Below, piece after piece: positions 1 to 64,000 of a stretch of DNA of 64,000 nucleotides. Both the position numbers and the translations under genes were made by a program. The first letter of the stretch is position 1. Each line of letters opens with the position of its first letter. The notes under the pieces are model-generated. The model had not been told where the DNA came from and ran no database searches. It saw only the letters and a list, made by a program, of their open reading frames with translations. The stretch is from an uncultured Bacteroidota bacterium (GTDB lineage Bacteria > Bacteroidota > Bacteroidia > Bacteroidales > P3). The stretch covers positions 124,001 to 188,000 of the forward strand of contig CACZWL010000001.1 in assembly GCA_902784865.1 (NCBI GenBank), in the 5' to 3' direction.

Positions 1-28
1 ATACACGATGGGTAAAAACATTTAAGTC

Positions 29-1225
29 ATGAAAAGAATCTGTACTTTTCTGATGGTTGCGCTGGCTACGGCGGCGATGGTCGCCTGCGGCGGCAAGAGC
101 AATGATACAAACAAAGACATGAATACACTCAGCTTTGACGACTTGCAGGCGACATACATGTCGCAGATAGCCTGCAATGCGGCACGCGGCGACCAGTCGA
201 AACTCGGCGTCGCCATGGGTTACGGCTTGCGTGCCGGCCTCACCGCAAACCAAATCAAGGAAGCCCTCTCGCAGCTCTATGCCTACATGGGCTTCCCCCG
301 TTCGCTCAACGCGCTGGGAACGTTGCAGAAGGTGATGAAAACGTTCGACGACGAGGGCGCCCCTTACGAACTCGGCCCCGAGGCGTCGCCGATGCCTGCG
401 GGCTACGACGCCCTGAAGCAGGGCACGGAGGTGCAGACCAAACTCAGCGGTCAGCCTTTCAACTATGCGTTCTGCCCTGCCGAGGACTATTATCTCAAGG
501 CTCATCTCTTTGGCGACATCTTTGCCCGTGACGTGCTGACCCATGCCGACCGTGAGCTGGTGTCCGTCAGCGCCCTGAGTGGTCTCGAGGGCGTGATGCC
601 GCAACTGCAGGCCCATGTGCGCGGTGCACTCAATATGGGCGTCACCGAGGAACAGCTGGACGGCATCGTGCATGCGTTGGCGCAGGATGCTCTTGCGGCC
701 GAAAGCCAGCGTTGTCAAGCGGCCATAGCCGCCGTCAAGGGTGAGCAGCAGGTCGTGTCGCCGTCGGCCTATCCGCTGGGCAAACCCAACGACGCCTACG
801 CCAAATACTTCATCGGCCAGAGCTACCTGGCGGTGCTCGACACGGTGAGCGGCCTCTGCAACGTCACCTTCAAGCCCTGCTGCCGCAACAACTGGCACAT
901 CCACCACAACGCCGTCCAGGTGCTGGTCTGCGTCAGCGGTCGCGGATGGTATCAGGAGTGGGGCAAGGAGCCTGTCGAGCTGACGCCTGGCACGGTGGTC
1001 ACTGTCCCCGCCGGCACCAAGCACTGGCACGGCGCCGCCGCCGACAGCTGGATGCAGCACCTGGCCTACTTCACCGCCCAGCAGTCCGGCTTCCGCAACG
1101 AACTGATGGAGCAGCGAGAGCAGAGTGATGCTCGCATCAACTCTGCCGAGTCGCGACAGAAGTCGAGTGAAACTCAATGGCTCGAGTTTGTCGACGATGA
1201 ACAATATAATGCGTTAGGGCGTTAA
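29..1225 (+). CDS. Exported lipoprotein with two carboxymuconolactone decarboxylase-like domains and a C-terminal cupin
   Basis: 398 aa. The N-terminus is a lipoprotein signal with a lipobox ending MVAC at Cys20, so the protein is probably anchored facing the periplasm. Residues about 38-110 and 150-235 each look like a CMD (AhpD-like) helical domain; the second carries the HADRELVSVSAL and AHVRGALNMGV segments typical of the family. Residues about 275-370 form a cupin with a WHIHHN metal-binding motif and the PGTVVTVPAGTKHWH strand. CMD plus cupin fusions are usually annotated as peroxidase- or decarboxylase-like, but the substrate is not predictable. The FMN reductase 54 bp downstream suggests a redox role. 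I do not see the CxxC pair of true AhpD in the first domain. Confidence 0.8.
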   Translation: MKRICTFLMVALATAAMVACGGKSNDTNKDMNTLSFDDLQATYMSQIACNAARGDQSKLGVAMGYGLRAGLTANQIKEALSQLYAYMGFPRSLNALGTLQKVMKTFDDEGAPYELGPEASPMPAGYDALKQGTEVQTKLSGQPFNYAFCPAEDYYLKAHLFGDIFARDVLTHADRELVSVSALSGLEGVMPQLQAHVRGALNMGVTEEQLDGIVHALAQDALAAESQRCQAAIAAVKGEQQVVSPSAYPLGKPNDAYAKYFIGQSYLAVLDTVSGLCNVTFKPCCRNNWHIHHNAVQVLVCVSGRGWYQEWGKEPVELTPGTVVTVPAGTKHWHGAAADSWMQHLAYFTAQQSGFRNELMEQREQSDARINSAESRQKSSETQWLEFVDDEQYNALGR

Positions 1226-1279
1226 TGTGTTAATGCGTTAGTGTTTAAGGTTTAAAGTTTAAGATTATAAGAAACAACA

Positions 1280-1909
1280 ATGGAACATAAACTGAACGTA
1301 TTGCTAATCAACGGCAGTCCCAATGCCAAGGGCTGTACTTATACGGCCCTCAGCGAGGTGGAGCGCACCCTCCAGGCCGAGGGCATTGCCACCGAACTGG
1401 TGCACATTGGCAACCGCGACATCCGCGGCTGCATAGCCTGCTACAAGTGTGCCGAGCAGGGCCATTGCGTCTTCAACGATGCCGTCAACGAGCTGGCGCC
1501 CAAGTTCGAGGCCGCCGACGGCCTGGTCGTCGGTTCGCCCACCTACTATGCCGGCCCCAACGGCACGCTGACCAACCTGCTGGACCGCCTCTTCTTCTCC
1601 ACTCCCTTCAGCAAGCGCATGAAGGTCGGCGCCGCCGTCTGCTCCGCCCGTCGCGGAGGCACCACGGCCACCTTAGACCGTCTGAACAAATATTTCACCA
1701 TCAGCGAGATGCCCGTCGCCAGCAGCCGCTATTGGAACATGGTGCACGGACACAATGCTGAAGACGTTTTGAAAGATGAAGAAGGCATACAATGCATGCG
1801 TATTCTTGGCCGCAACATGGCTTTCCTTCTCCGCGCCATCGCCGCCGAGCGTGAGCGCAATGGACTGCCCATGCAGGAAGAGACCGTATACACCAACTTT
1901 ATCCGTTGA
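1280..1909 (+). CDS. NAD(P)H-dependent FMN reductase / flavodoxin-family oxidoreductase
   Basis: 209 aa, cytosolic, no signal peptide. The INGSPNAKGCT loop after the first strand is the FMN phosphate-binding loop, and GSPTYYAGPNGTLTNLLDR is the second flavin-contacting region of the NADPH-dependent FMN reductase family. Between them the CIACYKC segment with a further Cys before VFND resembles the cysteine motif of iron-sulfur flavoproteins, so a cluster is possible. It probably reduces FMN or small quinone-like electrophiles. It follows the CMD/cupin lipoprotein on the same strand; the 54-bp gap is made of short TTAATG and TTTAA repeats. Confidence 0.85.
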   Translation: MEHKLNVLLINGSPNAKGCTYTALSEVERTLQAEGIATELVHIGNRDIRGCIACYKCAEQGHCVFNDAVNELAPKFEAADGLVVGSPTYYAGPNGTLTNLLDRLFFSTPFSKRMKVGAAVCSARRGGTTATLDRLNKYFTISEMPVASSRYWNMVHGHNAEDVLKDEEGIQCMRILGRNMAFLLRAIAAERERNGLPMQEETVYTNFIR

Positions 1910-1913
1910 CGCC

Positions 1914-2282
1914 GTGGATGACAAGAAGGAAATCGCCGCGCTTTACGAGTCCATGTACCGCGCCATGATTGCCAAAGACAGCGCCACGCTGGCGCGTGTG
2001 ATGTCCGACGATTTCGTGCTTATCCACATGATGGGCATGAGGCAGTCGAAAAAGCAATATATTGACGCTGTCCTCGACGGCACACTGAACTACTACAGCG
2101 CCACCACCGAGAATCTGGACATCGAAGTCGACGGCGACGAGGCAGTGCTTACGGGGCGCAGCCGCGTGACGGCAGCAGTCTTCGGCGGAGGCCGCCACAC
2201 ATGGCCCCTGCAGCTGCGCTTCCGCTTGCGCCGCGAGGCCGACGAATGGAAGTTCACAGAATCCTCGGCCTCTACCTACTGA
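1914..2282 (+). CDS. NTF2-like (SnoaL/DUF4440-type) small protein
   Basis: About 122 aa if it starts at GTG 1914, four bases after the reductase stop. Other in-frame starts are ATG 1860 and ATG 1776; both would overlap the reductase, and the extra residues look like shadow translation, so I prefer GTG 1914. The helix KKEIAALYESMYRAM, the FVLIHM strand and the later RLRREADEWKF strand fit the cone-shaped NTF2 fold. Such proteins are enzymes or ligand-binding domains of varied function; nothing here fixes the role. It is probably co-transcribed with the reductase. Confidence 0.7.
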   Translation: MDDKKEIAALYESMYRAMIAKDSATLARVMSDDFVLIHMMGMRQSKKQYIDAVLDGTLNYYSATTENLDIEVDGDEAVLTGRSRVTAAVFGGGRHTWPLQLRFRLRREADEWKFTESSASTY

Positions 2283-2297
2283 ACCATCCCGCCACAA

Positions 2298-2347
2298 GGA
2301 CAGCGACAGCGCAGCAGAGCGACCCCTCTGCTGCGCTGTCGCTGTCC
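2298..2347. terminator. Perfect 22-bp hairpin, possible terminator
   Basis: Arms 2298-2319 and 2326-2347 are exact reverse complements with a 6-base loop. It lies 15 bp after the NTF2-like stop and just before the antitoxin promoter. There is no T-run, so intrinsic termination is only one possibility; it could instead protect the 3' end of the upstream mRNA. Confidence 0.55.
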
Positions 2348-2364
2348 CTGTGTGAAAAAATAAA

Positions 2365-2396
2365 TTTGGCGGAATGGAATAATTGTCGTATTTTTG
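2365..2396 (+). promoter_or_regulatory. Bacteroidetes promoter of the toxin-antitoxin operon
   Basis: TTTG at 2365-2368, a 20-bp spacer, then TATTTTTG at 2389-2396, matching the -33/-7 consensus of the phylum. Transcription should start near 2403, about 28 bases before the antitoxin ATG. Around 45 bp covering this promoter recur with few differences at 3216-3263. Confidence 0.75.
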
Positions 2397-2430
2397 CACC
2401 GGAATTGGTTAATCCTTAATAAGAGAAAAA

Positions 2431-2676
2431 ATGTGCACATACAGTATTTCAATCAGTGACTCTTTGTTGGAAAATGTCCGGTCTGCATTCCCGAATGAAG
2501 AATCCATGGAGCAATGGATTCAAAAGCAGATGGATATCATTTTGTTGGATTTCGTCTCAAAGCAGAGAAAGAATACCTCGACGGAGCTCACTCTCTCCCA
2601 ACGTCTTCGTGGCATCGCCTCTGCGCCCAAGGACTTCGACTACAAGCAGGAACTTGCAAATAGGTATGAGGCATGA
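2431..2676 (+). CDS. Putative antitoxin of a PIN-domain toxin-antitoxin pair
   Basis: 81 aa, acidic and helical. The first part (residues 1-40) has an amphipathic stretch with NEESMEQWIQKQ; the C-terminal tail from TLSQRLRG on looks like the flexible toxin-binding segment common in small antitoxins. I do not recognise the DNA-binding family with certainty. The call rests mainly on context: the stop codon overlaps the start of a PIN-domain toxin by 4 bp (ATGA), and the pair has its own promoter and terminator. GC is visibly lower than in the surrounding genes (26 of 60 bases in 2461-2520), suggesting transfer. Confidence 0.7.
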   Translation: MCTYSISISDSLLENVRSAFPNEESMEQWIQKQMDIILLDFVSKQRKNTSTELTLSQRLRGIASAPKDFDYKQELANRYEA

Positions 2677-3089
2677 AACACTATCTGTTAGATACCAATG
2701 TTGTCATAGATTTGCTCCTTGACCGAGATGGCGCAGATGCAGCAGGTGCATTGTTTGATGGTGCGGAGCGAGGTGAATATGTTTTGAGTTTGTGCTCCTT
2801 GTCCTATACCAATATATACTACTCTTTACGAAAATATCTCTCTCATGAAGAACGCATTAGCTGTCTTGCCCAACTTGGAGAAGTGTTGCATACGGCATCT
2901 GTCGACGGGAAAGTGGTCTCTGCGGCGTTGCGTTCCGGTTGGCGTGATTTCGAGGATGCAATACAGTATTATGCTGCTGAAATGTCTGGAATAACGGACG
3001 GTATTATTACTCGAAACGAAAAAGATTTTCGAATGTCTGATATTCCAGTGATCAGCCCATTTGAATTTGTAAAAAGATTTACCGTATGA
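2673..3089 (+). CDS. PIN-domain toxin (VapC-like ribonuclease)
   Basis: 138 aa. It opens with LLDTNVVIDLLL, whose first Asp (D7) is the N-terminal metal ligand of PIN nucleases. The FEDAIQYYAA motif (D/E ligands) and the ITDGIITRNEKDF segment with its conserved Asp are also present, so the metal-binding acidic set looks complete. VapC-type toxins cleave tRNA or rRNA and are neutralised by the upstream antitoxin, here overlapping by 4 bp. The operon is compact, low in GC and flanked by duplicated promoter sequence. Confidence 0.85.
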   Translation: MKHYLLDTNVVIDLLLDRDGADAAGALFDGAERGEYVLSLCSLSYTNIYYSLRKYLSHEERISCLAQLGEVLHTASVDGKVVSAALRSGWRDFEDAIQYYAAEMSGITDGIITRNEKDFRMSDIPVISPFEFVKRFTV

Positions 3090-3162
3090 AGTGTGAAAAA
3101 AAAAGTATAAAACCATGTAAAAATAGAAGCTTTCGGTTTTATATTTTTTGACTAAACACTAT

Positions 3163-3198
3163 GGCGACCCATAACGGCAACACAGGGTCGCCTTTTAC
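3163..3198 (+). terminator. Intrinsic terminator of the toxin-antitoxin operon
   Basis: An 8-bp stem GGCGACCC (3163-3170) / GGGTCGCC (3185-3192) is followed by TTTT and a T-rich stretch. It lies 74 bp after the toxin stop and before the second promoter copy. Confidence 0.75.
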
Positions 3199-3226
3199 CT
3201 TTTTAATATGATCTGGGGAAAATAAA

Positions 3227-3258
3227 TTTGGCGGAATGGAATAATTGTCGTAATTTTG
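3227..3258 (+). promoter_or_regulatory. Second copy of the promoter, driving the folded leader and the downstream operon
   Basis: TTTG 3227-3230, a 20-bp spacer, TAATTTTG 3251-3258. The sequence from about 3216 to 3263 repeats that at 2356-2402, with one change inside the -7 element. The start site would be near 3265, giving a leader of about 260 bases before the ATG at 3524. Confidence 0.75.
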
Positions 3259-3264
3259 CACCGA

Positions 3265-3523
3265 TGATTTAAAAACAACAATATATGGCATAAACAAAGA
3301 GAATAGTAGAAAAATTAAGACATATTGAAGCGTATTCGCTTTTCTTGGATAAGTCGAAATCTGGTAAATTTCACATACTTTTATGCACAAGAAAGGGAAA
3401 CGCTCACGGCACCGTGAGCTTTCTTGTTTGCATAAAGGGTTTACCAGAGCCTCGACTTAGAACAAAGAAACAAGTTCACGGCTTTTTTATTGCAATTCAA
3501 GAAACATTAAACATCCACTCAAA
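3265..3523 (+). promoter_or_regulatory. Long folded 5' leader with a terminator-like alternative fold
   Basis: A long interrupted hairpin can form from 3350 to 3459: helices 3350-3357/3452-3459, 3361-3368/3440-3447, 3381-3387/3429-3435, 3388-3394/3420-3426 and 3402-3409/3412-3419, all by exact complementarity. A competing fold pairs 3412-3417 with 3476-3481 and 3423-3429 with 3468-3474, and is followed at once by six T (3483-3488). The two folds share 3412-3429 and are mutually exclusive, as in attenuators and riboswitches. It matches no RNA family I know. No convincing gene overlaps it; a 60-codon frame at 3345-3527 is probably chance. Confidence 0.5.
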
Positions 3524-4468
3524 ATGAAAAGAATTCTTCCAACGATGCTCCTCTGCCTGGCTACCCTCGTGGCTGTTGCCCAGGAGAAGAAACCAACCTT
3601 GATGATTGTACCCAGTGACAACTGGTGCACCATGCGCTATTTCACGCAGACCTTCGACAACCAAGGGATGAAGGTGCGGGTACCCGACTACCAGCGCGCC
3701 TTCCAGGAGGACGCCGAGCTGCGCGAGGTGGTGGCCAAGGTGGGGCAGTACATGACCGAGTATGGCTTCAGTCTCAAGGACTGCGAGCAGGAGCTGAAGG
3801 CCATCGCCAACCGGCAGGCCGAGGACAACGTGACCATGAGCAAGACCAGCGGAGCATCGCTGGTGGAGAGTCCACTCGACCAGCTCAAGCGTCGCGCCAA
3901 GGCAGACATCATCGTGCAGGTGGACTGGAAGGTGAACAAGAGCGAGTTGGGCAAGGTGGTCACCTTCACCCTCGAAGCCTTCGACACCTACAGCAGCAAG
4001 CGCGTGGCCACCTCGACCGGCACCGGCAAGCCCGGCAACGATGTGCTGCCCAAGCTGCTCGAGGATGCCGTCAAGGCCCATGCCAAAGATTTCAACAAAC
4101 AGCTCTGCACCCACTTCAGCCAAATACAGCGCGGCGGACGCGAGATCGTGCTCACCATCCGCTGCTGGGACAGCTGGGGCATGGACCTCGAAGAGGAGTT
4201 CAACGGCGAAGAGCTCATCGACTGCATACAAGCCTGGATGCGCGAGAACACCGTAGGCGGCAGCTTCAACCTCAGCGACCAGACCGAGGACATGGCGCAG
4301 TTCGAGCAGGTGCGCATCCCCTGCTTCGACGCCAAGGGCAACGCCACCGACGCCCGCGCCTTCGCCACCGCCCTGCGCAAACACCTGGCCAAAGCCCCCT
4401 ACGAGATCACGTCGAAGGTGATGGTGCGCGGCCTGGGCGAGGCCGTGCTGGTGCTCGGCGAAAAATAG
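3524..4468 (+). CDS. Exported Bacteroidales protein, DUF6175-like
   Basis: 314 aa. Residues 1-19 are a signal peptide ending in VAVAQ, so the product is periplasmic or outer-membrane. The body reads like the Bacteroidetes DUF6175 family: an early IVPSDNWC segment, a helical part near residues 50-110, then ADIIVQVDWKV and FDTYSSKRVATSTG strands that recall penicillin-binding-protein-activator LpoB-like folds, and a C-terminal repeat of the same topology. The assignment is from memory and uncertain. It is the first gene after the folded leader and heads a run of five genes with short gaps. Function unknown. Confidence 0.7.
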   Translation: MKRILPTMLLCLATLVAVAQEKKPTLMIVPSDNWCTMRYFTQTFDNQGMKVRVPDYQRAFQEDAELREVVAKVGQYMTEYGFSLKDCEQELKAIANRQAEDNVTMSKTSGASLVESPLDQLKRRAKADIIVQVDWKVNKSELGKVVTFTLEAFDTYSSKRVATSTGTGKPGNDVLPKLLEDAVKAHAKDFNKQLCTHFSQIQRGGREIVLTIRCWDSWGMDLEEEFNGEELIDCIQAWMRENTVGGSFNLSDQTEDMAQFEQVRIPCFDAKGNATDARAFATALRKHLAKAPYEITSKVMVRGLGEAVLVLGEK

Positions 4469-4514
4469 CCTTACCGTCCATAATCTTTAAACCCTAAACT
4501 TTAAACCTTAAATT

Positions 4515-5534
4515 ATGAAACGCATACTTATTCTTTTGGCCCTTGTGCTCCCCATGGCGGCCTTCGGTCAGCAGACCGACGCCGACCGCATCAGCATCAG
4601 CGCCGTCATCCCCGACTACAGCGACATCCCCGCCGAGGCGCTGCAGAACCTCGAGGGCAAGTTGCAAAGCCTCGTCACCGCTCAGGGCAACGGCGACCGG
4701 CAGACCGACCGCTTCCTCATCACCGCCCGCATCGACGTCACAAACAAGGACATCACCCAGACCGCCCCGCCCAAGGTAAGCATGAAGATGGACATCACCT
4801 TCATCATCGGCGATGTGGTGGAGGACAAAATCTACGGCACCCACACCATCAGCACCGCCGGTATCGGTCCCAACGAGACCAAGGCCTACATCCAGGCCTT
4901 CCAGCGCATCAAGCCCAACAATCCCGCCCTGCAGAAGTTTGTCGGCGACACCAAGCAGAAGATTCTCGACTACTACAACGGCAACTGCCAGTTCATCGTC
5001 AGCGATGCCGAGCGCAAGGCCCAGATGGGGCAGTACGACGAGGCCATCGCACAGCTGGTCACCGTGCCGACGGTCTGCGCCGACTGCTACGCCACCTGCC
5101 AGACCAAGAGCCTCGAAGTTTACGAGCAGCGCCGCCAGGCCGAGGCCGCAAAGCTCGACAAGGAAGGGCGCGAGCTGATACGCCAGGCCCGCAGCGCTTG
5201 GAGCGTGAAAAAAGATTATGATTGCGCCCAGAAAGCCCTCGACCTGCTGGCCAAGGTGGACCCCGACGCAGCCTGTGTGTCCGAGGCCGACAAATTTGTC
5301 AACGAAATCAACGCCCACCTGCGCAAAGTGGAGGCCCAGCAGGCCGCAGCAGCGGCAGCCCGCGCCAAGCAGCAGTGGGAGTTCAAGATGCGCCAGTACG
5401 AGGACAACGTGGCCGACCGCCGTCAGGCGCAGGCCGACAAGACAGCCATCCTCGGCGCGCTGGTCGACCGTTTCGGCCGCTTCGACATCAACATCAAGAA
5501 AGAGCGCACCTTCGGGTGGGCAAAGAAAAGCTAA
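4515..5534 (+). CDS. Exported hypothetical protein with C-terminal coiled coil
   Basis: 339 aa. A signal peptide (residues 1-18, ending AAFGQ) is followed by a beta-rich domain (about 20-150) and a helical domain. CADCYATC near residue 195 places three cysteines close together. From about residue 205 on, long Ala/Glu/Arg/Lys-rich helices look like a TPR-type or coiled-coil region. I do not recognise a named family. The ATG follows a 46-bp spacer of TTTAAACC-like repeats. It is probably in one operon with its neighbours, whose products are also exported. Confidence 0.75.
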   Translation: MKRILILLALVLPMAAFGQQTDADRISISAVIPDYSDIPAEALQNLEGKLQSLVTAQGNGDRQTDRFLITARIDVTNKDITQTAPPKVSMKMDITFIIGDVVEDKIYGTHTISTAGIGPNETKAYIQAFQRIKPNNPALQKFVGDTKQKILDYYNGNCQFIVSDAERKAQMGQYDEAIAQLVTVPTVCADCYATCQTKSLEVYEQRRQAEAAKLDKEGRELIRQARSAWSVKKDYDCAQKALDLLAKVDPDAACVSEADKFVNEINAHLRKVEAQQAAAAAARAKQQWEFKMRQYEDNVADRRQAQADKTAILGALVDRFGRFDINIKKERTFGWAKKS

Positions 5535-5561
5535 TCACTCTCAACATATAAATAATACAAC

Positions 5562-6782
5562 ATGAAAAAACTGATCATTACAATGATGATGCTTGTCGGC
5601 ATGGTGTCAGCGGCATGGGCGCAGGTGGACGACGTTTCCCTCGTTGTCAGCGGCGAAGGCGCCACCAAGGACGAAGCCACCACCAAAGCGCTACGCAGCG
5701 CCATCGAGCAGGCATTCGGCGTATTCGTCTCGGCCAACACCGAAATCCTCAACGACGAGCTCGTCCGCGACGAGATTGCCACCGTCAGCTCCGGCAACGT
5801 GAAGAAATACACCGAACTAGGCACCATTAACAAGCCTAATGGCAACATCGAGGTGTCGCTGCAGGCCATCGTGTCGGTCAAGAAACTGACCTCCTATGCC
5901 AAGAGCCACGGCTCGAGTGCCGAATTCGCCGGCGCCACCTTCGCGCAGAACCTGAAGCTCGTAGAGCTTAATCGCGAGAATACGAAGAAAGCATATAAGA
6001 ACCTTCTTAGGCAGCTGGCTTCTATCGAAGAGGGATGCACAGATGATACCTTGAACTTCTACTACAAGGATTTTTACGATGTCAAGTTAACGATAGGCAC
6101 ACCCAGAGCAGATGGCACGATTCCTCTACAGCAGGACTTCTACACCACGCCCAAAATGCATATGATATCCGAATTGATTGCTTCAACCCTGAAGTCTCTT
6201 GCCATACCAGAGTCACAAATAAGCATGCTTAAAGAGCAAAAGGTAACACTTTATGGCTATGATATTCCACCTAATACAGCTCTCTTCTCCGCTGCAATCG
6301 TCGAAAAGTCGGTTCTTGATATACGCGATGTATTTCACAGAATGTATTTTTATGCACCTGTTCCTATAATTGATATAACATTACGGACAATCAAGGTATA
6401 TGACAATCTTGGGAACACCTATGGTTTGAAAAACATAATGCAAGGGAACGCATCACTTGTCACTTATGTTTCAGGTCTTGTCATTTATGTTTCAGGTCCA
6501 ATTAAAGGTCCAACTGAACTTGTCTGGGAGTATGAATACGTCAAAAAACCAAGTTTCAAACAGAGATACAGTTGGCAGAAGGAATACTTTGGTGGTGATA
6601 TTTTTGTTGGAGATATAAATTATTATAGCAGCAGCCATTTACGTTGCATTGTAATTCCCAACTCAGGGATATTTTCTAATAAAAAAGAATACACACCTGT
6701 GAAAATTGCGACATTCCAAAGCTTAATCGAAGTACCTCTGGAAAGACTTTCCAGCATAACCAATTTTGAAATGAAACATTAG
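5562..6782 (+). CDS. Exported hypothetical protein with FlgT/LPP20-like N-terminal domain; mosaic base composition
   Basis: 406 aa with a signal peptide ending AAWAQ. Residues about 25-105 contain VVSGEGATKDEATTKALRSA and then IEQAFGVFVSANTE, which resemble the N-terminal alpha/beta domain of FlgT/LPP20-type envelope proteins. The rest is unrecognised. Base composition changes abruptly near 5990: 39 of 60 bases are G/C at 5641-5700 but only 22 of 60 at 6301-6360. The first 140 codons look native and the remainder acquired, as if the 3' two-thirds had been exchanged. Near 6460-6500 a short phrase (YVSGLVIYVSG) is directly repeated. Confidence 0.7.
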   Translation: MKKLIITMMMLVGMVSAAWAQVDDVSLVVSGEGATKDEATTKALRSAIEQAFGVFVSANTEILNDELVRDEIATVSSGNVKKYTELGTINKPNGNIEVSLQAIVSVKKLTSYAKSHGSSAEFAGATFAQNLKLVELNRENTKKAYKNLLRQLASIEEGCTDDTLNFYYKDFYDVKLTIGTPRADGTIPLQQDFYTTPKMHMISELIASTLKSLAIPESQISMLKEQKVTLYGYDIPPNTALFSAAIVEKSVLDIRDVFHRMYFYAPVPIIDITLRTIKVYDNLGNTYGLKNIMQGNASLVTYVSGLVIYVSGPIKGPTELVWEYEYVKKPSFKQRYSWQKEYFGGDIFVGDINYYSSSHLRCIVIPNSGIFSNKKEYTPVKIATFQSLIEVPLERLSSITNFEMKH

Positions 6783-6806
6783 TTGGATTAGTGGCAATGA
6801 CGTTTT

Positions 6807-7703
6807 ATGACTAAAAAGAACTCAATAGAACCTTCTTTAATAAAAGAAGGTATCCGTCAAACGGCACGCTATATTGCAACGAACCTGGCTGCTGGCGACG
6901 GCTATTGTTCGCAGCGTAGCGCCTTGGAACGGTTGTTCAAAATGACGTCTGGGTCTGATTATACCCGCAATGGTATACTTTTACGTTTGTCCACCCTTGA
7001 CGCCATGTACTCGACCAACGCCCGCATGGCAAACTACGCTTTAGAGGAGTTGGCTTCCGCCATATGGGATAACGGAAATAAACATGAACATGATGTAATG
7101 GATCGTCTGCTGAAAGTATTGAACGGGGACATCATCATTACGGATCCCTTATTCGAAGCCAAGTTTGGATGGCAGAAGAACAAACGCGCCGAGAGAACCT
7201 TGCCATCCTTGGTATCCAAATATGCTTATTATCAGGCTCTGACCTATAAAAGTGACTACTACGATGGATTCCCAATCTACGACGACCTTGTCTGCCAGGT
7301 TCTTCCCGCCTGTGTTGATGGATGCAGCACGGCGGCGCTAAAGAAAGACACATCCCTCTTTTTTGCCAAGATATCCGAGTTACGCACAAAACTCAAACTC
7401 AAAGAGTGTGACCTCCATGGACTTCAGCCATACGATGCCATGGATGCCTATCTGTGGCGCATTGGCAAGTTGTACAGTGGCAATATCTCGCTGCTTGTCG
7501 ACGTTGACGACTACAAAAAAGCAATGGACAGAATCTGCCCCCTCGAAGTGAAAGGCAGTGGCGACGAGGAGGAAAAATTCTACCGAGTGGTCAAAAGCCA
7601 TTATCCCAAACAGCTCTTCAAGGGAATGAAAAACGAGAAGCTGCTGAACACGCTTTATAAACATTACAAAAAAATTTACGAAAAAGAAGAACAGAATGGT
7701 TAG
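6807..7703 (+). CDS. Cytosolic hypothetical protein, possibly OGG-fold (HhH-GPD-like)
   Basis: 298 aa, no signal peptide, unlike the genes around it. Segments LLRLSTLDAMYSTN, LPSLVSKYAYYQ, GFPIYDDLV and YDAMDAYLWRIGK recall uncharacterised proteins annotated as 8-oxoguanine glycosylase OGG-fold, in which SKY, P-IYD and D-LW-GK motifs recur. This is a weak resemblance from memory, and I see no clear Lys/Asp catalytic pair. GC is intermediate to low, continuing the composition of the preceding 3' region. The stop overlaps the next gene by 8 bp, so it is translated within the same operon. Confidence 0.65.
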   Translation: MTKKNSIEPSLIKEGIRQTARYIATNLAAGDGYCSQRSALERLFKMTSGSDYTRNGILLRLSTLDAMYSTNARMANYALEELASAIWDNGNKHEHDVMDRLLKVLNGDIIITDPLFEAKFGWQKNKRAERTLPSLVSKYAYYQALTYKSDYYDGFPIYDDLVCQVLPACVDGCSTAALKKDTSLFFAKISELRTKLKLKECDLHGLQPYDAMDAYLWRIGKLYSGNISLLVDVDDYKKAMDRICPLEVKGSGDEEEKFYRVVKSHYPKQLFKGMKNEKLLNTLYKHYKKIYEKEEQNG

Positions 7704-8175
7704 ATTCATTGCATGCATGCTGTTTTTGCTTATCGGCGGAAATCTCTCGGCGCAGGGCTACAACCTGGAGCGCACACAGCTGGCCAACTTCCTCACGCGC
7801 ATGTACGAGAATGCCCCGTTCGAGGGGGTGCGGGCGGTGGACGACTACGAGCAGCAGTACCTCATCTCGGTGCTCACGCTCGACCCGGCCAAGTACGGCG
7901 GCAACGAGAGCACGATGTTCCGCGTGGCGGGGGTGAAGGCAATGTCACAGGCAAGCCGTTTCTTCAACGGTAGCAACATTACCTCCGACCTAATTATTCG
8001 TACAAGCGAGAAGAGCGATGGAACTGCTGACACAGAGATGATAGAGACCATCAAGGAGAACTCTGTTGGTTTCGTTCGGGCGTTGGAGTTACTGGCTAAC
8101 TTCGCGTTGGATAATGGACGGATGGCCTTTATCTATTTCACTCCAATCAAAAATCAGGCGACAACAGAGCTGTAG
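7696..8175 (+). CDS. Small exported hypothetical protein
   Basis: 159 aa. Residues 1-19 form a signal peptide (LFLLIGGNLSAQ). The mature part is alpha/beta with no Cys and no motif I recognise. The first half returns to high GC, the second half is lower. It overlaps the previous gene by 8 bp and is followed 78 bp later by a strong terminator, so it closes the operon that starts at 3524. Confidence 0.65.
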   Translation: MVRFIACMLFLLIGGNLSAQGYNLERTQLANFLTRMYENAPFEGVRAVDDYEQQYLISVLTLDPAKYGGNESTMFRVAGVKAMSQASRFFNGSNITSDLIIRTSEKSDGTADTEMIETIKENSVGFVRALELLANFALDNGRMAFIYFTPIKNQATTEL

Positions 8176-8252
8176 GCCAATGAAGATAAAGGAACATTGG
8201 CGGAACCATATAGTCACCATGGCCCGAGGTAGAGTTTGATTAAACTTTGAGT

Positions 8253-8292
8253 AAAGGGGGAGTAAAACCTAGAGGGTTCTGCTCCCCCTTTT
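8253..8292 (+). terminator. Intrinsic terminator closing the 3.5-8.2 kb operon
   Basis: Stem AAAGGGGGAG (8253-8262) / CTCCCCCTTT (8282-8291), reaching into TTTT. The rest of the 311-bp gap to the next gene holds a promoter near 8369 and TTAACGCA-type short repeats. Confidence 0.75.
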
Positions 8293-8368
8293 ATCGGCAA
8301 GGGCGGTGGCGGGCAAAATGTGAAACAATCACCGCATTATGTGCATGTCCTATGTGCGGAAAATTGTG

Positions 8369-8376
8369 TATTTTTG
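8369..8376 (+). promoter_or_regulatory. -7 element upstream of the DUF362 gene
   Basis: TATTTTTG followed by CAGCGG. No good -33 TTTG is visible at the expected distance. The leader would be about 100 bases and contains repeats of the form ACGCATTAACGC. Confidence 0.5.
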
Positions 8377-8486
8377 CAGCGGTTTTTATATGGTAATTTA
8401 TAGTATAACTATTTAATAATTAGAACATAAACTAACACACTAACGCATTAACGCAATAACACATTAACGCATTATATTGTATTGAT

Positions 8487-9512
8487 ATGAAGAAAGTATT
8501 TATGCTTATGGCGGCCGCCGCGATGATGATGGTCGGCTGCAAACAGAACAACAACCAGCCCGCCGAGGCCCAGGAACCTGTCCAGGAAGGCGCCGCCGTC
8601 TACATGACCCGCGACATCAGCCCCGAGGCCCTCGTCAAAATCTACGAAGCCCTGGGCGTGAAGGCCGAAGGCCGCGTGGCCGTCAAGATCTCCACCGGCG
8701 AAGGCTCCAACCCCAACTACCTGAAGCCCGAGCTTATCCGCCTGCTCGTCGACACCGTTCACGGCACCATCGTGGAGTGCAACACCGCCTACGGCAACGC
8801 CCCCGAGGACAAGAAGGACGAGCGCACCACCTCCGCCAACCACTGGAAGGTCATCGAGCGCCACGGCTTCATCCCCATGTTCAAGGTCGACATCATGGAC
8901 GAAGAGGGCGAAATCCGCATCCCCGTCAAGGACAGCACCCACATCAAGTACGACATCGTGGGCAGCCACATCGACAACTACGACTTCATGATCGCCCTCA
9001 ACCACTTCAAGGGTCACCCCATGGGTGGCTACGGCGGAGCCCTGAAGAACCTCTCCATCGGCTGCGCCAGCGCCAACGGCAAGGCCTACATCCACTCCAG
9101 CGGCAAGATGGAGAAACTCGACATCGCCAAACTCTGGACGCCCGAGTTCATCGGCGACCAGGACGGCTTCCTCGAGAGCATGGCCGCCGCCGCCCAGGCT
9201 GTGGTCAACCACTTCAACGACAAAAAGGGTATCATTTACATCAGCGTGATGAACAACATGAGCATCGACTGCGACTGCGTGGACCACCCCACCCCCGTCA
9301 AGCTGCAGGACTACGGCATCCTGGCCTCCACCGACCCCGTGGCCCTCGACCAGGCCTGCGTCGACATCATCAACAACATGGAGGCAACGCCCGACAACGA
9401 CCCCACGACCCTTATCGAGCGCATCGACAAGCAGCATGGCATCCACACCATCGAGCATGCCGAGAAGATCGGCCTCGGCACCCGCAACTACCGCATCGTC
9501 AGCATCGACTAA
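8487..9512 (+). CDS. DUF362 domain lipoprotein
   Basis: 341 aa. Lipoprotein signal with lipobox MMVGC (Cys18). The remainder matches the DUF362 family: VAVKISTGEGSNPNYLKPEL, the IVECNTAYG strand, FMIALNHFKGHPMGGYGGALK and KNLSIGCASANGK are its hallmarks. DUF362 proteins are often iron-sulfur associated; here the SIGCAS and IDCDCVDH cysteines could serve, but the 4Fe-4S ferredoxin tail of some members is absent. Exported DUF362 lipoproteins are common in Bacteroidales; substrate unknown. It is monocistronic and convergent with the metal operon, whose last gene ends 3 bp away. Confidence 0.85.
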   Translation: MKKVFMLMAAAAMMMVGCKQNNNQPAEAQEPVQEGAAVYMTRDISPEALVKIYEALGVKAEGRVAVKISTGEGSNPNYLKPELIRLLVDTVHGTIVECNTAYGNAPEDKKDERTTSANHWKVIERHGFIPMFKVDIMDEEGEIRIPVKDSTHIKYDIVGSHIDNYDFMIALNHFKGHPMGGYGGALKNLSIGCASANGKAYIHSSGKMEKLDIAKLWTPEFIGDQDGFLESMAAAAQAVVNHFNDKKGIIYISVMNNMSIDCDCVDHPTPVKLQDYGILASTDPVALDQACVDIINNMEATPDNDPTTLIERIDKQHGIHTIEHAEKIGLGTRNYRIVSID

Positions 9513-9515
9513 GTA

Positions 9516-9875
9516 TCACCCCTCAGCGCCCTTATCGGATACGACCTTGGTGTCGTATCCGATCTTCTTCATCCCCGCCTGCAGGCTCTCCACCGTGGCC
9601 TTCTTGGGGTCGTAGGTGATGCTGACGTGCTGCGCCTCCAGGTCGGTCTCCACCTTGCGCACCCCCTTCTCGAAGCGCATGTTCTTCTTGATCTTGTTCT
9701 CGCATTTCTGGCAGTGCATCTGCGGCGTGGGAATGAGGACAGCGACCTTGAGCGAGGTGCGAGGGGCAGCCGGCGTTGAGTGGGGGCTGAGGGCTGACGG
9801 GTTTTGGGTGGCTAGTGTCGTGTGCAGCGGGGCGAGCATCAGCGCCACGAAGACGATAACGATGTTGTGTTTCAT
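9516..9875 (-). CDS. Exported heavy-metal-associated (HMA) domain protein
   Basis: 119 aa. A signal peptide (residues 1-22) is followed by a spacer rich in Pro/Ser/Ala and then an HMA domain (about 45-119) with the metal-binding loop MHCQKCENKIKK (CxxC), ending in KKIGYDTKVV as in MerP/CopZ-type folds. It probably binds Cu(I) or a similar soft metal in the periplasm. It lies 35 bp downstream of a TonB receptor, and the pairing suggests receptor-linked metal uptake or handling. A long frame that continues upstream through the receptor is a shadow; the start here is chosen at MKHNIVIVF. Confidence 0.85.
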   Translation of the reverse strand: MKHNIVIVFVALMLAPLHTTLATQNPSALSPHSTPAAPRTSLKVAVLIPTPQMHCQKCENKIKKNMRFEKGVRKVETDLEAQHVSITYDPKKATVESLQAGMKKIGYDTKVVSDKGAEG

Positions 9876-9910
9876 AAGGATTCTGGTTTTTTTGATTTCT
9901 GACTTCTGGG

Positions 9911-11881
9911 TTAAAAACTGGCGCGCAGGCCCGCGTAGGCCATGATGCCGTGGACGGGACCCCAGATGAGCGTCGGCTCGAAGGCCGCGCTGTAGGGCGC
10001 GTCGGCGGCTATGACGGGCTGCGGCTGGCGGTAGTTGGTCAGGTTCTCGCCGCCGACGTAGAGGGAGAAGTGGCGGAATTCGCGCGTCACCTGCAGGTTG
10101 ACCTGCGGATAGGTGGGGAACTCGTCGTCCCACGAGGCGCTGCCGTCGGCCAGCGTGTAGGCCTTGGGCATGCGGCCGCCGCCGTTGAGGGCCAAGGTGA
10201 GGTCCACCTGCCAGATGCCCATCATCGGCTTCCAGCCTACGGTGAGCAACCCCTTGTAGCGGCTCTGCAGCGGCTTCTCCAGCAGCTCGCCGTCGTAGGT
10301 GCAGCGCACGTGGTTGAGGCGCAGGGCGGCCAGGATGTTGAGCTCGTCGGTGATGTCGCACGCGGCGTCGACCTGCAGCGTGTGGCTGAAGGAGCGCCCG
10401 TCGAGGTCGTGGATGCGCAGGTAGAGCGGGTCCTCGTAGTCGACGACGGCCTGGTGCAGGAAGTTCGTGTAGTAGTATTCGGCCGAGAGCTGCACGTCGC
10501 GCTCGCCGACGGGCAGGTGGAGCGTGGCGCTGAACCCTGTGTTCCAGGCTTCTTCCTGCGGCAGCAGGCTGTCGAGCTCCAGCGTGCGCCCCGAGGCCAG
10601 CAGGTAGTGGCTCTCGGCCAGTGCGTGGGGTGTGCGGTAGCCCTTGCCGACCGAGGCGCGCAGGGTCAGGCGCTCGGTGGGCAGCCACTTCAGGTGCAGG
10701 CGCGGCGTCGCATAGGTCCGCTCGTACAACGTGCTGTGGTCCAGTCGGATGCCGCCCATGGCGGTGAAACGGTAGCTGGGCTTGAACGTGTACTGCGCGT
10801 ACAGCCCCGGAGTGTACTCTTGGGTGAGAAGTGAGGAATGAGGAATGGAGAGCTGCTCGTCGAGACGGTCGACGTTGAGGCTGAGGCCGGTGGAGAGGTT
10901 GTGGGCGTCGCTGAAGTCGTGCTCCAGCACCAGCTGGCTGCTGAAGTTCAGCTGGTCGCCCGCGTAGGCCTTGGGGCCGAAGGTGCCGTCGAGGCGGTAG
11001 AGGCTGCCGTTGGCCAGCAGGGCTATGTTGGTGTTGTGCTCCTGGTTGAGCAGGAAGGCGTGCTTCATGTAGGCTTCGGCGCGGCGCGCGTCGAGGCGTA
11101 TGCGGAAGGGGTTCGCCATGTGGTCGACCTGTCCGCCCTGGCGGCGCTCCTGCAGGTAGCCCGCCCCGGCGTGCATGATGTAGCGGCCGTGGGTGTATTT
11201 CCAGCGGTTCATCACGTGCAGCTGGCGCACCGCCGGAGCGTCGAGCCAGTGGTCGCCGTTGTCGTCGTGGTGGCCGAAGTCCTCCTCGCCGTGGACCATG
11301 AGGATGGTGCTCAGGTGGTGGTTCAGGTGGCGCCCCACGGCGGCGTTGAGCTCGGTCTTCAGCTGGCTGTCGCCGTAGAGGTTGAGGCTCACCGCGGGGT
11401 CGTCCTCGGGCTTGAGGTATTCGACGTTGATTTGCCCCGTGATGCTCTGCGGGCCGTTCTTGACGCTCGAGGCGCCTTTGCTGACCGAGATGGACTTGAG
11501 CCATGCGCCGGGCACGTAGCCGAGCGAGTAGGGCAGGGTGGCACCGGTCGAGGCGGGCTGCCCCTCGGTGAGCATCTGCACGTATTGGCCGCTGAGGCCC
11601 AGCAACTTGATCTGTCGGGCGCCGACGGCGGCGTCGTTGTAGTTGACGTCGACCGAGGGGTTGGTGACGAAGCTCTCGCCGAGGTTGCAGCAGGCGGCGC
11701 GGAACAGCTCGCCCTGCCCGATATGGAGGCCGTTTTCGGCACCACCGATGCGGCGCAGGCCCTCGGCCTGGGCCTGGATGGAGACTTCGCCGAGCGTCGA
11801 GGTCTTCACCGTATCTGTCTGCTGCGCCGCAAGCCCGCCACACAGGCACAGGCATGCGCACAGCATGATTGTCTTTTTCAT
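9911..11881 (-). CDS. TonB-dependent outer-membrane receptor, metal-type
   Basis: 656 aa from the ATG at 11881 (signal peptide MKKTIMLCACLCLCGGLAAQ); an upstream in-frame ATG at 11926 is less likely. Plug domain at about 25-160, with SVDVNYNDAAVGARQIKLLG and ISVSKGASSVKNGPQSITGQ, followed by a 22-strand type barrel ending in Phe (GLRASF). Histidine-rich loop segments (EEDFGHHDDNGDHW) fit metal binding. Receptors of this subtype next to HMA proteins are usually annotated as copper or heavy-metal transporters. It shares a promoter at 12363-12394 with the small Cys protein. Confidence 0.9.
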   Translation of the reverse strand: MKKTIMLCACLCLCGGLAAQQTDTVKTSTLGEVSIQAQAEGLRRIGGAENGLHIGQGELFRAACCNLGESFVTNPSVDVNYNDAAVGARQIKLLGLSGQYVQMLTEGQPASTGATLPYSLGYVPGAWLKSISVSKGASSVKNGPQSITGQINVEYLKPEDDPAVSLNLYGDSQLKTELNAAVGRHLNHHLSTILMVHGEEDFGHHDDNGDHWLDAPAVRQLHVMNRWKYTHGRYIMHAGAGYLQERRQGGQVDHMANPFRIRLDARRAEAYMKHAFLLNQEHNTNIALLANGSLYRLDGTFGPKAYAGDQLNFSSQLVLEHDFSDAHNLSTGLSLNVDRLDEQLSIPHSSLLTQEYTPGLYAQYTFKPSYRFTAMGGIRLDHSTLYERTYATPRLHLKWLPTERLTLRASVGKGYRTPHALAESHYLLASGRTLELDSLLPQEEAWNTGFSATLHLPVGERDVQLSAEYYYTNFLHQAVVDYEDPLYLRIHDLDGRSFSHTLQVDAACDITDELNILAALRLNHVRCTYDGELLEKPLQSRYKGLLTVGWKPMMGIWQVDLTLALNGGGRMPKAYTLADGSASWDDEFPTYPQVNLQVTREFRHFSLYVGGENLTNYRQPQPVIAADAPYSAAFEPTLIWGPVHGIMAYAGLRASF

Positions 11882-11921
11882 TGAGAATGTTGGTTTGGTG
11901 ATATGTGAGTTTAATCTACTT

Positions 11922-11968
11922 CTCACCCCACTCGCCTGAAAGGAGAGGGGGCCGGGGGGGGTGAGGCC
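11922..11968. repeat. Degenerate copy of the GGAGAGGGG palindromic repeat
   Basis: TCACCCCACTCGCC then GGAGAGGGG and a GGGGTGAGGCC tail. It is a decayed member of the family found inside genes at 32-48 kb, here between the Cys-rich gene and the TonB receptor. Confidence 0.6.
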
Positions 11969-11972
11969 ACTC

Positions 11973-12353
11973 TCAAACCCTCATCACCATAGACAGCCGC
12001 GACGGCGGCGGCGAGTGAAGCGTAGACAACGGAGCGCCCTGCACGCAGCGTGGCGAATGGAGCGCTGAAAGCAGCGGGTGGAAGGCGGGGAGTGCCGCCA
12101 GCTGCCAGCTGCCGACCTCCGACTCGCGGGCGGAAAGGGGCGCAAGGAGGGTTGTAACCGTCTCGCCCTCTGAGAGTTGCACCACGCGAACCATCATGCA
12201 CGAGGTGTCGGCCCCGCAGCAGCCGTCGTCCATAGGCACCACCAGGGTGGTCTCGCCCGAACAGGCACACGTCATCAGCCCCACGCCGCCAGCCCCGAAG
12301 AGCGTGACAATCAGCGTGGTGAGCGCAATCGCGATATGTGCCAGATGCTTCAT
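11973..12353 (-). CDS. Small exported Cys-rich protein of the metal operon
   Basis: 126 aa from MKHLAHIA; a start 12 bp upstream is possible. An N-terminal signal/membrane segment is followed by MTCACSGETT and DDGCCGADTSCMM, giving a cluster of six or so Cys in about 30 residues. This recalls the HYC_CC_PP-type small proteins that sit beside metal receptors in Bacteroidetes, though the His-Tyr-Cys signature is not exact. The C-terminal third is low-complexity (repeated LHSP phrases) and may be non-native. First gene of the operon with the TonB receptor and HMA protein. Confidence 0.6.
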   Translation of the reverse strand: MKHLAHIAIALTTLIVTLFGAGGVGLMTCACSGETTLVVPMDDGCCGADTSCMMVRVVQLSEGETVTTLLAPLSARESEVGSWQLAALPAFHPLLSALHSPRCVQGAPLSTLHSPPPSRLSMVMRV

Positions 12354-12362
12354 TTCAAGGTG

Positions 12363-12394
12363 CAAAGATACACAATATATTTAATATGGCCAAA
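12363..12394 (-). promoter_or_regulatory. Promoter of the metal operon, nearly leaderless
   Basis: On the minus strand TTTG (12391-12394), 20-bp spacer, TATCTTTG (12363-12370). With the usual distance the transcript would begin only a few bases before the ATG at 12353. Confidence 0.75.
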
Positions 12395-12441
12395 TTTCAT
12401 CGACTTGAATTCGAGTAATAGGCTGTCAAGAGAAGGCGCAC

Positions 12442-12641
12442 GCGTCTCGGAGAGACGCTATCTTAATAACCCCACACGCAGTGTGGGGGGTACAGGCTCC
12501 GGCGCGGTCCGCGTCTCGGAGAGACGCTACAGATGAGGGCGTTGTAGCGTCTCTCCGAGACGCGTGTCTCATGGGCGGCACACTGCCCCCAGACTGCGCT
12601 GCGCTTGTCTGGGGTTATTAAGATAGAGTCTCTCCGAGACT
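12442..12641. repeat. Nested inverted-repeat block (GCGTCTC / GAGACGC palindromes)
   Basis: Inner palindrome: arms 12511-12531 and 12543-12563 are exact reverse complements (21 bp, 11-base loop). Outer arms 12445-12475 and 12610-12640 match over 31 bp with one mismatch. The short palindrome GCGTCTCGGAGAGACGC occurs at 12442 and 12511, in the reverse sense at 12547, and a decayed copy lies at 12627. Two smaller hairpins, including CCCCAGAC 12587-12594 / GTCTGGGG 12606-12613, sit in the spacers. No ORF of interest. Confidence 0.8.
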
Positions 12642-12749
12642 CCCTCGTGGCGGATACGGAGAGACGAATGGCCGATTGGCGTAATTGGCTGTAAATCAGT
12701 CCTGCGCAAGCAATTTGCATAATTCGTACCATTCGCCGACAAGAAAAGT

Positions 12750-13012
12750 GTTAATAGATGTTAAACACCCCCTCGTTTAACATCCATTAACAAATCGTTT
12801 TTCAGTCACCTACCAGAGTCGAACCATATACCTACCATTCACCTACCAGATGGCTTAAAGTGCTGAAAAATAGCCATTTATCTGTATGTTGCTGTGCGAC
12901 AGGTGTTTGTGGGGTCCGAAAACGCCTTTTTTGCCCTCCATCCCCCTTCCGCGAAACTCTCGGAAACTGGCCGCCAACTTTCCTAATAGATGTTAAATTA
13001 ACCGTTTTTAAC
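12750..13012. repeat. Dispersed intergenic element, copy A
   Basis: It opens with an imperfect hairpin (12750-12766 / 12775-12791, one mismatch), continues with CACCTACCAGAGTCGAAC, ATATACCTACCATTCACC and AGATGGCTTAAA, and ends in AACTTTCCTAATAGATGTT and a TTAAC-rich tail. The same order of blocks recurs at 29990-30276. No coding potential seen. Confidence 0.75.
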
Positions 13013-13104
13013 AAATAAACAGACTCCGAACGCGGTTCTGCGTCGGTGTGCGCCTTCCAGGAGTGTCGGGGAATCGATTATTGTCATAATTCCAAAAAAA
13101 GTTG

Positions 13105-13112
13105 TATCTTTG
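13105..13112 (+). promoter_or_regulatory. -7 element of the AlkZ-related / glycosyltransferase operon
   Basis: TATCTTTG followed by CAGTCGG, 27 bp before the ATG at 13139; a poor TTG-type -33 lies 21 bp upstream. Confidence 0.65.
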
Positions 13113-13138
13113 CAGTCGGAAATTCGACATCAGGACTT

Positions 13139-13756
13139 ATGCTGCAGAATATCAAGGATATTGTGCGCCAGGTGAATACACTTGGCTTCCTGCCTTTTTT
13201 CAAAGGCGAAATCGAGGGCTTTTCCATCGAGGAGTGCCTCACGCCCGACTATTGGTTCCAGGACGAGGGTGGCGGCTACGGGGTGTGGGACTGGAAGAAC
13301 GACATCATGGTCGAGGCCGACTGTGCCTACGGCAAGTTCTACCGTGGCAAGGCCTGCTTTGTGAGCCTGAAGTGGTTTCCCGACCTGCTGAACTGGCGTC
13401 GCAGCCGCTACAGCCCGTCGGCCGACGAGCAGCGTATGCTTGCCGCCGTCAAGGAGCGCAACTCGCTGCTCTCGAGCGAGATGAAAAAGCTCTGCACCAA
13501 GGGGTTCGACGGCGCGCTGGCGCGTCTGCAGATGGGTGGCGCCCTGATGACTGCCGACTTTGAATATAAGTACACGCGCGACGGCCGTGCCTATGGCTGG
13601 TCGGTGGCGCGGTATTGCACGCCGGAGGCCTACTTCGGCGCCGAGTGCCTGCAGACGGACCGCACGCCGGAGGAGAGCCGCCAGCGCCTGCAGCTCCACC
13701 TCGCCGAAGCCCTGCCGCAGGCCTCGCCGAAGCAGATAGACCGCATACTGGATTGA
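13139..13756 (+). CDS. AlkZ-related (YcaQ-like) protein
   Basis: 205 aa from the ATG at 13139, which sits just after the promoter; a 31-codon longer reading would begin upstream of the promoter and is rejected. FLPFFKGEIEGFSIEEC, PDYWFQDEGGGYGVWDWK and YGKFYRGKACFVSLKWFPDL match my memory of short AlkZ-related proteins in Bacteroidetes, distant relatives of the DNA glycosylase that unhooks interstrand crosslinks. The glycosylase QxD motif of true AlkZ is not visible, so activity is doubtful. It is 8 bp upstream of the double glycosyltransferase. Confidence 0.6.
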   Translation: MLQNIKDIVRQVNTLGFLPFFKGEIEGFSIEECLTPDYWFQDEGGGYGVWDWKNDIMVEADCAYGKFYRGKACFVSLKWFPDLLNWRRSRYSPSADEQRMLAAVKERNSLLSSEMKKLCTKGFDGALARLQMGGALMTADFEYKYTRDGRAYGWSVARYCTPEAYFGAECLQTDRTPEESRQRLQLHLAEALPQASPKQIDRILD

Positions 13757-13764
13757 GCGTGAGC

Positions 13765-15759
13765 ATGCCCAAGGTCTCGGTCATAATACCCGTCTACAGC
13801 GTCGAGCGCTACATCGGTCGCTGCGTCGAGTCGCTCTTTGGCCAGACGCTCGACGACATGGAGTTCGTCTTTGTCGACGACTGCACGCCCGACCGCTCGA
13901 TGGAGGTGATGCGCGAAGTGCTCGAACGCTACCCCCACCGCAAGGCGCAGGTGCGCGAGGTGCGGCTGGACGCCCACCGTGGCCAGGCCGTGGGGCGCCG
14001 CGCCGGCGTCGAGGTCGCCACGGGCGACTTTGTGACCCATTGCGACTCCGACGACTACGTGGACTCCGATATGTGCCGCGCACTCTATCAGGCGGCTGTC
14101 GACAGCGGCTACGAGATGGTCTATTGCGGCATCGATATCGTCCAGGGCAACCACCGCACGCGGCGCACCGAGGGCGCGAACTGGCTGACCTCACCGCGCG
14201 AAGTCAGCCAGGCTGTCTTCGCCGGCCTCATCAACGGCTCGCTCTGTCGCGGCATCGCCGCCCGGCATCTCTACGACAAGGTGCGCCACTGGCCCGTGGG
14301 CAACGTCTACGAGGACCAGCTCATCCTGCACCAGCTGCTCTACGCCTGCAGCACTCAGGTGGGGTACCTGGGGCGGACGATGTACCACTACGTGATGCAT
14401 GTCGACCAGACCACCAGCCTGGCCACGCGCGAGCAGCTCATCAGCTACACCGAGCAGCATGCCCTCAACGCTGCGCCGCTGGCGCGTTTCCTGCGCGAGG
14501 CCAAGGTGCCGCGCGCAAGGCTCAAGCTGGTGGAGTACGAGCTGACGGACAAATTCCGCCTGCGCCGCCTCGAGGACGAGCCCGACTATGCGGCGCTGCA
14601 GCACCGCATACACCCCTCGCTGACCGTCGCCAAGGCACTCTTCACCCGCGGCCTCTCCTGGGGCAAGAAGCGCGAGTTCTACCGCATAAGGCGCGCCATC
14701 AGGTGGTCGAAGCTGTCTGGTCGAAAGCGGAGAGCGGGAAGCACCTCGCGCCTCGAACCGCACACCCCGCTACCCAAGGTCACCGTCATCATCCCCGTCT
14801 ACAAGGTGGAGCGCTGGATGGCAGGCTTCGCCGAAGAACTGTTCAGGCAGACGATAAAGGAGGTGGAGTTCCTGTTTGTCGACGACTGCACGCCGGACCG
14901 CTCTGTCGAGGTGATGCGCGAAGTCCTCGAACGCTACCCCGAGCGCAAGTCGCAGGTGCGTGTGATCAAGATGGACGGCAACTGCGGCCTGTCGGCGGTG
15001 CGCAAGGCCGGCGTCGAGGCCGCCACGGGCGACTATGTGATCTTCTGCGACCCCGACGACCACTTGGACGAGGAACTGTACGACACGCTGGCCCGTGCGG
15101 CTGCGTCGAGTGGCAGCGAGATGGTCTTTTGCGACTTCTACACCGAGCGGGCGGGCCACATGAGGATACAGTCCGCCCCACGGCATATCGCCAACGACCC
15201 GCACCGCCTCGTGCGGCGGGTGGGGCTGGGCGAGGTGCACGCCGGACTATGGCGTGTGCTCATCGCACGGCACCTCTTCCTGCAGGTGCGCCATTGGCCG
15301 CAGGGCAACATATCGGAGGACTGCGTGCTCCTGTGCCAGATGCTCTGCGCCTGCCGCACAAAGATAGAGTGGGTCTACCGCCCACTATACTATTATGTAT
15401 TGCACCCCGGACAGTCGGTCCACCCCGCCACACGCGAGGCCAACCTCTACACGCTCGGACAGCGCAAGATGAACTACGTGGCGCTGCGTCGCTTCCTGGA
15501 CGAAGCGCATCTGCCCGACTCGTACAAGATGCTCATGGTGTGGCAGATGACTGACAAGCTGCGACTTGCGCTGCTAAAGTGCGAACCTGACTACGTAACC
15601 CTCCAGCGCCAGACCTATCCCGACCTGCGCCTCTCGCGCGTATTGCTCACCCCCGACCTCCCCAAGGGGCTGAAGCGCAGGTACCTGCTGATGACCCTGA
15701 GGGTCTGGAAGCGGGCGCTCAAAAAGACCAACAACCAGCCATGCCAAAAGTCTCGGTAA
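13765..15759 (+). CDS. Tandem two-domain family 2 glycosyltransferase
   Basis: 664 aa from ATG 13765 (MPKVSVIIPVYSVERYIG); an earlier in-frame start at 13615 would lie inside the previous gene. Two complete GT2 (GT-A) modules: residues 1-about 310 with VFVDDCTPDRS and the DXD-type CDSDDYVDSDM, and about 330-655 with VTVIIPVYKVERW, FLFVDDCTPDRS and CDPDDHLDEE. A basic linker (GRKRRAGSTSR) joins them. The modules are near copies of each other and of the next gene, so the protein arose by duplication and fusion. Each should transfer a sugar from an NDP donor, probably in cell-surface glycan synthesis; acceptor unknown. Confidence 0.85.
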   Translation: MPKVSVIIPVYSVERYIGRCVESLFGQTLDDMEFVFVDDCTPDRSMEVMREVLERYPHRKAQVREVRLDAHRGQAVGRRAGVEVATGDFVTHCDSDDYVDSDMCRALYQAAVDSGYEMVYCGIDIVQGNHRTRRTEGANWLTSPREVSQAVFAGLINGSLCRGIAARHLYDKVRHWPVGNVYEDQLILHQLLYACSTQVGYLGRTMYHYVMHVDQTTSLATREQLISYTEQHALNAAPLARFLREAKVPRARLKLVEYELTDKFRLRRLEDEPDYAALQHRIHPSLTVAKALFTRGLSWGKKREFYRIRRAIRWSKLSGRKRRAGSTSRLEPHTPLPKVTVIIPVYKVERWMAGFAEELFRQTIKEVEFLFVDDCTPDRSVEVMREVLERYPERKSQVRVIKMDGNCGLSAVRKAGVEAATGDYVIFCDPDDHLDEELYDTLARAAASSGSEMVFCDFYTERAGHMRIQSAPRHIANDPHRLVRRVGLGEVHAGLWRVLIARHLFLQVRHWPQGNISEDCVLLCQMLCACRTKIEWVYRPLYYYVLHPGQSVHPATREANLYTLGQRKMNYVALRRFLDEAHLPDSYKMLMVWQMTDKLRLALLKCEPDYVTLQRQTYPDLRLSRVLLTPDLPKGLKRRYLLMTLRVWKRALKKTNNQPCQKSR

Positions 15760-16700
15760 TCATCCCCGTCTACAATGTCGAGCGCTACATCGGGCGCTGC
15801 GTGCAGACGCTTTTCGGGCAGACGCTCGACGATATGGAGTTTGTCTTTGTCAACGACTGCACGCCCGACCGCTCGATGGAGGTGGTTGCCGAGGTGCTCG
15901 AGGTGTTTCCCCACCGCAAGGCGCAGGTCAAGATAGTCGACCTGCCCGTCAACGGCGGCCTCCATGCTGCCCGGCGTGCGGGTTTGGCCGTGGCCACGGG
16001 AGAATACATAGCCCACTGCGACAGCGACGACTACGTCGACATCGACATCTACCGCCTCCTCTGGCAACGGGCCGTCGAGAGCGGCAGCGAGATGGTCTAC
16101 TGCTCCTTCCTGAGCGGTCCGGCGGGCAGGATGAAGCCCTTCGTCGAAGACCTGCGCCCGCAGATGGAGCCGCACTGGCTTATGCGTGAGCTGGGCATGG
16201 GCAAGCTGCTCGGCGTGCTCTGGCGCATGCTGGTGCACCGGCGGATCTACGAAGCGGTGGCGCACTGGCCTGTGGCCGATATGGCCGAGGACCATGTGGT
16301 GCACCACCAGCTGCTCTTTGCCTGCCGCACGAAGGTGGTGTGGCTCGACAAGGCACTCTATTGCTATGTGCGGCGCCCCGACCAGATGACGGGAGCCCGC
16401 AGCCGCGAGAGGGTGCTCAACAATGTCACGCAGCGCGTGGCCAACCTTGCGCCTATGGCCGTCTTCTACGGTCAGACGGGGTTGCCTTTTGCCAAGGCGG
16501 TGATTACCAAGTACAAGATGAACGACAAGATGCTGCTGAGCAGACTGGAGGGGGAGGGCGACTATGTGGAGCTGCAACGCGCGCTACACCCCGAACTTCC
16601 GCTGCTGGCAGCGCTCTGCACCAGGGGCCTGAAGCGCAAGTACCGGCGGGCCTACCTCCGCATGCAGTGCCGCCTCTTGAAAAAAAGGCTATTGCCCTAA
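15741..16700 (+). CDS. Family 2 glycosyltransferase
   Basis: 319 aa, one GT2 module: MPKVSVIIPVYNVERYIGRC, VFVNDCTPDRS, CDSDDYVDIDIY, then a C-terminal half with AEDHVVHHQLLFACRTKVVW. It begins 19 bp inside the end of the preceding fusion gene and is almost a third copy of that module (the first 30 residues differ at few positions from its first domain). Cytosolic, possibly membrane-associated through the basic C-terminus (KRKYRRAYLRMQCRLLKKR). Likely works with its neighbour on the same glycan. Confidence 0.88.
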   Translation: MPKVSVIIPVYNVERYIGRCVQTLFGQTLDDMEFVFVNDCTPDRSMEVVAEVLEVFPHRKAQVKIVDLPVNGGLHAARRAGLAVATGEYIAHCDSDDYVDIDIYRLLWQRAVESGSEMVYCSFLSGPAGRMKPFVEDLRPQMEPHWLMRELGMGKLLGVLWRMLVHRRIYEAVAHWPVADMAEDHVVHHQLLFACRTKVVWLDKALYCYVRRPDQMTGARSRERVLNNVTQRVANLAPMAVFYGQTGLPFAKAVITKYKMNDKMLLSRLEGEGDYVELQRALHPELPLLAALCTRGLKRKYRRAYLRMQCRLLKKRLLP

Positions 16701-16719
16701 CTCATAACTCATAACTTCA

Positions 16720-18099
16720 ATGTCAGACAAGAAACGCGAAACCTTCGGTTCCAAGTTGGGACTAGTCATGGCCACTGCGGGCTCGGCCTTGGGGCTGGGC
16801 AATATCTACCGCTTTCCCTGCGAGGCTGGTGCCAACGGTGGAGCTGCCTTCCTCATCGTCTACCTCGTCATGGCACTGCTGGTAGGCATGCCACTGATGC
16901 TGGCCGAGTTCACCATCGGGCGCCGCTCGCGCTCCAACGCCGTGGGCTCATTCCGCAAGTTGAGCGGGGAGGGTAAAATTTCAATTTTCAATTTTCAATT
17001 TTCAATTTGGCCCTTGGTGGGCTACCTCGGCGTACTCTGCGCCTTTCTCATCCTGGCCTTCTACACCACCGTGGCGGGCTGGACCCTCGGCTACCTCGGC
17101 AAGAGCGCGGCCGACCACTTCAGCGGGCAGGACCTGGCGTCCATACAGCAGCAGTTCGGCGACTTCACCAGCCACCCCTGGCTCCCCATCGTCTGCCAGC
17201 TGGCCTTCCTCGTGCTGACGGCCGTGGTGGTGATGCGCGGCGTCAAGGACGGCATCGAGCGCTGTAGCAAGATACTGATGCCGATGCTGCTGGTCATCAT
17301 GGTGGTGCTCTGCATCAAGAGCCTCACCCTCAGTGGGGCAGGGGAGGGGCTGCGGTTCTTCTTCAAGCCCGACTTCTCTAAGATCACCGGCCGCGTCATC
17401 CTCTCGGCCCTGGGGCAGAGCTTCTTCTCACTCTCCATCGGCATCGGGGCGCTGATTACCTACGGTTCCTACATCAGCCGCAAGGACAATATGGTCTCCA
17501 GCGCGGTGGGGGTGGCCCTGGCCGACACGCTGGTGGCCGTGCTGGCAGGCGTCATCATCTTCCCCGCGGCTTTCAGCTTCGGCATCAAGCCCGAGGCTGG
17601 CGCCGCCCTGGCCTTCACTACCCTGCCCATGGTCTTCCAGCAGATGACGGGCGGCTACTTCTTCTGTCTCATCTTCTTCCTCCTGCTGGTCATCGCCACC
17701 CTGACCAGCACCATCTCGCTGCTCGAAGTCATCGTGGCGGCGCTGACCGAAGAGCTGCGCCTCTCGCGCACCAAGGCCGCCCGGGTGGGCGCCGCGGCCA
17801 CGGCCGTCGTCGGCGTGCTGGCCACCATGAGTTTCCGCCCTGGCAGCCCCCTGCACATAGGCGCCAGCACGGTGTTCGACCTGCTCGACCACGCCACCGC
17901 CCTCTACATGATGCCCATCGGTGGCCTGCTCATCGTCCTCTTCGTCGGCTGGAAGATGAAGCGTGCCGACGTCATGGCCGAACTGACCAACGACGGCGCC
18001 CTCCATGCCGGTATCCGCAAGTCCATATACTTCATCATAAGATACATTGCCCCCGTCGCCATCGCCGTCATCTTCGTCAGCCAGATGCTGATGCGGTGA
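16720..18099 (+). CDS. Sodium-dependent transporter, NSS (SNF) family
   Basis: 459 aa with about 11-12 membrane helices. The N-terminal GSKLGLVMATAGSALGLGNI with YRFP following is the NSS signature of the first helix, whose unwound part holds Na+ and substrate. It imports an amino acid or related solute with Na+. Between helices 2 and 3 (residues about 86-97) lies KISIFNFQFSIW, encoded by four tandem 7-bp units CAATTTT at 16982-17009. Family members lack this stretch, and it keeps the frame. It follows the glycosyltransferases by 19 bp, a spacer of ACTCATA repeats, so it may be co-transcribed, though the functions seem unrelated. Confidence 0.9.
   Translation: MSDKKRETFGSKLGLVMATAGSALGLGNIYRFPCEAGANGGAAFLIVYLVMALLVGMPLMLAEFTIGRRSRSNAVGSFRKLSGEGKISIFNFQFSIWPLVGYLGVLCAFLILAFYTTVAGWTLGYLGKSAADHFSGQDLASIQQQFGDFTSHPWLPIVCQLAFLVLTAVVVMRGVKDGIERCSKILMPMLLVIMVVLCIKSLTLSGAGEGLRFFFKPDFSKITGRVILSALGQSFFSLSIGIGALITYGSYISRKDNMVSSAVGVALADTLVAVLAGVIIFPAAFSFGIKPEAGAALAFTTLPMVFQQMTGGYFFCLIFFLLLVIATLTSTISLLEVIVAALTEELRLSRTKAARVGAAATAVVGVLATMSFRPGSPLHIGASTVFDLLDHATALYMMPIGGLLIVLFVGWKMKRADVMAELTNDGALHAGIRKSIYFIIRYIAPVAIAVIFVSQMLMR
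16976..17009. repeat. 7-bp AT-rich tandem repeat inside the NSS transporter
   Basis: CAATTTT repeated from 16982 at 7-bp steps (16982, 16989, 16996, 17003). Related arrays appear at 52174-52206 and 52259-52275. Confidence 0.8.
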
Positions 18100-18117
18100 A
18101 AAGAGGATATCTGGCTT

Positions 18118-18492
18118 TCAAGGAGTATCAATAGCGATAAATTCACCTTCGCGGAAAACAAACCGGCTAATCCACAAGGAATCTCTGAGATTGTTATAAT
18201 TTTTCTCCCCAATCAGTTCTTGAATGAACTGCCATGTTGCGTCCTCGAAGCGAGACTTTTTGTAGACATGCTCATTGGCGATGAAAACAGGGTGCTTTGC
18301 AGAGACTGCATAGATGTTCCCATCGTTTGGTGAGTCGGTCAAAGTGTCGTTTTCGGAAAGCCACTTTACGCTGCTCTGCTGGAGGCTGTCGAGCGCAGTC
18401 TCGTAACCGCTGGCTTTCGCCATGTTTACGAACGACACGCGTATGCATCCGGACGCAAGAAGGCAAAAGAGGACTAGAACTAAATATCGCAT
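18118..18492 (-). CDS. Lipoprotein of unknown function
   Basis: 124 aa. Signal and lipobox LLASGC (Cys16). The mature part is charged and helical with no motif I recognise. Base composition is lower in GC than its neighbours, suggesting recent arrival or weak selection. It converges on the NSS transporter, whose stop is 18 bp away. Its promoter is at 18620-18650. Confidence 0.7.
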   Translation of the reverse strand: MRYLVLVLFCLLASGCIRVSFVNMAKASGYETALDSLQQSSVKWLSENDTLTDSPNDGNIYAVSAKHPVFIANEHVYKKSRFEDATWQFIQELIGEKNYNNLRDSLWISRFVFREGEFIAIDTP

Positions 18493-18619
18493 AATCTTAT
18501 TCTTTTATTTGCTTCCCATTCTTCTCGTTATATTCATTATATGGCATCTCTTGATGGTTTCCCCCACAAGCGACGGGCGATGCCGTTTTCCCATCGTCGT
18601 GGGATTGAGTTTTCGGGTG

Positions 18620-18650
18620 TAAAATTACGATATTTTTTCTATTCGGCAAA
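18620..18650 (-). promoter_or_regulatory. Promoter of the 18.1 kb lipoprotein
   Basis: Minus strand TTTG (18647-18650), 19-bp spacer, TAATTTTA (18620-18627), giving a leader of about 120 bases. Confidence 0.55.
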
Positions 18651-18773
18651 ATATTTTCGTTAAATATTTTCTTTGTCTTGGATGTCAGCGGTTAGAGGGA
18701 GGGAGGTATGTGGGTCCTAGGCCTTGAAGGGGACGGGTTGCCCAACATTTTCTTACCATGTCGGTTTTTTCCG

Positions 18774-18781
18774 TACCTTTG
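18774..18781 (+). promoter_or_regulatory. Orphan -7 element
   Basis: TACCTTTG followed by CACATCG. No ORF follows before the riboswitch at 19127. It could make a short RNA ending near the palindrome at 18871-19006, or be an upstream promoter for the CoA-transferase. Confidence 0.4.
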
Positions 18782-18870
18782 CACATCGAATACAATAGTG
18801 AACCTTATGCGCGCAGTATCCACGGGAAACCGTCATTTTTGCATACAGCAAAAATATTTTTCCGGCGAGC

Positions 18871-19006
18871 AGGGCAAACGCATCAAAATTAACATTTGGG
18901 CAGCGAGCCCGCCTTGGTGGGCGATACTATGAATAGCCGTGGGCTCACGCCCACGGCTAGAAAAGGTATCGCCCACTCCGTGGGCTATATTTCATGCGTT
19001 TGCCCT
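18871..19006. repeat. Nested palindromic element of 136 bp
   Basis: Terminal arms AGGGCAAACGCAT (18871-18883) and ATGCGTTTGCCCT (18994-19006) are exact reverse complements. Inside are GTGGGCGATAC 18917-18927 / GTATCGCCCAC 18966-18976 and, at the centre, TAGCCGTGGGC 18934-18944 / GCCCACGGCTA 18949-18959. No coding content; it looks like a miniature inverted-repeat element. Confidence 0.7.
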
Positions 19007-19048
19007 AGGTGATGCAGAAATTATTTCCGCCTATTTGGAAAAAGTGTG

Positions 19049-19056
19049 TATCTTTG
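19049..19056 (+). promoter_or_regulatory. -7 element of the riboswitch / CoA-transferase transcript
   Basis: TATCTTTG followed by CAGTGCG, about 70 bp before the riboswitch core. Confidence 0.65.
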
Positions 19057-19126
19057 CAGTGCGATGTCTATGGGCGGCGAGTGCTGCAAGTGGCATTGTG
19101 ACAGTGCTTTGAGTGTGCTGTACCGC

Positions 19127-19299
19127 CGAGGTTCTGCCCCGTAATCGGGCGGACGAAGAGGGAATCGCGTGCAAATCGCGAGCTGTCGCGCAACTGTAGA
19201 TCACCGTCAGCAGTCCGGCAGGCAAGGCATGCCATTGGGCCCGTCAAAGGGGCCTGAGAAGGCGCCGTGCCGGAGGTGAAAGCCAGGAGACCTGCCTCG
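19127..19299 (+). promoter_or_regulatory. Cobalamin (adenosylcobalamin) riboswitch
   Basis: The conserved core is readable in order: GAGGGAATCGCGTGCAAATC (19158-19177), GAGCTGTCGCGCAACTGTA (19180-19198) and the 3' B12 box AGCCAGGAGACCTGCC (19281-19296). The ends CGAGG 19127-19131 and CCTCG 19295-19299 can close the P1 helix. The expression platform runs about 160 bases to the ATG at 19462 and includes the hairpin CACTGC / GCAGTG. By family behaviour B12 binding should lower expression of the downstream gene. Confidence 0.85.
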
Positions 19300-19461
19300 T
19301 GTGGTGTCAATCAGTGGCAATGCTTTCGCGTCAAAGGCGGTTGTCCGCAGCGGTCCCCCTCCGCGTGGGGCGCCGGATTTCCTGTGTTTCTTCCGTTCAT
19401 GTGTCTGCACTGCCAGCCGAAGCAGTGTGGAAAAAATAGTTATACAAATATAGTACAAGAT

Positions 19462-20766
19462 ATGAACTGGAAAGAAGAATATAGAAAGAAAGTGTCGAAG
19501 CCGGCGGAGGCCATCAAGGCCATCCGCGACGGACAGTGTGTGGTGATGGGCCATGCCGCGGCGGCGCCGCGGCTGGTGCAGCAGGCTCTGGCCGACCACT
19601 GCGAAGAATACAACGACGTGCTCATCTACCACATGACCACCCTCGGCGACAACCCCTGCTACACCCCCAAGTGCTTCGGCCATTTCCGCCACGTGAGCAA
19701 CTTCCTGGCCGCCAACTCGCGCGAGGTGATAGAGCGCCGCGAGGGCGACTTTTTCCCGGCCTACTTCAAGGATGTGCCCTCGATGATCGGCAGCGACATA
19801 CCGTGCGACGTGGCCGTCTTCCAGGCTACGCCGCCCAACGCCGAGGGCTACTGCTCGCTCGGCGTCAGTTGCGACTATGCCAAGGCCGCCATCCGCGCCG
19901 CCAAGACTGTCATCGTGGAGACCAACGAGTTGATGCCCTTCACCTACGGCGACACGCTGGTGCATGTGTCGCAGATGGACCATATAATCCCCTGCGCCTA
20001 CCACCTGCAGGAGCTGCAGCTGCCCACCCCCGGCGAGGTGGAGCTGGCCATCGGCCGCCATTGCGCCTCGCTCGTGGCCGACGGCGCGACGCTCCAGCTC
20101 GGCATCGGCGCTATCCCCGACGCGGTGCTGCGGTCGCTGGCCGACAAGAACGACCTCGGCATCCACAGCGAGATGTTCTCCAACGGCGTGATGGACCTCA
20201 TGCGCAGCGGCGTCATCAACGGCAGCCGCAAGACGCTGCACCGCGGCAAGGTGGTGGTCACCTTCATCATGGGCACCCGCGAGCTCTACGACTTTGTGGA
20301 CGAGAACCCCGACGTGGAGTTCCACCCCGTGGACTACGTGAACAGCCCCCTCGTCATCGCGCAGAACGACCGCATGGTCTCCATCAACTCCTGCCTCGAG
20401 GTGGACCTCCAGGGCCAGGTGGCCAGCGAGACCATCGGCATCCGCCAGTACAGCGGCATCGGCGGCCAGGTGGACTTCATCCGCGGCGCCTCGCTGGCCC
20501 GCGAGGGCAAGGCCGTCATCGCCATGCCCAGCACCGCGGCGGGCGGCAAGATTTCGCGCATCAAGCCTTTCCTGGCCGAGGGCGCCGCCGTCAGCACCTC
20601 GCGCAACGACGTCGACTACATCTGCACCGAATACGGCATCGCACGCCTCAAGGGGCGTACCCTCCAGCACCGCGCCGAGGACCTCATCCGCATCGCCCAC
20701 CCCGACTTCCGTCCGCAGCTGGCAGAGGAGTATGAGCGCCGGTTCCAGACGCGCTATCAGGGTTGA
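19462..20766 (+). CDS. Acetyl-CoA hydrolase/transferase family CoA-transferase
   Basis: 434 aa from MNWKEEYRKK; longer readings would run back through the riboswitch. Family features are LQLGIGAIPDAVLRSL, GIHSEMFSNGVMDLM (containing the catalytic Glu that forms the glutamyl-CoA thioester) and QYSGIGGQVDFIRGA. It moves CoA between acyl-CoA and a carboxylate such as acetate, propionate, butyrate, succinate or 4-hydroxybutyrate. Control by a B12 riboswitch points to the B12-dependent methylmalonyl-CoA route, so a succinate/propionyl-CoA role is plausible, but this is inference. Cytosolic and probably monocistronic. Confidence 0.88.
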   Translation: MNWKEEYRKKVSKPAEAIKAIRDGQCVVMGHAAAAPRLVQQALADHCEEYNDVLIYHMTTLGDNPCYTPKCFGHFRHVSNFLAANSREVIERREGDFFPAYFKDVPSMIGSDIPCDVAVFQATPPNAEGYCSLGVSCDYAKAAIRAAKTVIVETNELMPFTYGDTLVHVSQMDHIIPCAYHLQELQLPTPGEVELAIGRHCASLVADGATLQLGIGAIPDAVLRSLADKNDLGIHSEMFSNGVMDLMRSGVINGSRKTLHRGKVVVTFIMGTRELYDFVDENPDVEFHPVDYVNSPLVIAQNDRMVSINSCLEVDLQGQVASETIGIRQYSGIGGQVDFIRGASLAREGKAVIAMPSTAAGGKISRIKPFLAEGAAVSTSRNDVDYICTEYGIARLKGRTLQHRAEDLIRIAHPDFRPQLAEEYERRFQTRYQG

Positions 20767-20779
20767 CGGAAAAGTTTTT

Positions 20780-20810
20780 TTTGCCATGTCGCCGATTTGT
20801 TGTATTTTTG
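20780..20810 (+). promoter_or_regulatory. Promoter of the pyridoxal kinase gene
   Basis: TTTG 20780-20783, 19-bp spacer, TATTTTTG 20803-20810. The ATG follows 16 bp later (20827), leaving a leader of only about 10 bases. Confidence 0.7.
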
Positions 20811-20826
20811 CCGCCCGATTTCGGCT

Positions 20827-21648
20827 ATGAAACAGATTCTGCTTATCAACGATGTGGTGGGTTGCAGCCATGTGGGCATGGTAGCGATGCTGCCAATACT
20901 GACCCACCAGGGGCACGCCGTCTACAACCTGCCCACGGCGCTGGTGTCCAATACGTTGGACTACGGCTGCTTCAACGTGATGGAGACGACGGGCTATATG
21001 CGCGGCACCCTGCCGGTGTGGCAGCAGCTGGGTTTCCGCTTCGACGCGGTCTGTACGGGCCTGATGTTCAGCGAGGAGCAGGCGCGCCTAGTGGAGGACT
21101 ACTGCCGCCGCCTGCGCGACGAGGGCACGCGGGTCTACGTCGACCCCATCATGGGCGACGGAGGCCGCCTGTACAATGGCATCTCGCAGCGGCAGGTGGA
21201 GCTGATGCGGCAGATGGTGGGGGTGGCAGACCTGACTTTCCCCAACCTGACGGAGGCCTGCCTCCTGACGGACACCCCTTTCCGCGCGGAGGGCATGACG
21301 TGGGACGAGGCTTGCCGCATGCTCGACGCGCTGCTGGCGCTGGGTGCCCGCAGTGCGCTGATTACCAGCGCGCGCGTCGATAATCGGTCTTGTGTCGTCG
21401 GTGCGTCGTCGGAGCCCGGGGGGCGGGTTTCGAGGTTCAAGGTCGTTTACGACGAGATTCCTGTGGCCTTCCACGGCACGGGCGACGTCTTCTCGGCCGT
21501 CCTCGTTGGGTTGCTGCTGAACGGCAACACGCTGGAGCAGAGTGTGCAACGCACGGTGGAGGTAGTCTGCCGCCTGATCGACCGCAACCGTCAGTTGCCC
21601 GACAAGTATCGCGGCATTCCCATCGAGCAGTGCCTTGATTTGTTGTGA
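20827..21648 (+). CDS. pdxK: Pyridoxal/pyridoxamine kinase
   Basis: 273 aa from MKQILLINDVVGCSHVG; an upstream start at 20797 lies within the promoter. Ribokinase-like fold: SHVGMVAMLPIL near the substrate site, DPIMGDGGRLYN (characteristic D-x-x-x-G-D loop of PLP kinases), and GTGDVFSAVL with the catalytic Asp of the PfkB anion hole. It phosphorylates pyridoxal, pyridoxine or pyridoxamine in vitamin B6 salvage. The symbol follows function; pdxY is the alternative. Monocistronic. Confidence 0.85.
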   Translation: MKQILLINDVVGCSHVGMVAMLPILTHQGHAVYNLPTALVSNTLDYGCFNVMETTGYMRGTLPVWQQLGFRFDAVCTGLMFSEEQARLVEDYCRRLRDEGTRVYVDPIMGDGGRLYNGISQRQVELMRQMVGVADLTFPNLTEACLLTDTPFRAEGMTWDEACRMLDALLALGARSALITSARVDNRSCVVGASSEPGGRVSRFKVVYDEIPVAFHGTGDVFSAVLVGLLLNGNTLEQSVQRTVEVVCRLIDRNRQLPDKYRGIPIEQCLDLL

Positions 21649-22023
21649 TTTCTATCTTGCTGTGGTGAGTTAGATGCGGTTTGTCTTGTTCAAATCGCGC
21701 CAAATCGCTCCAGAGTCGAAGTATTCACCTACCAGATACCTACCAGATACCTACCAGATGGGGAGAGGGTTTTGGGTATCCAATTTTTGGGTTTCTGGGT
21801 GGGAGTTACTTTCTGCTTCCCGCTTTTTGTGCTAATTCACAGTCTGTTGTGTGCGTGGTCCGACCGCGGTCACCAAAAATGGTGATTTTTTTTTTGAAAA
21901 AAGTGTCTGGGAATTGTTTTTATTTTGTATATTTGCAGCATCGAAAGATGCTCCGGTAATCACGTAAGACACAGATAATAAGCGAAATATAAAATATTAT
22001 TAATCCAAACAAAAAGAACCTTT
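21649..22023. other. Gene-free region with CCTACCAGATA triple repeat and hydrogenase promoter
   Basis: Positions 21726-21760 hold three copies of CCTACCAGAT (steps of 11 bp), a motif also in the dispersed elements at 12.8 and 30.1 kb. Further on are T-rich sequence and a -7 element TATATTTG at 21928-21935 followed by CAGCATCG, about 90 bp before the first hydrogenase gene. No ORF is credible. Confidence 0.65.
21928..21935 (+). promoter_or_regulatory. -7 element of the hydrogenase operon
   Basis: TATATTTG followed by CAGCATC; no clear -33 box at the normal spacing. Confidence 0.55.
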
Positions 22024-22419
22024 ATGACAAAAGTTAAATCTTTGGCCGACCTGAAGGCTATGCGAGAGAAACTCCAGTCGAACCTCGACATTCGCGAGAA
22101 GGCTGAGAATCCGGAGAGCCTGGTGCAGGTGAAGGTGGCCATGGCGACCTGCGGTATTGCCGCGGGGGCCAAGCAGGTAATGGAACACATGATGCAGAAA
22201 GCCGACGAGCTGGGCATCGCCGCCGTCTTCACCCAGACGGGTTGCATGGGCTACTGCCACGCCGAGCCCACCCTCGAGGTGCGCGTCCCGGGCAAGGACC
22301 CCATCGTTTTCGGGCACGTGGACAATAACCGTGCGGACGAGATCCTGACCAAGTATGTCCAGCAGGGCGAGTTGGTCGAGGGCATCATCCCCGTGAATTA
22401 CGAAACGATTGACAAATAA
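22024..22419 (+). CDS. hndB: [2Fe-2S] thioredoxin-like ferredoxin, HndB-type hydrogenase subunit
   Basis: 131 aa. After a helical N-terminus, VAMATCGIAAGAKQVMEHM and QTGCMGYCHAEPTLEV are the hallmark segments of HndB, the small thioredoxin-fold 2Fe-2S subunit of NADP-reducing hydrogenases. Three of the expected cluster cysteines are visible. It probably relays electrons within the HydABC complex. First gene of the operon, 95 bp before hydB; the gap contains AGAAATCA-type repeats. Confidence 0.82.
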   Translation: MTKVKSLADLKAMREKLQSNLDIREKAENPESLVQVKVAMATCGIAAGAKQVMEHMMQKADELGIAAVFTQTGCMGYCHAEPTLEVRVPGKDPIVFGHVDNNRADEILTKYVQQGELVEGIIPVNYETIDK

Positions 22420-22514
22420 AAAAGATTGCTCATTGCTGATTGCTGTTTTTTGAGTGCTTGCGCGTTTGTGCCAGCCATTCAGAAATCATAAGTCAGAAAT
22501 CAAAAATCGAAAAT

Positions 22515-24329
22515 ATGGCAAAATACAAAATGCATATTCTGATCTGCGGCGGTACGGGGTGCAAGTCCTCGAACAGCCTGGAGATCATCGATAACCTCCA
22601 TAATATCCTTGCCGAGAAGGGCCTCAGCAACGACGTGCAGGTCATCAAGACCGGCTGCTTCGGCTTCTGCGAGAAAGGCCCCATCGTCAAGATCATGCCC
22701 GACAACACGTTCTACACCAACGTGAAACCCGAGGATGCCCGCCGCATCGTCGAAGAGCACATCATCAAAGGCCGCAAGGTCCCCGAGCTGCTCTACACCA
22801 ACCCCGAGAACAAGGAGCACGTCAGCGACTCGAAGCACATGGACTTCTACAAGAAGCAGATCCGCATCGCCCTGCGCAACTGCGGCTTTGTGGATCCCGA
22901 GAACATAGAGGAGAGCATCTCGCGCGGCGGCTACGAAGGCCTCGCCAAGTGCCTCACCGAGATGACCCCCCAGCAGGTCATCGACGTCATGAAGGCCTCC
23001 GGCCTCCGCGGCCGTGGCGGTGCCGGCTTCCCCACCGGCCTGAAGTGGGAGCTCTGCGCCAAGAACCAGGCCGACCAGAAGTACGTCATCTGCAACGCCG
23101 ACGAGGGTGACCCCGGTGCCTTCATGGACCGCTCCATCCTCGAGGGCGACCCCAACAGCATCGTCGAGGCTATGGCCATCTGCGGCTACGCCATCGGTGC
23201 CACCAAGGGTCTGGTCTACATCCGCGCCGAGTACCCCCTGGCCATCGACCGCCTGAAGATTGCGATCAATCAGGCCCGCGAGTATGGTCTCCTCGGAGAG
23301 GACATCCTCGGCACCGGATTCAACTTCGACATCGAGCTCCGCTACGGTGCCGGCGCCTTCGTCTGCGGCGAAGAGACCGCCCTCATCCACTCCATGGAAG
23401 GCATGCGCGGCGAGCCCACCCTGAAACCCCCGTTCCCCGCCGTTAGCGGCTACATGGGCAAGCCCTCCAACGTGAACAACGTCGAGACCTTCGCCAACGT
23501 GCCCGTCATCATCACCAAGGGCGCCGAGTGGTTCTCCAGCATCGGCACCGAGAAGTCGAAGGGCACCAAGGTGTTCGCCCTGGCCGGCCAGATCAACAAC
23601 GTCGGCCTGATCGAGGTTCCGATGGGCATCACCCTCCGCGAGATTATCTACGAGATTGGCGGCGGCATCAAGGACGGCCGTCAGTTCAAGGCCGTCCAGA
23701 CCGGCGGCCCCTCCGGCGGCTGCCTCACGGCCCGCCACCTCGACACGGCTATCGATTATGATTCGCTTGTCGCAGCAGGCTCCATGATGGGCTCCGGCGG
23801 TATGGTCGTCATGGACGAGACCAGCTGTATGCCCGCCATTGCGAAGTTCTATCTGGAGTTCACCTGCGAGGAGAGCTGCGGCAAGTGTACCCCCTGCCGC
23901 GTCGGCAACAAGCGCCTCTGCGAGCTCCTCGAGAAGATTACGAACGGCACGGGTACGATGGACGACCTGAATGCGCTGCGCAATCTGGCCTCCGTCATCA
24001 AGGACAGCGCCCTCTGCGGCCTCGGCCAGACCTCGCCGAACCCCGTGCTCAGCACCCTCGACAACTTCTGGGACGAGTACGTGGAGCACGTCGTCGACAA
24101 GAAGTGCCGCGCGGGTGTCTGCAAGAAACTGATGAGTTATGTCATCGATCCCGAGAAGTGCATTGGCTGTGGCAAGTGCGCAAAGGGTTGCCCGGTGGAC
24201 ACTATCGTGCGTACCGACTATATCGCTCCCGGCCACAAGCTGGCATCGATGCGCATCGAGGTGTCGAAGTGCATCAAGTGCGGTGCCTGTATGGGCAATT
24301 GCAAGTTCGGTGCTATTTCTGTTAAATAA
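22515..24329 (+). CDS. hydB: NAD(H)-binding flavoprotein subunit of the [FeFe] hydrogenase (NuoF-like)
   Basis: 604 aa from MAKYKMHILICGG. Domains in order: thioredoxin-like 2Fe-2S (residues 1-90; ICGGTGCKSS and GCFGFCEKGP), NuoF-type FMN/NADH domain (about 130-480; GLRGRGGAGFPTGLKW and YGAGAFVCGEETAL), the 4Fe-4S motif ESCGKCTPCR, and a C-terminal double 4Fe-4S ferredoxin (CIGCGKCAKGCP and CIKCGACMGNC). This is the layout of HydB/HndC. It exchanges electrons between NADH, ferredoxin and HydA, by family knowledge through flavin-based bifurcation. A start further upstream lies within repeats and is less likely. Confidence 0.93.
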   Translation: MAKYKMHILICGGTGCKSSNSLEIIDNLHNILAEKGLSNDVQVIKTGCFGFCEKGPIVKIMPDNTFYTNVKPEDARRIVEEHIIKGRKVPELLYTNPENKEHVSDSKHMDFYKKQIRIALRNCGFVDPENIEESISRGGYEGLAKCLTEMTPQQVIDVMKASGLRGRGGAGFPTGLKWELCAKNQADQKYVICNADEGDPGAFMDRSILEGDPNSIVEAMAICGYAIGATKGLVYIRAEYPLAIDRLKIAINQAREYGLLGEDILGTGFNFDIELRYGAGAFVCGEETALIHSMEGMRGEPTLKPPFPAVSGYMGKPSNVNNVETFANVPVIITKGAEWFSSIGTEKSKGTKVFALAGQINNVGLIEVPMGITLREIIYEIGGGIKDGRQFKAVQTGGPSGGCLTARHLDTAIDYDSLVAAGSMMGSGGMVVMDETSCMPAIAKFYLEFTCEESCGKCTPCRVGNKRLCELLEKITNGTGTMDDLNALRNLASVIKDSALCGLGQTSPNPVLSTLDNFWDEYVEHVVDKKCRAGVCKKLMSYVIDPEKCIGCGKCAKGCPVDTIVRTDYIAPGHKLASMRIEVSKCIKCGACMGNCKFGAISVK

Positions 24330-24349
24330 TATTTAAAGGATATATAGAA

Positions 24350-26116
24350 ATGATTAATCTCACTATAGATAACAAGCCGGTCCAAGTTCCCGAGGGCACT
24401 ACGATCCTGAAGGCTGCCCGCATGGCCGGTATCGATATTCCGACGCTCTGCTATTTCGAGCTTGACGGGATGAATTTTGAAAACAAGCCCGGCGGATGCC
24501 GTGTCTGCATGGTCGAGGTGAAGGGTCGCCGCAACCTGGCTCCCGCTTGCGCCACCGATGTGATGGAGGGCATGGAGGTGCTCACTGCCTCGCCCCGTGC
24601 GCTCAATGCCCGCAAGACGGTTCTCGAGCTGATTCTCAGCGATCACCCCAACGACTGCCTCCAATGCGAGAAGAGCGGAGACTGCGAGTTGCAGAATCTT
24701 GCTGCCCGCATGGGTATCCGCAATATTCCTTTCCAGGGCGAGCAGAGCCACTATGAGAAGGATACAACTCTCAGTGTCTACCGCGACATGGACAAGTGCG
24801 TCTACTGCCGCCGTTGCGAGACGATGTGCAACAAGTTCCAGAGCGCTGGCGCCCTGAGCGGTGTCAATCGTGGTTTCCCCTCTGTCGTCGCCCCCGCCTT
24901 CCAGCAGAAGCTGGGCGACAGCTCCTGCATCAACTGCGGCCAGTGTGTCCAGGTGTGCCCCGTGGGTGCCCTCACCCTTGTCGACAACATCCAGAATGTG
25001 CTCGACGCCATCGCCGACCCCACCAAGACGGTTATCGTGCAGACCGCTCCAGCCGTCCGCGTCGCCCTCGGCGAGGAGTTCGGCATGGAACCCGGCCAGA
25101 TTGTCACCGGCAAGATGGCCGCTGGTCTCCGCCGCCTCGGCTTCGACCGCGTGTTCGACACCGACTGGAGCGCTGACCTCACCATCATGGAGGAGGGTAC
25201 CGAGCTCCTTGGCCGCCTGAAGAAGGCTCTTGCCGGCGAAGAGGTCAAACTGCCCATGTTCACCTCCTGCTGCCCCGCATGGGTCGCCTTCTACGAGAAG
25301 AATTTCCCCGACCTGCTGGACTACCCCTCGACCGCCAAGTCGCCCCAGGGTATGTTCGGCGCCGTCGCCAAGAATTATATGGCCCCCAAGATGGGTGTCA
25401 AACGCGAGGATATGGTCGTCGTTTCCATCATGCCCTGCCTCGCCAAGAAGAGCGAGTTGGCACGCGAGGAGCTCAGCGTCAACGGCAACCGTGACGTCGA
25501 CTTCAGCCTCACCACCCGCGAGCTGGCCCACATGCTCAAGCAGTGCAACATCGACCTCAACCAGCTGCCCGAAGAGGACTTCGACAATCCTCTCGGCCAG
25601 TCCACGGGTGCCGCCGTCATCTTCGGCGCCACCGGCGGCGTCATGGAGGCTGCCCTCCGCACCGCCTACGAGGTTCATACCGGCAAGACCCTCCCCCGCA
25701 TCGACTTCGAGGAGACCCGCGGCTTCCAAGGCATCAAAGAGGCTGTCATCGACTTCGACGGCTTCCCCCTGAAGATCGCTGTGGCCTACAGCCTCGCCAA
25801 CGCCCGCAAGCTCATGGAAGAGGTCCGCAACGGCAACCCCAACGGCTACCACTTCATCGAGGTCATGGCCTGCCCCGGCGGCTGCATCGGCGGCGCCGGC
25901 CAGCCCTACCACCACGGCAAGAGCGACATCATCCGTCGCCGCATGGAGGCCATCTACCGCGAGGACGCTGGCAAGCCCATCCGCAAGAGCCACGAGAATC
26001 CCGACATCGTCGCTATCTACAAGGAGTACTACGGCGAGCCCTGCGGCCACCTCAGCCACGAGCAGCTCCACACCCACTACTTCGATCGTAGCGACAAACT
26101 GGAAGCAACAAAATAA
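24350..26116 (+). CDS. hydA: [FeFe] hydrogenase catalytic subunit
   Basis: 588 aa. N-terminal 2Fe-2S domain (residues 1-80), His/Cys 4Fe-4S region (CEKSGDCELQ, about 100-125), two 4Fe-4S ferredoxin clusters (CVYCRRCETMC and CINCGQCVQVCP), then the H-cluster domain. All three H-cluster motifs are intact: TSCCPAW near residue 305, MPCLAKKSE near 361 and MACPGGCIGGAGQP near 506. The C-terminal small-subunit domain is fused, as in group A hydrogenases. It reversibly makes H2 from NADH and reduced ferredoxin together with HydB and HydC. Needs HydE, HydF and HydG for maturation; only HydF is in this window. Confidence 0.95.
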   Translation: MINLTIDNKPVQVPEGTTILKAARMAGIDIPTLCYFELDGMNFENKPGGCRVCMVEVKGRRNLAPACATDVMEGMEVLTASPRALNARKTVLELILSDHPNDCLQCEKSGDCELQNLAARMGIRNIPFQGEQSHYEKDTTLSVYRDMDKCVYCRRCETMCNKFQSAGALSGVNRGFPSVVAPAFQQKLGDSSCINCGQCVQVCPVGALTLVDNIQNVLDAIADPTKTVIVQTAPAVRVALGEEFGMEPGQIVTGKMAAGLRRLGFDRVFDTDWSADLTIMEEGTELLGRLKKALAGEEVKLPMFTSCCPAWVAFYEKNFPDLLDYPSTAKSPQGMFGAVAKNYMAPKMGVKREDMVVVSIMPCLAKKSELAREELSVNGNRDVDFSLTTRELAHMLKQCNIDLNQLPEEDFDNPLGQSTGAAVIFGATGGVMEAALRTAYEVHTGKTLPRIDFEETRGFQGIKEAVIDFDGFPLKIAVAYSLANARKLMEEVRNGNPNGYHFIEVMACPGGCIGGAGQPYHHGKSDIIRRRMEAIYREDAGKPIRKSHENPDIVAIYKEYYGEPCGHLSHEQLHTHYFDRSDKLEATK

Positions 26117-26125
26117 ATTAACCTG

Positions 26126-26158
26126 GGGGCCTAGGTGTCCTAGGATGCCCTAGGCTCC
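26126..26158. repeat. Short CCTAGG palindrome array between hydA and hydC
   Basis: CTAG cores at 26131, 26140 and 26150 in a 60-bp intergenic gap. Same style as the arrays at 46848-46891 and inside genes. Confidence 0.6.
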
Positions 26159-26176
26159 TTATAATAAAGAATAACA

Positions 26177-26653
26177 ATGGCAAACATCAAATTGTCCGAA
26201 GATAAAGTCAACGTCATCAAAGACATCTGCAAGAGCTTTGGTAACAACAGCGGCGAGGTCATCAACGTGCTGCACCAGGTGCAGGGCAAGTTCGGCTACC
26301 TGCCCGCCGCCGTCCAGGAGGTCATTGCCCACGAGCTGAACATGCCCGTGGCCAAGGTCTATGGCATCGTCTCTTTCTACAGCTTCTTCACCATGGAGCC
26401 CAAGGGTGAGCACCCCATCGACATCTGCCTCGGCACCGCCTGCTACGTGCGTGGCGCCGAGAAGGTCCTCGATGCTTTCGCCCGCGCTCTCAACGTGGAG
26501 GTCGGCAAGTGCACCGCCGACGGCAAATTCAGCCTCAACACGCTGCGCTGCGTTGGAGCCTGCGGCCTCGCTCCCGTCGCTATGATTGGCGAGAAGGTCT
26601 ACGGCCGCCTCACCCCCGACATGGTCCCCGGCATCCTCGCCGAGTACAAGTAA
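26177..26653 (+). CDS. hydC: [2Fe-2S] NuoE-like hydrogenase subunit
   Basis: 158 aa. Helical N-terminal half with the LHQVQGKFGYLP segment usual in NuoE/HydC, then the thioredoxin-like 2Fe-2S domain with CLGTACYVRGAEKVL (first Cys pair) and CVGACGLAPVAMI (second pair), so four ligands are present. It carries the cluster next to the HydB flavin. Last gene of the operon; a strong terminator follows 26 bp after the stop. Confidence 0.92.
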   Translation: MANIKLSEDKVNVIKDICKSFGNNSGEVINVLHQVQGKFGYLPAAVQEVIAHELNMPVAKVYGIVSFYSFFTMEPKGEHPIDICLGTACYVRGAEKVLDAFARALNVEVGKCTADGKFSLNTLRCVGACGLAPVAMIGEKVYGRLTPDMVPGILAEYK

Positions 26654-26678
26654 GCCAAGTCTCTGGTGACATCAGGCA

Positions 26679-26713
26679 AATAGGGTACCCCTACAGGGTG
26701 CCCTATTTTTTAG
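26679..26713 (+). terminator. Terminator of the hydrogenase operon
   Basis: Stem AATAGGGTACCC (26679-26690) / GGGTGCCCTATT (26696-26707), with one G-T pair, running into TTTTT. Confidence 0.85.
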
Positions 26714-26781
26714 CAAGGGTTTAATACATTAAACGTTTCCAGCCCATGTTGGGCTGATGTCCGTGGCCCGTCTTATGGTTG

Positions 26782-27252
26782 TCAGTATTCCACGCGGTCG
26801 CTCTTGGCGGTCCAGCGGCGGAAGCTCTCTAGTGCTTCGTCGCGGAGCAGGGGGCGGATGGGGAGGCGGCGCTCGTCGAGTGGTCGCGCCAGTTCCTCGT
26901 AGATGAAGTCGTCGGCGAAGTCGATGTCGGCGGCGTCCTTGCGGGTGTTGCCGTAGTAGATGCGCTTGATGCCGGCCCAGTAGATGGCGCCGAGGCACAT
27001 GGGGCAGGGTTCGCAGGAGGTGTAGATGGTGCAGTCTTCGAGGTGGAAGGTACCCAGCTTGCGGCAGGCTTCGCGGATGGCCGTCACTTCGGCGTGGGCC
27101 GTGGGGTCGGTGTTGAGGGTGACGCTGTTGGAGCCTTCGGCGATGACCTCGCCGTCCTTGACGATGACGGCGCCGAAGGGGCCGCCGCCGCGCTCCACGC
27201 TGGCGTTGGCCAGCGCTATGGCGCGACGCATGAATTGTTTATCTTGTTCCAT
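26782..27252 (-). CDS. guaD: Guanine deaminase (CDA superfamily)
   Basis: 156 aa, cytosolic. The zinc motif is complete: DPTAHAEVTAIREA (His ligand and catalytic Glu) and TSCEPCPMCLGAIYWA (Cys pair). The C-terminal FADDFIYEELARPLDERRLP matches the GuaD subfamily, so guanine to xanthine is the likely reaction rather than tRNA editing. It overlaps the end of the DUF3089 gene by 14 bp and is the second gene of that pair. Confidence 0.87.
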   Translation of the reverse strand: MEQDKQFMRRAIALANASVERGGGPFGAVIVKDGEVIAEGSNSVTLNTDPTAHAEVTAIREACRKLGTFHLEDCTIYTSCEPCPMCLGAIYWAGIKRIYYGNTRKDAADIDFADDFIYEELARPLDERRLPIRPLLRDEALESFRRWTAKSDRVEY

Positions 27253-28180
27253 GTTGTTGCAGTTTCTGGTTCATCAGGTTGGTGCGCAGCGCCATGTTGC
27301 GGCGCAGCTGGTGGCTGTAGAGGCTGATTTCGCGTGTGTGGTAGTTGCCTTCGCGGCCGATGAGGGGCAGCATGTAGTCGTCGCGGCGGTAGCCGTCGAT
27401 GCAGAGCAGCCGCGAGGCGGTGTCGAGGTGGACGGTCAGCGTGTCGCCGCAGTAGACCAACGTGGCGGGCGCCTCGTCGGTGCGCCAGCCCACGGGGTTG
27501 ATGGCCAGGCGGTTGCCGTCGCTGATGATGGGTATGGCGCACTCCGGCGCGCGGACGCTGTTGTAGCAGATGACGGTGCCGAGGTCGGCGCTGTCCTGCG
27601 CGGCCGTCCAGTGGCCTGTGGCCAGGTCGTCGTCGGTCACTTTCCAGCCTATGACGTAGGCGGCGGCCATGCGGCTGCGGGCCGCGTCGTCCATCGTCTG
27701 CAGCAGGTCGACCACGCAGGCGGCCCCTTGGCTGAAGCCCGCCAGCACGTAGGGGCGTCCGCCGTTGAGGTGCTCTATATAATAGTTGAACGCGCGACGT
27801 ATGTCGCTCAGCGCCAGCGGCAGGCGCGCCGCCACGAGGCTGTCGGCGGTGAAGGTCTCCATGGTGCACTGGCGGTAGTAGGGCGAGTAGAAGTTCAGCG
27901 TGCCGCCGAGCAGGTGGTCCACGCCTTGCATCTCGTTGAGCAGCAGGGCGCGCAGGTCGTCGCGCGACACGTCGGCGTGGTGCTGCATGCGGCCGTCGGC
28001 CAGGTAGTCGCCCGTCTCGGTGGCGGTGATGTAGAAGAGGTCGGCCTCGCCGCTGCGGTCCACGGCGTGCCACATGGCGGCGTCGGCGTAGTCGGGCTCG
28101 GGGGGAAGGGTAGGGCCCTGGTGGCGGCAGCCGACGAGCGTCAGGCATGCCAATAGGCTTATAATCAGGTGTCTGTTCAT
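27239..28180 (-). CDS. DUF3089 alpha/beta-hydrolase-like lipoprotein
   Basis: 313 aa from MNRHLIISLLACLTLVGC (lipobox Cys18); a longer reading upstream passes through the promoter. DUF3089 features: DLFYITATETG early, the FNYYIEHLNGGRPYVLAGFS strand-turn with the GFSQGA nucleophile elbow (Ser), and a late GNYHTREISLYS with the likely catalytic His. Probably an exported esterase or lipase of unknown substrate. Co-transcribed with guaD. A -7 element TACCTTTG (minus, 28207-28214) lies 27 bp upstream. Confidence 0.82.
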   Translation of the reverse strand: MNRHLIISLLACLTLVGCRHQGPTLPPEPDYADAAMWHAVDRSGEADLFYITATETGDYLADGRMQHHADVSRDDLRALLLNEMQGVDHLLGGTLNFYSPYYRQCTMETFTADSLVAARLPLALSDIRRAFNYYIEHLNGGRPYVLAGFSQGAACVVDLLQTMDDAARSRMAAAYVIGWKVTDDDLATGHWTAAQDSADLGTVICYNSVRAPECAIPIISDGNRLAINPVGWRTDEAPATLVYCGDTLTVHLDTASRLLCIDGYRRDDYMLPLIGREGNYHTREISLYSHQLRRNMALRTNLMNQKLQQHGTR

Positions 28181-28206
28181 GGTGTCAGGTTGTTTTTTTC
28201 GAGTTG

Positions 28207-28214
28207 CAAAGGTA
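28207..28214 (-). promoter_or_regulatory. -7 element of the DUF3089/guaD operon
   Basis: Minus-strand TACCTTTG followed by CAACTCG; the -33 box is not clear. Confidence 0.55.
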
Positions 28215-28313
28215 CGAATTTTTTTCAAGATGGCGTTTTTTTGTGACCGACGAGGCTGCGCTGCACAATAAAAGGGCGGCTGCGGCGTTATTATGACATA
28301 AAAACCGACCGTT

Positions 28314-29045
28314 ATGAAATCACGATTCACCCTCCTCGCCCTGCTGGCCTTCGTGGCCACGGGATGCAGCATCTATCACCCGCAGGCGGTGAATATCCCC
28401 TTGGTGAACCACCGCGGCGACGCGCAGGTCGACCTCTCGGTCGGCGTCAGCAGCTGGGTGCTGCCCGATGTGTTTACCTTCAATGCCACAGGTAGTTACG
28501 GTGTGAACGACTGGCTGGCGGCGCAGGCCCACGCGAACTATGGCGGCGAGAACGCCTACGGTCACCTGGCTGTCGGTGCCTACCGTCGGCTCGGTGCGCA
28601 CGGGGTGCTCGAGGGCTATGCCGGCTTCGGCCTCGGCGGCGCCTGGCGCGAGGCCCAGCGCAGGGACGATGTCGAGGACGCCGAGGTGGCGCGCTACGAC
28701 TATTCGGGCTCTTTCCTGCTGCCGTTCATGCAGGGCAATATCGGCTGGCGCGACCTGACGGGTGCGCATATCGACCTCGCCTTCGGCCTCAAGGTTGGTG
28801 CCTATGTACCTGATTTCGAATACAAAGCATTCAGCTCCGACGGCGAGCTGCTGCCCCGCCACTCCAACCCCTACTCGACCACCAACCTGCTGCTCGAGCC
28901 GCAGCTGCAGTTCCGCATGGGCGGCCAGCACCTCAAGTGGAACGCCCGCTTCGGATTTGCCTGGCTCAGCGACATCTACGGCGCCGAGACCAACCTCACC
29001 TACGACTGGTTCACCGTCTCGACGGGGTTGACGTTTCTCTTCTAA
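28314..29045 (+). CDS. Outer-membrane beta-barrel lipoprotein
   Basis: 243 aa. Signal with lipobox VATGC (Cys18), then SIYHPQAVNIPLV and alternating amphipathic strands (YGVNDWLAAQAHANYGG, GVLEGYAGFGLGGAW, LKWNARFGFAWLSDIYG) ending in a terminal Phe (GLTFLF), as expected for a small 8-10 strand barrel. The family is common in Bacteroidales but has no assigned function. The next gene starts 17 bp downstream and is probably co-transcribed. Confidence 0.75.
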   Translation: MKSRFTLLALLAFVATGCSIYHPQAVNIPLVNHRGDAQVDLSVGVSSWVLPDVFTFNATGSYGVNDWLAAQAHANYGGENAYGHLAVGAYRRLGAHGVLEGYAGFGLGGAWREAQRRDDVEDAEVARYDYSGSFLLPFMQGNIGWRDLTGAHIDLAFGLKVGAYVPDFEYKAFSSDGELLPRHSNPYSTTNLLLEPQLQFRMGGQHLKWNARFGFAWLSDIYGAETNLTYDWFTVSTGLTFLF

Positions 29046-29062
29046 AAATCAAAATTCTTCAG

Positions 29063-29983
29063 ATGAAGCCTTTCCTCTCCCTGCTCTTTGTGGCGCTGGC
29101 TGCCGTTGCCGTGGCGCAGACGCCTGAGACCTATGTGTTTGTGCAGCGCGACTCGGCGCTCTACCTCGACGTGCACCGCCCGGCCACTCCGCGGCAGGAC
29201 CGCGCCTGCGTCGTCTCCGTCTTCGGCGGCGGCTTCGTCAGCGGCAGCCGCAACGACGAGCTGCAGCGCGAGATAGCGCCGCTGCTCACCGACCGCGGAT
29301 TCACCGTGGTCTGCATCGACTACCGCCTCGGCCTCAAGGATTCGGCCATGGTGGCGCAGAACAGCGGCCTGCTGCACATGCAGGACCTCTTCCAGTATTG
29401 CATCGACATCGCCGTCGAGGACTGCGCGGCCGCCGTGGCATGGGTGGTCGCCCATGCCGACCAGCTCGGCATCGACCCCGGGCGGGTCGTCCTCACCGGC
29501 TCGTCGGCCGGCGCCATCACGGTGCTGATGACCGACTTCTGCCGCGCCAACGCCATGCCGCAGGCCGCGGCCCTGCCCAAGGGCTGGCGCCCGGCCGCCG
29601 TCGTGCCCTATGCCGGCGCCCTGCTATGCCGCCGCGGCGAGCTGGCCTACATGACGCCGCCGGCACCCACCATGATGCTCCACGGCATGAAGGATAAAGT
29701 GGTGTCGTACAAGAAGATGGCACCCGTCATCAGCCGCAACCTCTACGGCTCGCACCGCGTGGCCAAGGTGATGGCCAAGCAGGGCATCGCCCACTGGATC
29801 GTCCGCTTCCCCGGCATCGGCCACGAGGTGGCCACCTGGCTCCCAGGCTCGGTCGACCTCTTCTGCGCCTTCGTCGACCAGGCTCTCGCAGGTCGCGTCA
29901 CCACCCTCGACGCCACCATGACCGACTCGAAACTGGTGCCGACGCGGTGGACGACGATGACCGTCCGCGACCTCTACAAGTAG
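29063..29983 (+). CDS. Exported alpha/beta hydrolase (carboxylesterase-like)
   Basis: 306 aa from MKPFLSLLFVAL, signal peptide ending AVAVAQ. The oxyanion-hole segment FGGGFVSGS, the nucleophile elbow LTGSSAGAITVL and a final GIGHEV with the catalytic His mark an esterase of the BD-FAE/hormone-sensitive-lipase type; PTMMLHGMKDKVV carries the acidic residue. Such periplasmic enzymes often remove acyl groups from plant polysaccharides, but no sugar-utilisation genes are next to it. Paired with the preceding barrel lipoprotein. Confidence 0.83.
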   Translation: MKPFLSLLFVALAAVAVAQTPETYVFVQRDSALYLDVHRPATPRQDRACVVSVFGGGFVSGSRNDELQREIAPLLTDRGFTVVCIDYRLGLKDSAMVAQNSGLLHMQDLFQYCIDIAVEDCAAAVAWVVAHADQLGIDPGRVVLTGSSAGAITVLMTDFCRANAMPQAAALPKGWRPAAVVPYAGALLCRRGELAYMTPPAPTMMLHGMKDKVVSYKKMAPVISRNLYGSHRVAKVMAKQGIAHWIVRFPGIGHEVATWLPGSVDLFCAFVDQALAGRVTTLDATMTDSKLVPTRWTTMTVRDLYK

Positions 29984-29989
29984 CAAATC

Positions 29990-30276
29990 GCAAATGTTAA
30001 TGGATGTTAAACGGACCCCTGTTTAACATCCATTAACATTTGCACTTTTCATCCACCTACCATAGTCGAACAATATACCTACCATTCACCTACCAGATGG
30101 CTTAAATGACTGAAAAATAGCCAGTTAGTCGTATCTTTCTGTGCATCAGTGTTTTGCAGCGGTTTTCACCACCCGTTTCTCCCCCCGTCGGCCCTTCGCA
30201 GGGCGGTTTTCTACCCTCCGTAAACAGCCCGTCAACTTTCCTAATAAATGTTAAAAAGCGGTTTTTTAACATTTTT
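29990..30276. repeat. Dispersed intergenic element, copy B
   Basis: It starts 6 bp after the esterase stop with a perfect 23-bp inverted repeat (29990-30012 / 30021-30043), which may also end that transcript. The same blocks as copy A follow: CACCTACCATAGTCGAAC, ATATACCTACCATTCACC, AGATGGCTTAAA, and AACTTTCCTAATAAATGTT. It closes with a second hairpin (about 30247-30272, AATGTTAAAAA / TTTTTTAACATT). Confidence 0.75.
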
Positions 30277-30385
30277 TCACACCGCCTGGGCGCGCACCCG
30301 TCGTCGGCCCCCGCAGCCGGGGTCAATGGGCGGAATATTTTTTATGTGGTACAATAAATAATAGTGTCCGTGCGTTAGGGGAGGT

Positions 30386-31639
30386 ATGGAAAAAGTGGAG
30401 ATAATGAGCCCTGTGGGCTCCTACGCGAGCCTGCAGGCTGCGATACAGGGCGGCGCCGACGCCGTCTATTTCGGCGTGGGCAACCTGAACATGCGGTCGC
30501 GGTCGGCGGCCAATTTCACGGTCGACGACCTGCGCGAGATATGCCGCCTGGCCCATGCTGCCGGCGTGCGCACCTACCTGACGCTCAACACCATCATCTA
30601 TAACCACGAGCTTGCCGAGATGCGCGCGCTGCTCGAGGCCGCCCGCGCGGCTGGCGTCAGCGCCGTCATTGCCAGCGACCTGGCAGTCATCGCCCACGCC
30701 CGCAGCCTCGGCATCGAGGTGCACATCTCCACCCAGTGCAACGTCTCCAACATCGAGGCCGTGCGCTTCTACGCCCAGTTTGCCGACGTCATCGTCACCG
30801 CCCGCGAGCTGCCGCTCGAGCAGGTGGCCGAAATCACACGCTATATCGCCGACACCGACCTGCGCGGCCCCAGTGGGGAGCGTGTCCAGATTGAGGTCTT
30901 CGCCCACGGCGCCCTCTGCATGTCGGTCAGCGGCAAGTGCTACCTCTCGCTCGACAACTACGACTACAGCGCCAACCGCGGCGCCTGCCTGCAGCTCTGC
31001 CGCCGCGGATACATCGTCAAGGACAAGGAGAGCGACCTCGAGCTCGAGGTCGACAACGAATACATCATGTCGCCCAAAGACCTCTGCACCATCGGCTTCC
31101 TCGACAAAATCGTCGGCGCCGGCGTGCGGGTGCTGAAGATAGAAGGGCGGGGGAGGAGCGCCGACTATGTGCGCACCGTCACCGAGTGCTACCGCGAGGC
31201 CGTCGATGCCATCGCCGACGGCGCCTACACGCCCGAGCGCATTGAGCAGTGGACCACGCGGCTGGCCACCGTCTTCAACCGCGGCTTCTGGGACGGCTAC
31301 TACCTCGGCCGGCGCCTCGGCGAGTGGAGCGACCGCTACGGTAGCCAGGCCACTGAGCAGAAGGTCTACCTCGGCCCCGTGAAGAACTACTTCCACCGCA
31401 TCGGCGTGGCCGAAGTGCACCTCCAGACGGCCGAGACCCTCTCCGTGGGCGACGACGTCATCGTCATCGGCGACACCACCGGCGTCTACCGCGCCACGAT
31501 TGGTGAACTCCGCCTCGACCGCGACCCCGTCCCCGAGGTCCGTCAGGGCGACCGCTTCTCCTTCGCCACCGCCGAACCCCTCCGCCGCGGCGACAAGGTC
31601 TACAAGGTTGTGCCTGCGGAGCCGAAAGGTGCGAATTGA
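30386..31639 (+). CDS. U32-family peptidase-like protein (TrhP/RlhA type)
   Basis: 417 aa, cytosolic. It opens with VEIMSPVGSYASLQAAIQGG and ADAVYFGVG as in U32 proteins; the signature block EVFAHGALCMSVSGKCYLS then SANRGACLQLCRR brings the four conserved Cys. Members of this branch (TrhP, RlhA) install 5-hydroxyl groups on tRNA or rRNA using prephenate, with an iron-sulfur cluster, rather than acting as peptidases. The C-terminal 100 residues form the usual beta-barrel extension. Which RNA it modifies cannot be told here. Confidence 0.85.
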   Translation: MEKVEIMSPVGSYASLQAAIQGGADAVYFGVGNLNMRSRSAANFTVDDLREICRLAHAAGVRTYLTLNTIIYNHELAEMRALLEAARAAGVSAVIASDLAVIAHARSLGIEVHISTQCNVSNIEAVRFYAQFADVIVTARELPLEQVAEITRYIADTDLRGPSGERVQIEVFAHGALCMSVSGKCYLSLDNYDYSANRGACLQLCRRGYIVKDKESDLELEVDNEYIMSPKDLCTIGFLDKIVGAGVRVLKIEGRGRSADYVRTVTECYREAVDAIADGAYTPERIEQWTTRLATVFNRGFWDGYYLGRRLGEWSDRYGSQATEQKVYLGPVKNYFHRIGVAEVHLQTAETLSVGDDVIVIGDTTGVYRATIGELRLDRDPVPEVRQGDRFSFATAEPLRRGDKVYKVVPAEPKGAN

Positions 31640-31684
31640 AACTATATTCAGAAATCAAAAATCAGAAATTCCTAGTCCCTAGTT

Positions 31685-32941
31685 ATGCTGAAACAACTGC
31701 TTTCCAACAAGTACTCGCTGCTGGTGCTCCTGCTGCTGGCCATGATGCCGTCGGCCGTCACCGCCATCTACTATTCGTTCCACGACCACTGGTGCGACTA
31801 CTGGCCCACGTTCAACTACTTCGTCGGCTACGAATACGGCTTCGGCGGGCGCAAACTCATCGGCACCCTCCTGGAGCCCTTGATGCCCGAGGCCGTCACC
31901 GCCAAGCACATACGCCTCTTCGTCCTGCCGGCCAACCTGCTGATGCTCTTCGGCACGGCCTGGGTCGTCTGGCGCAGCCTGCGGGGCATGGAGCGGCGTG
32001 CGATGCCGGTGGCCATGCTGCTGGCCCTCTATGCCGCAGGGCCTTTCTCGATGTTCGCCTACGTCGCCACCCACCTCTCCGTGTGCTTCATGGAGACCTA
32101 CCAGCTGGTGCTCGTCCTCGCGTGGCTGGCGCTCTATGTGCGCCACCGCGGCAGGTGGTACTACTACCTCGCCACCTTCGCCGTCTCCATCCTCGGATGC
32201 CTCGTCCACCACACCTTCTGCTGCACCCTCTTCCCGCTGATGCTCAGCCTGATGCTCTTCGACGCCTTCGAGGGCGGCCGCCTGCAGCGGGCCCGCGCCG
32301 CCATCTATGGCGCCGACGTGCTGCTCATGCTGGGGCTGTTCGTCGCCCTTTGGCAGTTGAGCGGCATGAACATCGACCTCGACACCCTCTACGACCGCAT
32401 CGCCGCCCGCGCCAACCAGGACGTGCTGCCCGACCGCGACGGCCTGCGCATGCTCTACTTCCTCTCCAATGCCGAGAACTCCAGTGGGGCGCTCACCGCC
32501 GAACGTATGACGCAGTTCGGCGTCGAGCTGCTCATGCTCCTGCCCCTCCTGGCCGCCCTGGCCAGCCCCTGGGTCATCGCCGCCAGGCGCGCCTCCCTCT
32601 CCCACGGGAGTGGGGTCGGGGGTGAGGCCCTCCGCTACTACCTCCCCCTCGCGGCGCAACTGCTGGTGGTGCCCGTCTTCTTCATGGCCACCGACTACAG
32701 CCGCTGGTGGGTCTGCTGGACCTTCAGCATGGCCATGCTCCCCATGGCTGCCGCTGCCACCGGCGACAGCGGCATGGCCCACGCCCTGCAGACCCTCTGG
32801 CAGTGGACCAAGCGCCACTGGTGGCTGCCCCTGCTCGTGGGCATCTACCTCCTCCAGCTCCACAATTCCAACCGCCAGTTCTTCGACGGCATGAAGGAGT
32901 CGGTGGATCTGATTGAATTCATAGGCTCATTCTTCAAATAG
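31685..32941 (+). CDS. Polytopic membrane protein of unknown function
   Basis: 418 aa with about 9-10 hydrophobic helices, short loops and no recognisable catalytic motif. Conserved-looking stretches are YGFGGRKLIGTLLEPLMP near residue 50 and LVHHTFCCTLFPLMLSLML near 180. It resembles small GT-C-like or polymerase-like membrane proteins in layout only. Residues about 303-315 (ASLSHGSGVGGEA) are encoded by the palindromic repeat at 32595-32630. The ATG follows a run of AGAAATCAAAAATCAGAAAT repeats; ThrE starts directly at the stop. Confidence 0.7.
   Translation: MLKQLLSNKYSLLVLLLLAMMPSAVTAIYYSFHDHWCDYWPTFNYFVGYEYGFGGRKLIGTLLEPLMPEAVTAKHIRLFVLPANLLMLFGTAWVVWRSLRGMERRAMPVAMLLALYAAGPFSMFAYVATHLSVCFMETYQLVLVLAWLALYVRHRGRWYYYLATFAVSILGCLVHHTFCCTLFPLMLSLMLFDAFEGGRLQRARAAIYGADVLLMLGLFVALWQLSGMNIDLDTLYDRIAARANQDVLPDRDGLRMLYFLSNAENSSGALTAERMTQFGVELLMLLPLLAALASPWVIAARRASLSHGSGVGGEALRYYLPLAAQLLVVPVFFMATDYSRWWVCWTFSMAMLPMAAAATGDSGMAHALQTLWQWTKRHWWLPLLVGIYLLQLHNSNRQFFDGMKESVDLIEFIGSFFK
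32595..32630 (+). repeat. Palindromic repeat inside the membrane-protein gene
   Basis: CCCTCTCCC ACGGGAG TGGGG followed by TCGGGGGTGAGGCCC; in-frame, located in a loop. Confidence 0.8.
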
Positions 32942-34180
32942 ATGATGACCACCGAACAGGAACGTGCCCTGCGGCTGGCCACCGAGGCCGGTCATATACT
33001 GCTCGAAAACGGGGCGGAAATCAGCCGTGTGGAAGACACCATGGAGCAGCTCTGCACCGCTTATGGTGTCGACGACGAGAGCTTCTTCGTGCTCAGCAAC
33101 GGCATCATCGCCACCGGCCAGCACTACGCCCGCGCCAAGCACATCCCCATCAAGGGGATACAGCTGTCCAGGGTGGTGGAAATAAACCAGTTGAGTCGCG
33201 ACGTGAGCGCAGGCTCCTGCTCGCTCGACGAGCTGGAGCGCCGCCTGCAGGTCATACGTTCTGCCAAGGGGAAACCCTGGTGGGAACTTGTGTCGGGCAT
33301 TGCGCTGGGCGTCGCCTACTTCTGCATCCTCTTCGGAGGCAGCCTGCAGGATGCCGCTGCCACTCTCGCTTGTGGCCTGCTGCTGGGCCTCTTCATGGCC
33401 TTCGTCAGCCCGAATCTGAGCCGCCTCATGGGCAACCTTTTTGGGGGACTGGTCGGCGGGCTGCTCTGCATCGCCGCCTACAGGCTCGCTTCTGCCACCC
33501 TCCACCTCCCCAACATGATAATAGGCACCATCATCGCCCTTGTGCCCGGCGTTCCATTCACCAACGGCATGCGCGACCTGGCCAACGAGGCCTATATCGC
33601 CGGCACCACCCGTCTCACCGACGCCTTCCTTGCCTTCCTCTGCATCGCCCTCGGCGTGGCATTGGCACTGATTGTCGACGGATGGGTATATGGCGGTCTC
33701 ATGCAGCTGGGAGCCCCTATGGTCGATGCTGCCATGTCGGCATGGTACATCCAGTTGCTGGCGGCCTTCATCGGCACCGTGGGTTTTGCCATACTCTTCG
33801 GCACCCCTAGGCGCTATTACCTCGACTGTGGGTTGACCGGCATGGCGGGGTGGGCCGTCTACCTCGCTGCCCTCGCCTCGTTCAGCGTTGTCGGAGCAGC
33901 CTTCCTTGGCGCCCTCGCCGTAGCCCTGTTGAGCCACGGCCTGGCGCGCTGGCGTCGCTGCCCCGTGACCGTCTTCCTCATCTGTGGCATCATCCCCCTC
34001 GTGCCCGGCGGCGGCATCTTCTGGACAGCCTACCACCTCGTGAACAACCACCTCCCCCTCGCCGCCGCCACCGGCTTCACCGCCCTCAAGGTGACCATCG
34101 CCATCGCCGGCGGCATCATCCTCGTTGCAGGCATATACAACAAGATATTGAAAACCAAGCATCGCAATGGCCAAAGCTAA
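32942..34180 (+). CDS. ThrE-family threonine/serine exporter
   Basis: 412 aa. The N-terminal DUF1212 domain (ATEAGHILLENGAEISRVED, residues 12-31, and SNGIIATG) is followed by about five helices, then the DUF3815 domain with a second helix set (CGIIPLVPGGGIFWTAYHL). This is the fused one-chain form of ThrE. It exports threonine, serine or, in some bacteria, other metabolites. It abuts the preceding gene and overlaps radA by 14 bp, so all three are probably one transcript. Confidence 0.87.
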   Translation: MMTTEQERALRLATEAGHILLENGAEISRVEDTMEQLCTAYGVDDESFFVLSNGIIATGQHYARAKHIPIKGIQLSRVVEINQLSRDVSAGSCSLDELERRLQVIRSAKGKPWWELVSGIALGVAYFCILFGGSLQDAAATLACGLLLGLFMAFVSPNLSRLMGNLFGGLVGGLLCIAAYRLASATLHLPNMIIGTIIALVPGVPFTNGMRDLANEAYIAGTTRLTDAFLAFLCIALGVALALIVDGWVYGGLMQLGAPMVDAAMSAWYIQLLAAFIGTVGFAILFGTPRRYYLDCGLTGMAGWAVYLAALASFSVVGAAFLGALAVALLSHGLARWRRCPVTVFLICGIIPLVPGGGIFWTAYHLVNNHLPLAAATGFTALKVTIAIAGGIILVAGIYNKILKTKHRNGQS

Positions 34181-35549
34181 GACATATTATTTCTGCCAGG
34201 AATGTGGCTACCAGAGCAGCTCGTGGCTCGGGCGCTGCCCGGAGTGCGGCAAGTTCGGCACCTTCGCCGAGGAGGTCGTAGCCCCACACAAAACTCAGAA
34301 TTCAAAACTCAAAATACAGAGTGTCTCCACCCCCAAGCGCATCCAAGAGGTGACCTACAGCGAGACCCGCCGCATTGAGACCCATTGCGGCGAGTTCGAC
34401 CGCGTGCTCGGCGGCGGCATCGTCCCCGGCAGCCTGCTGCTCCTCGGCGGCGAGCCTGGCATCGGCAAGAGTACCCTGCTGCTGCAGACGGCCTTGGCTA
34501 TCCACGACCGCAAGCTCCTTTACGTCAGCGGCGAGGAGAGCGAACAGCAAATCAAGATGCGTGCCGACCGACTGCTCCCCTCTCTTGAAAGGAGAGGGGC
34601 TGGGGGTGAGGCCCTTTACGTCGTCTCTGAGACTGTCACGCAGCGCATCTTCGAGCATATCAATGCCGTGCAGCCCGACCTGCTTATCGTCGACTCTATC
34701 CAGACCATCAGCACCGAGGAGCTCGACAGCCCCGCCGGCAGCGTGGGACAGATACGCCAGTGTACCAGCGAGTTCCAGCACTATGCCAAGTCGACAGGCG
34801 TGCCGGTGCTCCTCATCGGCCACATCACCAAGGACGGCACCCTGGCAGGCCCCAAGGTGATGGAGCATATCGTCGACGCCGTCCTCCAGTTCGAGGGCGA
34901 CCGCAACTACGGCTACCGCATCCTCCGCGCGCTGAAGAACCGTTTCGGCAGCACCGCCGAGCTGGGCATCTTCGAGATGGAAGGCAGCGGCCTGCGCGAG
35001 GTGCCCAACCCCAGCGAGTTCCTGCTGAGCCAGCGCGACGAGACCCTCAGCGGCGCCGCCGTGGCCGCCACCCTCGAGGGGGCCAGGCCTATGTTCATCG
35101 AGGTGCAGAGCCTCGTCAGCAGCGCCGTCTACGGCACCCCCCAGCGCAATGCCAACGGCTTCGATATGAGGCGGTTGAGTATGCTGCTGGCCGTCCTCGA
35201 GAAGCGCTGTGGTTTCAAGCTCGGCGCCAAGGATGTCTTCCTCAACATCGCCGGCGGCCTGCGTGTTGCTGATCCCGCCATCGACCTCGCCGTGGCTTGC
35301 GCCATACTGAGCTCCAACGTCGACATACCCATCTCGCCGCGCTTCTGTTTCGCCGCCGAGCTGGGCCTGAGCGGCGAGGTGCGCCCCGTCAGCCGACTAG
35401 AGCAACGCATAGCCGAGGCTGACCGCCTGGGGTTCGAGAAGATATTCATCTCGAAGTACAACCTGCGCGGCCTCGACCGCAAACGCTTCGGTATCGAGGT
35501 GGTGCCCGTGAGCGTCATCGAGGAGGCTTTTCGCGGTTTGTTCGCGTAA
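34167..35549 (+). CDS. radA: DNA repair protein RadA
   Basis: 460 aa. Zinc finger FCQECGYQSSSWLGRCPECG (residues about 8-27), Walker A GEPGIGKST, the RadA-specific KNRFGS motif, and a C-terminal Lon-protease-like domain. RadA drives branch migration during recombination. Two linkers are made of repeats: residues about 41-51 (KTQNSKLKIQ, AT-rich array) and about 136-149 (LLPSLERRGAGGEA, palindromic repeat at 34575-34613), the latter in a surface loop between the Walker A and Walker B regions. All catalytic motifs are intact, so the gene is presumably functional. Confidence 0.95.
   Translation: MAKAKTYYFCQECGYQSSSWLGRCPECGKFGTFAEEVVAPHKTQNSKLKIQSVSTPKRIQEVTYSETRRIETHCGEFDRVLGGGIVPGSLLLLGGEPGIGKSTLLLQTALAIHDRKLLYVSGEESEQQIKMRADRLLPSLERRGAGGEALYVVSETVTQRIFEHINAVQPDLLIVDSIQTISTEELDSPAGSVGQIRQCTSEFQHYAKSTGVPVLLIGHITKDGTLAGPKVMEHIVDAVLQFEGDRNYGYRILRALKNRFGSTAELGIFEMEGSGLREVPNPSEFLLSQRDETLSGAAVAATLEGARPMFIEVQSLVSSAVYGTPQRNANGFDMRRLSMLLAVLEKRCGFKLGAKDVFLNIAGGLRVADPAIDLAVACAILSSNVDIPISPRFCFAAELGLSGEVRPVSRLEQRIAEADRLGFEKIFISKYNLRGLDRKRFGIEVVPVSVIEEAFRGLFA
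34575..34613 (+). repeat. Palindromic repeat inside radA
   Basis: CTCCCCTCTC TTGAAA GGAGAGGGG then CTGGGGGTGAGGCC. Single unit, tail on the 3' side, frame kept. Confidence 0.85.
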
Positions 35550-35605
35550 ATCAGGCAGATACGCATTTTTTATAATTTAGTAGTTGCAAATTCAAACTTT
35601 TTTCG

Positions 35606-35613
35606 TATCTTTG
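35606..35613 (+). promoter_or_regulatory. -7 element of ffh
   Basis: TATCTTTG followed by CAGCGGA, 28 bp before the ATG; ACTTTTTTC upstream may act as the -33 region. Confidence 0.65.
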
Positions 35614-35640
35614 CAGCGGATATTATACACTGTGTAGACT

Positions 35641-36960
35641 ATGTTTGAGAACCTTAGTAGCAAGATAGAGAAAGCGTTACATACCCTTCGTGGTAAAGGT
35701 AGCATCACTGATATCAACGTGGCGGAGACCGTCAAGGAGGTGCGCAAGGCCCTGCTCGATGCCGACGTCAGCTATCCCATCGCCAAGGAGTTCACCGACC
35801 GCGTGAAGGCCGAGGCCATGGGCCGCAACGTCATCCAGAGCATCGAACCTGGTCAGCTGATGGTGAAGATTGTCCATGAGGAACTTACGAAGCTCATGGG
35901 CAGCGAGGCCGTCGACATCAACATCAAGGGTCAGCCCGCCATCATCCTTATCGCGGGTCTGCAGGGTTCGGGTAAGACCACCTTCTCGGCCAAGCTCGCC
36001 AACTACCTGAAGACCAAGAAGGGCCGCGGCGTGATGCTCGTGGCTGGCGACGTCTACCGCCCAGCCGCTATCAGCCAGCTGCAGACGCTCGGCACCCAGA
36101 TCGGCGTGCCGGTCTACACCGAGGAGGGCAACCGCAACCCCGTTCAGATTGCCAAGAATGCCATCAACGAAGCCAAGTCGAAGGGCGTGAATGTGGTCAT
36201 CGTCGACACCGCCGGCCGCTTGGCTGTCGACGAGGAGATGATGGACGAGATTGCCGCCCTGAAACGCGAGCTGCAGCCGCAGGAGACCCTCTTTGTGGTC
36301 GACTCGATGACCGGTCAGGATGCCGTCAACACCGCCAAGGCCTTCAACGACCGTATTGACTTCGACGGCGTGGTGCTCACCAAGCTCGACGGCGACACCC
36401 GCGGCGGCGCCGCTCTCACCATTCGCTACACGGTCGACAAGCCCATCAAGTTCGTCGGCATCGGCGAGAAGATGGAGGCCCTCGATGTCTTCCACCCCGA
36501 CCGCATGGCCAACCGCATCCTCGGCATGGGCGACGTGGTCAGCCTTGTGGAGCGCGCCCAGGAGCAGTATGACGAGGCCGAGGCACGCAAGATACAGAAG
36601 AAGCTGATCCACAACGAGTACAACTTCGAGGACTTCCTCTCGCAGGTGGCCCAGATCAAGAAGATGGGTTCGATGAAGGACCTTATCGGCATGATTCCCG
36701 GCATGGACAAGCTGACGCGCAATGTGGAGATCAGCGACGATGCCTTCAAGCCCATCGAGGCCATGATAGGCAGCATGACACCCTACGAGCGCCGCAACCC
36801 CAGCTGCCTCAACGGCAGCCGCAAGCAGCGCATTGCCGCCGGCAGCGGCTGCACCATACAGGACCTCAACCGCTTCCTCAAGCAGTTCGAGGACACCCGC
36901 AAGATGATGAAGATGGTGAGCAAAAGCAACGGCAAGCTGCCGATGCGGCGGAGGAGATAA
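35641..36960 (+). CDS. ffh: Signal recognition particle protein Ffh
   Basis: 439 aa. N domain (1-90), G domain with GLQGSGKTTFSAKLA (G1), DTAGRL (G3) and TKLDGDTRGGA (G4/G5 region), and the M domain (about 320-435) with IPGMDKLTRNV and the RNA-binding NGSRKQRIAAGSG helix-turn. It binds SRP RNA and signal sequences of nascent membrane proteins and delivers ribosomes to FtsY. Length and motifs are normal. Confidence 0.96.
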   Translation: MFENLSSKIEKALHTLRGKGSITDINVAETVKEVRKALLDADVSYPIAKEFTDRVKAEAMGRNVIQSIEPGQLMVKIVHEELTKLMGSEAVDINIKGQPAIILIAGLQGSGKTTFSAKLANYLKTKKGRGVMLVAGDVYRPAAISQLQTLGTQIGVPVYTEEGNRNPVQIAKNAINEAKSKGVNVVIVDTAGRLAVDEEMMDEIAALKRELQPQETLFVVDSMTGQDAVNTAKAFNDRIDFDGVVLTKLDGDTRGGAALTIRYTVDKPIKFVGIGEKMEALDVFHPDRMANRILGMGDVVSLVERAQEQYDEAEARKIQKKLIHNEYNFEDFLSQVAQIKKMGSMKDLIGMIPGMDKLTRNVEISDDAFKPIEAMIGSMTPYERRNPSCLNGSRKQRIAAGSGCTIQDLNRFLKQFEDTRKMMKMVSKSNGKLPMRRRR

Positions 36961-36966
36961 GAGCCT

Positions 36967-37013
36967 TCCCCCCCTGCCCCCCTCTCCCGAAGGAGAGAGG
37001 GGAGGGGAGAGGT
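36967..37013. repeat. Palindromic repeat between ffh and folD
   Basis: CCCCCTCTCCCGAAGGAGAG then AGGGGAGGGGAGAGG. A somewhat altered unit in the 96-bp gap before folD. Confidence 0.65.
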
Positions 37014-37056
37014 TAGCAGAAGTGAATAAAACAAAGTATATATAGTATAAAGTACA

Positions 37057-37995
37057 ATGAATAATATGGGAGACAATCATGTATCTACTCCCCTCTCCAG
37101 CAAGGAGAGGGGCGAGGGGGTGAGGCTGTTGGACGGCAAGGCGATGGCCTTGCAAATCAAAGATGAGATAGCCAACGAGGTGCGCTCGTTGACCGACGCC
37201 GGGCACCGCGCGCCCCACCTGGCGGCTGTTATTGTGGGCGAGGACGGCGCCAGTCAGACCTATGTGGCCAACAAGGAGAAGTCGAGCCACGAGGTGGGCT
37301 TCACCTCGAGCGTCTACCGCATGGCCGAGTCTACCTCGGAGAGGCAGCTGCTGGAGACGATAGAGTTCCTCAACAACGACCCCGACATCGACGGGTTCAT
37401 CGTCCAGCTGCCCCTGCCCAAGCATATCGACGAGCAGAAGGTCATCAACGCCATCTCGCCCGACAAGGATGTCGACGGCTTCACGCCGGTCAACGTGGGT
37501 CGCATGGTCCTGGGCGAGGAGTGCTTCGTGCCCGCCACCCCGATGGGCATCTGCACCCTGCTCAAGCGCTTCGGCATCGAGACCGCAGGCAAGCATTGTG
37601 TCGTCCTCGGCCGCTCGAATATCGTCGGTACCCCCGTTGCCAACCTGCTGAGCCGCAAAGGGTTCGATTGCACAGTCACCCTCTGCCACAGCCGTACCAG
37701 CAACCTCAAGGAGCTGACCCTCCAGGCCGATATCGTCGTGGTGGCCATCGGCAAGCCCGAGTTCCTCACGGCCGACATGGTGAAGCCCGGCGCCGTGGTC
37801 ATCGACGTGGGCATCCACCGCGTGGCCGACGCTTCGAAGAAGAACGGCTACCGCGTCATCGGCGACGTGAAGCACGACGAGGTCGACGCCAAGTGCAGCT
37901 GGGTCACCCCTGTGCCTGGCGGCGTAGGCCCGCTGACCATCGTCAGCCTGCTGCAGAACACGCTGCAGGCCTACCACCGCCAGACGCGCAACTAA
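37057..37995 (+). CDS. folD: Bifunctional methylenetetrahydrofolate dehydrogenase/cyclohydrolase
   Basis: 312 aa as given. FolD features are present: [13 protein letters not shown] (catalytic Lys), the [16 protein letters not shown] motif, [28 protein letters not shown] (NADP loop) and the C-terminal [12 protein letters not shown]. It interconverts methylene-, methenyl- and formyl-THF. Normal FolD begins a few residues before LLDGKA; here the preceding 22 residues are coded by a palindromic repeat (37086-37127). GTG 37120, in the tail of that repeat, is in-frame and would give a start of normal length (MRLLDGKA), so either start is possible. Confidence 0.93.
37086..37127 (+). repeat. Palindromic repeat at the 5' end of folD
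   Basis: ACTCCCCTCTCC AGCAA GGAGAGGGG then CGAGGGGGTGAGGCT. It supplies residues [14 protein letters not shown] or, alternatively, the GTG start itself. Confidence 0.8.
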
Positions 37996-38018
37996 GGCGC
38001 CGGCAGCACGACAAACAG

Positions 38019-38055
38019 CGAGGCCGCTACCCTTCGGGCAGCGGCCTCGTTTCTC
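38019..38055. terminator. Bidirectional terminator between folD and a convergent lipoprotein
   Basis: Stem CGAGGCCGCT (38019-38028) / AGCGGCCTCG (38040-38049), flanked by TTTCTC on one side and an A-rich stretch on the other. Confidence 0.75.
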
Positions 38056-38070
38056 TGGTCCGCACGGCTC

Positions 38071-38505
38071 TTATTCGCCGATGGCCACCACGCGGAAGGT
38101 CATCTTGGGTATGTCGCCCTCGGGCAGCTCATAGTCGAAGTCCTGCATGATGAAAGTGATGATGCCGGGCGCCACTTCGAAGCGCAGGTTCTCGGTGACG
38201 AATGCGGGATTGATGTTGTTGCCGAACTCGTCGTAGGTGCTGAAGTCGATAGAGTAGACGTAGGGCAGCATGCTCTGGCGGCCGTTCTCCTCGTAGACGT
38301 AGGCGTTCACGGTGCCGTGGTAAACCACGTCCTCGTTTAGGGCGTCCCAGCGTACGCTACAGGCCAGGTAGGACTTGCCGTTGGGCACAACCCAGTCGTC
38401 GCTGTAGATGGTCACTTCCATGCTTTCCATGGTCTGGTGCTGGCACGAGCTGAATCCGAAGACCAGCATGGCGGCACCCACTAGGGATAGGATGATCTTT
38501 TTCAT
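38071..38505 (-). CDS. Lipoprotein of unknown function
   Basis: 144 aa from MKKIILSLVGAAML, lipobox GFSSC (Cys20). The mature part is beta-rich (VEVTIYSDDWVV-like strands, FSTYDEFGNNINP, KMTFRVVAIGE), as in small immunoglobulin-like Bacteroidales lipoproteins. No named family. A longer start upstream would sit in the promoter. -7 element TATCTTTG on the minus strand at 38552-38559. Confidence 0.72.
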   Translation of the reverse strand: MKKIILSLVGAAMLVFGFSSCQHQTMESMEVTIYSDDWVVPNGKSYLACSVRWDALNEDVVYHGTVNAYVYEENGRQSMLPYVYSIDFSTYDEFGNNINPAFVTENLRFEVAPGIITFIMQDFDYELPEGDIPKMTFRVVAIGE

Positions 38506-38551
38506 GTCGTTGCTATTTTTTTTGAGTTTTTTTGTTCTGCGTTTCACAGTG

Positions 38552-38559
38552 CAAAGATA
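38552..38559 (-). promoter_or_regulatory. -7 element of the 38.1 kb lipoprotein
   Basis: Minus-strand TATCTTTG followed by CACTGTG, 47 bp before the ATG. The remaining bases to 38804 hold no other recognisable feature. Confidence 0.6.
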
Positions 38560-38804
38560 CGCAAAAAATCGTCAGGAAAAATCTATTTTTTGTCTGTATT
38601 TTTCCTGTAGTGGTGTATGTGGCTGTAAATCAACACTTGCCGATGCCATCGTCGGCCTCGCGTCGGCCGCGGGGACCGCTCCGGCAGGCCGCGAAATGTT
38701 AAAAATATGCCAACCGGAAAAAAAATTTGCGCCTGACGTAACAATTTCAAAAATTCTGCGTTATAGAAAGTGTATTTTAATGGAGAAATAACTTAAAGGA
38801 GCCT

Positions 38805-39665
38805 ATGAGACAACTGAAGATTACCCATTCGATTACCAATCGCGATATCAAGTCGCTCGACAAGTACCTGCAGGATATCTGCAGCGAGGAACTGCTCACC
38901 CCCGAGCAGGAAGTGCAGCTGGCCCAGCGCATCAAGCAGGGCGACCAGGCAGCCCTGGAGCGCCTCACCAAGGCCAACTTGCGCTTCGTCGTGTCCGTCG
39001 CCAAACAGTATCAGAATCAGGGACTTTCGTTGCCCGACCTCATCAACGAGGGCAATGTGGGCCTCATCAAGGCGGCCAAGCGTTTCGACGAGACGCGCGG
39101 CTTCAAGTTCATCTCCTACGCCGTCTGGTGGATCCGCCAGAGCATCCTGCAGGCCATCGCCGAGAATAGCCGCATCGTCCGTCTGCCCAGCAACCAGCTC
39201 GGTGCCCTCAACAAAATCAAGAAGGAGATTGCCAAGCTGGAGCAGAAGCTCGAGCGCCCCCCGTCAGAGGAGGAGCTGGCCGAGTTGCTCGACGTGCCCG
39301 AAGACAAAATCAAGGCCATCCTCGGCATCAGCGGCCGCCACGTCAGCATCGACGCTCCGCTGGCCAGCGACGAGGACGTCAACTTCGTCGACGTGCTGCC
39401 CAACGAGGATACCCCCCCGACCGACGACAAACTGATGCAAGAGTCGCTCTCTCAGGAGATTGAGCGTTCACTCAGCACCCTCACCGAATACGAGCGCGAG
39501 GTCATCAAGATGTACTTCGGCATCGGCCTGCCTCACCCCTTGAGCCTCGACGAAATCGCCATGAAGTTCAACCTCACCCGCGAGCGCGTCCGCCAAATCA
39601 AGGAAAAAGGCATCAAGCGCCTCAAAACCAGCAGCAAAAGCAAGCACCTCAAGGCCTACTTGTAG
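38805..39665 (+). CDS. rpoD: Primary sigma factor RpoD/SigA (Bacteroidetes short form)
   Basis: 286 aa. Region 1.2 ([20 protein letters not shown]), region 2 with [20 protein letters not shown] and [20 protein letters not shown] (2.3-2.4), region 3 ([13 protein letters not shown]), and region 4 ending [18 protein letters not shown]. It lacks the long region 1.1 of E. coli RpoD, as is normal in this phylum. It directs RNA polymerase to the -33/-7 promoters seen throughout this window. RsmG follows 35 bp later. Confidence 0.95.
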
Positions 39666-39700
39666 GAGCCGGAAGGCACGAGGCGAAAGGCGACAAGGCA

Positions 39701-40324
39701 ATGGACGCTATCGTAAAATACTTCCCCGACCTCACCGCGCGGCAGAGGGAGCAGTTCGCTGCCATGCTCCCGCTCTACGAGGAGTGGAACTCGCAGATCA
39801 ACGTCATCTCGCGCCGCGACATGGAGCACTTCTACGAGCACCACGTCCTCCACTCGCTCGCCATAGCCAAAGTGATGCCCTTCAAGCCCATGTGCGAGGT
39901 GCTCGACGTCGGCACCGGCGGCGGCTTCCCCGGCGTGCCTCTGGCCGTGATGTTCCCCGACGCACGCTTCACCCTCGTCGACTCCATCGGCAAGAAAATC
40001 AAGGTGGTCTCCGACGTCATCGACCGTCTGGGCCTCTCCCACGCCAAAGCCCTGCAGATCAGGGCCGAGCAACTCGACGGCGAGTTCGACTTCGTCGTCT
40101 CGCGTGCCGTCACCGCCCTGCCCGAATTCGTCCCCTGGGTCAAGGGAAAAATCTCGAAAACGCAGTACCACCCCCTGCGCAACGGCATCCTCTACCTCAA
40201 AGGCGGCGACCTCAAGGCCGAGCTCTTCCCCTTCCGCCACAAGGTGCGCACCTGGGACATCGCCGAATTCTTTGACGGCGAATGGTTTGAGACCAAAAAA
40301 GTCATCCACCTGCCGCTCTCCTGA
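39701..40324 (+). CDS. rsmG: 16S rRNA (guanine-N7) methyltransferase
   Basis: 207 aa. NVISRRDMEHFYEHHVLHSL near residue 34 and the SAM-binding loop LDVGTGGGFPGVPLAV near 67 are the RsmG signatures, followed by VSRAVTALPEF. It methylates G527 (E. coli numbering) of 16S rRNA. Length is normal. Confidence 0.95.
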   Translation: MDAIVKYFPDLTARQREQFAAMLPLYEEWNSQINVISRRDMEHFYEHHVLHSLAIAKVMPFKPMCEVLDVGTGGGFPGVPLAVMFPDARFTLVDSIGKKIKVVSDVIDRLGLSHAKALQIRAEQLDGEFDFVVSRAVTALPEFVPWVKGKISKTQYHPLRNGILYLKGGDLKAELFPFRHKVRTWDIAEFFDGEWFETKKVIHLPLS

Positions 40325-40668
40325 CCCCTCCCCACGGTTATAGAACAGACGAAGAACAGACGAAGAACAGTCTAGGAAGATACCTACAGCTTCCCCCCCC
40401 CCATCCCCCTTCGGTCTCCCTGCATTCCGCGTGCGCTGCCCCGCCCGGCGACAGCTCATATTTCGAAACAACTATATCGGCTCATCCTCTTTTTGCCCCT
40501 TGTTTCCGCGGATTTCGGCAAGGCTGTGTGAAAAAATATTGTTTCGTAAGTTGTTGTGAGCCAGCTAGTTGCCCCCCCCCCTGCGCGGTCATGAAAAAAA
40601 TATTTGTCCGTATGTTTTTTTTGTCATATCTTTGCACCCGTATTAACACTATAAAACCCAAAAGAACA
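40325..40668. other. Gene-free region with AGACGAAGAACAG repeat and lipoprotein promoter
   Basis: TTATAGAACAGAC (40338-40350) is followed by GAAGAACAGAC units to 40370; the same phrases occur at 46758-46812. C-rich tracts follow (9-10 C in a row near 40393 and 40571). The promoter of the next gene is at 40603-40634. No ORF is convincing. Confidence 0.6.
40603..40634 (+). promoter_or_regulatory. Promoter of the 40.7 kb lipoprotein
   Basis: TTTG 40603-40606, 20-bp spacer, TATCTTTG 40627-40634; ATG at 40669. Confidence 0.75.
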
Positions 40669-40923
40669 ATGAAAAAAGTAATGATTCTGGCCGCCGCGGC
40701 CATGGTTTTCGGCCTTGTTGGCTGCAGCAAGACTAAAGATTGTAAGTGCACTATCACTCAGACGATGTCGGGTGTTGAGGTTCCCAGTGGGATGAATCAG
40801 ACCACCGAGGTTGATATGAATGATTATGACGGCAACTGTGAGGATATAACCCTCGATCAGGTTGGATCGTTCAATGGTATGGGTGGTGGCTACACTCAGA
40901 CGATCAGCTGCAAGGAGAAGTAG
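40669..40923 (+). CDS. Small lipoprotein of unknown function
   Basis: 84 aa from MKKVMILAAAAMVFGLVGC (lipobox Cys19). The mature 66 residues hold four more Cys (KDCKCTI, GNCEDI, ISCKEK), probably two disulfides. No family recognised. Monocistronic with its own promoter and terminator. The first in-frame ATG lies far upstream, before the promoter, and is rejected. Confidence 0.75.
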   Translation: MKKVMILAAAAMVFGLVGCSKTKDCKCTITQTMSGVEVPSGMNQTTEVDMNDYDGNCEDITLDQVGSFNGMGGGYTQTISCKEK

Positions 40924-40947
40924 TCGATTTGTAGTAATCGGTTTGAG

Positions 40948-40988
40948 CAGGACTTTGGCATTCTCCGCCAAGGTCCTGTTCTCTCTTT
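40948..40988 (+). terminator. Terminator of the small lipoprotein gene
   Basis: Stem CAGGACTTTGGC (40948-40959) / GCCAAGGTCCTG (40967-40978), one G-T pair, loop of 7, then TTCTCTCTTT. Confidence 0.75.
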
Positions 40989-43104
40989 ACTGGTACAGGC
41001 TGTTGAGCGTCTTTACTTTCACCTTCGTCTGGCTTACGTCGGCTTTCGGATTGGCGGGTATCAGCACCGTGCGCAGCTTCTCGCCGGCGCGGAGGTCGAC
41101 GAAGTTTCGCGTGAAGTGGCCGTCCACGTGCGGTTCGGTGTCGATATACACGTCGTAGAGGTCGGTCAGCGCCTTCATCGTCACCACCAGCTTGCCGTCG
41201 CTCTCCCAGGCCTGGCTCACCGTGTACTTGGCCTCGGGGTACGTGCGGTCCTTGGGGTATACGCTGTAGTATTCTTCCCAGCCCCCCTCTCCCACGGGAG
41301 AGGGGCCGGGGGTGAGGCCGAAGAGCGCCTGCGCGCGGTAGTGCAGCGCCTTCCAGTTGCCGTAATAGTCTATCGAGCTCCACGAGGCCACGGGCCAGCA
41401 GTCGTTGAGCTGCCAGTAGAGGGTGCCCATGCAGTGGGGCTGCTGGCTGATGTGTTGCAGGATTCCGTAGCCCACGCCCCAGGCCTGCAGCAGCTGGCTG
41501 ACGTAGGCGAAGTCCTCCAGCGAGAGGCTCTTGCTGTCGAAGCCGTAGTACTGACGCATGGCCTTGTCGATGATCAGCAGGCCGCGGCCGTGCTTCTGGT
41601 GATTGCGGAGGGTGGGGGAGTCGACGCTCATTTGGCCCTCGGGGCAGAAGCGGCGTATGGTGCTCGTCAGGGGGTAGCTCTGGAAGCCGTACTCCGTCAT
41701 GAAGCGGCCGGTCTTCTCGCGGTACACCTCGAAGGGCATCTCGCCCCACCAGACGCCCCAGTAGTGGCTGTTGCCGTGGGTGACGCACTCGGGGTGGCCC
41801 CAGCCGTAGAGCGGCGAGGTGGTGATGTAGGGGCGCTGCTGCGGGTCGCAGTCCTTGACTGCTTCTGCCAGGATACTAGTCGAACTAGTATTACTAGATA
41901 TACTAGAATCTCTAGAGTTTCTAGAATTTCTAGAATAGCCGAAGATAGTGTCCATCGCCTTCTCCAGTCGGGCGCGCTGCTCGGGCGTCCAGTTGAACTG
42001 GCCCTGCCAGCCCCAGTCTTCCCAGCCGTTCTTCACCTCGTTGTTGCCGCACCAGAGGACGATGCAGGGGTGCTTCGCCAGGCGGCTCACCTGCTGACGC
42101 GCCTCCTCGCGGATGCTCTCCAGCATCTCGGGGCTGTCGGGGTAGGGCGTGCCGGCGAAGATGAAGTCCTGCCACACCATGAGGCCCAGCGAGTCGCAGA
42201 GGTCGTAGAAGTAGTCGTGCTCGTAGAGGCCGCCGCCCCACACCCTTATCATATTGAACCCCGCCTCCTTGGCCGAGCAGAGCAGGTAGCGGTAGCGGGC
42301 TCGGTTGGCGCTGTCCAGCACGGGGAAGCTGTGCACAGGTATCCAGTTGGCGCCCTTGATGAAGAGCTTCACCCCCTTGTCCTTCCCTGTGTCGGCAATG
42401 AAATAGAAGGACTGCCCTATGCTGTCGGCTTCTTGTACCAGTTCTACGTTGCGGTATGGGAAGCCGTCTGCCCCCCTCTCCTGCAAGGAGAGGGGCTGGG
42501 GGTGAGGCCGGTTTGTGATATGCACCGGCTTCCATATCCCGCAGGTGGCCAGCCGCGGCCCCCAGTCCCAGCCCTGCTGGTAGGGCGCTATGCGCGTGAA
42601 GGCGCGCCGCTCGGGCAGCGCGATGCCATAGGCGGCTTCGCGGAGCGAGTCTTCCAAAGGAAGGAACTTTACGCTAATGACAATGGTATCTTCTATATTT
42701 GGAAATGGAAACTTGTATTGGCGATACATGTTGTCGGTATCGGGCACCCACAATAAGTGCTCGTATTGGCCTCTGGTGTTGGAAACACGAATGTCTGCCG
42801 GCCCCGCCAGGCCCTCGAATGCGAGCCAAAGCGTGTCCCCTTCGGGGAGGTCTTTTTTGCAAATGGTCGTTTGGTACACCCATACACTGTCGCCCACCCA
42901 CTGCACCGAGTCCTCGTTGGTGCCATAATAGGGGTCGGGAATGAGGCCGTTGGCCATTAGGTCGGTGTGGATAAATCCCGGCACCGTTGCCGGATACCAC
43001 TTGCCGTTGTATTCAAACTGCCACTCGGTGAGCTCCACTGTGTCGGGCCTCGTTGTGCACGCCGCCAACAGCAGCGGCAACAGTAGGTATGCTATGCGTT
43101 TCAT
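40987..43104 (-). CDS. GH2 beta-mannosidase-like lipoprotein with apparent domain losses
   Basis: 705 aa from MKRIAYLLLPLLLAAC (lipobox Cys16). Sugar-binding domain (about 20-195; ATVPGFIHTDLMANGLIPDP, WDWGPRLATCGIW), then almost directly the TIM barrel from IKGANWIPVHSFP with the acid/base WCGNNE (Glu356) and nucleophile MTEYGFQS (Glu471). Family members near 850-865 aa have an Ig-like domain between these parts and another after the barrel; both seem absent. Exactly at the two junctions lie palindromic repeats (residues about 198-212 and 595-607). A CTAG 9-bp array codes for residues about 390-409. The active-site residues remain, so activity is possible but uncertain. Confidence 0.85.
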   Translation of the reverse strand: MKRIAYLLLPLLLAACTTRPDTVELTEWQFEYNGKWYPATVPGFIHTDLMANGLIPDPYYGTNEDSVQWVGDSVWVYQTTICKKDLPEGDTLWLAFEGLAGPADIRVSNTRGQYEHLLWVPDTDNMYRQYKFPFPNIEDTIVISVKFLPLEDSLREAAYGIALPERRAFTRIAPYQQGWDWGPRLATCGIWKPVHITNRPHPQPLSLQERGADGFPYRNVELVQEADSIGQSFYFIADTGKDKGVKLFIKGANWIPVHSFPVLDSANRARYRYLLCSAKEAGFNMIRVWGGGLYEHDYFYDLCDSLGLMVWQDFIFAGTPYPDSPEMLESIREEARQQVSRLAKHPCIVLWCGNNEVKNGWEDWGWQGQFNWTPEQRARLEKAMDTIFGYSRNSRNSRDSSISSNTSSTSILAEAVKDCDPQQRPYITTSPLYGWGHPECVTHGNSHYWGVWWGEMPFEVYREKTGRFMTEYGFQSYPLTSTIRRFCPEGQMSVDSPTLRNHQKHGRGLLIIDKAMRQYYGFDSKSLSLEDFAYVSQLLQAWGVGYGILQHISQQPHCMGTLYWQLNDCWPVASWSSIDYYGNWKALHYRAQALFGLTPGPSPVGEGGWEEYYSVYPKDRTYPEAKYTVSQAWESDGKLVVTMKALTDLYDVYIDTEPHVDGHFTRNFVDLRAGEKLRTVLIPANPKADVSQTKVKVKTLNSLYQ
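41283..41318 (-). repeat. Palindromic repeat inside the mannosidase (3' copy)
   Basis: CCCCTCTCC CACG GGAGAGGGG with CCGGGGGTGAGGC tail on the plus strand; on the coding strand it reads LTPGPSPVGEGG. Confidence 0.85.
41876..41933. repeat. CTAG palindrome array inside the mannosidase
   Basis: CTAG at 41876, 41885, 41894, 41903, 41912, 41921 and 41930: seven units at exactly 9 bp. The coding strand reads a Ser/Arg/Asn-rich peptide (YSRNSRNSRDSSISSNTSS). Confidence 0.9.
42470..42509 (-). repeat. Palindromic repeat inside the mannosidase (5' copy)
   Basis: CCCCCTCTCC TGCAA GGAGAGGGG then CTGGGGGTGAGGC; coding strand PHPQPLSLQERGAD. Confidence 0.85.
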
Positions 43105-43478
43105 TTTGTCTTGAGAAATGCGAAGATTACGGCTAAAATAATGAATCCGAAGCTCACGAAGTGGTTCCAGCGGATGGGCTCGCTCTTGAAGACCGTGGCC
43201 ACGATGATGGTGAAGACCGTCAGCGAGATGCATTCGGCCAGTATCTTGAGCTGCATCAGCGTGAAGGGGCCGCCGTTGATTTGGCTGCCAATGCGGTTGG
43301 CCGGTATCAGGAACGAGTACTCCAGCAGCGCCACGCCCCACGACGCCAGGATGATGAGTATCAGTGGCCAATCGGTGTTGATCTTCATCTCGGTGAGCTT
43401 CAGGTTGCCGTACCAGGCAAAGGTCATGAAGACATTGCTCACCACGAGCATCAGGATGGTTATCAGTCCTTTCGACAT
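43101..43478 (-). CDS. DUF486 / DMT-like small membrane protein
   Basis: 125 aa, four hydrophobic helices: [53 protein letters not shown] and FGFIILAVIFAF. EYSFLIPANRIGSQINGG is the conserved DUF486 segment. Probably a small drug/metabolite transporter relative; substrate unknown. It overlaps cinA by 16 bp upstream and the mannosidase by 4 bp downstream, so it is translated within that operon. Confidence 0.87.
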   Translation of the reverse strand: MSKGLITILMLVVSNVFMTFAWYGNLKLTEMKINTDWPLILIILASWGVALLEYSFLIPANRIGSQINGGPFTLMQLKILAECISLTVFTIIVATVFKSEPIRWNHFVSFGFIILAVIFAFLKTK

Positions 43479-44794
43479 AGCAGTTTGATTAACATTGAGA
43501 ATGCTTGGTTGACCGTGCGGTCGATGTTCTGCTGGCGTCGGCGTCCGGGGAAGTTCAGCAGCTGGGCCTCGGTGTGGGTGGCGTCGGCCACAGCGATCCA
43601 CACCGTGCCCACGGGCTTCTCCTTGGTGCCGCCGTCGGGTCCGGCGATGCCAGTGGTGGCAATGGCCAGGTCGGCCCTGAGGCGCTTGCGCACGCCCTCC
43701 ACCATCTCGCGCACCGTCTCCTCGCTCACGGCGCCGTGGGCTTCCAACGTGCTGTGCTGTACACCTAAGGCGCATTCCTTCACCTCGTTGCTGTAGGCTA
43801 TGATGCCGCCACGGAAGTAGGCCGAAGCCCCTGCCTGCGCCGTCAGCTGACTGGCGATGGTGCCTCCGGTGCAGCTCTCGGCGGTGGCCAGCGTCAGGCC
43901 GCGCTCCGTGAGGGTCTTGTGCACCAGCTCCGCCAGGGTCTCGCAGTCCTCGCCGACGATGTATTGTCCTGCAAGGGCATAAAGCCCTTGCAGCAATTCT
44001 GGAATATCCGGAATGTCCGGAGTGTCCGGGGCTATCCGGCATGTCAGCCGCAGCTTCACCATCCCCGCCACCGGCAGGTAGGCCAGCCGTATGCACTCCG
44101 GCAGCGCCAGCTCCCACGGCTCAATCAGGTCGCTGAGGAAGCTCTCGCCGATGCCCTGCACCAGTATGTTCTTGTTGATGATGGTCTCCGTCTGGAAGGT
44201 CTCCTGCAGCTTGGGAATGACGCGGTTCTGCATGAGCCACTCCATCTCGAAGGGCACGCCGGGGAGCGACACCAGGACGGCCTTCCCCCCGACCCCTCTC
44301 CCGCGGGAGAGGGGAGTGTTCGCCCCGCGCATTCCGTCCCCCTCTCCCACGGGAGAGGGGCTAGGGGTGAGGCCGAACCACATGCACGGCGCCGTCCCCA
44401 GGTCGTTGTTGAGCACCTCGCAGCAGCGCGGCACCAGAGCCTGGGCGCGGTTGACGGGCGTCAGCTCGAAGCCGCGCATGGCGAAGATGCGTCGCACGTT
44501 CTCCAGTGCCACCTCGCTCTCCACCAGCTCGCTGCCGAAGTAGTCGCAGAGCAGTTTCTTGGTGATGTCGTCCTTGGTGGGGCCGAGGCCGCCGGTCAGC
44601 AGCGTGATGGCGCTGCTGTGCATGGCGCTGTCCACCGTCTGCCAGATGTCCTCGCGGCTGTCGCCCACCACCACGGTGTGCGTCACCTCGAAGCCCGCCT
44701 CGGTGAGCATCTTGGCCATCGCCGACGCATTGGTGTTCACCACCTGCCCCAGCAGCAGCTCGTCGCCTATGTTGATGATTGTTACAGTGTTCAT
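43463..44794 (-). CDS. cinA: CinA family protein (nicotinamide-nucleotide amidase)
   Basis: 443 aa. N-terminal MoCF-like domain ([34 protein letters not shown]) and C-terminal amidase domain ([40 protein letters not shown]). By family knowledge it hydrolyses NMN to nicotinate mononucleotide in NAD recycling. Two repeat inserts are visible: a double palindromic element at residues about 140-171 ([13 protein letters not shown]... to RGRGVGGKA) and a CCGG array at about 251-265 ([12 protein letters not shown]), both in surface loops. Typical members are about 415 aa, so the extra length matches the inserts. Confidence 0.93.
43999..44040. repeat. CCGG palindrome array inside cinA
   Basis: TCTGGA 43999, TCCGGA 44007 and 44016, TCCGGG 44025, TCCGGC 44034/44035; about 9-bp steps, in-frame. 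Confidence 0.75.
44282..44375. repeat. Double palindromic element inside cinA
   Basis: 94 bp: two CCCCTCTCC...GGAGAGGGG units separated by 24 bp, with GGGGTGAGGC at the 3' end and a decayed inverse (GCCTTCCCC) at the 5' end. The mutS2 copy at 47377 is also 94 bp. Confidence 0.85.
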
Positions 44795-44840
44795 AAATCA
44801 TAGATATTTACTGCCTGCCCAGTAGGAATGATTTTGTTGT

Positions 44841-45362
44841 TCATCTGTTGGGTTTTCTGTCGTATTCGAGGTAGGCGTAGTCGAGGCCGGAGGCGTCGTC
44901 GTGGAGGCGGACGCTCTGGCGCACGAGGGTGAAGGTGGAGAGGTCGATGGTGGGGAAGTAGACGTCGGCGTCGTAGTCGCGGTATACTTCGGTGACATAG
45001 AGGCGGTTGCAGAAGGGGAGGAGCGCCTTGTAGATGGCGGCGCCACCCATGACGAAGACTTCGTCGTCGCAATCTTTGAGGGCCTTGAAGAGGCCGTTCA
45101 CGCTGTGTACCACCGTGGCGCCCTCGGCGCTGAAGTCGGGGTTGTTGGTCATCACGATGTTCTGTCGGCCGGGCAGGGGGCGCTTGGGCAGCGAGTCCCA
45201 CGTCTTGCGCCCCATGACCACGGGGTGGCTGGTGGTGAGCTTCTTGAAGCGCTTCAGGTCGTCGCTGAGGTGCCACAGCAGGTCGTTGTTCTTGCCGATG
45301 GCGCCGTTCTGCGCTATGGCCACGATGATGCTCAAGTTCGGTTTCTTATTGGTATCTATCAT
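44841..45362 (-). CDS. folA: Dihydrofolate reductase
   Basis: 173 aa from MIDTNKKPNLSIIVAIAQNG. DHFR features: NGAIGKNNDLLWHLSDDLKR, VVMGRKTWDSLPKRPLPGR and EVFVMGGAAIYKAL. It regenerates tetrahydrofolate. The ATG overlaps the hydF stop by 4 bp and cinA starts 46 bp further on. Earlier in-frame starts lie inside hydF. Confidence 0.94.
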   Translation of the reverse strand: MIDTNKKPNLSIIVAIAQNGAIGKNNDLLWHLSDDLKRFKKLTTSHPVVMGRKTWDSLPKRPLPGRQNIVMTNNPDFSAEGATVVHSVNGLFKALKDCDDEVFVMGGAAIYKALLPFCNRLYVTEVYRDYDADVYFPTIDLSTFTLVRQSVRLHDDASGLDYAYLEYDRKPNR

Positions 45363-46543
45363 TTTCTGAATATTTTTGTTGCACGATCGAAGATGCCTGT
45401 GCACCAGGCCAGGGCCAGGCCGTAGTTGCTCACGGGCACCCCGGCTTCCAGGGCGGGCAGCAGGCGCGCCTTGACTTGCTGGGCCGTGATGACGCAGCCG
45501 CCGCACTGTATCACAAGGGCATATTGCGACAGGTCGGAGGGTAGTGGCGATTGTCCGCCAATCACCTCACATTCAATCTCCTTGCCCGTCTTCTTGCGCA
45601 TGGCGGCGGGCAGTTTCACGCGGCCGATGTCCTCGCAGGTGACGTTGTGGGTGCAGCTCTCGAGCAGCAGCACGCGGTCGCCGTCCTGCAGTTGTCCAAT
45701 GGCCTGAGTGCCATGCAGGTACTCGTCGAAGAGCCCCTTTTGACGCGCCAGCACGACGCTGAAGCTCGTCAGCGGAATCTCTTCCGGCACCACGGCGGCC
45801 ACTTTGGCAAACACCTGGCTGTCGGTGACGACCAGATGCGGCTTGTGCAACGAGGCCAACGTCTTCCCCAGCTCCTCGGGCTGGCAGAAGACGGCCACGG
45901 CGTGGAGGTCCATCAGGTCGCGTAGCACCTGCACCTGCGGCAGTATCATGCGCCCTTCGGGCGCCGATCTGTCGATGGGAGTGACCAGCACCACGGTGTC
46001 GCCCTGCCCGACCACGTCGCCCAGCAGCGTCTGGCCGCGGTAGGCGCTCTCGGGCAGCGCCCACCGTATGGCCTCGATGAGGGGCTCGCGCAGCGTCGGG
46101 TCGCTGGTGGTCAATCTAAAATCCGGAATTTCCGGAATTTCCGGACAATCCGGAATATCCGGATATTCCGGATTGTCCGTCTTGCTCCTTATCTTCAGCA
46201 TCGGCGTTCCGTGCGTGGTGCACCAGTCGGCCACGCGCTCTTCGGGCGCGCCCCACTCGGTGAAGAGCAGCAGCGCCAGGTCTACCTCGGCCAGCGCCGC
46301 CATGCTTTTCTCCACGCGCTGCAGGCCGAGGGCGCCCTCGTCGTCGATGCCGGCCGTGTCGATGAGCACCACCGGTCCGATGCCGCCGATCTCCATGCTC
46401 TTGCGCACCGGGTCGGTCGTCGTGCCCGCCGTGTCGCTCACGATGGCTATCTGCTGGCCCGTCAGGTAGTTGACCAGCGAGCTCTTGCCTACGTTGCGCC
46501 GCCCAAACAGGCCGATGCGGGGTTTCAGTTCGTTGCCTTTCAT
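45359..46543 (-). CDS. hydF: [FeFe] hydrogenase maturation GTPase HydF
   Basis: 394 aa. GTPase domain with FGRRNVGKSSLVN (G1) and IDTAGIDDEG (G3), a dimerisation domain, and the C-terminal cluster domain with LESCTHNVTCEDIG (the CxH motif) and IQCGGCVIT (CxxC). HydF is the scaffold that receives the diiron precursor from HydE/HydG and loads HydA. Residues about 121-140 (PEYPDIPDCPEIPEIPD) are encoded by seven 9-bp TCCGG units and lie between the GTPase G4 region and the next domain. It is 19 kb from hydA; hydE and hydG are outside the window. Confidence 0.95.
   Translation of the reverse strand: MKGNELKPRIGLFGRRNVGKSSLVNYLTGQQIAIVSDTAGTTTDPVRKSMEIGGIGPVVLIDTAGIDDEGALGLQRVEKSMAALAEVDLALLLFTEWGAPEERVADWCTTHGTPMLKIRSKTDNPEYPDIPDCPEIPEIPDFRLTTSDPTLREPLIEAIRWALPESAYRGQTLLGDVVGQGDTVVLVTPIDRSAPEGRMILPQVQVLRDLMDLHAVAVFCQPEELGKTLASLHKPHLVVTDSQVFAKVAAVVPEEIPLTSFSVVLARQKGLFDEYLHGTQAIGQLQDGDRVLLLESCTHNVTCEDIGRVKLPAAMRKKTGKEIECEVIGGQSPLPSDLSQYALVIQCGGCVITAQQVKARLLPALEAGVPVSNYGLALAWCTGIFDRATKIFRK
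46122..46181. repeat. CCGG palindrome array inside hydF
   Basis: TCCGG at 46122, 46131, 46140, 46149, 46158, 46167 and 46176, exact 9-bp period, most units being TCCGGA palindromes. In-frame. Confidence 0.9.
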
Positions 46544-46615
46544 AGTTGACTACATTACGTAAAAAACGTTAAAATATTGTACATTATAAAAAATGTTGTG
46601 CCGTTGGAAAATAAA

Positions 46616-46647
46616 TTTGGCCGGTCCGGAATTTTTTCGTATCTTTG
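46616..46647 (+). promoter_or_regulatory. Orphan consensus promoter, antisense to mutS2
   Basis: TTTG 46616-46619, 20-bp spacer, TATCTTTG 46640-46647 followed by CAAAG. The first 15 bases (GAAAATAAATTTGGC) equal those of the promoters at 2360 and 3219. There is no gene on this strand until 53814. Confidence 0.7.
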
Positions 46648-46847
46648 CAAAGTTGTTTCTTCGGCGGTGTTTTCTGCAAGAGTTTGTGTAAAAGTGCTTA
46701 ATGGCTCTCCGTGGCGCGGATTGCGGTGCGCAGGCTGGGGGCTGGGTTAAGGAACAGTTATAGAACAGACCTGGCTGATACCTGGAGGAGACGAAGAACA
46801 GACGAAGAACAGCCCTACCATTTACCTATGGTTGCCTTGGCAACCTC

Positions 46848-46891
46848 CTAGGAAATCCTAGGAAGTCCTAGGAAGTCCTAGGAGGGCCTAG
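46848..46891. repeat. CCTAGG palindrome array, intergenic
   Basis: CTAG at 46848, 46858, 46868, 46878 and 46888: five units with exact 10-bp spacing, in contrast to 9 bp inside genes. Confidence 0.9.
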
Positions 46892-46910
46892 GAGGGGGGA
46901 CAGTTTTTGT

Positions 46911-49430
46911 CTACCGAAGTTCCACTATCGTAACGCCTACGCCGCCGAGTTCTATCTTCTCGGGGTGGAAGCTGCGCACCTCGCGGATGCCCTTCAACTC
47001 GCTGTGTATCACCTGCATCAGTATGCCGTTGCCCTTGCCGTGGAGTATGCGCACCTCTTTCTCGCTGAGGAGCGTGGCCTCGTCGAGGTATTTGTGCAGC
47101 TGGTCGAGCGCCTCTTCGGCGCGGTGGCCGCGCAGGTCGAGGGTGGTCTTGAAGTGGGCGCGCTTCTCGTTCATGTCGTCGTAGATCGAGGCGAAGCGCG
47201 AGGCGTTGTTCTGCTTCTGAACGGGTATCTTCTGCTTGGCGGTTCCGGTGAGGCGGTCGAGGGGTATGGTCATGCGCATCGAGTTGCTCTCCACCACGGC
47301 TTTCTTGCCTTTGATTTCCACCACCTCGCCGTAGGTCTCCTGCCCGTCGATGCGCACGATGCTGCCGACGCAAATAGCCTCACCCCCGTCCCCTCTCCCG
47401 TGGGAGAGGGGGGTAGTATGCATGGGGCTAGTTCCCCCCTCTCCCACGGGAGAGGGGTTGGGGGTGAGGCTTTTTTTGGCTTCCTCGAGCCTGGCGCGGG
47501 CCTGTTTGGTGGCCTCGCGCTCGGCTTGGGCGCTCTTGATGTCGCTGATGGTGCGCTCGACGGTGCGGTTGGCGCCCTCCAGTATCTGCTGCGCCTCCTT
47601 GCGCGCCGCGCTGACTATCTCGTGCTTGCGGCTCTCCAGGCGCTCGTTGAGCCGTTGGTATTTGGTCGTGACCTCGTTGAGGAATTCGTCGGCCACGCGC
47701 AGCTCCTCTTTCTGGCGCTCGATCTCCTTCTTGTCGAGCTCGAGCTGCTGCAGCTGGTGCTCGAAGTTGAGCTGTTCGCGCCCCACCATCTCGCCGGCGC
47801 GCTCGAGGATGTCCTTGGGGAAGCCGATGCTCTCGGCGATCTCGAAGGCGAAGCTCGAGCCGGGGTGCCCCACGTTGAGGCGGTAGAGCGGGCGCATGCG
47901 CTCGGTGTCGAACATCATGGCGCCGTTCACTATCTGCGGCATGCGGTCGGCCAGCAGCTTGAGGTCGGCGAAGTGGGTCGTCACCACGCCGTAGGCTCCG
48001 CGCTCGTAGAGCCGCTCGAGCACCGCCTCGGCTATGGCGCAGCCGCTGCGGGGCTCGGTGCCGCCGCCCAGCTCGTCCATCAGGAAGAGGGTGTCGCCGC
48101 CGGCCTCGGCCAGCAGGCGCTTCATGTTCTGCAGGTGCGAGGTGTAGGTGGAGAGGTCGTTGTCGATCGACTGCTGGTCGCCGATGTCGATGAATATCGA
48201 GCCGAAGAGGCCGCACTCCGACGTGGGCCGCAGCGGCACCGGCATGCCGCACTGCAGCATGTACTGTATCAGCCCCACGGCCTTGAGCAGCACCGACTTG
48301 CCGCCGGCATTGGGGCCGGAGATGATGAGGATCCTGGCAGCCTCACCCCCGGCCCCTCTCCTTTCTGGAGAGGGGAGTGAAGTGTGGAGTGTCAGGTCGA
48401 AGGGTACCACTTCGTTGGCGGTATCTGCTCCCCTCTCCTTCGAGGAGAGGGGTTGGGGGTGAGGCCGGAGGAGCAGCAATGGGTGCCGCGCCTCAAGCCA
48501 TTCGATGCGGGGCTCGGGGTGCAGGGTGGGCACGCAGGCGTTAAGTTCCACCGCCACGCGGGCCTTGGCGCGGAGGAAGTCCACGCGTGCCAGGAAGCGG
48601 TAGGCCTCCTCCAGCTGCGGCAGCAGGGGGCGCAGGCGCTCGCTGAAGGTGAGCAGTATGCGCTGCACCTCGTGGCGCTCGTCGAAGTCCAGCTCGCGCA
48701 GGTCGTTGCCCAGTTCCACCACCTCCTGCGGCTCCACGAAGGCCGTCTGGCGCGTGGCGCTCTCGTCCTGTATGAGGCCCCGAATGCGGCGGCGGTGGGT
48801 GGTGAGCAGGGGTATGACGGGGCGGCCGTCGCGGATGGTCACCTCGGCCCCTTCGGGAGCCCACCCCTCGCGCTTGGCGCGCGCCAGGGCGCTGTTCACC
48901 TGCGCCTCCACCTCGGCGGCCTTGCGCGCCTTGGTGCGCCGTATCTCGGCCAGCTGCGGCGACGCGTTGTCGTGCAGCTCGCCGTGGTCGTTGATGAGCT
49001 GCCCCAGCAGGCTGTTGATGACGTTCAGCTGCGAGCTCTTGCCGCCGTAGCCCAGCTCCACCTCGACGGCCATGTCGCGCAGCGCCGTGTATTGCTGGTG
49101 CTCCTCGGCGGTGAGGAAGAGGTAGCATTCGCGGATGGTGCGCAGGGAGAGTTTGTGGTCGAACAGGGCTTCGAGGGGGATGAAGGTGTTGCCCACGCGC
49201 AGATGGACGAGGGTGGGGGTGAGGTCGATGAAGTCCTGCTGGGGGAATTCACTCTCCATGAGGACAATCTGGCGCATCTCCTCGGTCAGTTGCAGCTCGT
49301 GGCTGAGCGCGGTGTGGTCGGTCGTGAAGGCCATCTCGTCGGCCATGCGGGTGGCGAGGGCGTTGGTGGTCTGCTCGGCCACCATCTGGCGTATGCGGTC
49401 GAAGCCAAGCTTCTGTTCTATATTGTCCAT
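46911..49430 (-). CDS. mutS2: MutS2 endonuclease / ribosome-rescue ATPase
   Basis: 839 aa. N-terminal MutS core and clamp (1-310), ATPase domain with GPNAGGKS Walker A (about 370-377), LFLMDELGGGTEPRSG Walker B and LLTTHF-like region, coiled coil (about 510-640), and a C-terminal Smr domain beginning LDLRGHRAEEALDQLHKYLD with HGKGNG. It suppresses recombination or rescues collided ribosomes, depending on species. Two palindromic double elements are inserted: residues about 322-363, ending roughly seven residues before the P-loop, and 653-684. All motifs are intact. It directly follows the amidase gene. Confidence 0.94.
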   Translation of the reverse strand: MDNIEQKLGFDRIRQMVAEQTTNALATRMADEMAFTTDHTALSHELQLTEEMRQIVLMESEFPQQDFIDLTPTLVHLRVGNTFIPLEALFDHKLSLRTIRECYLFLTAEEHQQYTALRDMAVEVELGYGGKSSQLNVINSLLGQLINDHGELHDNASPQLAEIRRTKARKAAEVEAQVNSALARAKREGWAPEGAEVTIRDGRPVIPLLTTHRRRIRGLIQDESATRQTAFVEPQEVVELGNDLRELDFDERHEVQRILLTFSERLRPLLPQLEEAYRFLARVDFLRAKARVAVELNACVPTLHPEPRIEWLEARHPLLLLRPHPQPLSSKERGADTANEVVPFDLTLHTSLPSPERRGAGGEAARILIISGPNAGGKSVLLKAVGLIQYMLQCGMPVPLRPTSECGLFGSIFIDIGDQQSIDNDLSTYTSHLQNMKRLLAEAGGDTLFLMDELGGGTEPRSGCAIAEAVLERLYERGAYGVVTTHFADLKLLADRMPQIVNGAMMFDTERMRPLYRLNVGHPGSSFAFEIAESIGFPKDILERAGEMVGREQLNFEHQLQQLELDKKEIERQKEELRVADEFLNEVTTKYQRLNERLESRKHEIVSAARKEAQQILEGANRTVERTISDIKSAQAEREATKQARARLEEAKKSLTPNPSPVGEGGTSPMHTTPLSHGRGDGGEAICVGSIVRIDGQETYGEVVEIKGKKAVVESNSMRMTIPLDRLTGTAKQKIPVQKQNNASRFASIYDDMNEKRAHFKTTLDLRGHRAEEALDQLHKYLDEATLLSEKEVRILHGKGNGILMQVIHSELKGIREVRSFHPEKIELGGVGVTIVELR
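47377..47470. repeat. Double palindromic element inside mutS2 (C-terminal copy)
   Basis: 94 bp bounded by terminal inverted repeats GCCTCACCCCC (47377-47387) and GGGGGTGAGGC (47460-47470), each next to a CCCCTCTCC / GGAGAGGGG hairpin. Confidence 0.9.
48340..48465. repeat. Double palindromic element inside mutS2 (N-terminal copy)
   Basis: 126 bp bounded by GCCTCACCCCC (48340-48350) and GGGGGTGAGGC (48455-48465), two hairpins and a longer central spacer that codes for DTANEVVPFDLTLHTS. Confidence 0.9.
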
Positions 49431-50168
49431 TTAATCGAAGTCAAGGTAAAAAGGCCACTTCTGGCGGAAGGCGTCGAGGCGCCCTTTGTCGAGCGTGGCG
49501 GTAATGAGGTCGTCGGCGGGGGTGAGGGCGTGGCCTTTGTAGTCGACGACGGCGCTGTCGCCGCAGTACTCGCCGCCGTGGCCGTCGAGGCCCGTGCGGT
49601 TGCATCCGGCCACGTAGCAGAGGTTCTCTATGGCGCGGGCCTTGAGTAGGGTCGTCCATGCCTCGCGGCGGCTGGCAGGCCAGTTGGCGCAGAGGAGCAG
49701 CAGGTCGTAGTCGAGGTTGTCGTTGCGCAGCCATTTTGGGAAGCGCAGGTCGTAGCACACCGCCGGCCGTATGCGCCAGCCCTTGTATTCGAAGGTCGTG
49801 CGCTCGGTGCCGCGGCTGATCTGGTCGGCCTCGCCGCTGACGCGGAAGAGGTGTGCCTTGTCGTAGGTGCCGTATTCGCCGTTGGGGAAGACCCAATGTA
49901 GGCGGTTGTAGCAGCGGTCGTGTTCTTTCACAATCCATGTGCCAGCCAGCAGCACGCCGTGCTGCGCCGCCATGCGCCGCGCCCATTGCAGGGTGGGGCC
50001 GTCGGGAGCCTCGGCCAGCGCGGCCATGTGGTCGCCGAAGCCGGTGGTGAAGGTCTCGGGCACCACGAATATGTCGCAGCGGCACCCCTCCATCGCTTGC
50101 TCCACGCGGTGGCGGTTCTCCTCGGGCTGCGCCCATTGGATGTCGTGTTGATATAGGGTTATGACCAT
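49431..50168 (-). CDS. Carbon-nitrogen hydrolase (nitrilase superfamily, omega-amidase-like)
   Basis: 245 aa, cytosolic. The Glu-Lys-Cys triad is present: VVPETFTTGF (Glu), YDKAHLFRVSGE (Lys) and PAVCYDLRFPKW (Cys). The sequence fits the YafV/Nit2 branch that deaminates alpha-ketoglutaramate or ketosuccinamate in metabolite repair. Its start overlaps the end of ribF by 10 bp, and mutS2 starts directly at its stop, so it is part of the minus-strand operon 53376 to 46911. Confidence 0.88.
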   Translation of the reverse strand: MVITLYQHDIQWAQPEENRHRVEQAMEGCRCDIFVVPETFTTGFGDHMAALAEAPDGPTLQWARRMAAQHGVLLAGTWIVKEHDRCYNRLHWVFPNGEYGTYDKAHLFRVSGEADQISRGTERTTFEYKGWRIRPAVCYDLRFPKWLRNDNLDYDLLLLCANWPASRREAWTTLLKARAIENLCYVAGCNRTGLDGHGGEYCGDSAVVDYKGHALTPADDLITATLDKGRLDAFRQKWPFYLDFD

Positions 50169-51076
50169 TGGCGTGTCTGTTCTAGGTCGTCGGCCAGCTG
50201 TGCCTGCAGCGCCTCGGGGCTGTCGAAGCGGCGGGTGTCGCGCAGGCGGTGCAGGAATTCCACTTGCACCTCCTTGCCGTAGAGGTCGCCGCTGTAGTCC
50301 AGCAGGTGCACCTCCAGCATGCGCTGCCCGATGCCGTAGGTGGGGGCTGCGCCGAGGTTGGCCATGCCGATGTGCCGCAGGCGCGAGGTCGGCGAGCCAA
50401 TACGCACCACGTAGACCCCCTCTTTGGGCAGGGTCTTGCGGCTGGCGGTGAGGTCGACGTTGGCCGTGGGGAAGCCCAGCGTGTGGCCCACGCCGCGGCC
50501 GTGCTCCACGGTGCCGCCGATGCTGTAGGGACGGCCGAGCAGGGTGGCGGCCTCCTCGACGTTGCCTTCGGCGAGTGCGCGTCGTATGCGCGAGGAGCTC
50601 ACCGGCTCGCCCTCCAGCAGGAAGGGCAGGCCGTGCTTGAGCATGATGCCCAGCTCGTCGGCCAGTTGCGGCAGTGCGGCGAAATCGTCGTCCTGTTTTG
50701 ATCCGAAGCGTCCGTCGTAGCCCAGCAGGAGGGTGCGCATGCGCAGCTCGTTGTGCAGCAGGCGCGTCAGCTGGCAGGCCGTCATCCGCGCCACCTCTTC
50801 GGTGAAGGGCATCACGGCCACGTATTTCACCCCCGCGTCGAGCAGCAGGCCGATGTGCTCGCGCTCTTCGTCGAGCCAGTCTTCGCTGCCGCGGCGGCCG
50901 AGGACGAAGGAGGGGTGCGAGGTGAGGGTGACGGCCAGCGGCGCGCCGCCTTCGAGCTGCCGCAGCAGGGCGCGGTGGCCGCGGTGCACGCCGTCGAAGA
51001 CGCCCAGCGTGACGGCGGTGTCTTCCTTGACCTTCTTGATGGGGCCGCTGTGGGTATAGAGGCTGAAGAGGCTCAT
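50159..51076 (-). CDS. ribF: Bifunctional riboflavin kinase / FAD synthetase
   Basis: 305 aa from MSLFSLYTHSG. FMN adenylyltransferase domain (1-180) with LGVFDGVHRGHRALL and SSSRIRRALAEGNVEEA; riboflavin kinase domain (185-305) with GRGVGHTLGFPTANV and the PKEGVYVVRI segment. It makes FMN and FAD, needed by the flavoproteins here. It overlaps the outer-membrane protein gene by 4 bp and the amidase by 10 bp. A longer frame through the upstream gene is a shadow. Confidence 0.94.
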   Translation of the reverse strand: MSLFSLYTHSGPIKKVKEDTAVTLGVFDGVHRGHRALLRQLEGGAPLAVTLTSHPSFVLGRRGSEDWLDEEREHIGLLLDAGVKYVAVMPFTEEVARMTACQLTRLLHNELRMRTLLLGYDGRFGSKQDDDFAALPQLADELGIMLKHGLPFLLEGEPVSSSRIRRALAEGNVEEAATLLGRPYSIGGTVEHGRGVGHTLGFPTANVDLTASRKTLPKEGVYVVRIGSPTSRLRHIGMANLGAAPTYGIGQRMLEVHLLDYSGDLYGKEVQVEFLHRLRDTRRFDSPEALQAQLADDLEQTRQWS

Positions 51077-52257
51077 CGCAGCAGGGGCAGGGTGGGGTTG
51101 AGTTTCACATGCACGCCGAATCCCACCATCAGCTTCGAGCCACGGTCTTCGTCGACCCAGTCTTTCCAGTGGATGGTGTAGGGGAAGTAGTTCACCAGGT
51201 CGGCCTCCAGCACCACGGTGCATGCCTTGAAGTGGCGCCACGTGTAGTCCACGCCTACGGTCAGCGCGCGGTTGTCGTAGACGCTTAAGGTTGTGTGGTT
51301 GAGCGAGGTGTTGGAGTAGATGGGGTGTCCCAGCAGGGGCACGTAGCCGGTGCCGTGCCAGTAGTTGACCAGCAGGCCGGCGTCGCCGTAGCGCACCCGC
51401 AGGGTGGGGGAGAAGCCGTGGCCGCTCTCGAAGGGTATCGTGCTGTCGCGCTGCTGGCTGAAGCCCAGCACCAGCATCTCCAGGTCGGCGCCGAAGGGGC
51501 CGTCGTTGTAGCTGGCGCCCAGGCCGGCGCCGAAGTTCATCTTGTTGTTGGTGCGCAGCCTGACTTTCAGGCCCTCGCCGCCCGTGTGGGTGGCCAGGCC
51601 GTAGAGCGGCAGGTAGAACGTCCAAGGGCCTTTGCTGTACCGCACCTTCACCGAGGCGCCGGTGTAGAACCGCTCCTGCTGGCGACTTTGGCTGAAGATG
51701 AATTCGTTCCAGTTGGCCCACAGGTCGGCCGAAATCCACGGCCGTTCCACCAGCAGCTGCGCACCGGCTTCGGGGTCGGCGGCGTAGCGTAGCTCGGGGT
51801 TGTAGAGCGGGCGCGGCATCTGGTGCCCCTCGTTGTTCTCCACGCTGCCCAGTATGAGGCTCACGCCTTCGAGGAAGTCGACCCGCGCCTGCACCCACGG
51901 CAGGATGTGCACCGGGCGCATGTCGTCGCTCTCTTCCGGCAGGGCCGAGACGTAGGTCACCGAGGCCGGATAGCCGTGGGCGCCCCAGTAGTTGAGCCAG
52001 TGCGCGCCGACCGACAGGCGTAAGCGGGGTTCGACCTGCCACACCAGCTTGGGCCTCATGTAGAAGCCCGGCAGCGTGTAGCCGTCCATGCGGTTGCTCC
52101 CGTACTCGTTGTTGCGGAAGAAGTGGTGGTTCTCAATCTCGAGCCGCAGGCGGCAGCTGTCCTGGGCGCATGCGGAATTGGAAATTGGAAATTGAAAATT
52201 GAAAATGGAGCTGGCCGCTACCAGCAGTAGTAGAATCCTGATCTTAGTGCTTGTCAT
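51073..52257 (-). CDS. Outer-membrane beta-barrel protein of unknown function
   Basis: 394 aa. A signal-like hydrophobic N-terminus (MTSTKIRILLLLVAASS) is followed by IFNFQFPISNSACAQ, encoded by 7-bp AT-rich repeats at 52174-52206; the repeat appears to have lengthened the signal region just before the likely cleavage after CAQ. The mature part has many amphipathic strands and aromatic girdle residues and looks like a 12-16 strand barrel (RLSVGAHWLNYWGAHGYP, FGADLEMLVLGFSQQ). No named family. It lies between the TlpA-like lipoprotein and ribF. Confidence 0.75.
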   Translation of the reverse strand: MTSTKIRILLLLVAASSIFNFQFPISNSACAQDSCRLRLEIENHHFFRNNEYGSNRMDGYTLPGFYMRPKLVWQVEPRLRLSVGAHWLNYWGAHGYPASVTYVSALPEESDDMRPVHILPWVQARVDFLEGVSLILGSVENNEGHQMPRPLYNPELRYAADPEAGAQLLVERPWISADLWANWNEFIFSQSRQQERFYTGASVKVRYSKGPWTFYLPLYGLATHTGGEGLKVRLRTNNKMNFGAGLGASYNDGPFGADLEMLVLGFSQQRDSTIPFESGHGFSPTLRVRYGDAGLLVNYWHGTGYVPLLGHPIYSNTSLNHTTLSVYDNRALTVGVDYTWRHFKACTVVLEADLVNYFPYTIHWKDWVDEDRGSKLMVGFGVHVKLNPTLPLLR

Positions 52258-52275
52258 GTTTCAATTTTCAATTTT
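52174..52275. repeat. 7-bp AT-rich repeat arrays at the start of the outer-membrane protein gene
   Basis: GAAATTG / GAAAATT units at 52174-52206 inside the coding region, and TCAATTT units at 52259-52275 in the gap before the ATG. Same unit as in the NSS transporter at 16982. Confidence 0.8.
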
Positions 52276-52281
52276 CGATAT

Positions 52282-53376
52282 TTATTTTTTCAGAGCCTCG
52301 ACGATGGCCTCCTCGATGGCTGCGCCACGCAGGTCGCGGGCCAGGATGGTGCCGTCGCGGCCGATGAGCAGTATCTGCGGAATGCCGCTGACGCCGTAGG
52401 CCGTGGTGGCCGTGCGGGTGCTGTCGACCAGCTGCGGGTACTCGATGCCCAGGTCGGCCATGGCTTTCTGGTGCGCGGCTTCGCGCATGGCACGGTCGCC
52501 GCGCTCCCACACGTTCAGGCCCACAATCACCAGGCCTTGGCCTTTATACTTCTTCCACAGCGGCACCAGATTGTCCTTGATTTCGTTGCGGCAGGGGCCG
52601 CACCACGAGGCCCAGAAGTCGACCAGCGCCACCTTGCCGTCGATGATGTCGCTCAGTTTGCCGTCCACACCCTGCACATCGGTGTAGCGCTTGCCCACCG
52701 AGGTGGCGTTGACGGCGCTCAGCTGCGCCAGCTTCTCCTGCAGCGGCTTGTGGTTCTTCACCCGCGGCGAGGCGTCGGCAAGGAGGCTGTCGAGCTGTTC
52801 GTAGTTGAAGTCGCCCACCTGGGCGATGCTCTCCATGGCCATGGCGCCCAGCAGGTTGTTGCCATTCGAGCGGTAGAGGTGCCAGCAGGCCTCCAGTATG
52901 CGCTTGTTGCTCACCTCCTGCAGGCTGTCGAGCACACGCTCGGCAGCGGCGCGCGTGGCGGCGTCGGGCGCGTTGTAGTACATCGGCAGGTGGATCTGCA
53001 TCTCGGCCTCAATGTCGCTCATGTCGAGCAGCGTGTTCATGGCCTGCAGGCTGTCGTTCAGCGGCGTGCCGCCAATCTCGCCCGGCGAGACGCTGATGAC
53101 GCCCGGCTCGACGATGAACTGCTGGTTGAAGGCCTCGGTGGCCACCACGCCGATCCACTCCTCGTCGACCGTGCCGCTGAACACGAAGCGGCCGCCCGTG
53201 ATGGTCACACTGTCCACTGCCGCGTCAGGGTTGGCGAGGTTCACCAGGTAGGCCGTCGTGCCGTCGAGCGAATCGCCCCCGAGGTCGCCGTGGATAGTGA
53301 ATTGATTCTTGCCCGAGCAGGCTCCCAGTATAGCCATAACAGCCACACTATAAACAATTTGCGTAAGTTTTTTCAT
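52282..53376 (-). CDS. TlpA/AhpC-TSA thioredoxin-like lipoprotein
   Basis: 364 aa from MKKLTQIVYSVAVMAILGAC (lipobox Cys20). An N-terminal DUF4369-type beta domain (about 25-120), a helical middle, and a C-terminal thioredoxin fold (about 235-364) with DFWASWCGPCRNEIKDN (CxxC) and the cis-Pro GVSGIPQILLIGRDG. Periplasmic disulfide reductases of this layout are abundant in Bacteroidetes. First gene of the operon down to mutS2, with a -7 element at 53402-53409. Confidence 0.9.
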   Translation of the reverse strand: MKKLTQIVYSVAVMAILGACSGKNQFTIHGDLGGDSLDGTTAYLVNLANPDAAVDSVTITGGRFVFSGTVDEEWIGVVATEAFNQQFIVEPGVISVSPGEIGGTPLNDSLQAMNTLLDMSDIEAEMQIHLPMYYNAPDAATRAAAERVLDSLQEVSNKRILEACWHLYRSNGNNLLGAMAMESIAQVGDFNYEQLDSLLADASPRVKNHKPLQEKLAQLSAVNATSVGKRYTDVQGVDGKLSDIIDGKVALVDFWASWCGPCRNEIKDNLVPLWKKYKGQGLVIVGLNVWERGDRAMREAAHQKAMADLGIEYPQLVDSTRTATTAYGVSGIPQILLIGRDGTILARDLRGAAIEEAIVEALKK

Positions 53377-53401
53377 TTCTTTTACTATATTATTTAATGT
53401 G

Positions 53402-53409
53402 CAAAGATA
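53402..53409 (-). promoter_or_regulatory. -7 element of the TlpA-to-mutS2 operon
   Basis: Minus-strand TATCTTTG followed by CACATT, 26 bp before the ATG at 53376. Confidence 0.65.
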
Positions 53410-53749
53410 CAAAAAAAAGATAACATGCCGCCAGAATGTTGCCCCGCTGCCTGGGTCCGCCGCCCCCTCTTCCCGGGTCCGCCGCCCCCTCAGCCCGGGT
53501 CCGCCAACCCCGACCCACACCGCCGAAACCACCCCCGCGGCACCCCACCCCCTTCCAGACACCTGCCAAGTAAAAACCTGAGCAAAACCTATAACCTGTT
53601 AAGTGCTGACAATCAGCCGTTTGCAAACCTGCAAAATTGCCCCTTTTTTGCAAAAACAATCCACTTTTTTGCGAAAAACGTTTCTCGCTGAAAACCAGCG
53701 TTTAACGCTAAAAGTGCATATTTTTTCTCTCCATGTCGGAAAAAAGTCG

Positions 53750-53757
53750 TATCTTTG
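53750..53757 (+). promoter_or_regulatory. -7 element of guaB
   Basis: TATCTTTG followed by CAAATT, 57 bp before the ATG; a T-rich block about 24 bp upstream may serve as -33. Confidence 0.65.
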
Positions 53758-53813
53758 CAAATTAAATTTTTTAGAATAATCATAATAAATAACATAAAAT
53801 AACAAAGCGCAAT

Positions 53814-55286
53814 ATGTTTACAGACACCACCAAATTCATCGGCGAAGGCCTCACTTACGACGACGTGCTGCTCGTCCCCGCCTACAGCGAAATCCTTCCC
53901 CGCGAGGTAACCGTAGCCTCGCGCTTCTCGAAAAACATCTTGCTCAACACACCCCTCGTCTCCGCCGCCATGGACACCGTCACCGAGGCCGCCATGGCCA
54001 TCGGCATGGCCCAGGAAGGCGGCATCGGTGTGCTGCACAAAAACATGACCATCGAGCGTCAGGCCAACGAGGTGAAAAAGGTGAAACGCGCCGAAAACGG
54101 CATGATAATCGACCCCATCACCCTCTCGCGCGACGCCAAGGTCAAGGACGCCCTGCAGCTCATGGCCGAATACGGCATCGGCGGTATCCCCATCGTCGAC
54201 GACAGCCGCATGCTCATCGGCATGGTCACCAACCGCGACCTCCGCTTCGAGCGCGACCCCGAGCGCCCCCTGAGCGAAATCATGATCACCGACCTCATCA
54301 CCACGCACGAAGGCACCACCTTCGCCGAGGCCACCGAGATCCTCCAGCAGCACAAGATAGAGAAACTCCCCGTCGTCAACGCCCAAGGCCAGTTCGTCGG
54401 CCTCATCACCTACCGCGACATCATCAAGACCAAGGAGCGTCCCAACGCCTGCAAGGACAGCAACGGCCGCCTCCGCGTGGCCGCCGGTGTCGGCATCACG
54501 CCCGACATGATGGACCGCGTCGACGCCCTCGTCCGCGCCGGCGCCGACGCCATCGTCATCGACACCGCACACGGCCACTCCGTCCGCGTCGTCGAGGCCC
54601 TCAAGGAGGTCAAAGCCAAGTACAAGACTATCGACGTCGTGGTCGGCAACATAGCCACCGGCGAGGCCGCCCTCATGCTTGCCGAAGCAGGCGCCGACGC
54701 CATCAAGGTCGGCATAGGCCCCGGCTCCATCTGCTCCACGCGCATCGTCGCCGGCATCGGCGTCCCGCAGCTCACCGCCATCTGCGAAGTCTGCGGCGCC
54801 CTCAAGCAGGGCGGTTTCGACGTGCCCGTCATCGCCGACGGCGGCATACGCTACAGCGGCGACATTGTCAAGGCCCTCGCCGCAGGCGCCAGCTCCGTCA
54901 TGGTCGGCTCGCTCGTCGCAGGCGTCGAGGAAGCCCCCGGTGAAACCATCATCTTCGAAGGCCGCAAGTTCAAGTCCTACCGCGGCATGGGCTCGCTCGA
55001 GGCCATGCAGAGCGGCTCCAAGGACCGCTACTTCCAGGACAAAGAGACCGACGTCAAGAAGCTCGTCCCCGAAGGCGTCGTCGGCCGCGTCCCCTACAAG
55101 GGCACCCTCGGCGAGGTCCTCTACCAGATGGTCGGCGGCCTCAAGGCCGGTATGGGCTACACAGGCAGCCGCACCATAGGCGACCTCCAGAAGGCCAAGT
55201 TCATCCGCATCACCGATGCCGGCCGCACCGAGAGCCATCCGCACGACATCGCCATCACCCGCGAAGCACCCAACTATTCCAGATAA
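53814..55286 (+). CDS. guaB: IMP dehydrogenase
   Basis: 490 aa. [20 protein letters not shown] at the N-terminus, two CBS domains (about 95-210), the catalytic loop [15 protein letters not shown] with the nucleophilic Cys, and [10 protein letters not shown] near the C-terminus. It oxidises IMP to XMP, the committed step of GTP synthesis. Followed at 10 bp by a run of three folding-factor genes, an order usual in Bacteroidales. Confidence 0.97.
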
Positions 55287-55296
55287 CACCGTCCCA

Positions 55297-57375
55297 ATGA
55301 AAAAGACCCTCCTGACAGCCCTCCTCGCACTGGCAGCCCTCGGCCTCAAGGCCCAGCAGGCCGACCCCGTCGTCATCGAAGTCGGCGGACAGCGCATACG
55401 CCAGTCCGAACTGATGAAGGACTTCATGCAGTCCGTCGGCGACAACCTCGTCGCCAAGCACGGCGTCACCGCTGCCGAGAAGCGCAAGGCCCTCGACGAA
55501 TACGTCGACCTCTACGCCATCTTCCGCGCCAAGGTAATCGATGCCCGCGCCATGGGCCTCGACACCGCGTCCGACCTCCAGGCCGAGCTCATGCGCTACC
55601 GCGCCGAGCTTGCAGCCCCCTACCTCATCGACTCCTCTGTCCTGCAGCGCATTCTCCATGAGGCCTACGACCGCAACCACTACATCCTCCACGCCGCGCA
55701 CATCCTCGTCCGCGTCGCCGAGAACGCCAGCCCCGACGACTCCCTGGCGGCCTACAACCGCGCCCTCGAGCTCCGCAAGCGCGTCGTCTCCGGCGAGAAC
55801 TTCGCCGACGTGGCCATCAGCGAAGTGCGCCGCACCAAGCCCAACGCCAAGGTCCGTCCCGACGAGGGCGACCTGGGCTACTTCTCGGCCCTCGACATGG
55901 TCTATCCCTTCGAGAACGCCGTCTACGCCCTCAAGGTCGGCGAGGTCAGCCAGCCTGTCCGCACCACCTACGGCTACCACATCATCAAGCTCATCGACAG
56001 AGTCGAATTCTACGGCAAGCTCACCCTGCAGCACATCTGGATGCGCGACGACAAGGCCCAAGTCGGCATCGACGAGGCCTACGAACGCATCCTTGGCGGC
56101 GCACCCTTCGAGATGGTGGCCCGCCAGAGCCAGGACTACTCCACCGCCGAGACGGGCGGCTACCTCTCCGACGTGGCCGTCAACCAGATACCCTCGGAAT
56201 ACGTCAAAGTCCTCAGCCGCATGAATGTCGGCGAGGTCTCGCGCCCCTTCTACACCCGCTACGGCTGGCACATCGTCAAGCTTGTCCAGCGCGACTCCAT
56301 CCCCTCCTACGAGGACATGGAACCCTTCTACAAGCAGCGCCTCGTGCGCGACCAGCGCGGCAAGGAGTCGCGTAAAGCCTTCGCCGCCAGCGTCCGCAAG
56401 AAGTACGGCATCGTCGACCTCACCCGCACCCCCGTCGCCACCAAGCCCGCCAAGAAGGGCAAGAAGAAGCAACCCGTCGTCATGCAGGCATCGCTCGACG
56501 AGCTGACCGGCCTCCTCAACGACTCCGTCTTCAGCGAGAAGTGGCGCTACCGCACCGCCGACATCCACGACCTCCGTCCGCTGGTCCGCACGCCCAACAG
56601 CGAGTACAACGCCCTCGACCTGGCCAACTACATCCGCCACCACCAGCCCCTGCAGATGCCCGAGCCGTTCTCGACATTCATGTATAAGCGCTACAATGAC
56701 TTCCTCGACAGCGTCTCTATCGTCTATGCCGACTCGCAGCTCGAGAACGAGAACCCCGAGTTCGCCGAGACCGTCGACGAATACCGCCGCGGCCTGATGA
56801 TTTTCAACTACAACGACAAGATGATCTGGTCCAAGGCCATCAACGACTCGGTCGGTTTCGCCGACTTCTACGCCCGCGACAGCCGCACCAAGAGCCTCGC
56901 CAACCCTGCCGATAGCATCTTCTTCTGGCGTCAGCGCGCACGCGTCGTCGTCCTCCATGTGGCCGACAGCCTCTGCCTCGCGCCCGCCAAAGCCCGCTCG
57001 GCCATGCAGAAAGCCCTCAAGAAGAACCACTCCTCCAGCACCATGAAGGAGACGCTCCTCGCCAAGGTCGACGCCCGCAAGTGCACCGCTCCCGACCCCG
57101 TCACCGCCAATACCGACCTCGTCGAACTCAACCGCCAGAACCTGCTCGCCGCTGACCAGTGGCAGCGCGGTGTCTACCTCGCCCCCGAGGGCAAGGGCTA
57201 CCGCATCGTCGTCGTACAGGACATCCTCGAGCCTACCCTCAAGGAGCATGCCGAGGCCCGCGGCTACTACCTCAACGCATGGCAGAACGAGGTGGAGCAA
57301 GGCCTCGTCAAGCAGCTGCGCAGCAAATACAATATCAAGATCAACAGGGATGCCGTCAGCAAGATTAACTATTAG
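55297..57375 (+). CDS. Periplasmic peptidyl-prolyl isomerase with two parvulin domains
   Basis: 692 aa from MKKTLLTALLALAALGLKAQ. SurA-like N-terminal helices (about 20-125), parvulin domain 1 (about 130-235; HAAHILVRVAE, GDLGYFSALDMVYPFE, YGYHIIKLID) and parvulin domain 2 (about 240-345; LQHIWMRDDKA, GGYLSDVAV, YGWHIVKLVQ), a Lys-rich linker (KPAKKGKKKQP) and a long C-terminal helical region. Likely chaperones outer-membrane proteins. It overlaps the next gene by 26 bp. Confidence 0.9.
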   Translation: MKKTLLTALLALAALGLKAQQADPVVIEVGGQRIRQSELMKDFMQSVGDNLVAKHGVTAAEKRKALDEYVDLYAIFRAKVIDARAMGLDTASDLQAELMRYRAELAAPYLIDSSVLQRILHEAYDRNHYILHAAHILVRVAENASPDDSLAAYNRALELRKRVVSGENFADVAISEVRRTKPNAKVRPDEGDLGYFSALDMVYPFENAVYALKVGEVSQPVRTTYGYHIIKLIDRVEFYGKLTLQHIWMRDDKAQVGIDEAYERILGGAPFEMVARQSQDYSTAETGGYLSDVAVNQIPSEYVKVLSRMNVGEVSRPFYTRYGWHIVKLVQRDSIPSYEDMEPFYKQRLVRDQRGKESRKAFAASVRKKYGIVDLTRTPVATKPAKKGKKKQPVVMQASLDELTGLLNDSVFSEKWRYRTADIHDLRPLVRTPNSEYNALDLANYIRHHQPLQMPEPFSTFMYKRYNDFLDSVSIVYADSQLENENPEFAETVDEYRRGLMIFNYNDKMIWSKAINDSVGFADFYARDSRTKSLANPADSIFFWRQRARVVVLHVADSLCLAPAKARSAMQKALKKNHSSSTMKETLLAKVDARKCTAPDPVTANTDLVELNRQNLLAADQWQRGVYLAPEGKGYRIVVVQDILEPTLKEHAEARGYYLNAWQNEVEQGLVKQLRSKYNIKINRDAVSKINY

Positions 57376-58198
57376 TCTCGCCCTGCTGCTCCTCTCGGCG
57401 CCCGCTTGTCGACGGCAGGTCGATGCCTCGCCGCTGGTGGCTTCGGCCTACGGCTACGAGCTTCACCGCTCCGACCTCGACGGCCTCGTACCGGCGGGCC
57501 TGCCGGCCGACGACAGCCTCGCCGTCATCAGCAACTACATCGACCAGTGGGTCCGCCAGACTGTCATCCTGGCCAAGGCCGAAAAGAACGTCAAGGACGA
57601 CTTCGGCCGCGAGCTGCTGGAGTACAAGAACAACCTGCTGACCTACACCTACGAGCGCCAGATTGTCGACCAACTGCTCGACACCGTCGTCTCCTCCGCC
57701 CAGATCGAGGAATACTACGACGCCCACCGCTCTGACTTCCGCCTCAAATCGAGCATCGTCAAGGCCGTCTACGTCTCGTTGCCCACCGCCTCGCCCGCAC
57801 TCCGCAAGCTCAACAACATCCTCTCGCGCTCGCCTTTCCGCGAAAGCGACATCGTCGAGTTCGAAGAGACTGCCTCGCGTGCCGGCCTCAAGGGCTACTA
57901 CGACGCCGACGCCTGGATGCCCTTCTACTCACTGCAGACGGCAGTGCCCATCACCGTCTACAACGAGAACCTCTTCCTGCGCCAGAACCGCACCATCGCC
58001 ATCCGCGACGACTCGCTCTCCTACCTGGTACGCATACTCGACTACAAGGTCTCCGACGACGAGGCACCCCTTGAACTGCAGCGCGACAACATCCGCGCCA
58101 TCATCCTCAACCACCGCAAGATAGAAATCATCAACAACCTCCATGCCGACCTCCTCAAGGAGGCTGAGGACGGAGGCCACGTCACACGCAATTTTTAG
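57350..58198 (+). CDS. SurA_N-like lipoprotein, companion of the folding factors
   Basis: 282 aa from MPSARLTISLALLLLSAPAC (lipobox Cys20). The mature part has the helical SurA_N/PpiD layout (YELHRSDLDGLVP, WVRQTVILAKAEKNV, SAQIEEYYDAHRSDF) but no parvulin core is visible, so it is probably a chaperone without isomerase activity. It overlaps the preceding gene by 26 bp and is 9 bp before the next one, consistent with translational coupling. Confidence 0.82.
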   Translation: MPSARLTISLALLLLSAPACRRQVDASPLVASAYGYELHRSDLDGLVPAGLPADDSLAVISNYIDQWVRQTVILAKAEKNVKDDFGRELLEYKNNLLTYTYERQIVDQLLDTVVSSAQIEEYYDAHRSDFRLKSSIVKAVYVSLPTASPALRKLNNILSRSPFRESDIVEFEETASRAGLKGYYDADAWMPFYSLQTAVPITVYNENLFLRQNRTIAIRDDSLSYLVRILDYKVSDDEAPLELQRDNIRAIILNHRKIEIINNLHADLLKEAEDGGHVTRNF

Positions 58199-58207
58199 GA
58201 CTGCACT

Positions 58208-59563
58208 ATGAACAAGACAATAAAAACCCTCCTTTGCCTCGGCATCCTCCTCGCCTCGGCATCCTTTGCCCCCCTGCGCGCCCAGGACGGCACCCTCGTC
58301 GATGGCGTCGCCGCCGTCGTAGGACGCAACATCATCAAGTATTCCGACATCGAGCGCTCCTATGCGCAGATGCGTATGAAGGTCGGTGTCGATAACGAGT
58401 TTTCCAACCGTTGCGCCCTGCTCGAGAACCTCATCCTCGCGCAGCTCCTCGTCCACAAGGGCGAGGTGGACAGCGTCGAGGTCACCGACGACGAGGTCGA
58501 CCAGTACGTCCAGTACTACCTCAAGAACGACCTCCGCCAGTACGGCTCCAAGGAGGGGCTGCACGACGCCACAGGGTTCACTTACGACGAGCTCAAGGAG
58601 CAGTACGACCGCATGATCCGCAGCAACCTCCTCAGCCGCCGTGTCGAGTACCAACTCACTGAAAGCGTGCGCATCACCCCGGCCGAGGTGGCCGACTTCT
58701 TCAGCACGCTCCCTGCCGACAGCCTGCCCATGATGCCCGAGCGCTACGAGCTTTCCGAGATTGCTATCCAGCCCGCCATCGCCGAGGCCGAGCGCGACCG
58801 CGTCCGCGCCGAGCTGGCGGCTCTCCGCGAGCGCGTCCTCAAGGGTGAGAAGTTCTCCATGCTGGCAACCCTCTACTCGCAGGACCCCGGCTCCGCCAAG
58901 AAAGGCGGCGAGCTGGGCTTCTTCTCGCGTGGCGACATGGTCGGCGAGTTCGAGTCGGCAGCCTTTGCCCTCAAGCCCGGCGAGGTGTCGCCCATCATCG
59001 AGACCCAGTTCGGATTCCACATCATACAGCTCATCGAGCGCCGTGGCAACTCCCTCAACGCGCGCCATATACTCATCGTCCCGCAGGTCTCGCGCGAAGA
59101 CCTCCTGCGCGCGCGTATCAAATTAGATAGCCTCGCGGCCGAAATCAATGCCGGACGCATCACCTTCGAGGAGGCTGCACGCCAGCACAGCACCGCCTCC
59201 AACGCCAAGCAGGGCGGTTTCGTCACCAACCCCGCCGACGGCAGCAACCGCTTCGACGCCAACGCGTTGAAGGAGCTCTACCCCGGTGCGGGCATCGAGG
59301 CCCTCGGCGAGGGCCAGATCACTAGCGCCTCGCCCATGAAGACCGAGGACAACCGCGACGCCTACCGCATCGTCCGCGTCAACAAGAAATACCCCGCCCA
59401 CAAGGCCAACCTCACCGACGACTACGACAACATCTACAATGCCGCCCTCAGCGCCGCCAAGCAGAAGAAACTCGCCGAATGGGCCCGCAAGCAGATGCAA
59501 AACACCTACATACGCCTCTCCGACGAGTACAAAGACTGCGTCTTCGAAAACCTTAAACCCTGA
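58208..59563 (+). CDS. surA: SurA-type periplasmic peptidyl-prolyl isomerase
   Basis: 451 aa with a signal peptide ending PLRAQ. SurA_N domain ([20 protein letters not shown], residues 27-160) and two parvulin domains (about 175-275 with [17 protein letters not shown], and about 280-385 with [12 protein letters not shown] and [13 protein letters not shown]). Length and order match SurA. Assists outer-membrane protein folding. Third in the chaperone run and followed at 7 bp by moxR. Confidence 0.92.
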
Positions 59564-59570
59564 CCGCCCT

Positions 59571-60535
<965 letters not shown>

Positions 60536-60536
<1 letters not shown>

Positions 60537-60798
60537 TGACATCTCTGTATTCTTTTCTGCGCGATACGCTTATCGTGCTTGGCTTCACCGCCTTGCTGTG
60601 GGCATTGCTACCCGCGCCGCCGCCCTACTTCGAGGACAAGTCCTACAAGTGCCACTACCTTGAGGAGCATGCGAATACCACGACTATATCGACCACCCCG
60701 ACTTCCGCGACACCAGCCTCTACTACAACTGGAACCACCTCAACCGTGAGGGGGCGAGGTTGTTCGCCCTGCGGCTGAAAGAGGACTTCGGGTTGTAG
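60536..60798 (+). pseudogene. Remnant of a membrane-anchored SGNH-type protein gene
   Basis: The ATG overlaps the moxR stop. The first 46 codons give a membrane anchor (LIVLGFTALLWALLPAPPPY). From 60673 the sense continues in another frame as EYHDYIDHPDFRDTSLYYNWNHLNREGARLF and ends at the stop 60796-60798. The DTSLYYNWNHLN-GA signature is the C-terminus of Bacteroidetes SGNH/GDSL-like proteins of about 300 aa, whose middle is missing. The open frame of 80 aa (to 60778) is therefore not a functional protein. Internal deletion plus frameshift is the simplest explanation. Confidence 0.75.
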
Positions 60799-61498
60799 AG
60801 GAAATGGGAGTGTGTGCGCCTGTAAGGTGCTCGTTTTCTTGATGTTCTGTTGGCTGCGAGGTGAGGGAGGGGTGAGCGGCGTAGGCGGTCCTCGACACTT
60901 CGCCGTGAGCGTCTTCGGAGAAGGCCCAGACGTGCAGTTCCTGGCTTGCAAATTCCTGAGGCAGCAGCAGTTGCAGGCCTCGGCGGCCGCGCTCGCCCGT
61001 GGCGCAGAGGCCCGTGGCGGCGGCGGGGCAGTAGATGTAGAGGTGTATGCGGTCGGCGAGGCGTCCGCCCTCGCGGCTCCAGCTGACGGAGATGGTATTT
61101 CGCTGGTCGACAGTGTATTGCAGCGCCGAAGGCGCTGCAAGGCTGCCTAGCGAGAAGCGGAGGCGGGGGTAGTCGATGCTAGAATTTCTAGTTTCTCTAG
61201 TATTTCTAGTTTCTCTAGGGAAGCATTCCTTGTTGATTTTCAGAAAGATGTTGCCTTCCGTCAGCCCTTGTTGCTCTGCCGCCTGCCGCAGGCCCACGCG
61301 CAGGGCGGGGGTGGCGGGCGAGGCGAAGCGTATCATGGTCAGGAAGCGCGTGCGTTGCGCCAACTGGGACGCTGATTTTCTGTCGTTTATCTTCGGCTGG
61401 TAGGCCCGTACGAACCACTTGCCGTGGCGCCGGTATCCCACCACCGGCCCCACGCGTCCGCTGAACCCGCCGAGTATGCCCATATCAATCTTTGCCAT
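60740..61498 (-). CDS. DUF6266 family protein
   Basis: 252 aa. The first 95 residues (DMGILGGFSGRVGPVVGYRR, NDRKSASQLAQRTRFLTMI, LRVGLRQAAEQQGLTEGNIF) are typical of DUF6266, a small Bacteroidetes family of unknown function. A 9-bp CTAG array encodes residues about 93-107 (RETRNTRETRNSS). The last 45 residues overlap the pseudogene on the other strand and read as low-complexity, so the original C-terminus may have been lost in the deletion that created that pseudogene. Confidence 0.78.
   Translation of the reverse strand: MAKIDMGILGGFSGRVGPVVGYRRHGKWFVRAYQPKINDRKSASQLAQRTRFLTMIRFASPATPALRVGLRQAAEQQGLTEGNIFLKINKECFPRETRNTRETRNSSIDYPRLRFSLGSLAAPSALQYTVDQRNTISVSWSREGGRLADRIHLYIYCPAAATGLCATGERGRRGLQLLLPQEFASQELHVWAFSEDAHGEVSRTAYAAHPSLTSQPTEHQENEHLTGAHTPISSTTRSPLSAAGRTTSPPHG
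61179..61218. repeat. CTAG palindrome array inside the DUF6266 gene
   Basis: CTAG at 61179, 61188, 61197, 61206 and 61215: exact 9-bp period, in-frame. Confidence 0.88.
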
Positions 61499-61715
61499 GT
61501 TTTGTTTGTTTTGTTTGTTTATTTATTCTGGTTGTTATAACGCCGTATCCCCGATTATATTGTATCCATTCACCTACAATCTAAAAAGAGGAGCAAAAGC
61601 TATAGCGTTCCGTGTGCTGGTTATCAGCGGTTTGTGTGGCAGGGGAGGGGCGGAAAAAGATGCCTGTTGTGCAAAATATTTCGCATTTTTTTGCCGCCGT
61701 ATGCCGAAAAGTTCG

Positions 61716-61723
61716 TATCTTTG
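61716..61723 (+). promoter_or_regulatory. -7 element of gcvT
   Basis: TATCTTTG followed by CAGACGG, 52 bp before the ATG; TTTG at 61690-61693 may be the -33 box (22-bp spacer). The rest of the gap 61499-61715 holds only short AT-rich repeats. Confidence 0.65.
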
Positions 61724-61775
61724 CAGACGGATATTTTATAAGAATTCATATAATAATAATAAAATCAACACAATA

Positions 61776-62882
61776 ATGAAAACCACACCGTATACCGACC
61801 TCCACATCGCCCTCGGGGCCAAGATGGCCGAGTTCGCAGGCTACAACATGCCTATCCAGTACACAGGCCTCGTCGAGGAGCACAACAATGTCCGCAACAA
61901 CGTCGGCGTCTTCGACGTGAGCCACATGGGCGAGTTCCGCGCCAAAGGCCCCGTCGCCAAGCACTTCATGCAGTACGTCACCACCAACAACGTCGAGGAC
62001 CTCTTCGACGGCAAGGTGCAGTACACCTGCCTGCCCAACGGACAGGGTGGTGTCGTGGACGACATGCTCGTCTACCGCGTGGCCGACGACGAGTACTTCA
62101 TGGTGCCCAACGCCGCCAACATCGACAAGGACTGGGCTTGGATGAGCCAGATTGCCGACAAGATGGGCATGGAACTCGGCAAGGACTTCGTCAACGAGAG
62201 CGAGCAGTGGGCTCAGCTCGCCGTCCAGGGCCCCAACGCCCTCAAGGCCATGCAGAAGCTGACCAGCGAGAATATCGTTGACATGGAGTACTACACCTTC
62301 AAGATCCTCACCTTCGCCGGCATCCCCAACATCATCCTCTCCACCACCGGCTACACCGGCGCCGGCGGCTGCGAGATATACATCCCCAAGGCCAAAGCCA
62401 TCGACGTGTGGAACGCCGTCTTCGAGGCCGGTAAGGAATTCGGCATCATGCCCGCAGGCCTCGGCTGCCGCGACACCCTGCGCCTCGAGAAAGGCTTCGC
62501 CCTCTACGGCCACGAAATGGACGACACCGTCAGCCCCCTGGAGGCACCGCTCGCCTTCATCGTCAAGCTCAAGGCCGAGAACAACAACTTCATCAACAAG
62601 GAGCTCCTCCTGGCCCAGAAGGCCGCCGGCTTCAAGCGCAAAGTGGCAGGCTTCGAGATGGTCGACCGCGGCATCGCCCGCAACGGCTACGAGGTCTGCG
62701 ACGCCCAGGGCAACAAGATCGGCGAGGTGCGCAGCGGCAGCCCCAGCCCCAGCACCGGCAAGAACATCGGCACCGCCCTCATCAAGGCCGAGTTCGCCAA
62801 GACCGGCACCGAAATCTACATCAAGATACGTGAAAAGCTCCTCAAAGCCGTCACCGTCAAGATGCCTTTCTACGAGGGTTAA
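61776..62882 (+). CDS. gcvT: Glycine cleavage system aminomethyltransferase (T protein)
   Basis: 368 aa from MKTTPYTDLHIALGAKMAEFAGY. NVGVFDVSHMGEFRAKGP, the PNGQGGVVDDMLVYR segment (catalytic Asp), STTGYTGAGGCEIYIP and PAGLGCRDTLRLEKGFALYG are the T-protein signatures. It moves the methylene of the lipoyl-bound aminomethyl group to THF, linking glycine breakdown to FolD. gcvH and gcvP are not nearby. Terminator follows 21 bp after the stop. Confidence 0.96.
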   Translation: MKTTPYTDLHIALGAKMAEFAGYNMPIQYTGLVEEHNNVRNNVGVFDVSHMGEFRAKGPVAKHFMQYVTTNNVEDLFDGKVQYTCLPNGQGGVVDDMLVYRVADDEYFMVPNAANIDKDWAWMSQIADKMGMELGKDFVNESEQWAQLAVQGPNALKAMQKLTSENIVDMEYYTFKILTFAGIPNIILSTTGYTGAGGCEIYIPKAKAIDVWNAVFEAGKEFGIMPAGLGCRDTLRLEKGFALYGHEMDDTVSPLEAPLAFIVKLKAENNNFINKELLLAQKAAGFKRKVAGFEMVDRGIARNGYEVCDAQGNKIGEVRSGSPSPSTGKNIGTALIKAEFAKTGTEIYIKIREKLLKAVTVKMPFYEG

Positions 62883-62903
62883 TACATCAACACATACCAT
62901 CCG

Positions 62904-62937
62904 GTGCCGTCGTACATGCTACGGCGGCACTTTTTTT
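62904..62937 (+). terminator. Terminator between gcvT and the thioesterase gene
   Basis: Stem GTGCCGTCGTA (62904-62914) / TACGGCGGCAC (62920-62930), one G-T pair, then seven T. The next ATG is only 8 bp after the T-run. Confidence 0.8.
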
Positions 62938-62944
62938 CACCGAT

Positions 62945-63337
62945 ATGGAATACATCTTTGAAAACGCCGACATCGTGCGCGACTACGAGTGCGACCTGCA
63001 GGGCATCGTCAACAACGCCAACTACCAGCACTACCTCGAGCACTCGCGCCACATGTTCATCCTCGACCGCGGCGTAAGCTTCGCCCAGCTCCATGCCGAC
63101 GGCATCGACGTCGTCGTCGCGCGCTTCGAAATCAGCTACAAGACACCCCTGCGCCCCGGCGACCGCTACCTCTGCCGCCTGCGGCCCGAGAAGCAGGGCG
63201 TCCGCTACGTCTTCCACCAGGCCATCTTCCGCGCCAGCGACAACCAGCTGTGCATCCGCGCCAAGGTGGACTGCGCCGTGACGGTGGACGGACGGCTTGT
63301 GTCCGGCCACCCCAAACTTGACGCGCTGCTGGCATGA
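62945..63337 (+). CDS. Hot-dog fold acyl-CoA thioesterase
   Basis: 130 aa. DYECDLQGIVNNANYQHYLEH is the thioesterase motif of the 4HBT family (Asp-x-x-G then the N-N-Y-x-Y helix), with RFEISYKTPLRPGD after it. It probably hydrolyses acyl-CoA or aryl-CoA esters. It begins directly behind the gcvT terminator and overlaps the next gene by 4 bp (ATGA). Confidence 0.87.
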   Translation: MEYIFENADIVRDYECDLQGIVNNANYQHYLEHSRHMFILDRGVSFAQLHADGIDVVVARFEISYKTPLRPGDRYLCRLRPEKQGVRYVFHQAIFRASDNQLCIRAKVDCAVTVDGRLVSGHPKLDALLA

Positions 63338-64000
63338 GGCGGCGCAGAGCCATAGCCACAGCCCTGATTCTCTGCTGCACGGCAGCGGTGGCGCAGGAGG
63401 ACACCCTCTTGGAACGCTTCTATCACAGGGCGTCGGTCGACACATCTTATGTCGTGCGTCCAACCACGCGGTGGACACTCAAAGACCGCTTCCTGCTATC
63501 GCACAACAACCTGACCACCAACGGTCTGCACAACGGCGCAACAATAGCCACAGGCATCAATGGCGGCTACAGCCCGAAGGCCAGCCTTTCGGCGAGCTAT
63601 CTGGGGCTGACGGTGAATGCCTCGGTGAACCCCGCCAAACTGCTGGGCCGCGAGAGCGACTACGCGCTTGAATTGCGCTGCTACGGCCGCAGGGTGGGCG
63701 CCGAGTTCTCTGCCCAGGTGAACCAACAGCCCGAGGTGTGGTTCAGGCGTGGCGACGACGAGGAGGTGCCTTCGGCATTGAGCGGATCGATGCAGGTGCA
63801 CATGGTGATGAATGCCTACTATATCTTCAACGCACGGCGGTTCTCCTACCCCGCGGCCTTCACCCAGCGTACATCCAGCGCCGGAGCTGCGGAAGCCTGC
63901 TGGCCGGCGCCACCATCGAGGGGCTCTACCTGACACTGGGCGACAGCACCATCGGCGAGCCGCACTACAACTATTCCTATATCAAACTGGGTCTGGGACT
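63334..64000 (+). pseudogene. DUF4421 outer-membrane protein gene, frameshifted and cut by the window end
   Basis: Signal peptide (ALILCCTAAVAQ), then clear DUF4421 features: DTSYVVRPTTRWTLKDRF, GVNA-like strand with VNPAKLLGRESDYALEL and NARRFSYPAAFTQ. After 63868 the frame gives a short odd tail and a stop at 63931-63933, while the next frame from 63870 continues the family as YIQRRSCGSLLAGATIEGLY and onwards to the window end. One missing base at about 63868-63870 explains this. It may be a real mutation or a sequencing/assembly error. Confidence 0.8.

Follow-up and report, generated by a model that had tools for sequence, protein, structure and literature searches.

The window analysed here, a stretch of 64,000 nucleotides from the genome of an uncultured Bacteroidota bacterium, raises the question of how one short palindromic sequence has come to lie at so many places, several of them inside the reading frames of housekeeping genes, and whether it travelled there as a mobile element. 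An earlier note on this DNA had described a dispersed palindromic family, and each of the copies that it listed was found again in its place. The pattern GGAGAGGGG occurs 21 times in the window, as compared to 0.71 on average, and never more than 4, in 100 dinucleotide shuffles; genome-wide it has 21 sites at up to two mismatches and 36 at up to three, as compared to 0 and 3, respectively, for the reversed control. The copies in the window are confirmed as real by this excess. For sequences that derive largely from metagenome assemblies one might suspect chance G-rich motifs or assembly artefacts, but in view of the counts (21 vs 0.7 expected) and of the recurrence of insertion sites in separately assembled genomes, this explanation has a negligible probability. 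In the bacterium's own genome, 7 of the 16 loci fall within 16 kb, a clustering that none of 20000 uniform simulations produced, and Rfam gives no match at gathering scores within positions 31000-50000. The copies are as follows.

11920..11968, + strand: decayed single unit, intergenic by simple codon-model gene calls
32594..32629, + strand: single unit, in frame in a membrane-protein gene (31685-32941), peptide SLSHGSGVGGEA
34575..34613, + strand: single unit, in frame in radA (34167-35549), peptide LLPSLERRGAGGEA
36963..37014, - strand: decayed left unit of an intergenic inverted pair, directly 3' of an ffh-like stop codon
37087..37127, + strand: right unit of the intergenic pair, its tail with a GTG that is a possible start of the conserved FolD
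41281..41319, + strand: single unit, antisense to a mannosidase-like GH2 gene (40987 to about 43260, - strand), peptide GLTPGPSPVGEGG
42470..42509, + strand: single unit in the same mannosidase-like gene, peptide PHPQPLSLQERGA; a unit of related genome G011 is at the same place
44279..44374, no strand assigned: 96-bp doublet, in frame in cinA (43463-44794, - strand); a G011 doublet is at the same loop
47376..47471, no strand assigned: 96-bp doublet, in frame in mutS2 (46911-49430, - strand), in the linker preceding the SH3 (MSSS) domain
48339..48466, no strand assigned: two inverted units in mutS2, around the native VVPFDLTL strand

The reading frame is kept by the copies in the membrane-protein gene, radA, the mannosidase-like gene (two copies), cinA and mutS2, and the proposal that such units lie in housekeeping genes in either orientation without loss of the frame holds for the named genes other than folD. 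The supposed folD insertion at 37087 precedes the conserved part of FolD and forms, with the unit at 36963, an intergenic inverted pair (36963-37127) between the ffh stop (36960) and folD, the FolD start and the name ffh being inferred from sequence. Likewise, what had been read as a double at 48340 is really, over 128 bp, two units around the native MutS2 segment VVPFDLTL; this pair is common to G001, and a 125-bp pair in G139 was grouped with it by flank similarity. Pfam and NCBIfam back RadA, CinA, MutS2, FolD and a GH2-type protein; the membrane-protein gene product has no match in either database, and its homologue in L031 is without the unit. The unit in RadA is placed by a structural model between a helix and a strand of the ATPase domain; the model is poor overall (mean pLDDT 65.6) and serves just to place the insert. 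The same peptides might have turned up in distant homologues, which would have spoken against insertion, but the distant homologues that were aligned carry none. At 60-85% identity, many relatives show either a short loop or a different insert at these places, and some sites are common to a few close relatives (G001 for the first mutS2 loop, G011 for cinA and the mannosidase).

The double form had been suggested to be the complete element, and it is indeed a defined unit, of 96 bp. It consists of two GC-rich hairpins in inverted orientation, with RGCCTCACCCCC ends facing outward and an inner foot, AGT[AG]GATACC or AGTGGAATGC, that joins them. The terminal inverted repeat that had been reported as 11 bp is present and measures 12-13 bp (RGCCTCACCCCC/GGGGGTGAGGCY), of the kind by which MITEs are defined; in the cinA doublet the left tail is mutated. 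The unit has a stem of 9 bp that begins with C-G pairs, a loop of about 4 nt and an unpaired tail of more than 10 nt. Among 140 units from four genomes, GTGAGG is followed by C in 139 and then by C or T in 138, and the letters most often present 5' of the stem in these genomes, read along the unit strand, are C[CT]ACT, which places GT[AG]G 3' on the other strand. Neighbouring units in the stretches read from nine genomes are arranged tails-out in 75 of 85 pairs, tails-in in 2 and directly in 8. The 96-bp doublet of mutS2 forms a fold over its entire length (-51.5 kcal/mol for DNA, z -12.7), and its fold as RNA is very stable (-89.4 kcal/mol). Identity between the two arms was considered as proof of a single hairpin unit and set aside, the excess over random being just modest: loop cores are identical in 17/75 pairs (10.4 expected) and, outside G011, in 8/53 (2.8 expected).

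Doublets come in two size classes that differ in location. Of 30 short doublets, with a mode of 96 bp (32 codons), 27 are within called genes; of 45 long ones (122-198 bp), 8 are inside genes and 37 outside (p=4e-10, stretches of nine genomes). The split persists when G011 is removed (13/14 short vs 5/39 long in genes, p 1e-7) and over 44 groups of similar flanks (14/17 vs 4/27, p 2e-5); the 400-bp flanks may contain copies, and some of these groups owe their merging to the repeat or to adjacent genes. Short in-gene doublets leave a mean of 3.26 of the six frames open, as compared to 1.24 for long non-coding doublets; the long form is AT-rich and stop-rich, and many of its copies lie a few bases from the stop and start codons of neighbouring genes. 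Homologues of both flanks exist in another genome for 21 of the 27 short doublets in genes; of the remaining six, L268 and L363 are flanked on either side by Pfam domains and L355 is preceded by one. The earlier expectation that the family resides mainly in genes is too strong: of 261 units, 126 are in called genes, 90 at gene edges and 45 intergenic, by a simple codon model and not a standard gene finder, in stretches of the nine genomes that hold part of the copies (e.g., 15 of 26 G006 units) and with mutated-tail units (the left arm in cinA and some of the AGAGGGGG subfamily) left out. That long doublets are just two separate insertions around native sequence was rejected as a general account: in G011, G086 and G108 similar spacers precede genes with different first codons, and because of this both readings remain, the mutS2 and signal-peptide sites fitting two separate insertions.

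Which known family does such a repeat resemble? The analogy with Rickettsia palindromic elements, which are palindromic inserts retained in protein genes (PMC3733652, in part), stands for behaviour, i.e., in-frame presence in unrelated, Pfam-matched protein genes (126/261 units in called genes); sequence and host are different, and the architecture is nearer to that of REP doublets (REPINs). The REPINs of Pseudomonas fluorescens, as described in the parts consulted of PMC3116915, are extragenic and tied to nearby RAYT genes, and 93% of their 430 doublets are inverted. The present repeat resembles them in having inverted palindromes and a spacer that form one hairpin in many dispersed copies, with 77/85 doublets inverted (75 tails-out), and is unlike them in that about half of the units read are in called genes, that GT[AG]G lies inside the doublet, on the inner 3' side of the hairpin, instead of immediately 5' of the palindrome, and that no adjoining RAYT gene was found in 92 partly overlapping Y1 stretches. 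It is not a standard RAYT-linked GTAG REP. CGTC REPs (PMC3733652, in part) have a terminal CGTC (or TGTC/CCTC), a stem of 8-9 bp opening with A-T pairs and a loop of 4-5 nt, have been reported from Bacteroidetes and seem to be without a transposase of their own; the stem length, the loop and a CCTC in the tail of our repeat fit, but the opening C-G pairs and the long unpaired tail do not. According to the same source, intragenic GTAG and CGTC REPs occur singly or as dimers in DNA-repair, tRNA-modification and other genes, as does our repeat in its genes, but the sequence, ends and stem differ, and the parts seen mention no size split between genes and intergenic DNA. REPs of TnpAREP subclass 2.4, in canonical long and double-foot forms, are found in Cyanobacteria and Bacteroidetes, flank their own tnpAREP gene and insert in tnpAREP genes with the frame unbroken (PMC6006769, in part); they share with our repeat a Bacteroidetes host and frame-preserving insertion, but no repeat-flanked tnpAREP gene was found here and the foot motif differs. 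The enterobacterial RU elements, small mobile sequences that keep frames open inside genes (PMC2759123, in part), are a different family with longer units (103-168 bp).

The repeat has a defined structure and orientation, falls into two size classes, lies in frame in variable loops and varies in copy number from genome to genome; it is probably a new non-autonomous REPIN-like family, the short form of which survives in genes. The whole doublet could fold as one long hairpin closed by the outward RGCCTCACCCCC ends; it would have multiplied in the form of a hairpin of single-stranded DNA, with processing in trans perhaps by a Y1 (HuH) enzyme now missing from some lineages. Insertion need not target genes: the short form, with 32 codons and few stops, would be tolerated upon landing in a surface loop, the long AT-rich and stop-rich form would survive mostly between genes, and single units may be remains of doublets or separately inserted arms. 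It is very unlikely that the inserts were instead selected for function, as mRNA hairpins that pause translation or regulate operons or as useful linkers; the stability of the RNA fold (-89.4 kcal/mol) and the proximity of many long doublets to stop and start codons would suit such roles, but positions vary by species, frames differ and relatives hold other sequence in the same loop.

A Y1 partner was sought in 41 genomes, in which 78 places were listed and part of them read. The observation that the window holds no transposase stands as far as Y1_Tnp (PF01797), the one family tested, is concerned: both such genes of the own genome are on contig C5, outside the window, and the repeat flanks neither. 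No unit of this family adjoined a Y1 gene in the first 51 stretches read, nor in a total of 92 partly overlapping stretches (53 + 30 + 9) from this genus and a few relatives. Loose hits with other stems appeared in 4 of the 51, and one at a G001 Y1 stretch is a simple GGGTGAGG repeat. One of the own Y1 genes is enclosed by another hairpin (CAGGGGTT...AACCCCTG), and its neighbours recur in G001; because of this, its natural substrate looks different from our repeat. In other genera, 1 of 30 Y1 loci read (L479, with an internal stop) has a doublet about 600 bp away. An apparent correspondence of repeat-rich genomes to one Y1 clade (G000, G001, G006, G011) was dropped: over 120 genomes a Y1 relative is present in 7/9 repeat-rich and 53/111 others (p 0.16), and G086 (94% complete, 42 copies) and G108 (81% complete, 28 copies) give no hit to PF01797 at a threshold as loose as E 0.1. 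These two repeat-rich genomes would agree with spread and homogenisation in which no transposase takes part and hairpins exchange sequence through template switching or gene conversion at replication, the second arm being copied from the first, as would some inverted pairs that enclose native sequence (mutS2; the L260 protein, which has one unit in G139 and G108 and two in G006 and G011; the mannosidase) and the one case in which neighbouring loci carry the same repeat type within a genome: in G000 and G001 two neighbouring intergenic loci agree in type and spacer within each genome and differ between genomes, the outer flanks of one of the two matching. Such spread is possible but on the whole doubtful; a length so sharply set at 96 bp, with ends so well defined, suggests a unit that is moved in one piece, and the arms are not generally identical (the 17 of 75 above). 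A viral origin was considered as well: among viral contigs, 66 stretches hold the exact pattern, and a simple motif scan found no Y1 there.

The distribution of the repeat among genomes bears on whether it still moves. Among these gut Bacteroidales it is carried by 42 of 120 congeneric genomes, the copy number ranging from 0 to 70, and its copies in genes lie in variable loops of CinA, MutS2, RadA, TsaD, ABC-F, NqrA and other proteins, several of which hold other inserts in sister species. Six groups of similar sites each span at least three genomes (e.g., TsaD, a glycosyltransferase, mutS2 and the intergenic ybjQ-ABC site). Shared sites of this kind would be expected of an old family, now immobile, that is inherited vertically and by exchange of whole gene segments, with species differences arising mostly by loss; imported segments could account for the 7/16 own loci in 16 kb, and the own cinA is closer to those of G006 and G011 than to that of G001. 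We consider this history unlikely, given the range of 0 to 70 copies within a single genus and the 14 short doublets of G011 in 10 called genes, mostly with similar loops and spacers. A clean empty site between identical flanks was not found among the relatives, which differ in the loops, and neither excision nor an intermediate was seen.

For the REPIN-like family, the loops of TsaD, MutS2 and CinA, each occupied by the repeat in one species and either short or filled by a different insert in another, offer a countable case of selfish hairpin repeats remodelling housekeeping proteins; the 96-bp gene form and the long intergenic form make the tolerance of proteins to insertion directly testable, and repeat-rich genomes in which no Y1 was detected raise the question of what moves or maintains REP-like repeats. 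A bolder reading, which we hold to be improbable, is that the 96-bp doublet is a gene-adapted palindromic replicator with loops as its main habitat, for which its 32-codon length, the absence of stops from roughly one half of its frames and its flexible peptides would fit it, and that it is copied as a hairpin at the replication fork without Y1, while throughout the genus the loops would be docking sites used again and again by several hairpin repeats that are unrelated to one another. As to whether the other loop inserts are palindromic, 86 of 94 loops were read, and 12 of 44 inserts of at least 45 nt that were not flagged as this repeat folded at z <= -2, as compared to 2 of 44 control stretches, the flag by which the repeat was recognised being loose and having kept at least one strong case (L185) out of the count.

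The window contains 21 occurrences of the hairpin motif GGAGAGGGG against an expected 0.71. All of the copies listed in the earlier note, which had proposed a palindromic family that inserts in frame into housekeeping genes, are present. The genome of origin (G000; 2.40 Mb in 43 contigs), whose closest relatives by RadA are rumen Bacteroidales metagenome genomes, yielded 21 copies in a genome-wide search with GGAGAGGGGNNGGGGGTGAGGC at up to 2 mismatches (reversed control, 0), and a second subtype with AGAGGGGG stems contributes further copies. When merged, the 21 sites form 16 loci, 7 of which lie within the 16 kb where the family was found, a density equalled in 0 of 20,000 uniform simulations.

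Each unit has a GC-rich stem of 9 bp closed by a loop of some 4 nt, together with two unpaired bases and the tail GGGGGTGAGGC. Across four genomes, GTGAGG is followed by C in 139 of 140 units, and then by C or T in 138 of 140; flanking the stem on its other side, C[CT]ACT is commonest, which reads AGT[AG]G outward from the hairpin. Among 85 pairs of neighbouring units (at most 130 bp apart), drawn from the 261 units in stretches of nine repeat-rich genomes and hence from part of their copies, the tails point outward in 75, inward in 2 and in the same direction in 8. The outward, REPIN-like doublet of mutS2 (47376-47471) folds end to end as DNA (-51.5 kcal/mol, z -12.7) and as RNA (-89.4, z -11.4). 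Variant arrangements include a tandem of three single units with a period of 39 bp, or 13 codons (L373, G139:C20:6802-6901), a left doublet end with AGCAGCCTC three times over in a glycosyltransferase gene (L282, ~3610, reverse strand) and a doublet arm in genome G011 whose tail is interrupted by a short extra insert, WYAVGSAD (L277).

The doublets in the same stretches fall into two size classes, short (<115 bp, n=30) and long (122-198 bp, n=45), and exactly 96 bp is the length of 16 of the 30 short ones, 15 of these being in called genes. Genes were called with a codon model trained on 16 ORFs of the window. Short doublets lie inside called genes in 27 of 30 cases versus 8 of 45 for long ones (Fisher p 4e-10). 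A copy that destroyed its gene would be scored as intergenic or at a gene edge, so that in-frame placement is a property of the survivors. The split persists without G011 (13/14 versus 5/39, p 1e-7), in the two genomes without a Y1 transposase match, G086 and G108 (4/5 versus 1/10, p 0.017), and over 44 groups of similar flanks (14/17 versus 4/27, p 2e-5); units with altered tails escape these counts and the genomes are mostly drafts. The length is divisible by three in 20 of the 27 short in-gene doublets, the surrounding frame still being open in the other seven, and the mean number of open frames out of six is 3.26 for short in-gene doublets and 1.24 for long non-coding ones. In four genomes, 79-83% of the regions is taken up by called genes; the short form, 90% of it in genes, thus approximates the share of gene DNA and the long form is rare there, as random landing followed by selection predicts. 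On this prediction, long doublets would mostly have been removed from genes after landing at random, the short form being tolerated. Many of the long doublets occupy the gap between two adjacent genes of the same strand, with the stop codon of one gene and the start codon of the next a few bases away.

Genes that carry the repeat in the window encode RadA, CinA, MutS2, a GH2-type mannosidase-like protein and a membrane protein without a family match; elsewhere they include those for TsaD, TruB, RsgA, CobW, NqrA, an ABC-F-type ATPase, an oligopeptide-type ABC protein, glycosyltransferases and an O-antigen ligase. Both flanks have homologues in another genome for 21 of the 27 short in-gene doublets. 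A 311-aa frame of G011 with three doublets (L264) gave neither homologues of both flanks nor a Pfam match and may be no real gene. By alignment, the in-gene copies of the window sit in loops that differ from one relative to the next. The clearest case, among seven genomes, is the TsaD loop directly after HVLSHFI: G000, G137 and G011 carry the hairpin repeat there, G001 and G115 a different, GA/CT-rich insert and G139 yet another, and in G086 the loop is short. The loops of MutS2 and CinA behave likewise. Among other loop inserts of four genes, 12 of 44 are unusually hairpin-prone versus 2 of 44 controls; the other 32 are not. Native sequence lies between the two arms in some proteins, and an arm may occur without its partner.

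Other inverted or simple repeats, of the types ENGKLKIEN...QFSILNSQL, NEELRMRNEEL...HSSLLTPHSS and SSPSLGEQL, fill the corresponding loops of cinA (L222, L225), mutS2 (L185, L193, L196) and radA (L034) in sister species. An NSRNSRD-type stretch, similar to the tandem TCCGGAATN repeats listed below, fills the mannosidase loop that holds a doublet in G011. Two similar genes with signal-peptide-like starts (L247, L154) have inverted units around the start codon, one upstream of it and the other within the hydrophobic leader, and the unit pairs of L386 and L346 have flanks resembling theirs. Further features of the window are:

37110-37130, a GTG in a repeat tail, candidate start of the conserved FolD, whose start codon the repeat may supply
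43989-44037 and 46113-46179, in-frame tandem TCCGGAATN repeats in cinA and in a neighbouring gene
2357 and 3219, a near-identical 45-nt pair
12444-12640, an inverted repeat of 34 nt, 94% complementary, with 129 nt between the arms
12813, 21699 and 30060, CACCTACCAGAT repeats

Six groups of similar sites are present in at least three genomes each, so that some insertions are common by descent, exchange or repeated hits. One intergenic site has the same outer flanks in G000 and G001 but differs in repeat subtype and spacer, and in both genomes the neighbouring locus has its own genome's type, a match that points to copying from locus to locus inside a genome. That such copying proceeds without any transposase is a real rival to mobilisation by a Y1 (PF01797) enzyme. 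The linked transposase for which the earlier note had suggested a search did not emerge among the Y1 genes of the genome of origin, no unit lying near either of its two PF01797 genes, both IS200-like by motif (one scores 44 bits, the IS200 cut-off being 55). One of them (L153, G000:C5:127815-128267) is bounded by different hairpins of its own, CAGGGGTT...AACCCCTG, and its neighbours are conserved in G001 (L170), where the preceding gene contains a simple GGGTGAGG repeat. Y1 relatives are found in 60 of 120 congeneric genomes (7 of 9 repeat-rich versus 53 of 111 others, p 0.16), and a PF01797 search at E 0.1 found none in G086 (42 copies, 94% complete) or G108 (28 copies, only 81% complete), so that a dedicated RAYT is unnecessary today for the repeats to persist. 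Our weak preference is for mobilisation by a Y1 enzyme, in the past or in trans. Outside the genus, 30 Y1 loci were read, and the sole neighbouring tails-out doublet, of a related repeat, lies ~600 bp from a Y1 gene that contains a stop (L479, G303:C52).

At least one copy (up to 2 mismatches) is present in 42 of 120 congeneric genomes (range 0-70; reversed-pattern controls at most 3 per genome). Across the phylum, 37 of 395 genomes match at up to 1 mismatch, often with T as the last base, which makes the hairpin-tail motif part of a wider repeat group. In the literature, intragenic REPs are reported for several species, and the CGTC REPs of Bacteroidetes apparently have no dedicated transposase (PMC3733652); subclass 2.4 REPs, canonical and double-foot, are reported as in-frame inserts in tnpAREP genes (PMC6006769), and TnpAREP acts on single-stranded REPs (PMC8266576). 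Other papers define REPINs (PMC3116915), describe coding RU elements (PMC2759123) and survey REPs (PMC12306157). A literature search of titles and abstract openings, in a collection that lacks most subscription papers, turned up no recognised description of this hairpin family. Its kind is already known; the family itself, its split into size classes and the repeated use of the same loops are new as far as such searches go. Stretches of a 43.5-kb contig listed as viral, IMGVR_UViG_3300020057_000061 (L399, L404, L454 and others), carry the motif 26 times in exact form, each time on the + strand of the locus as shown.
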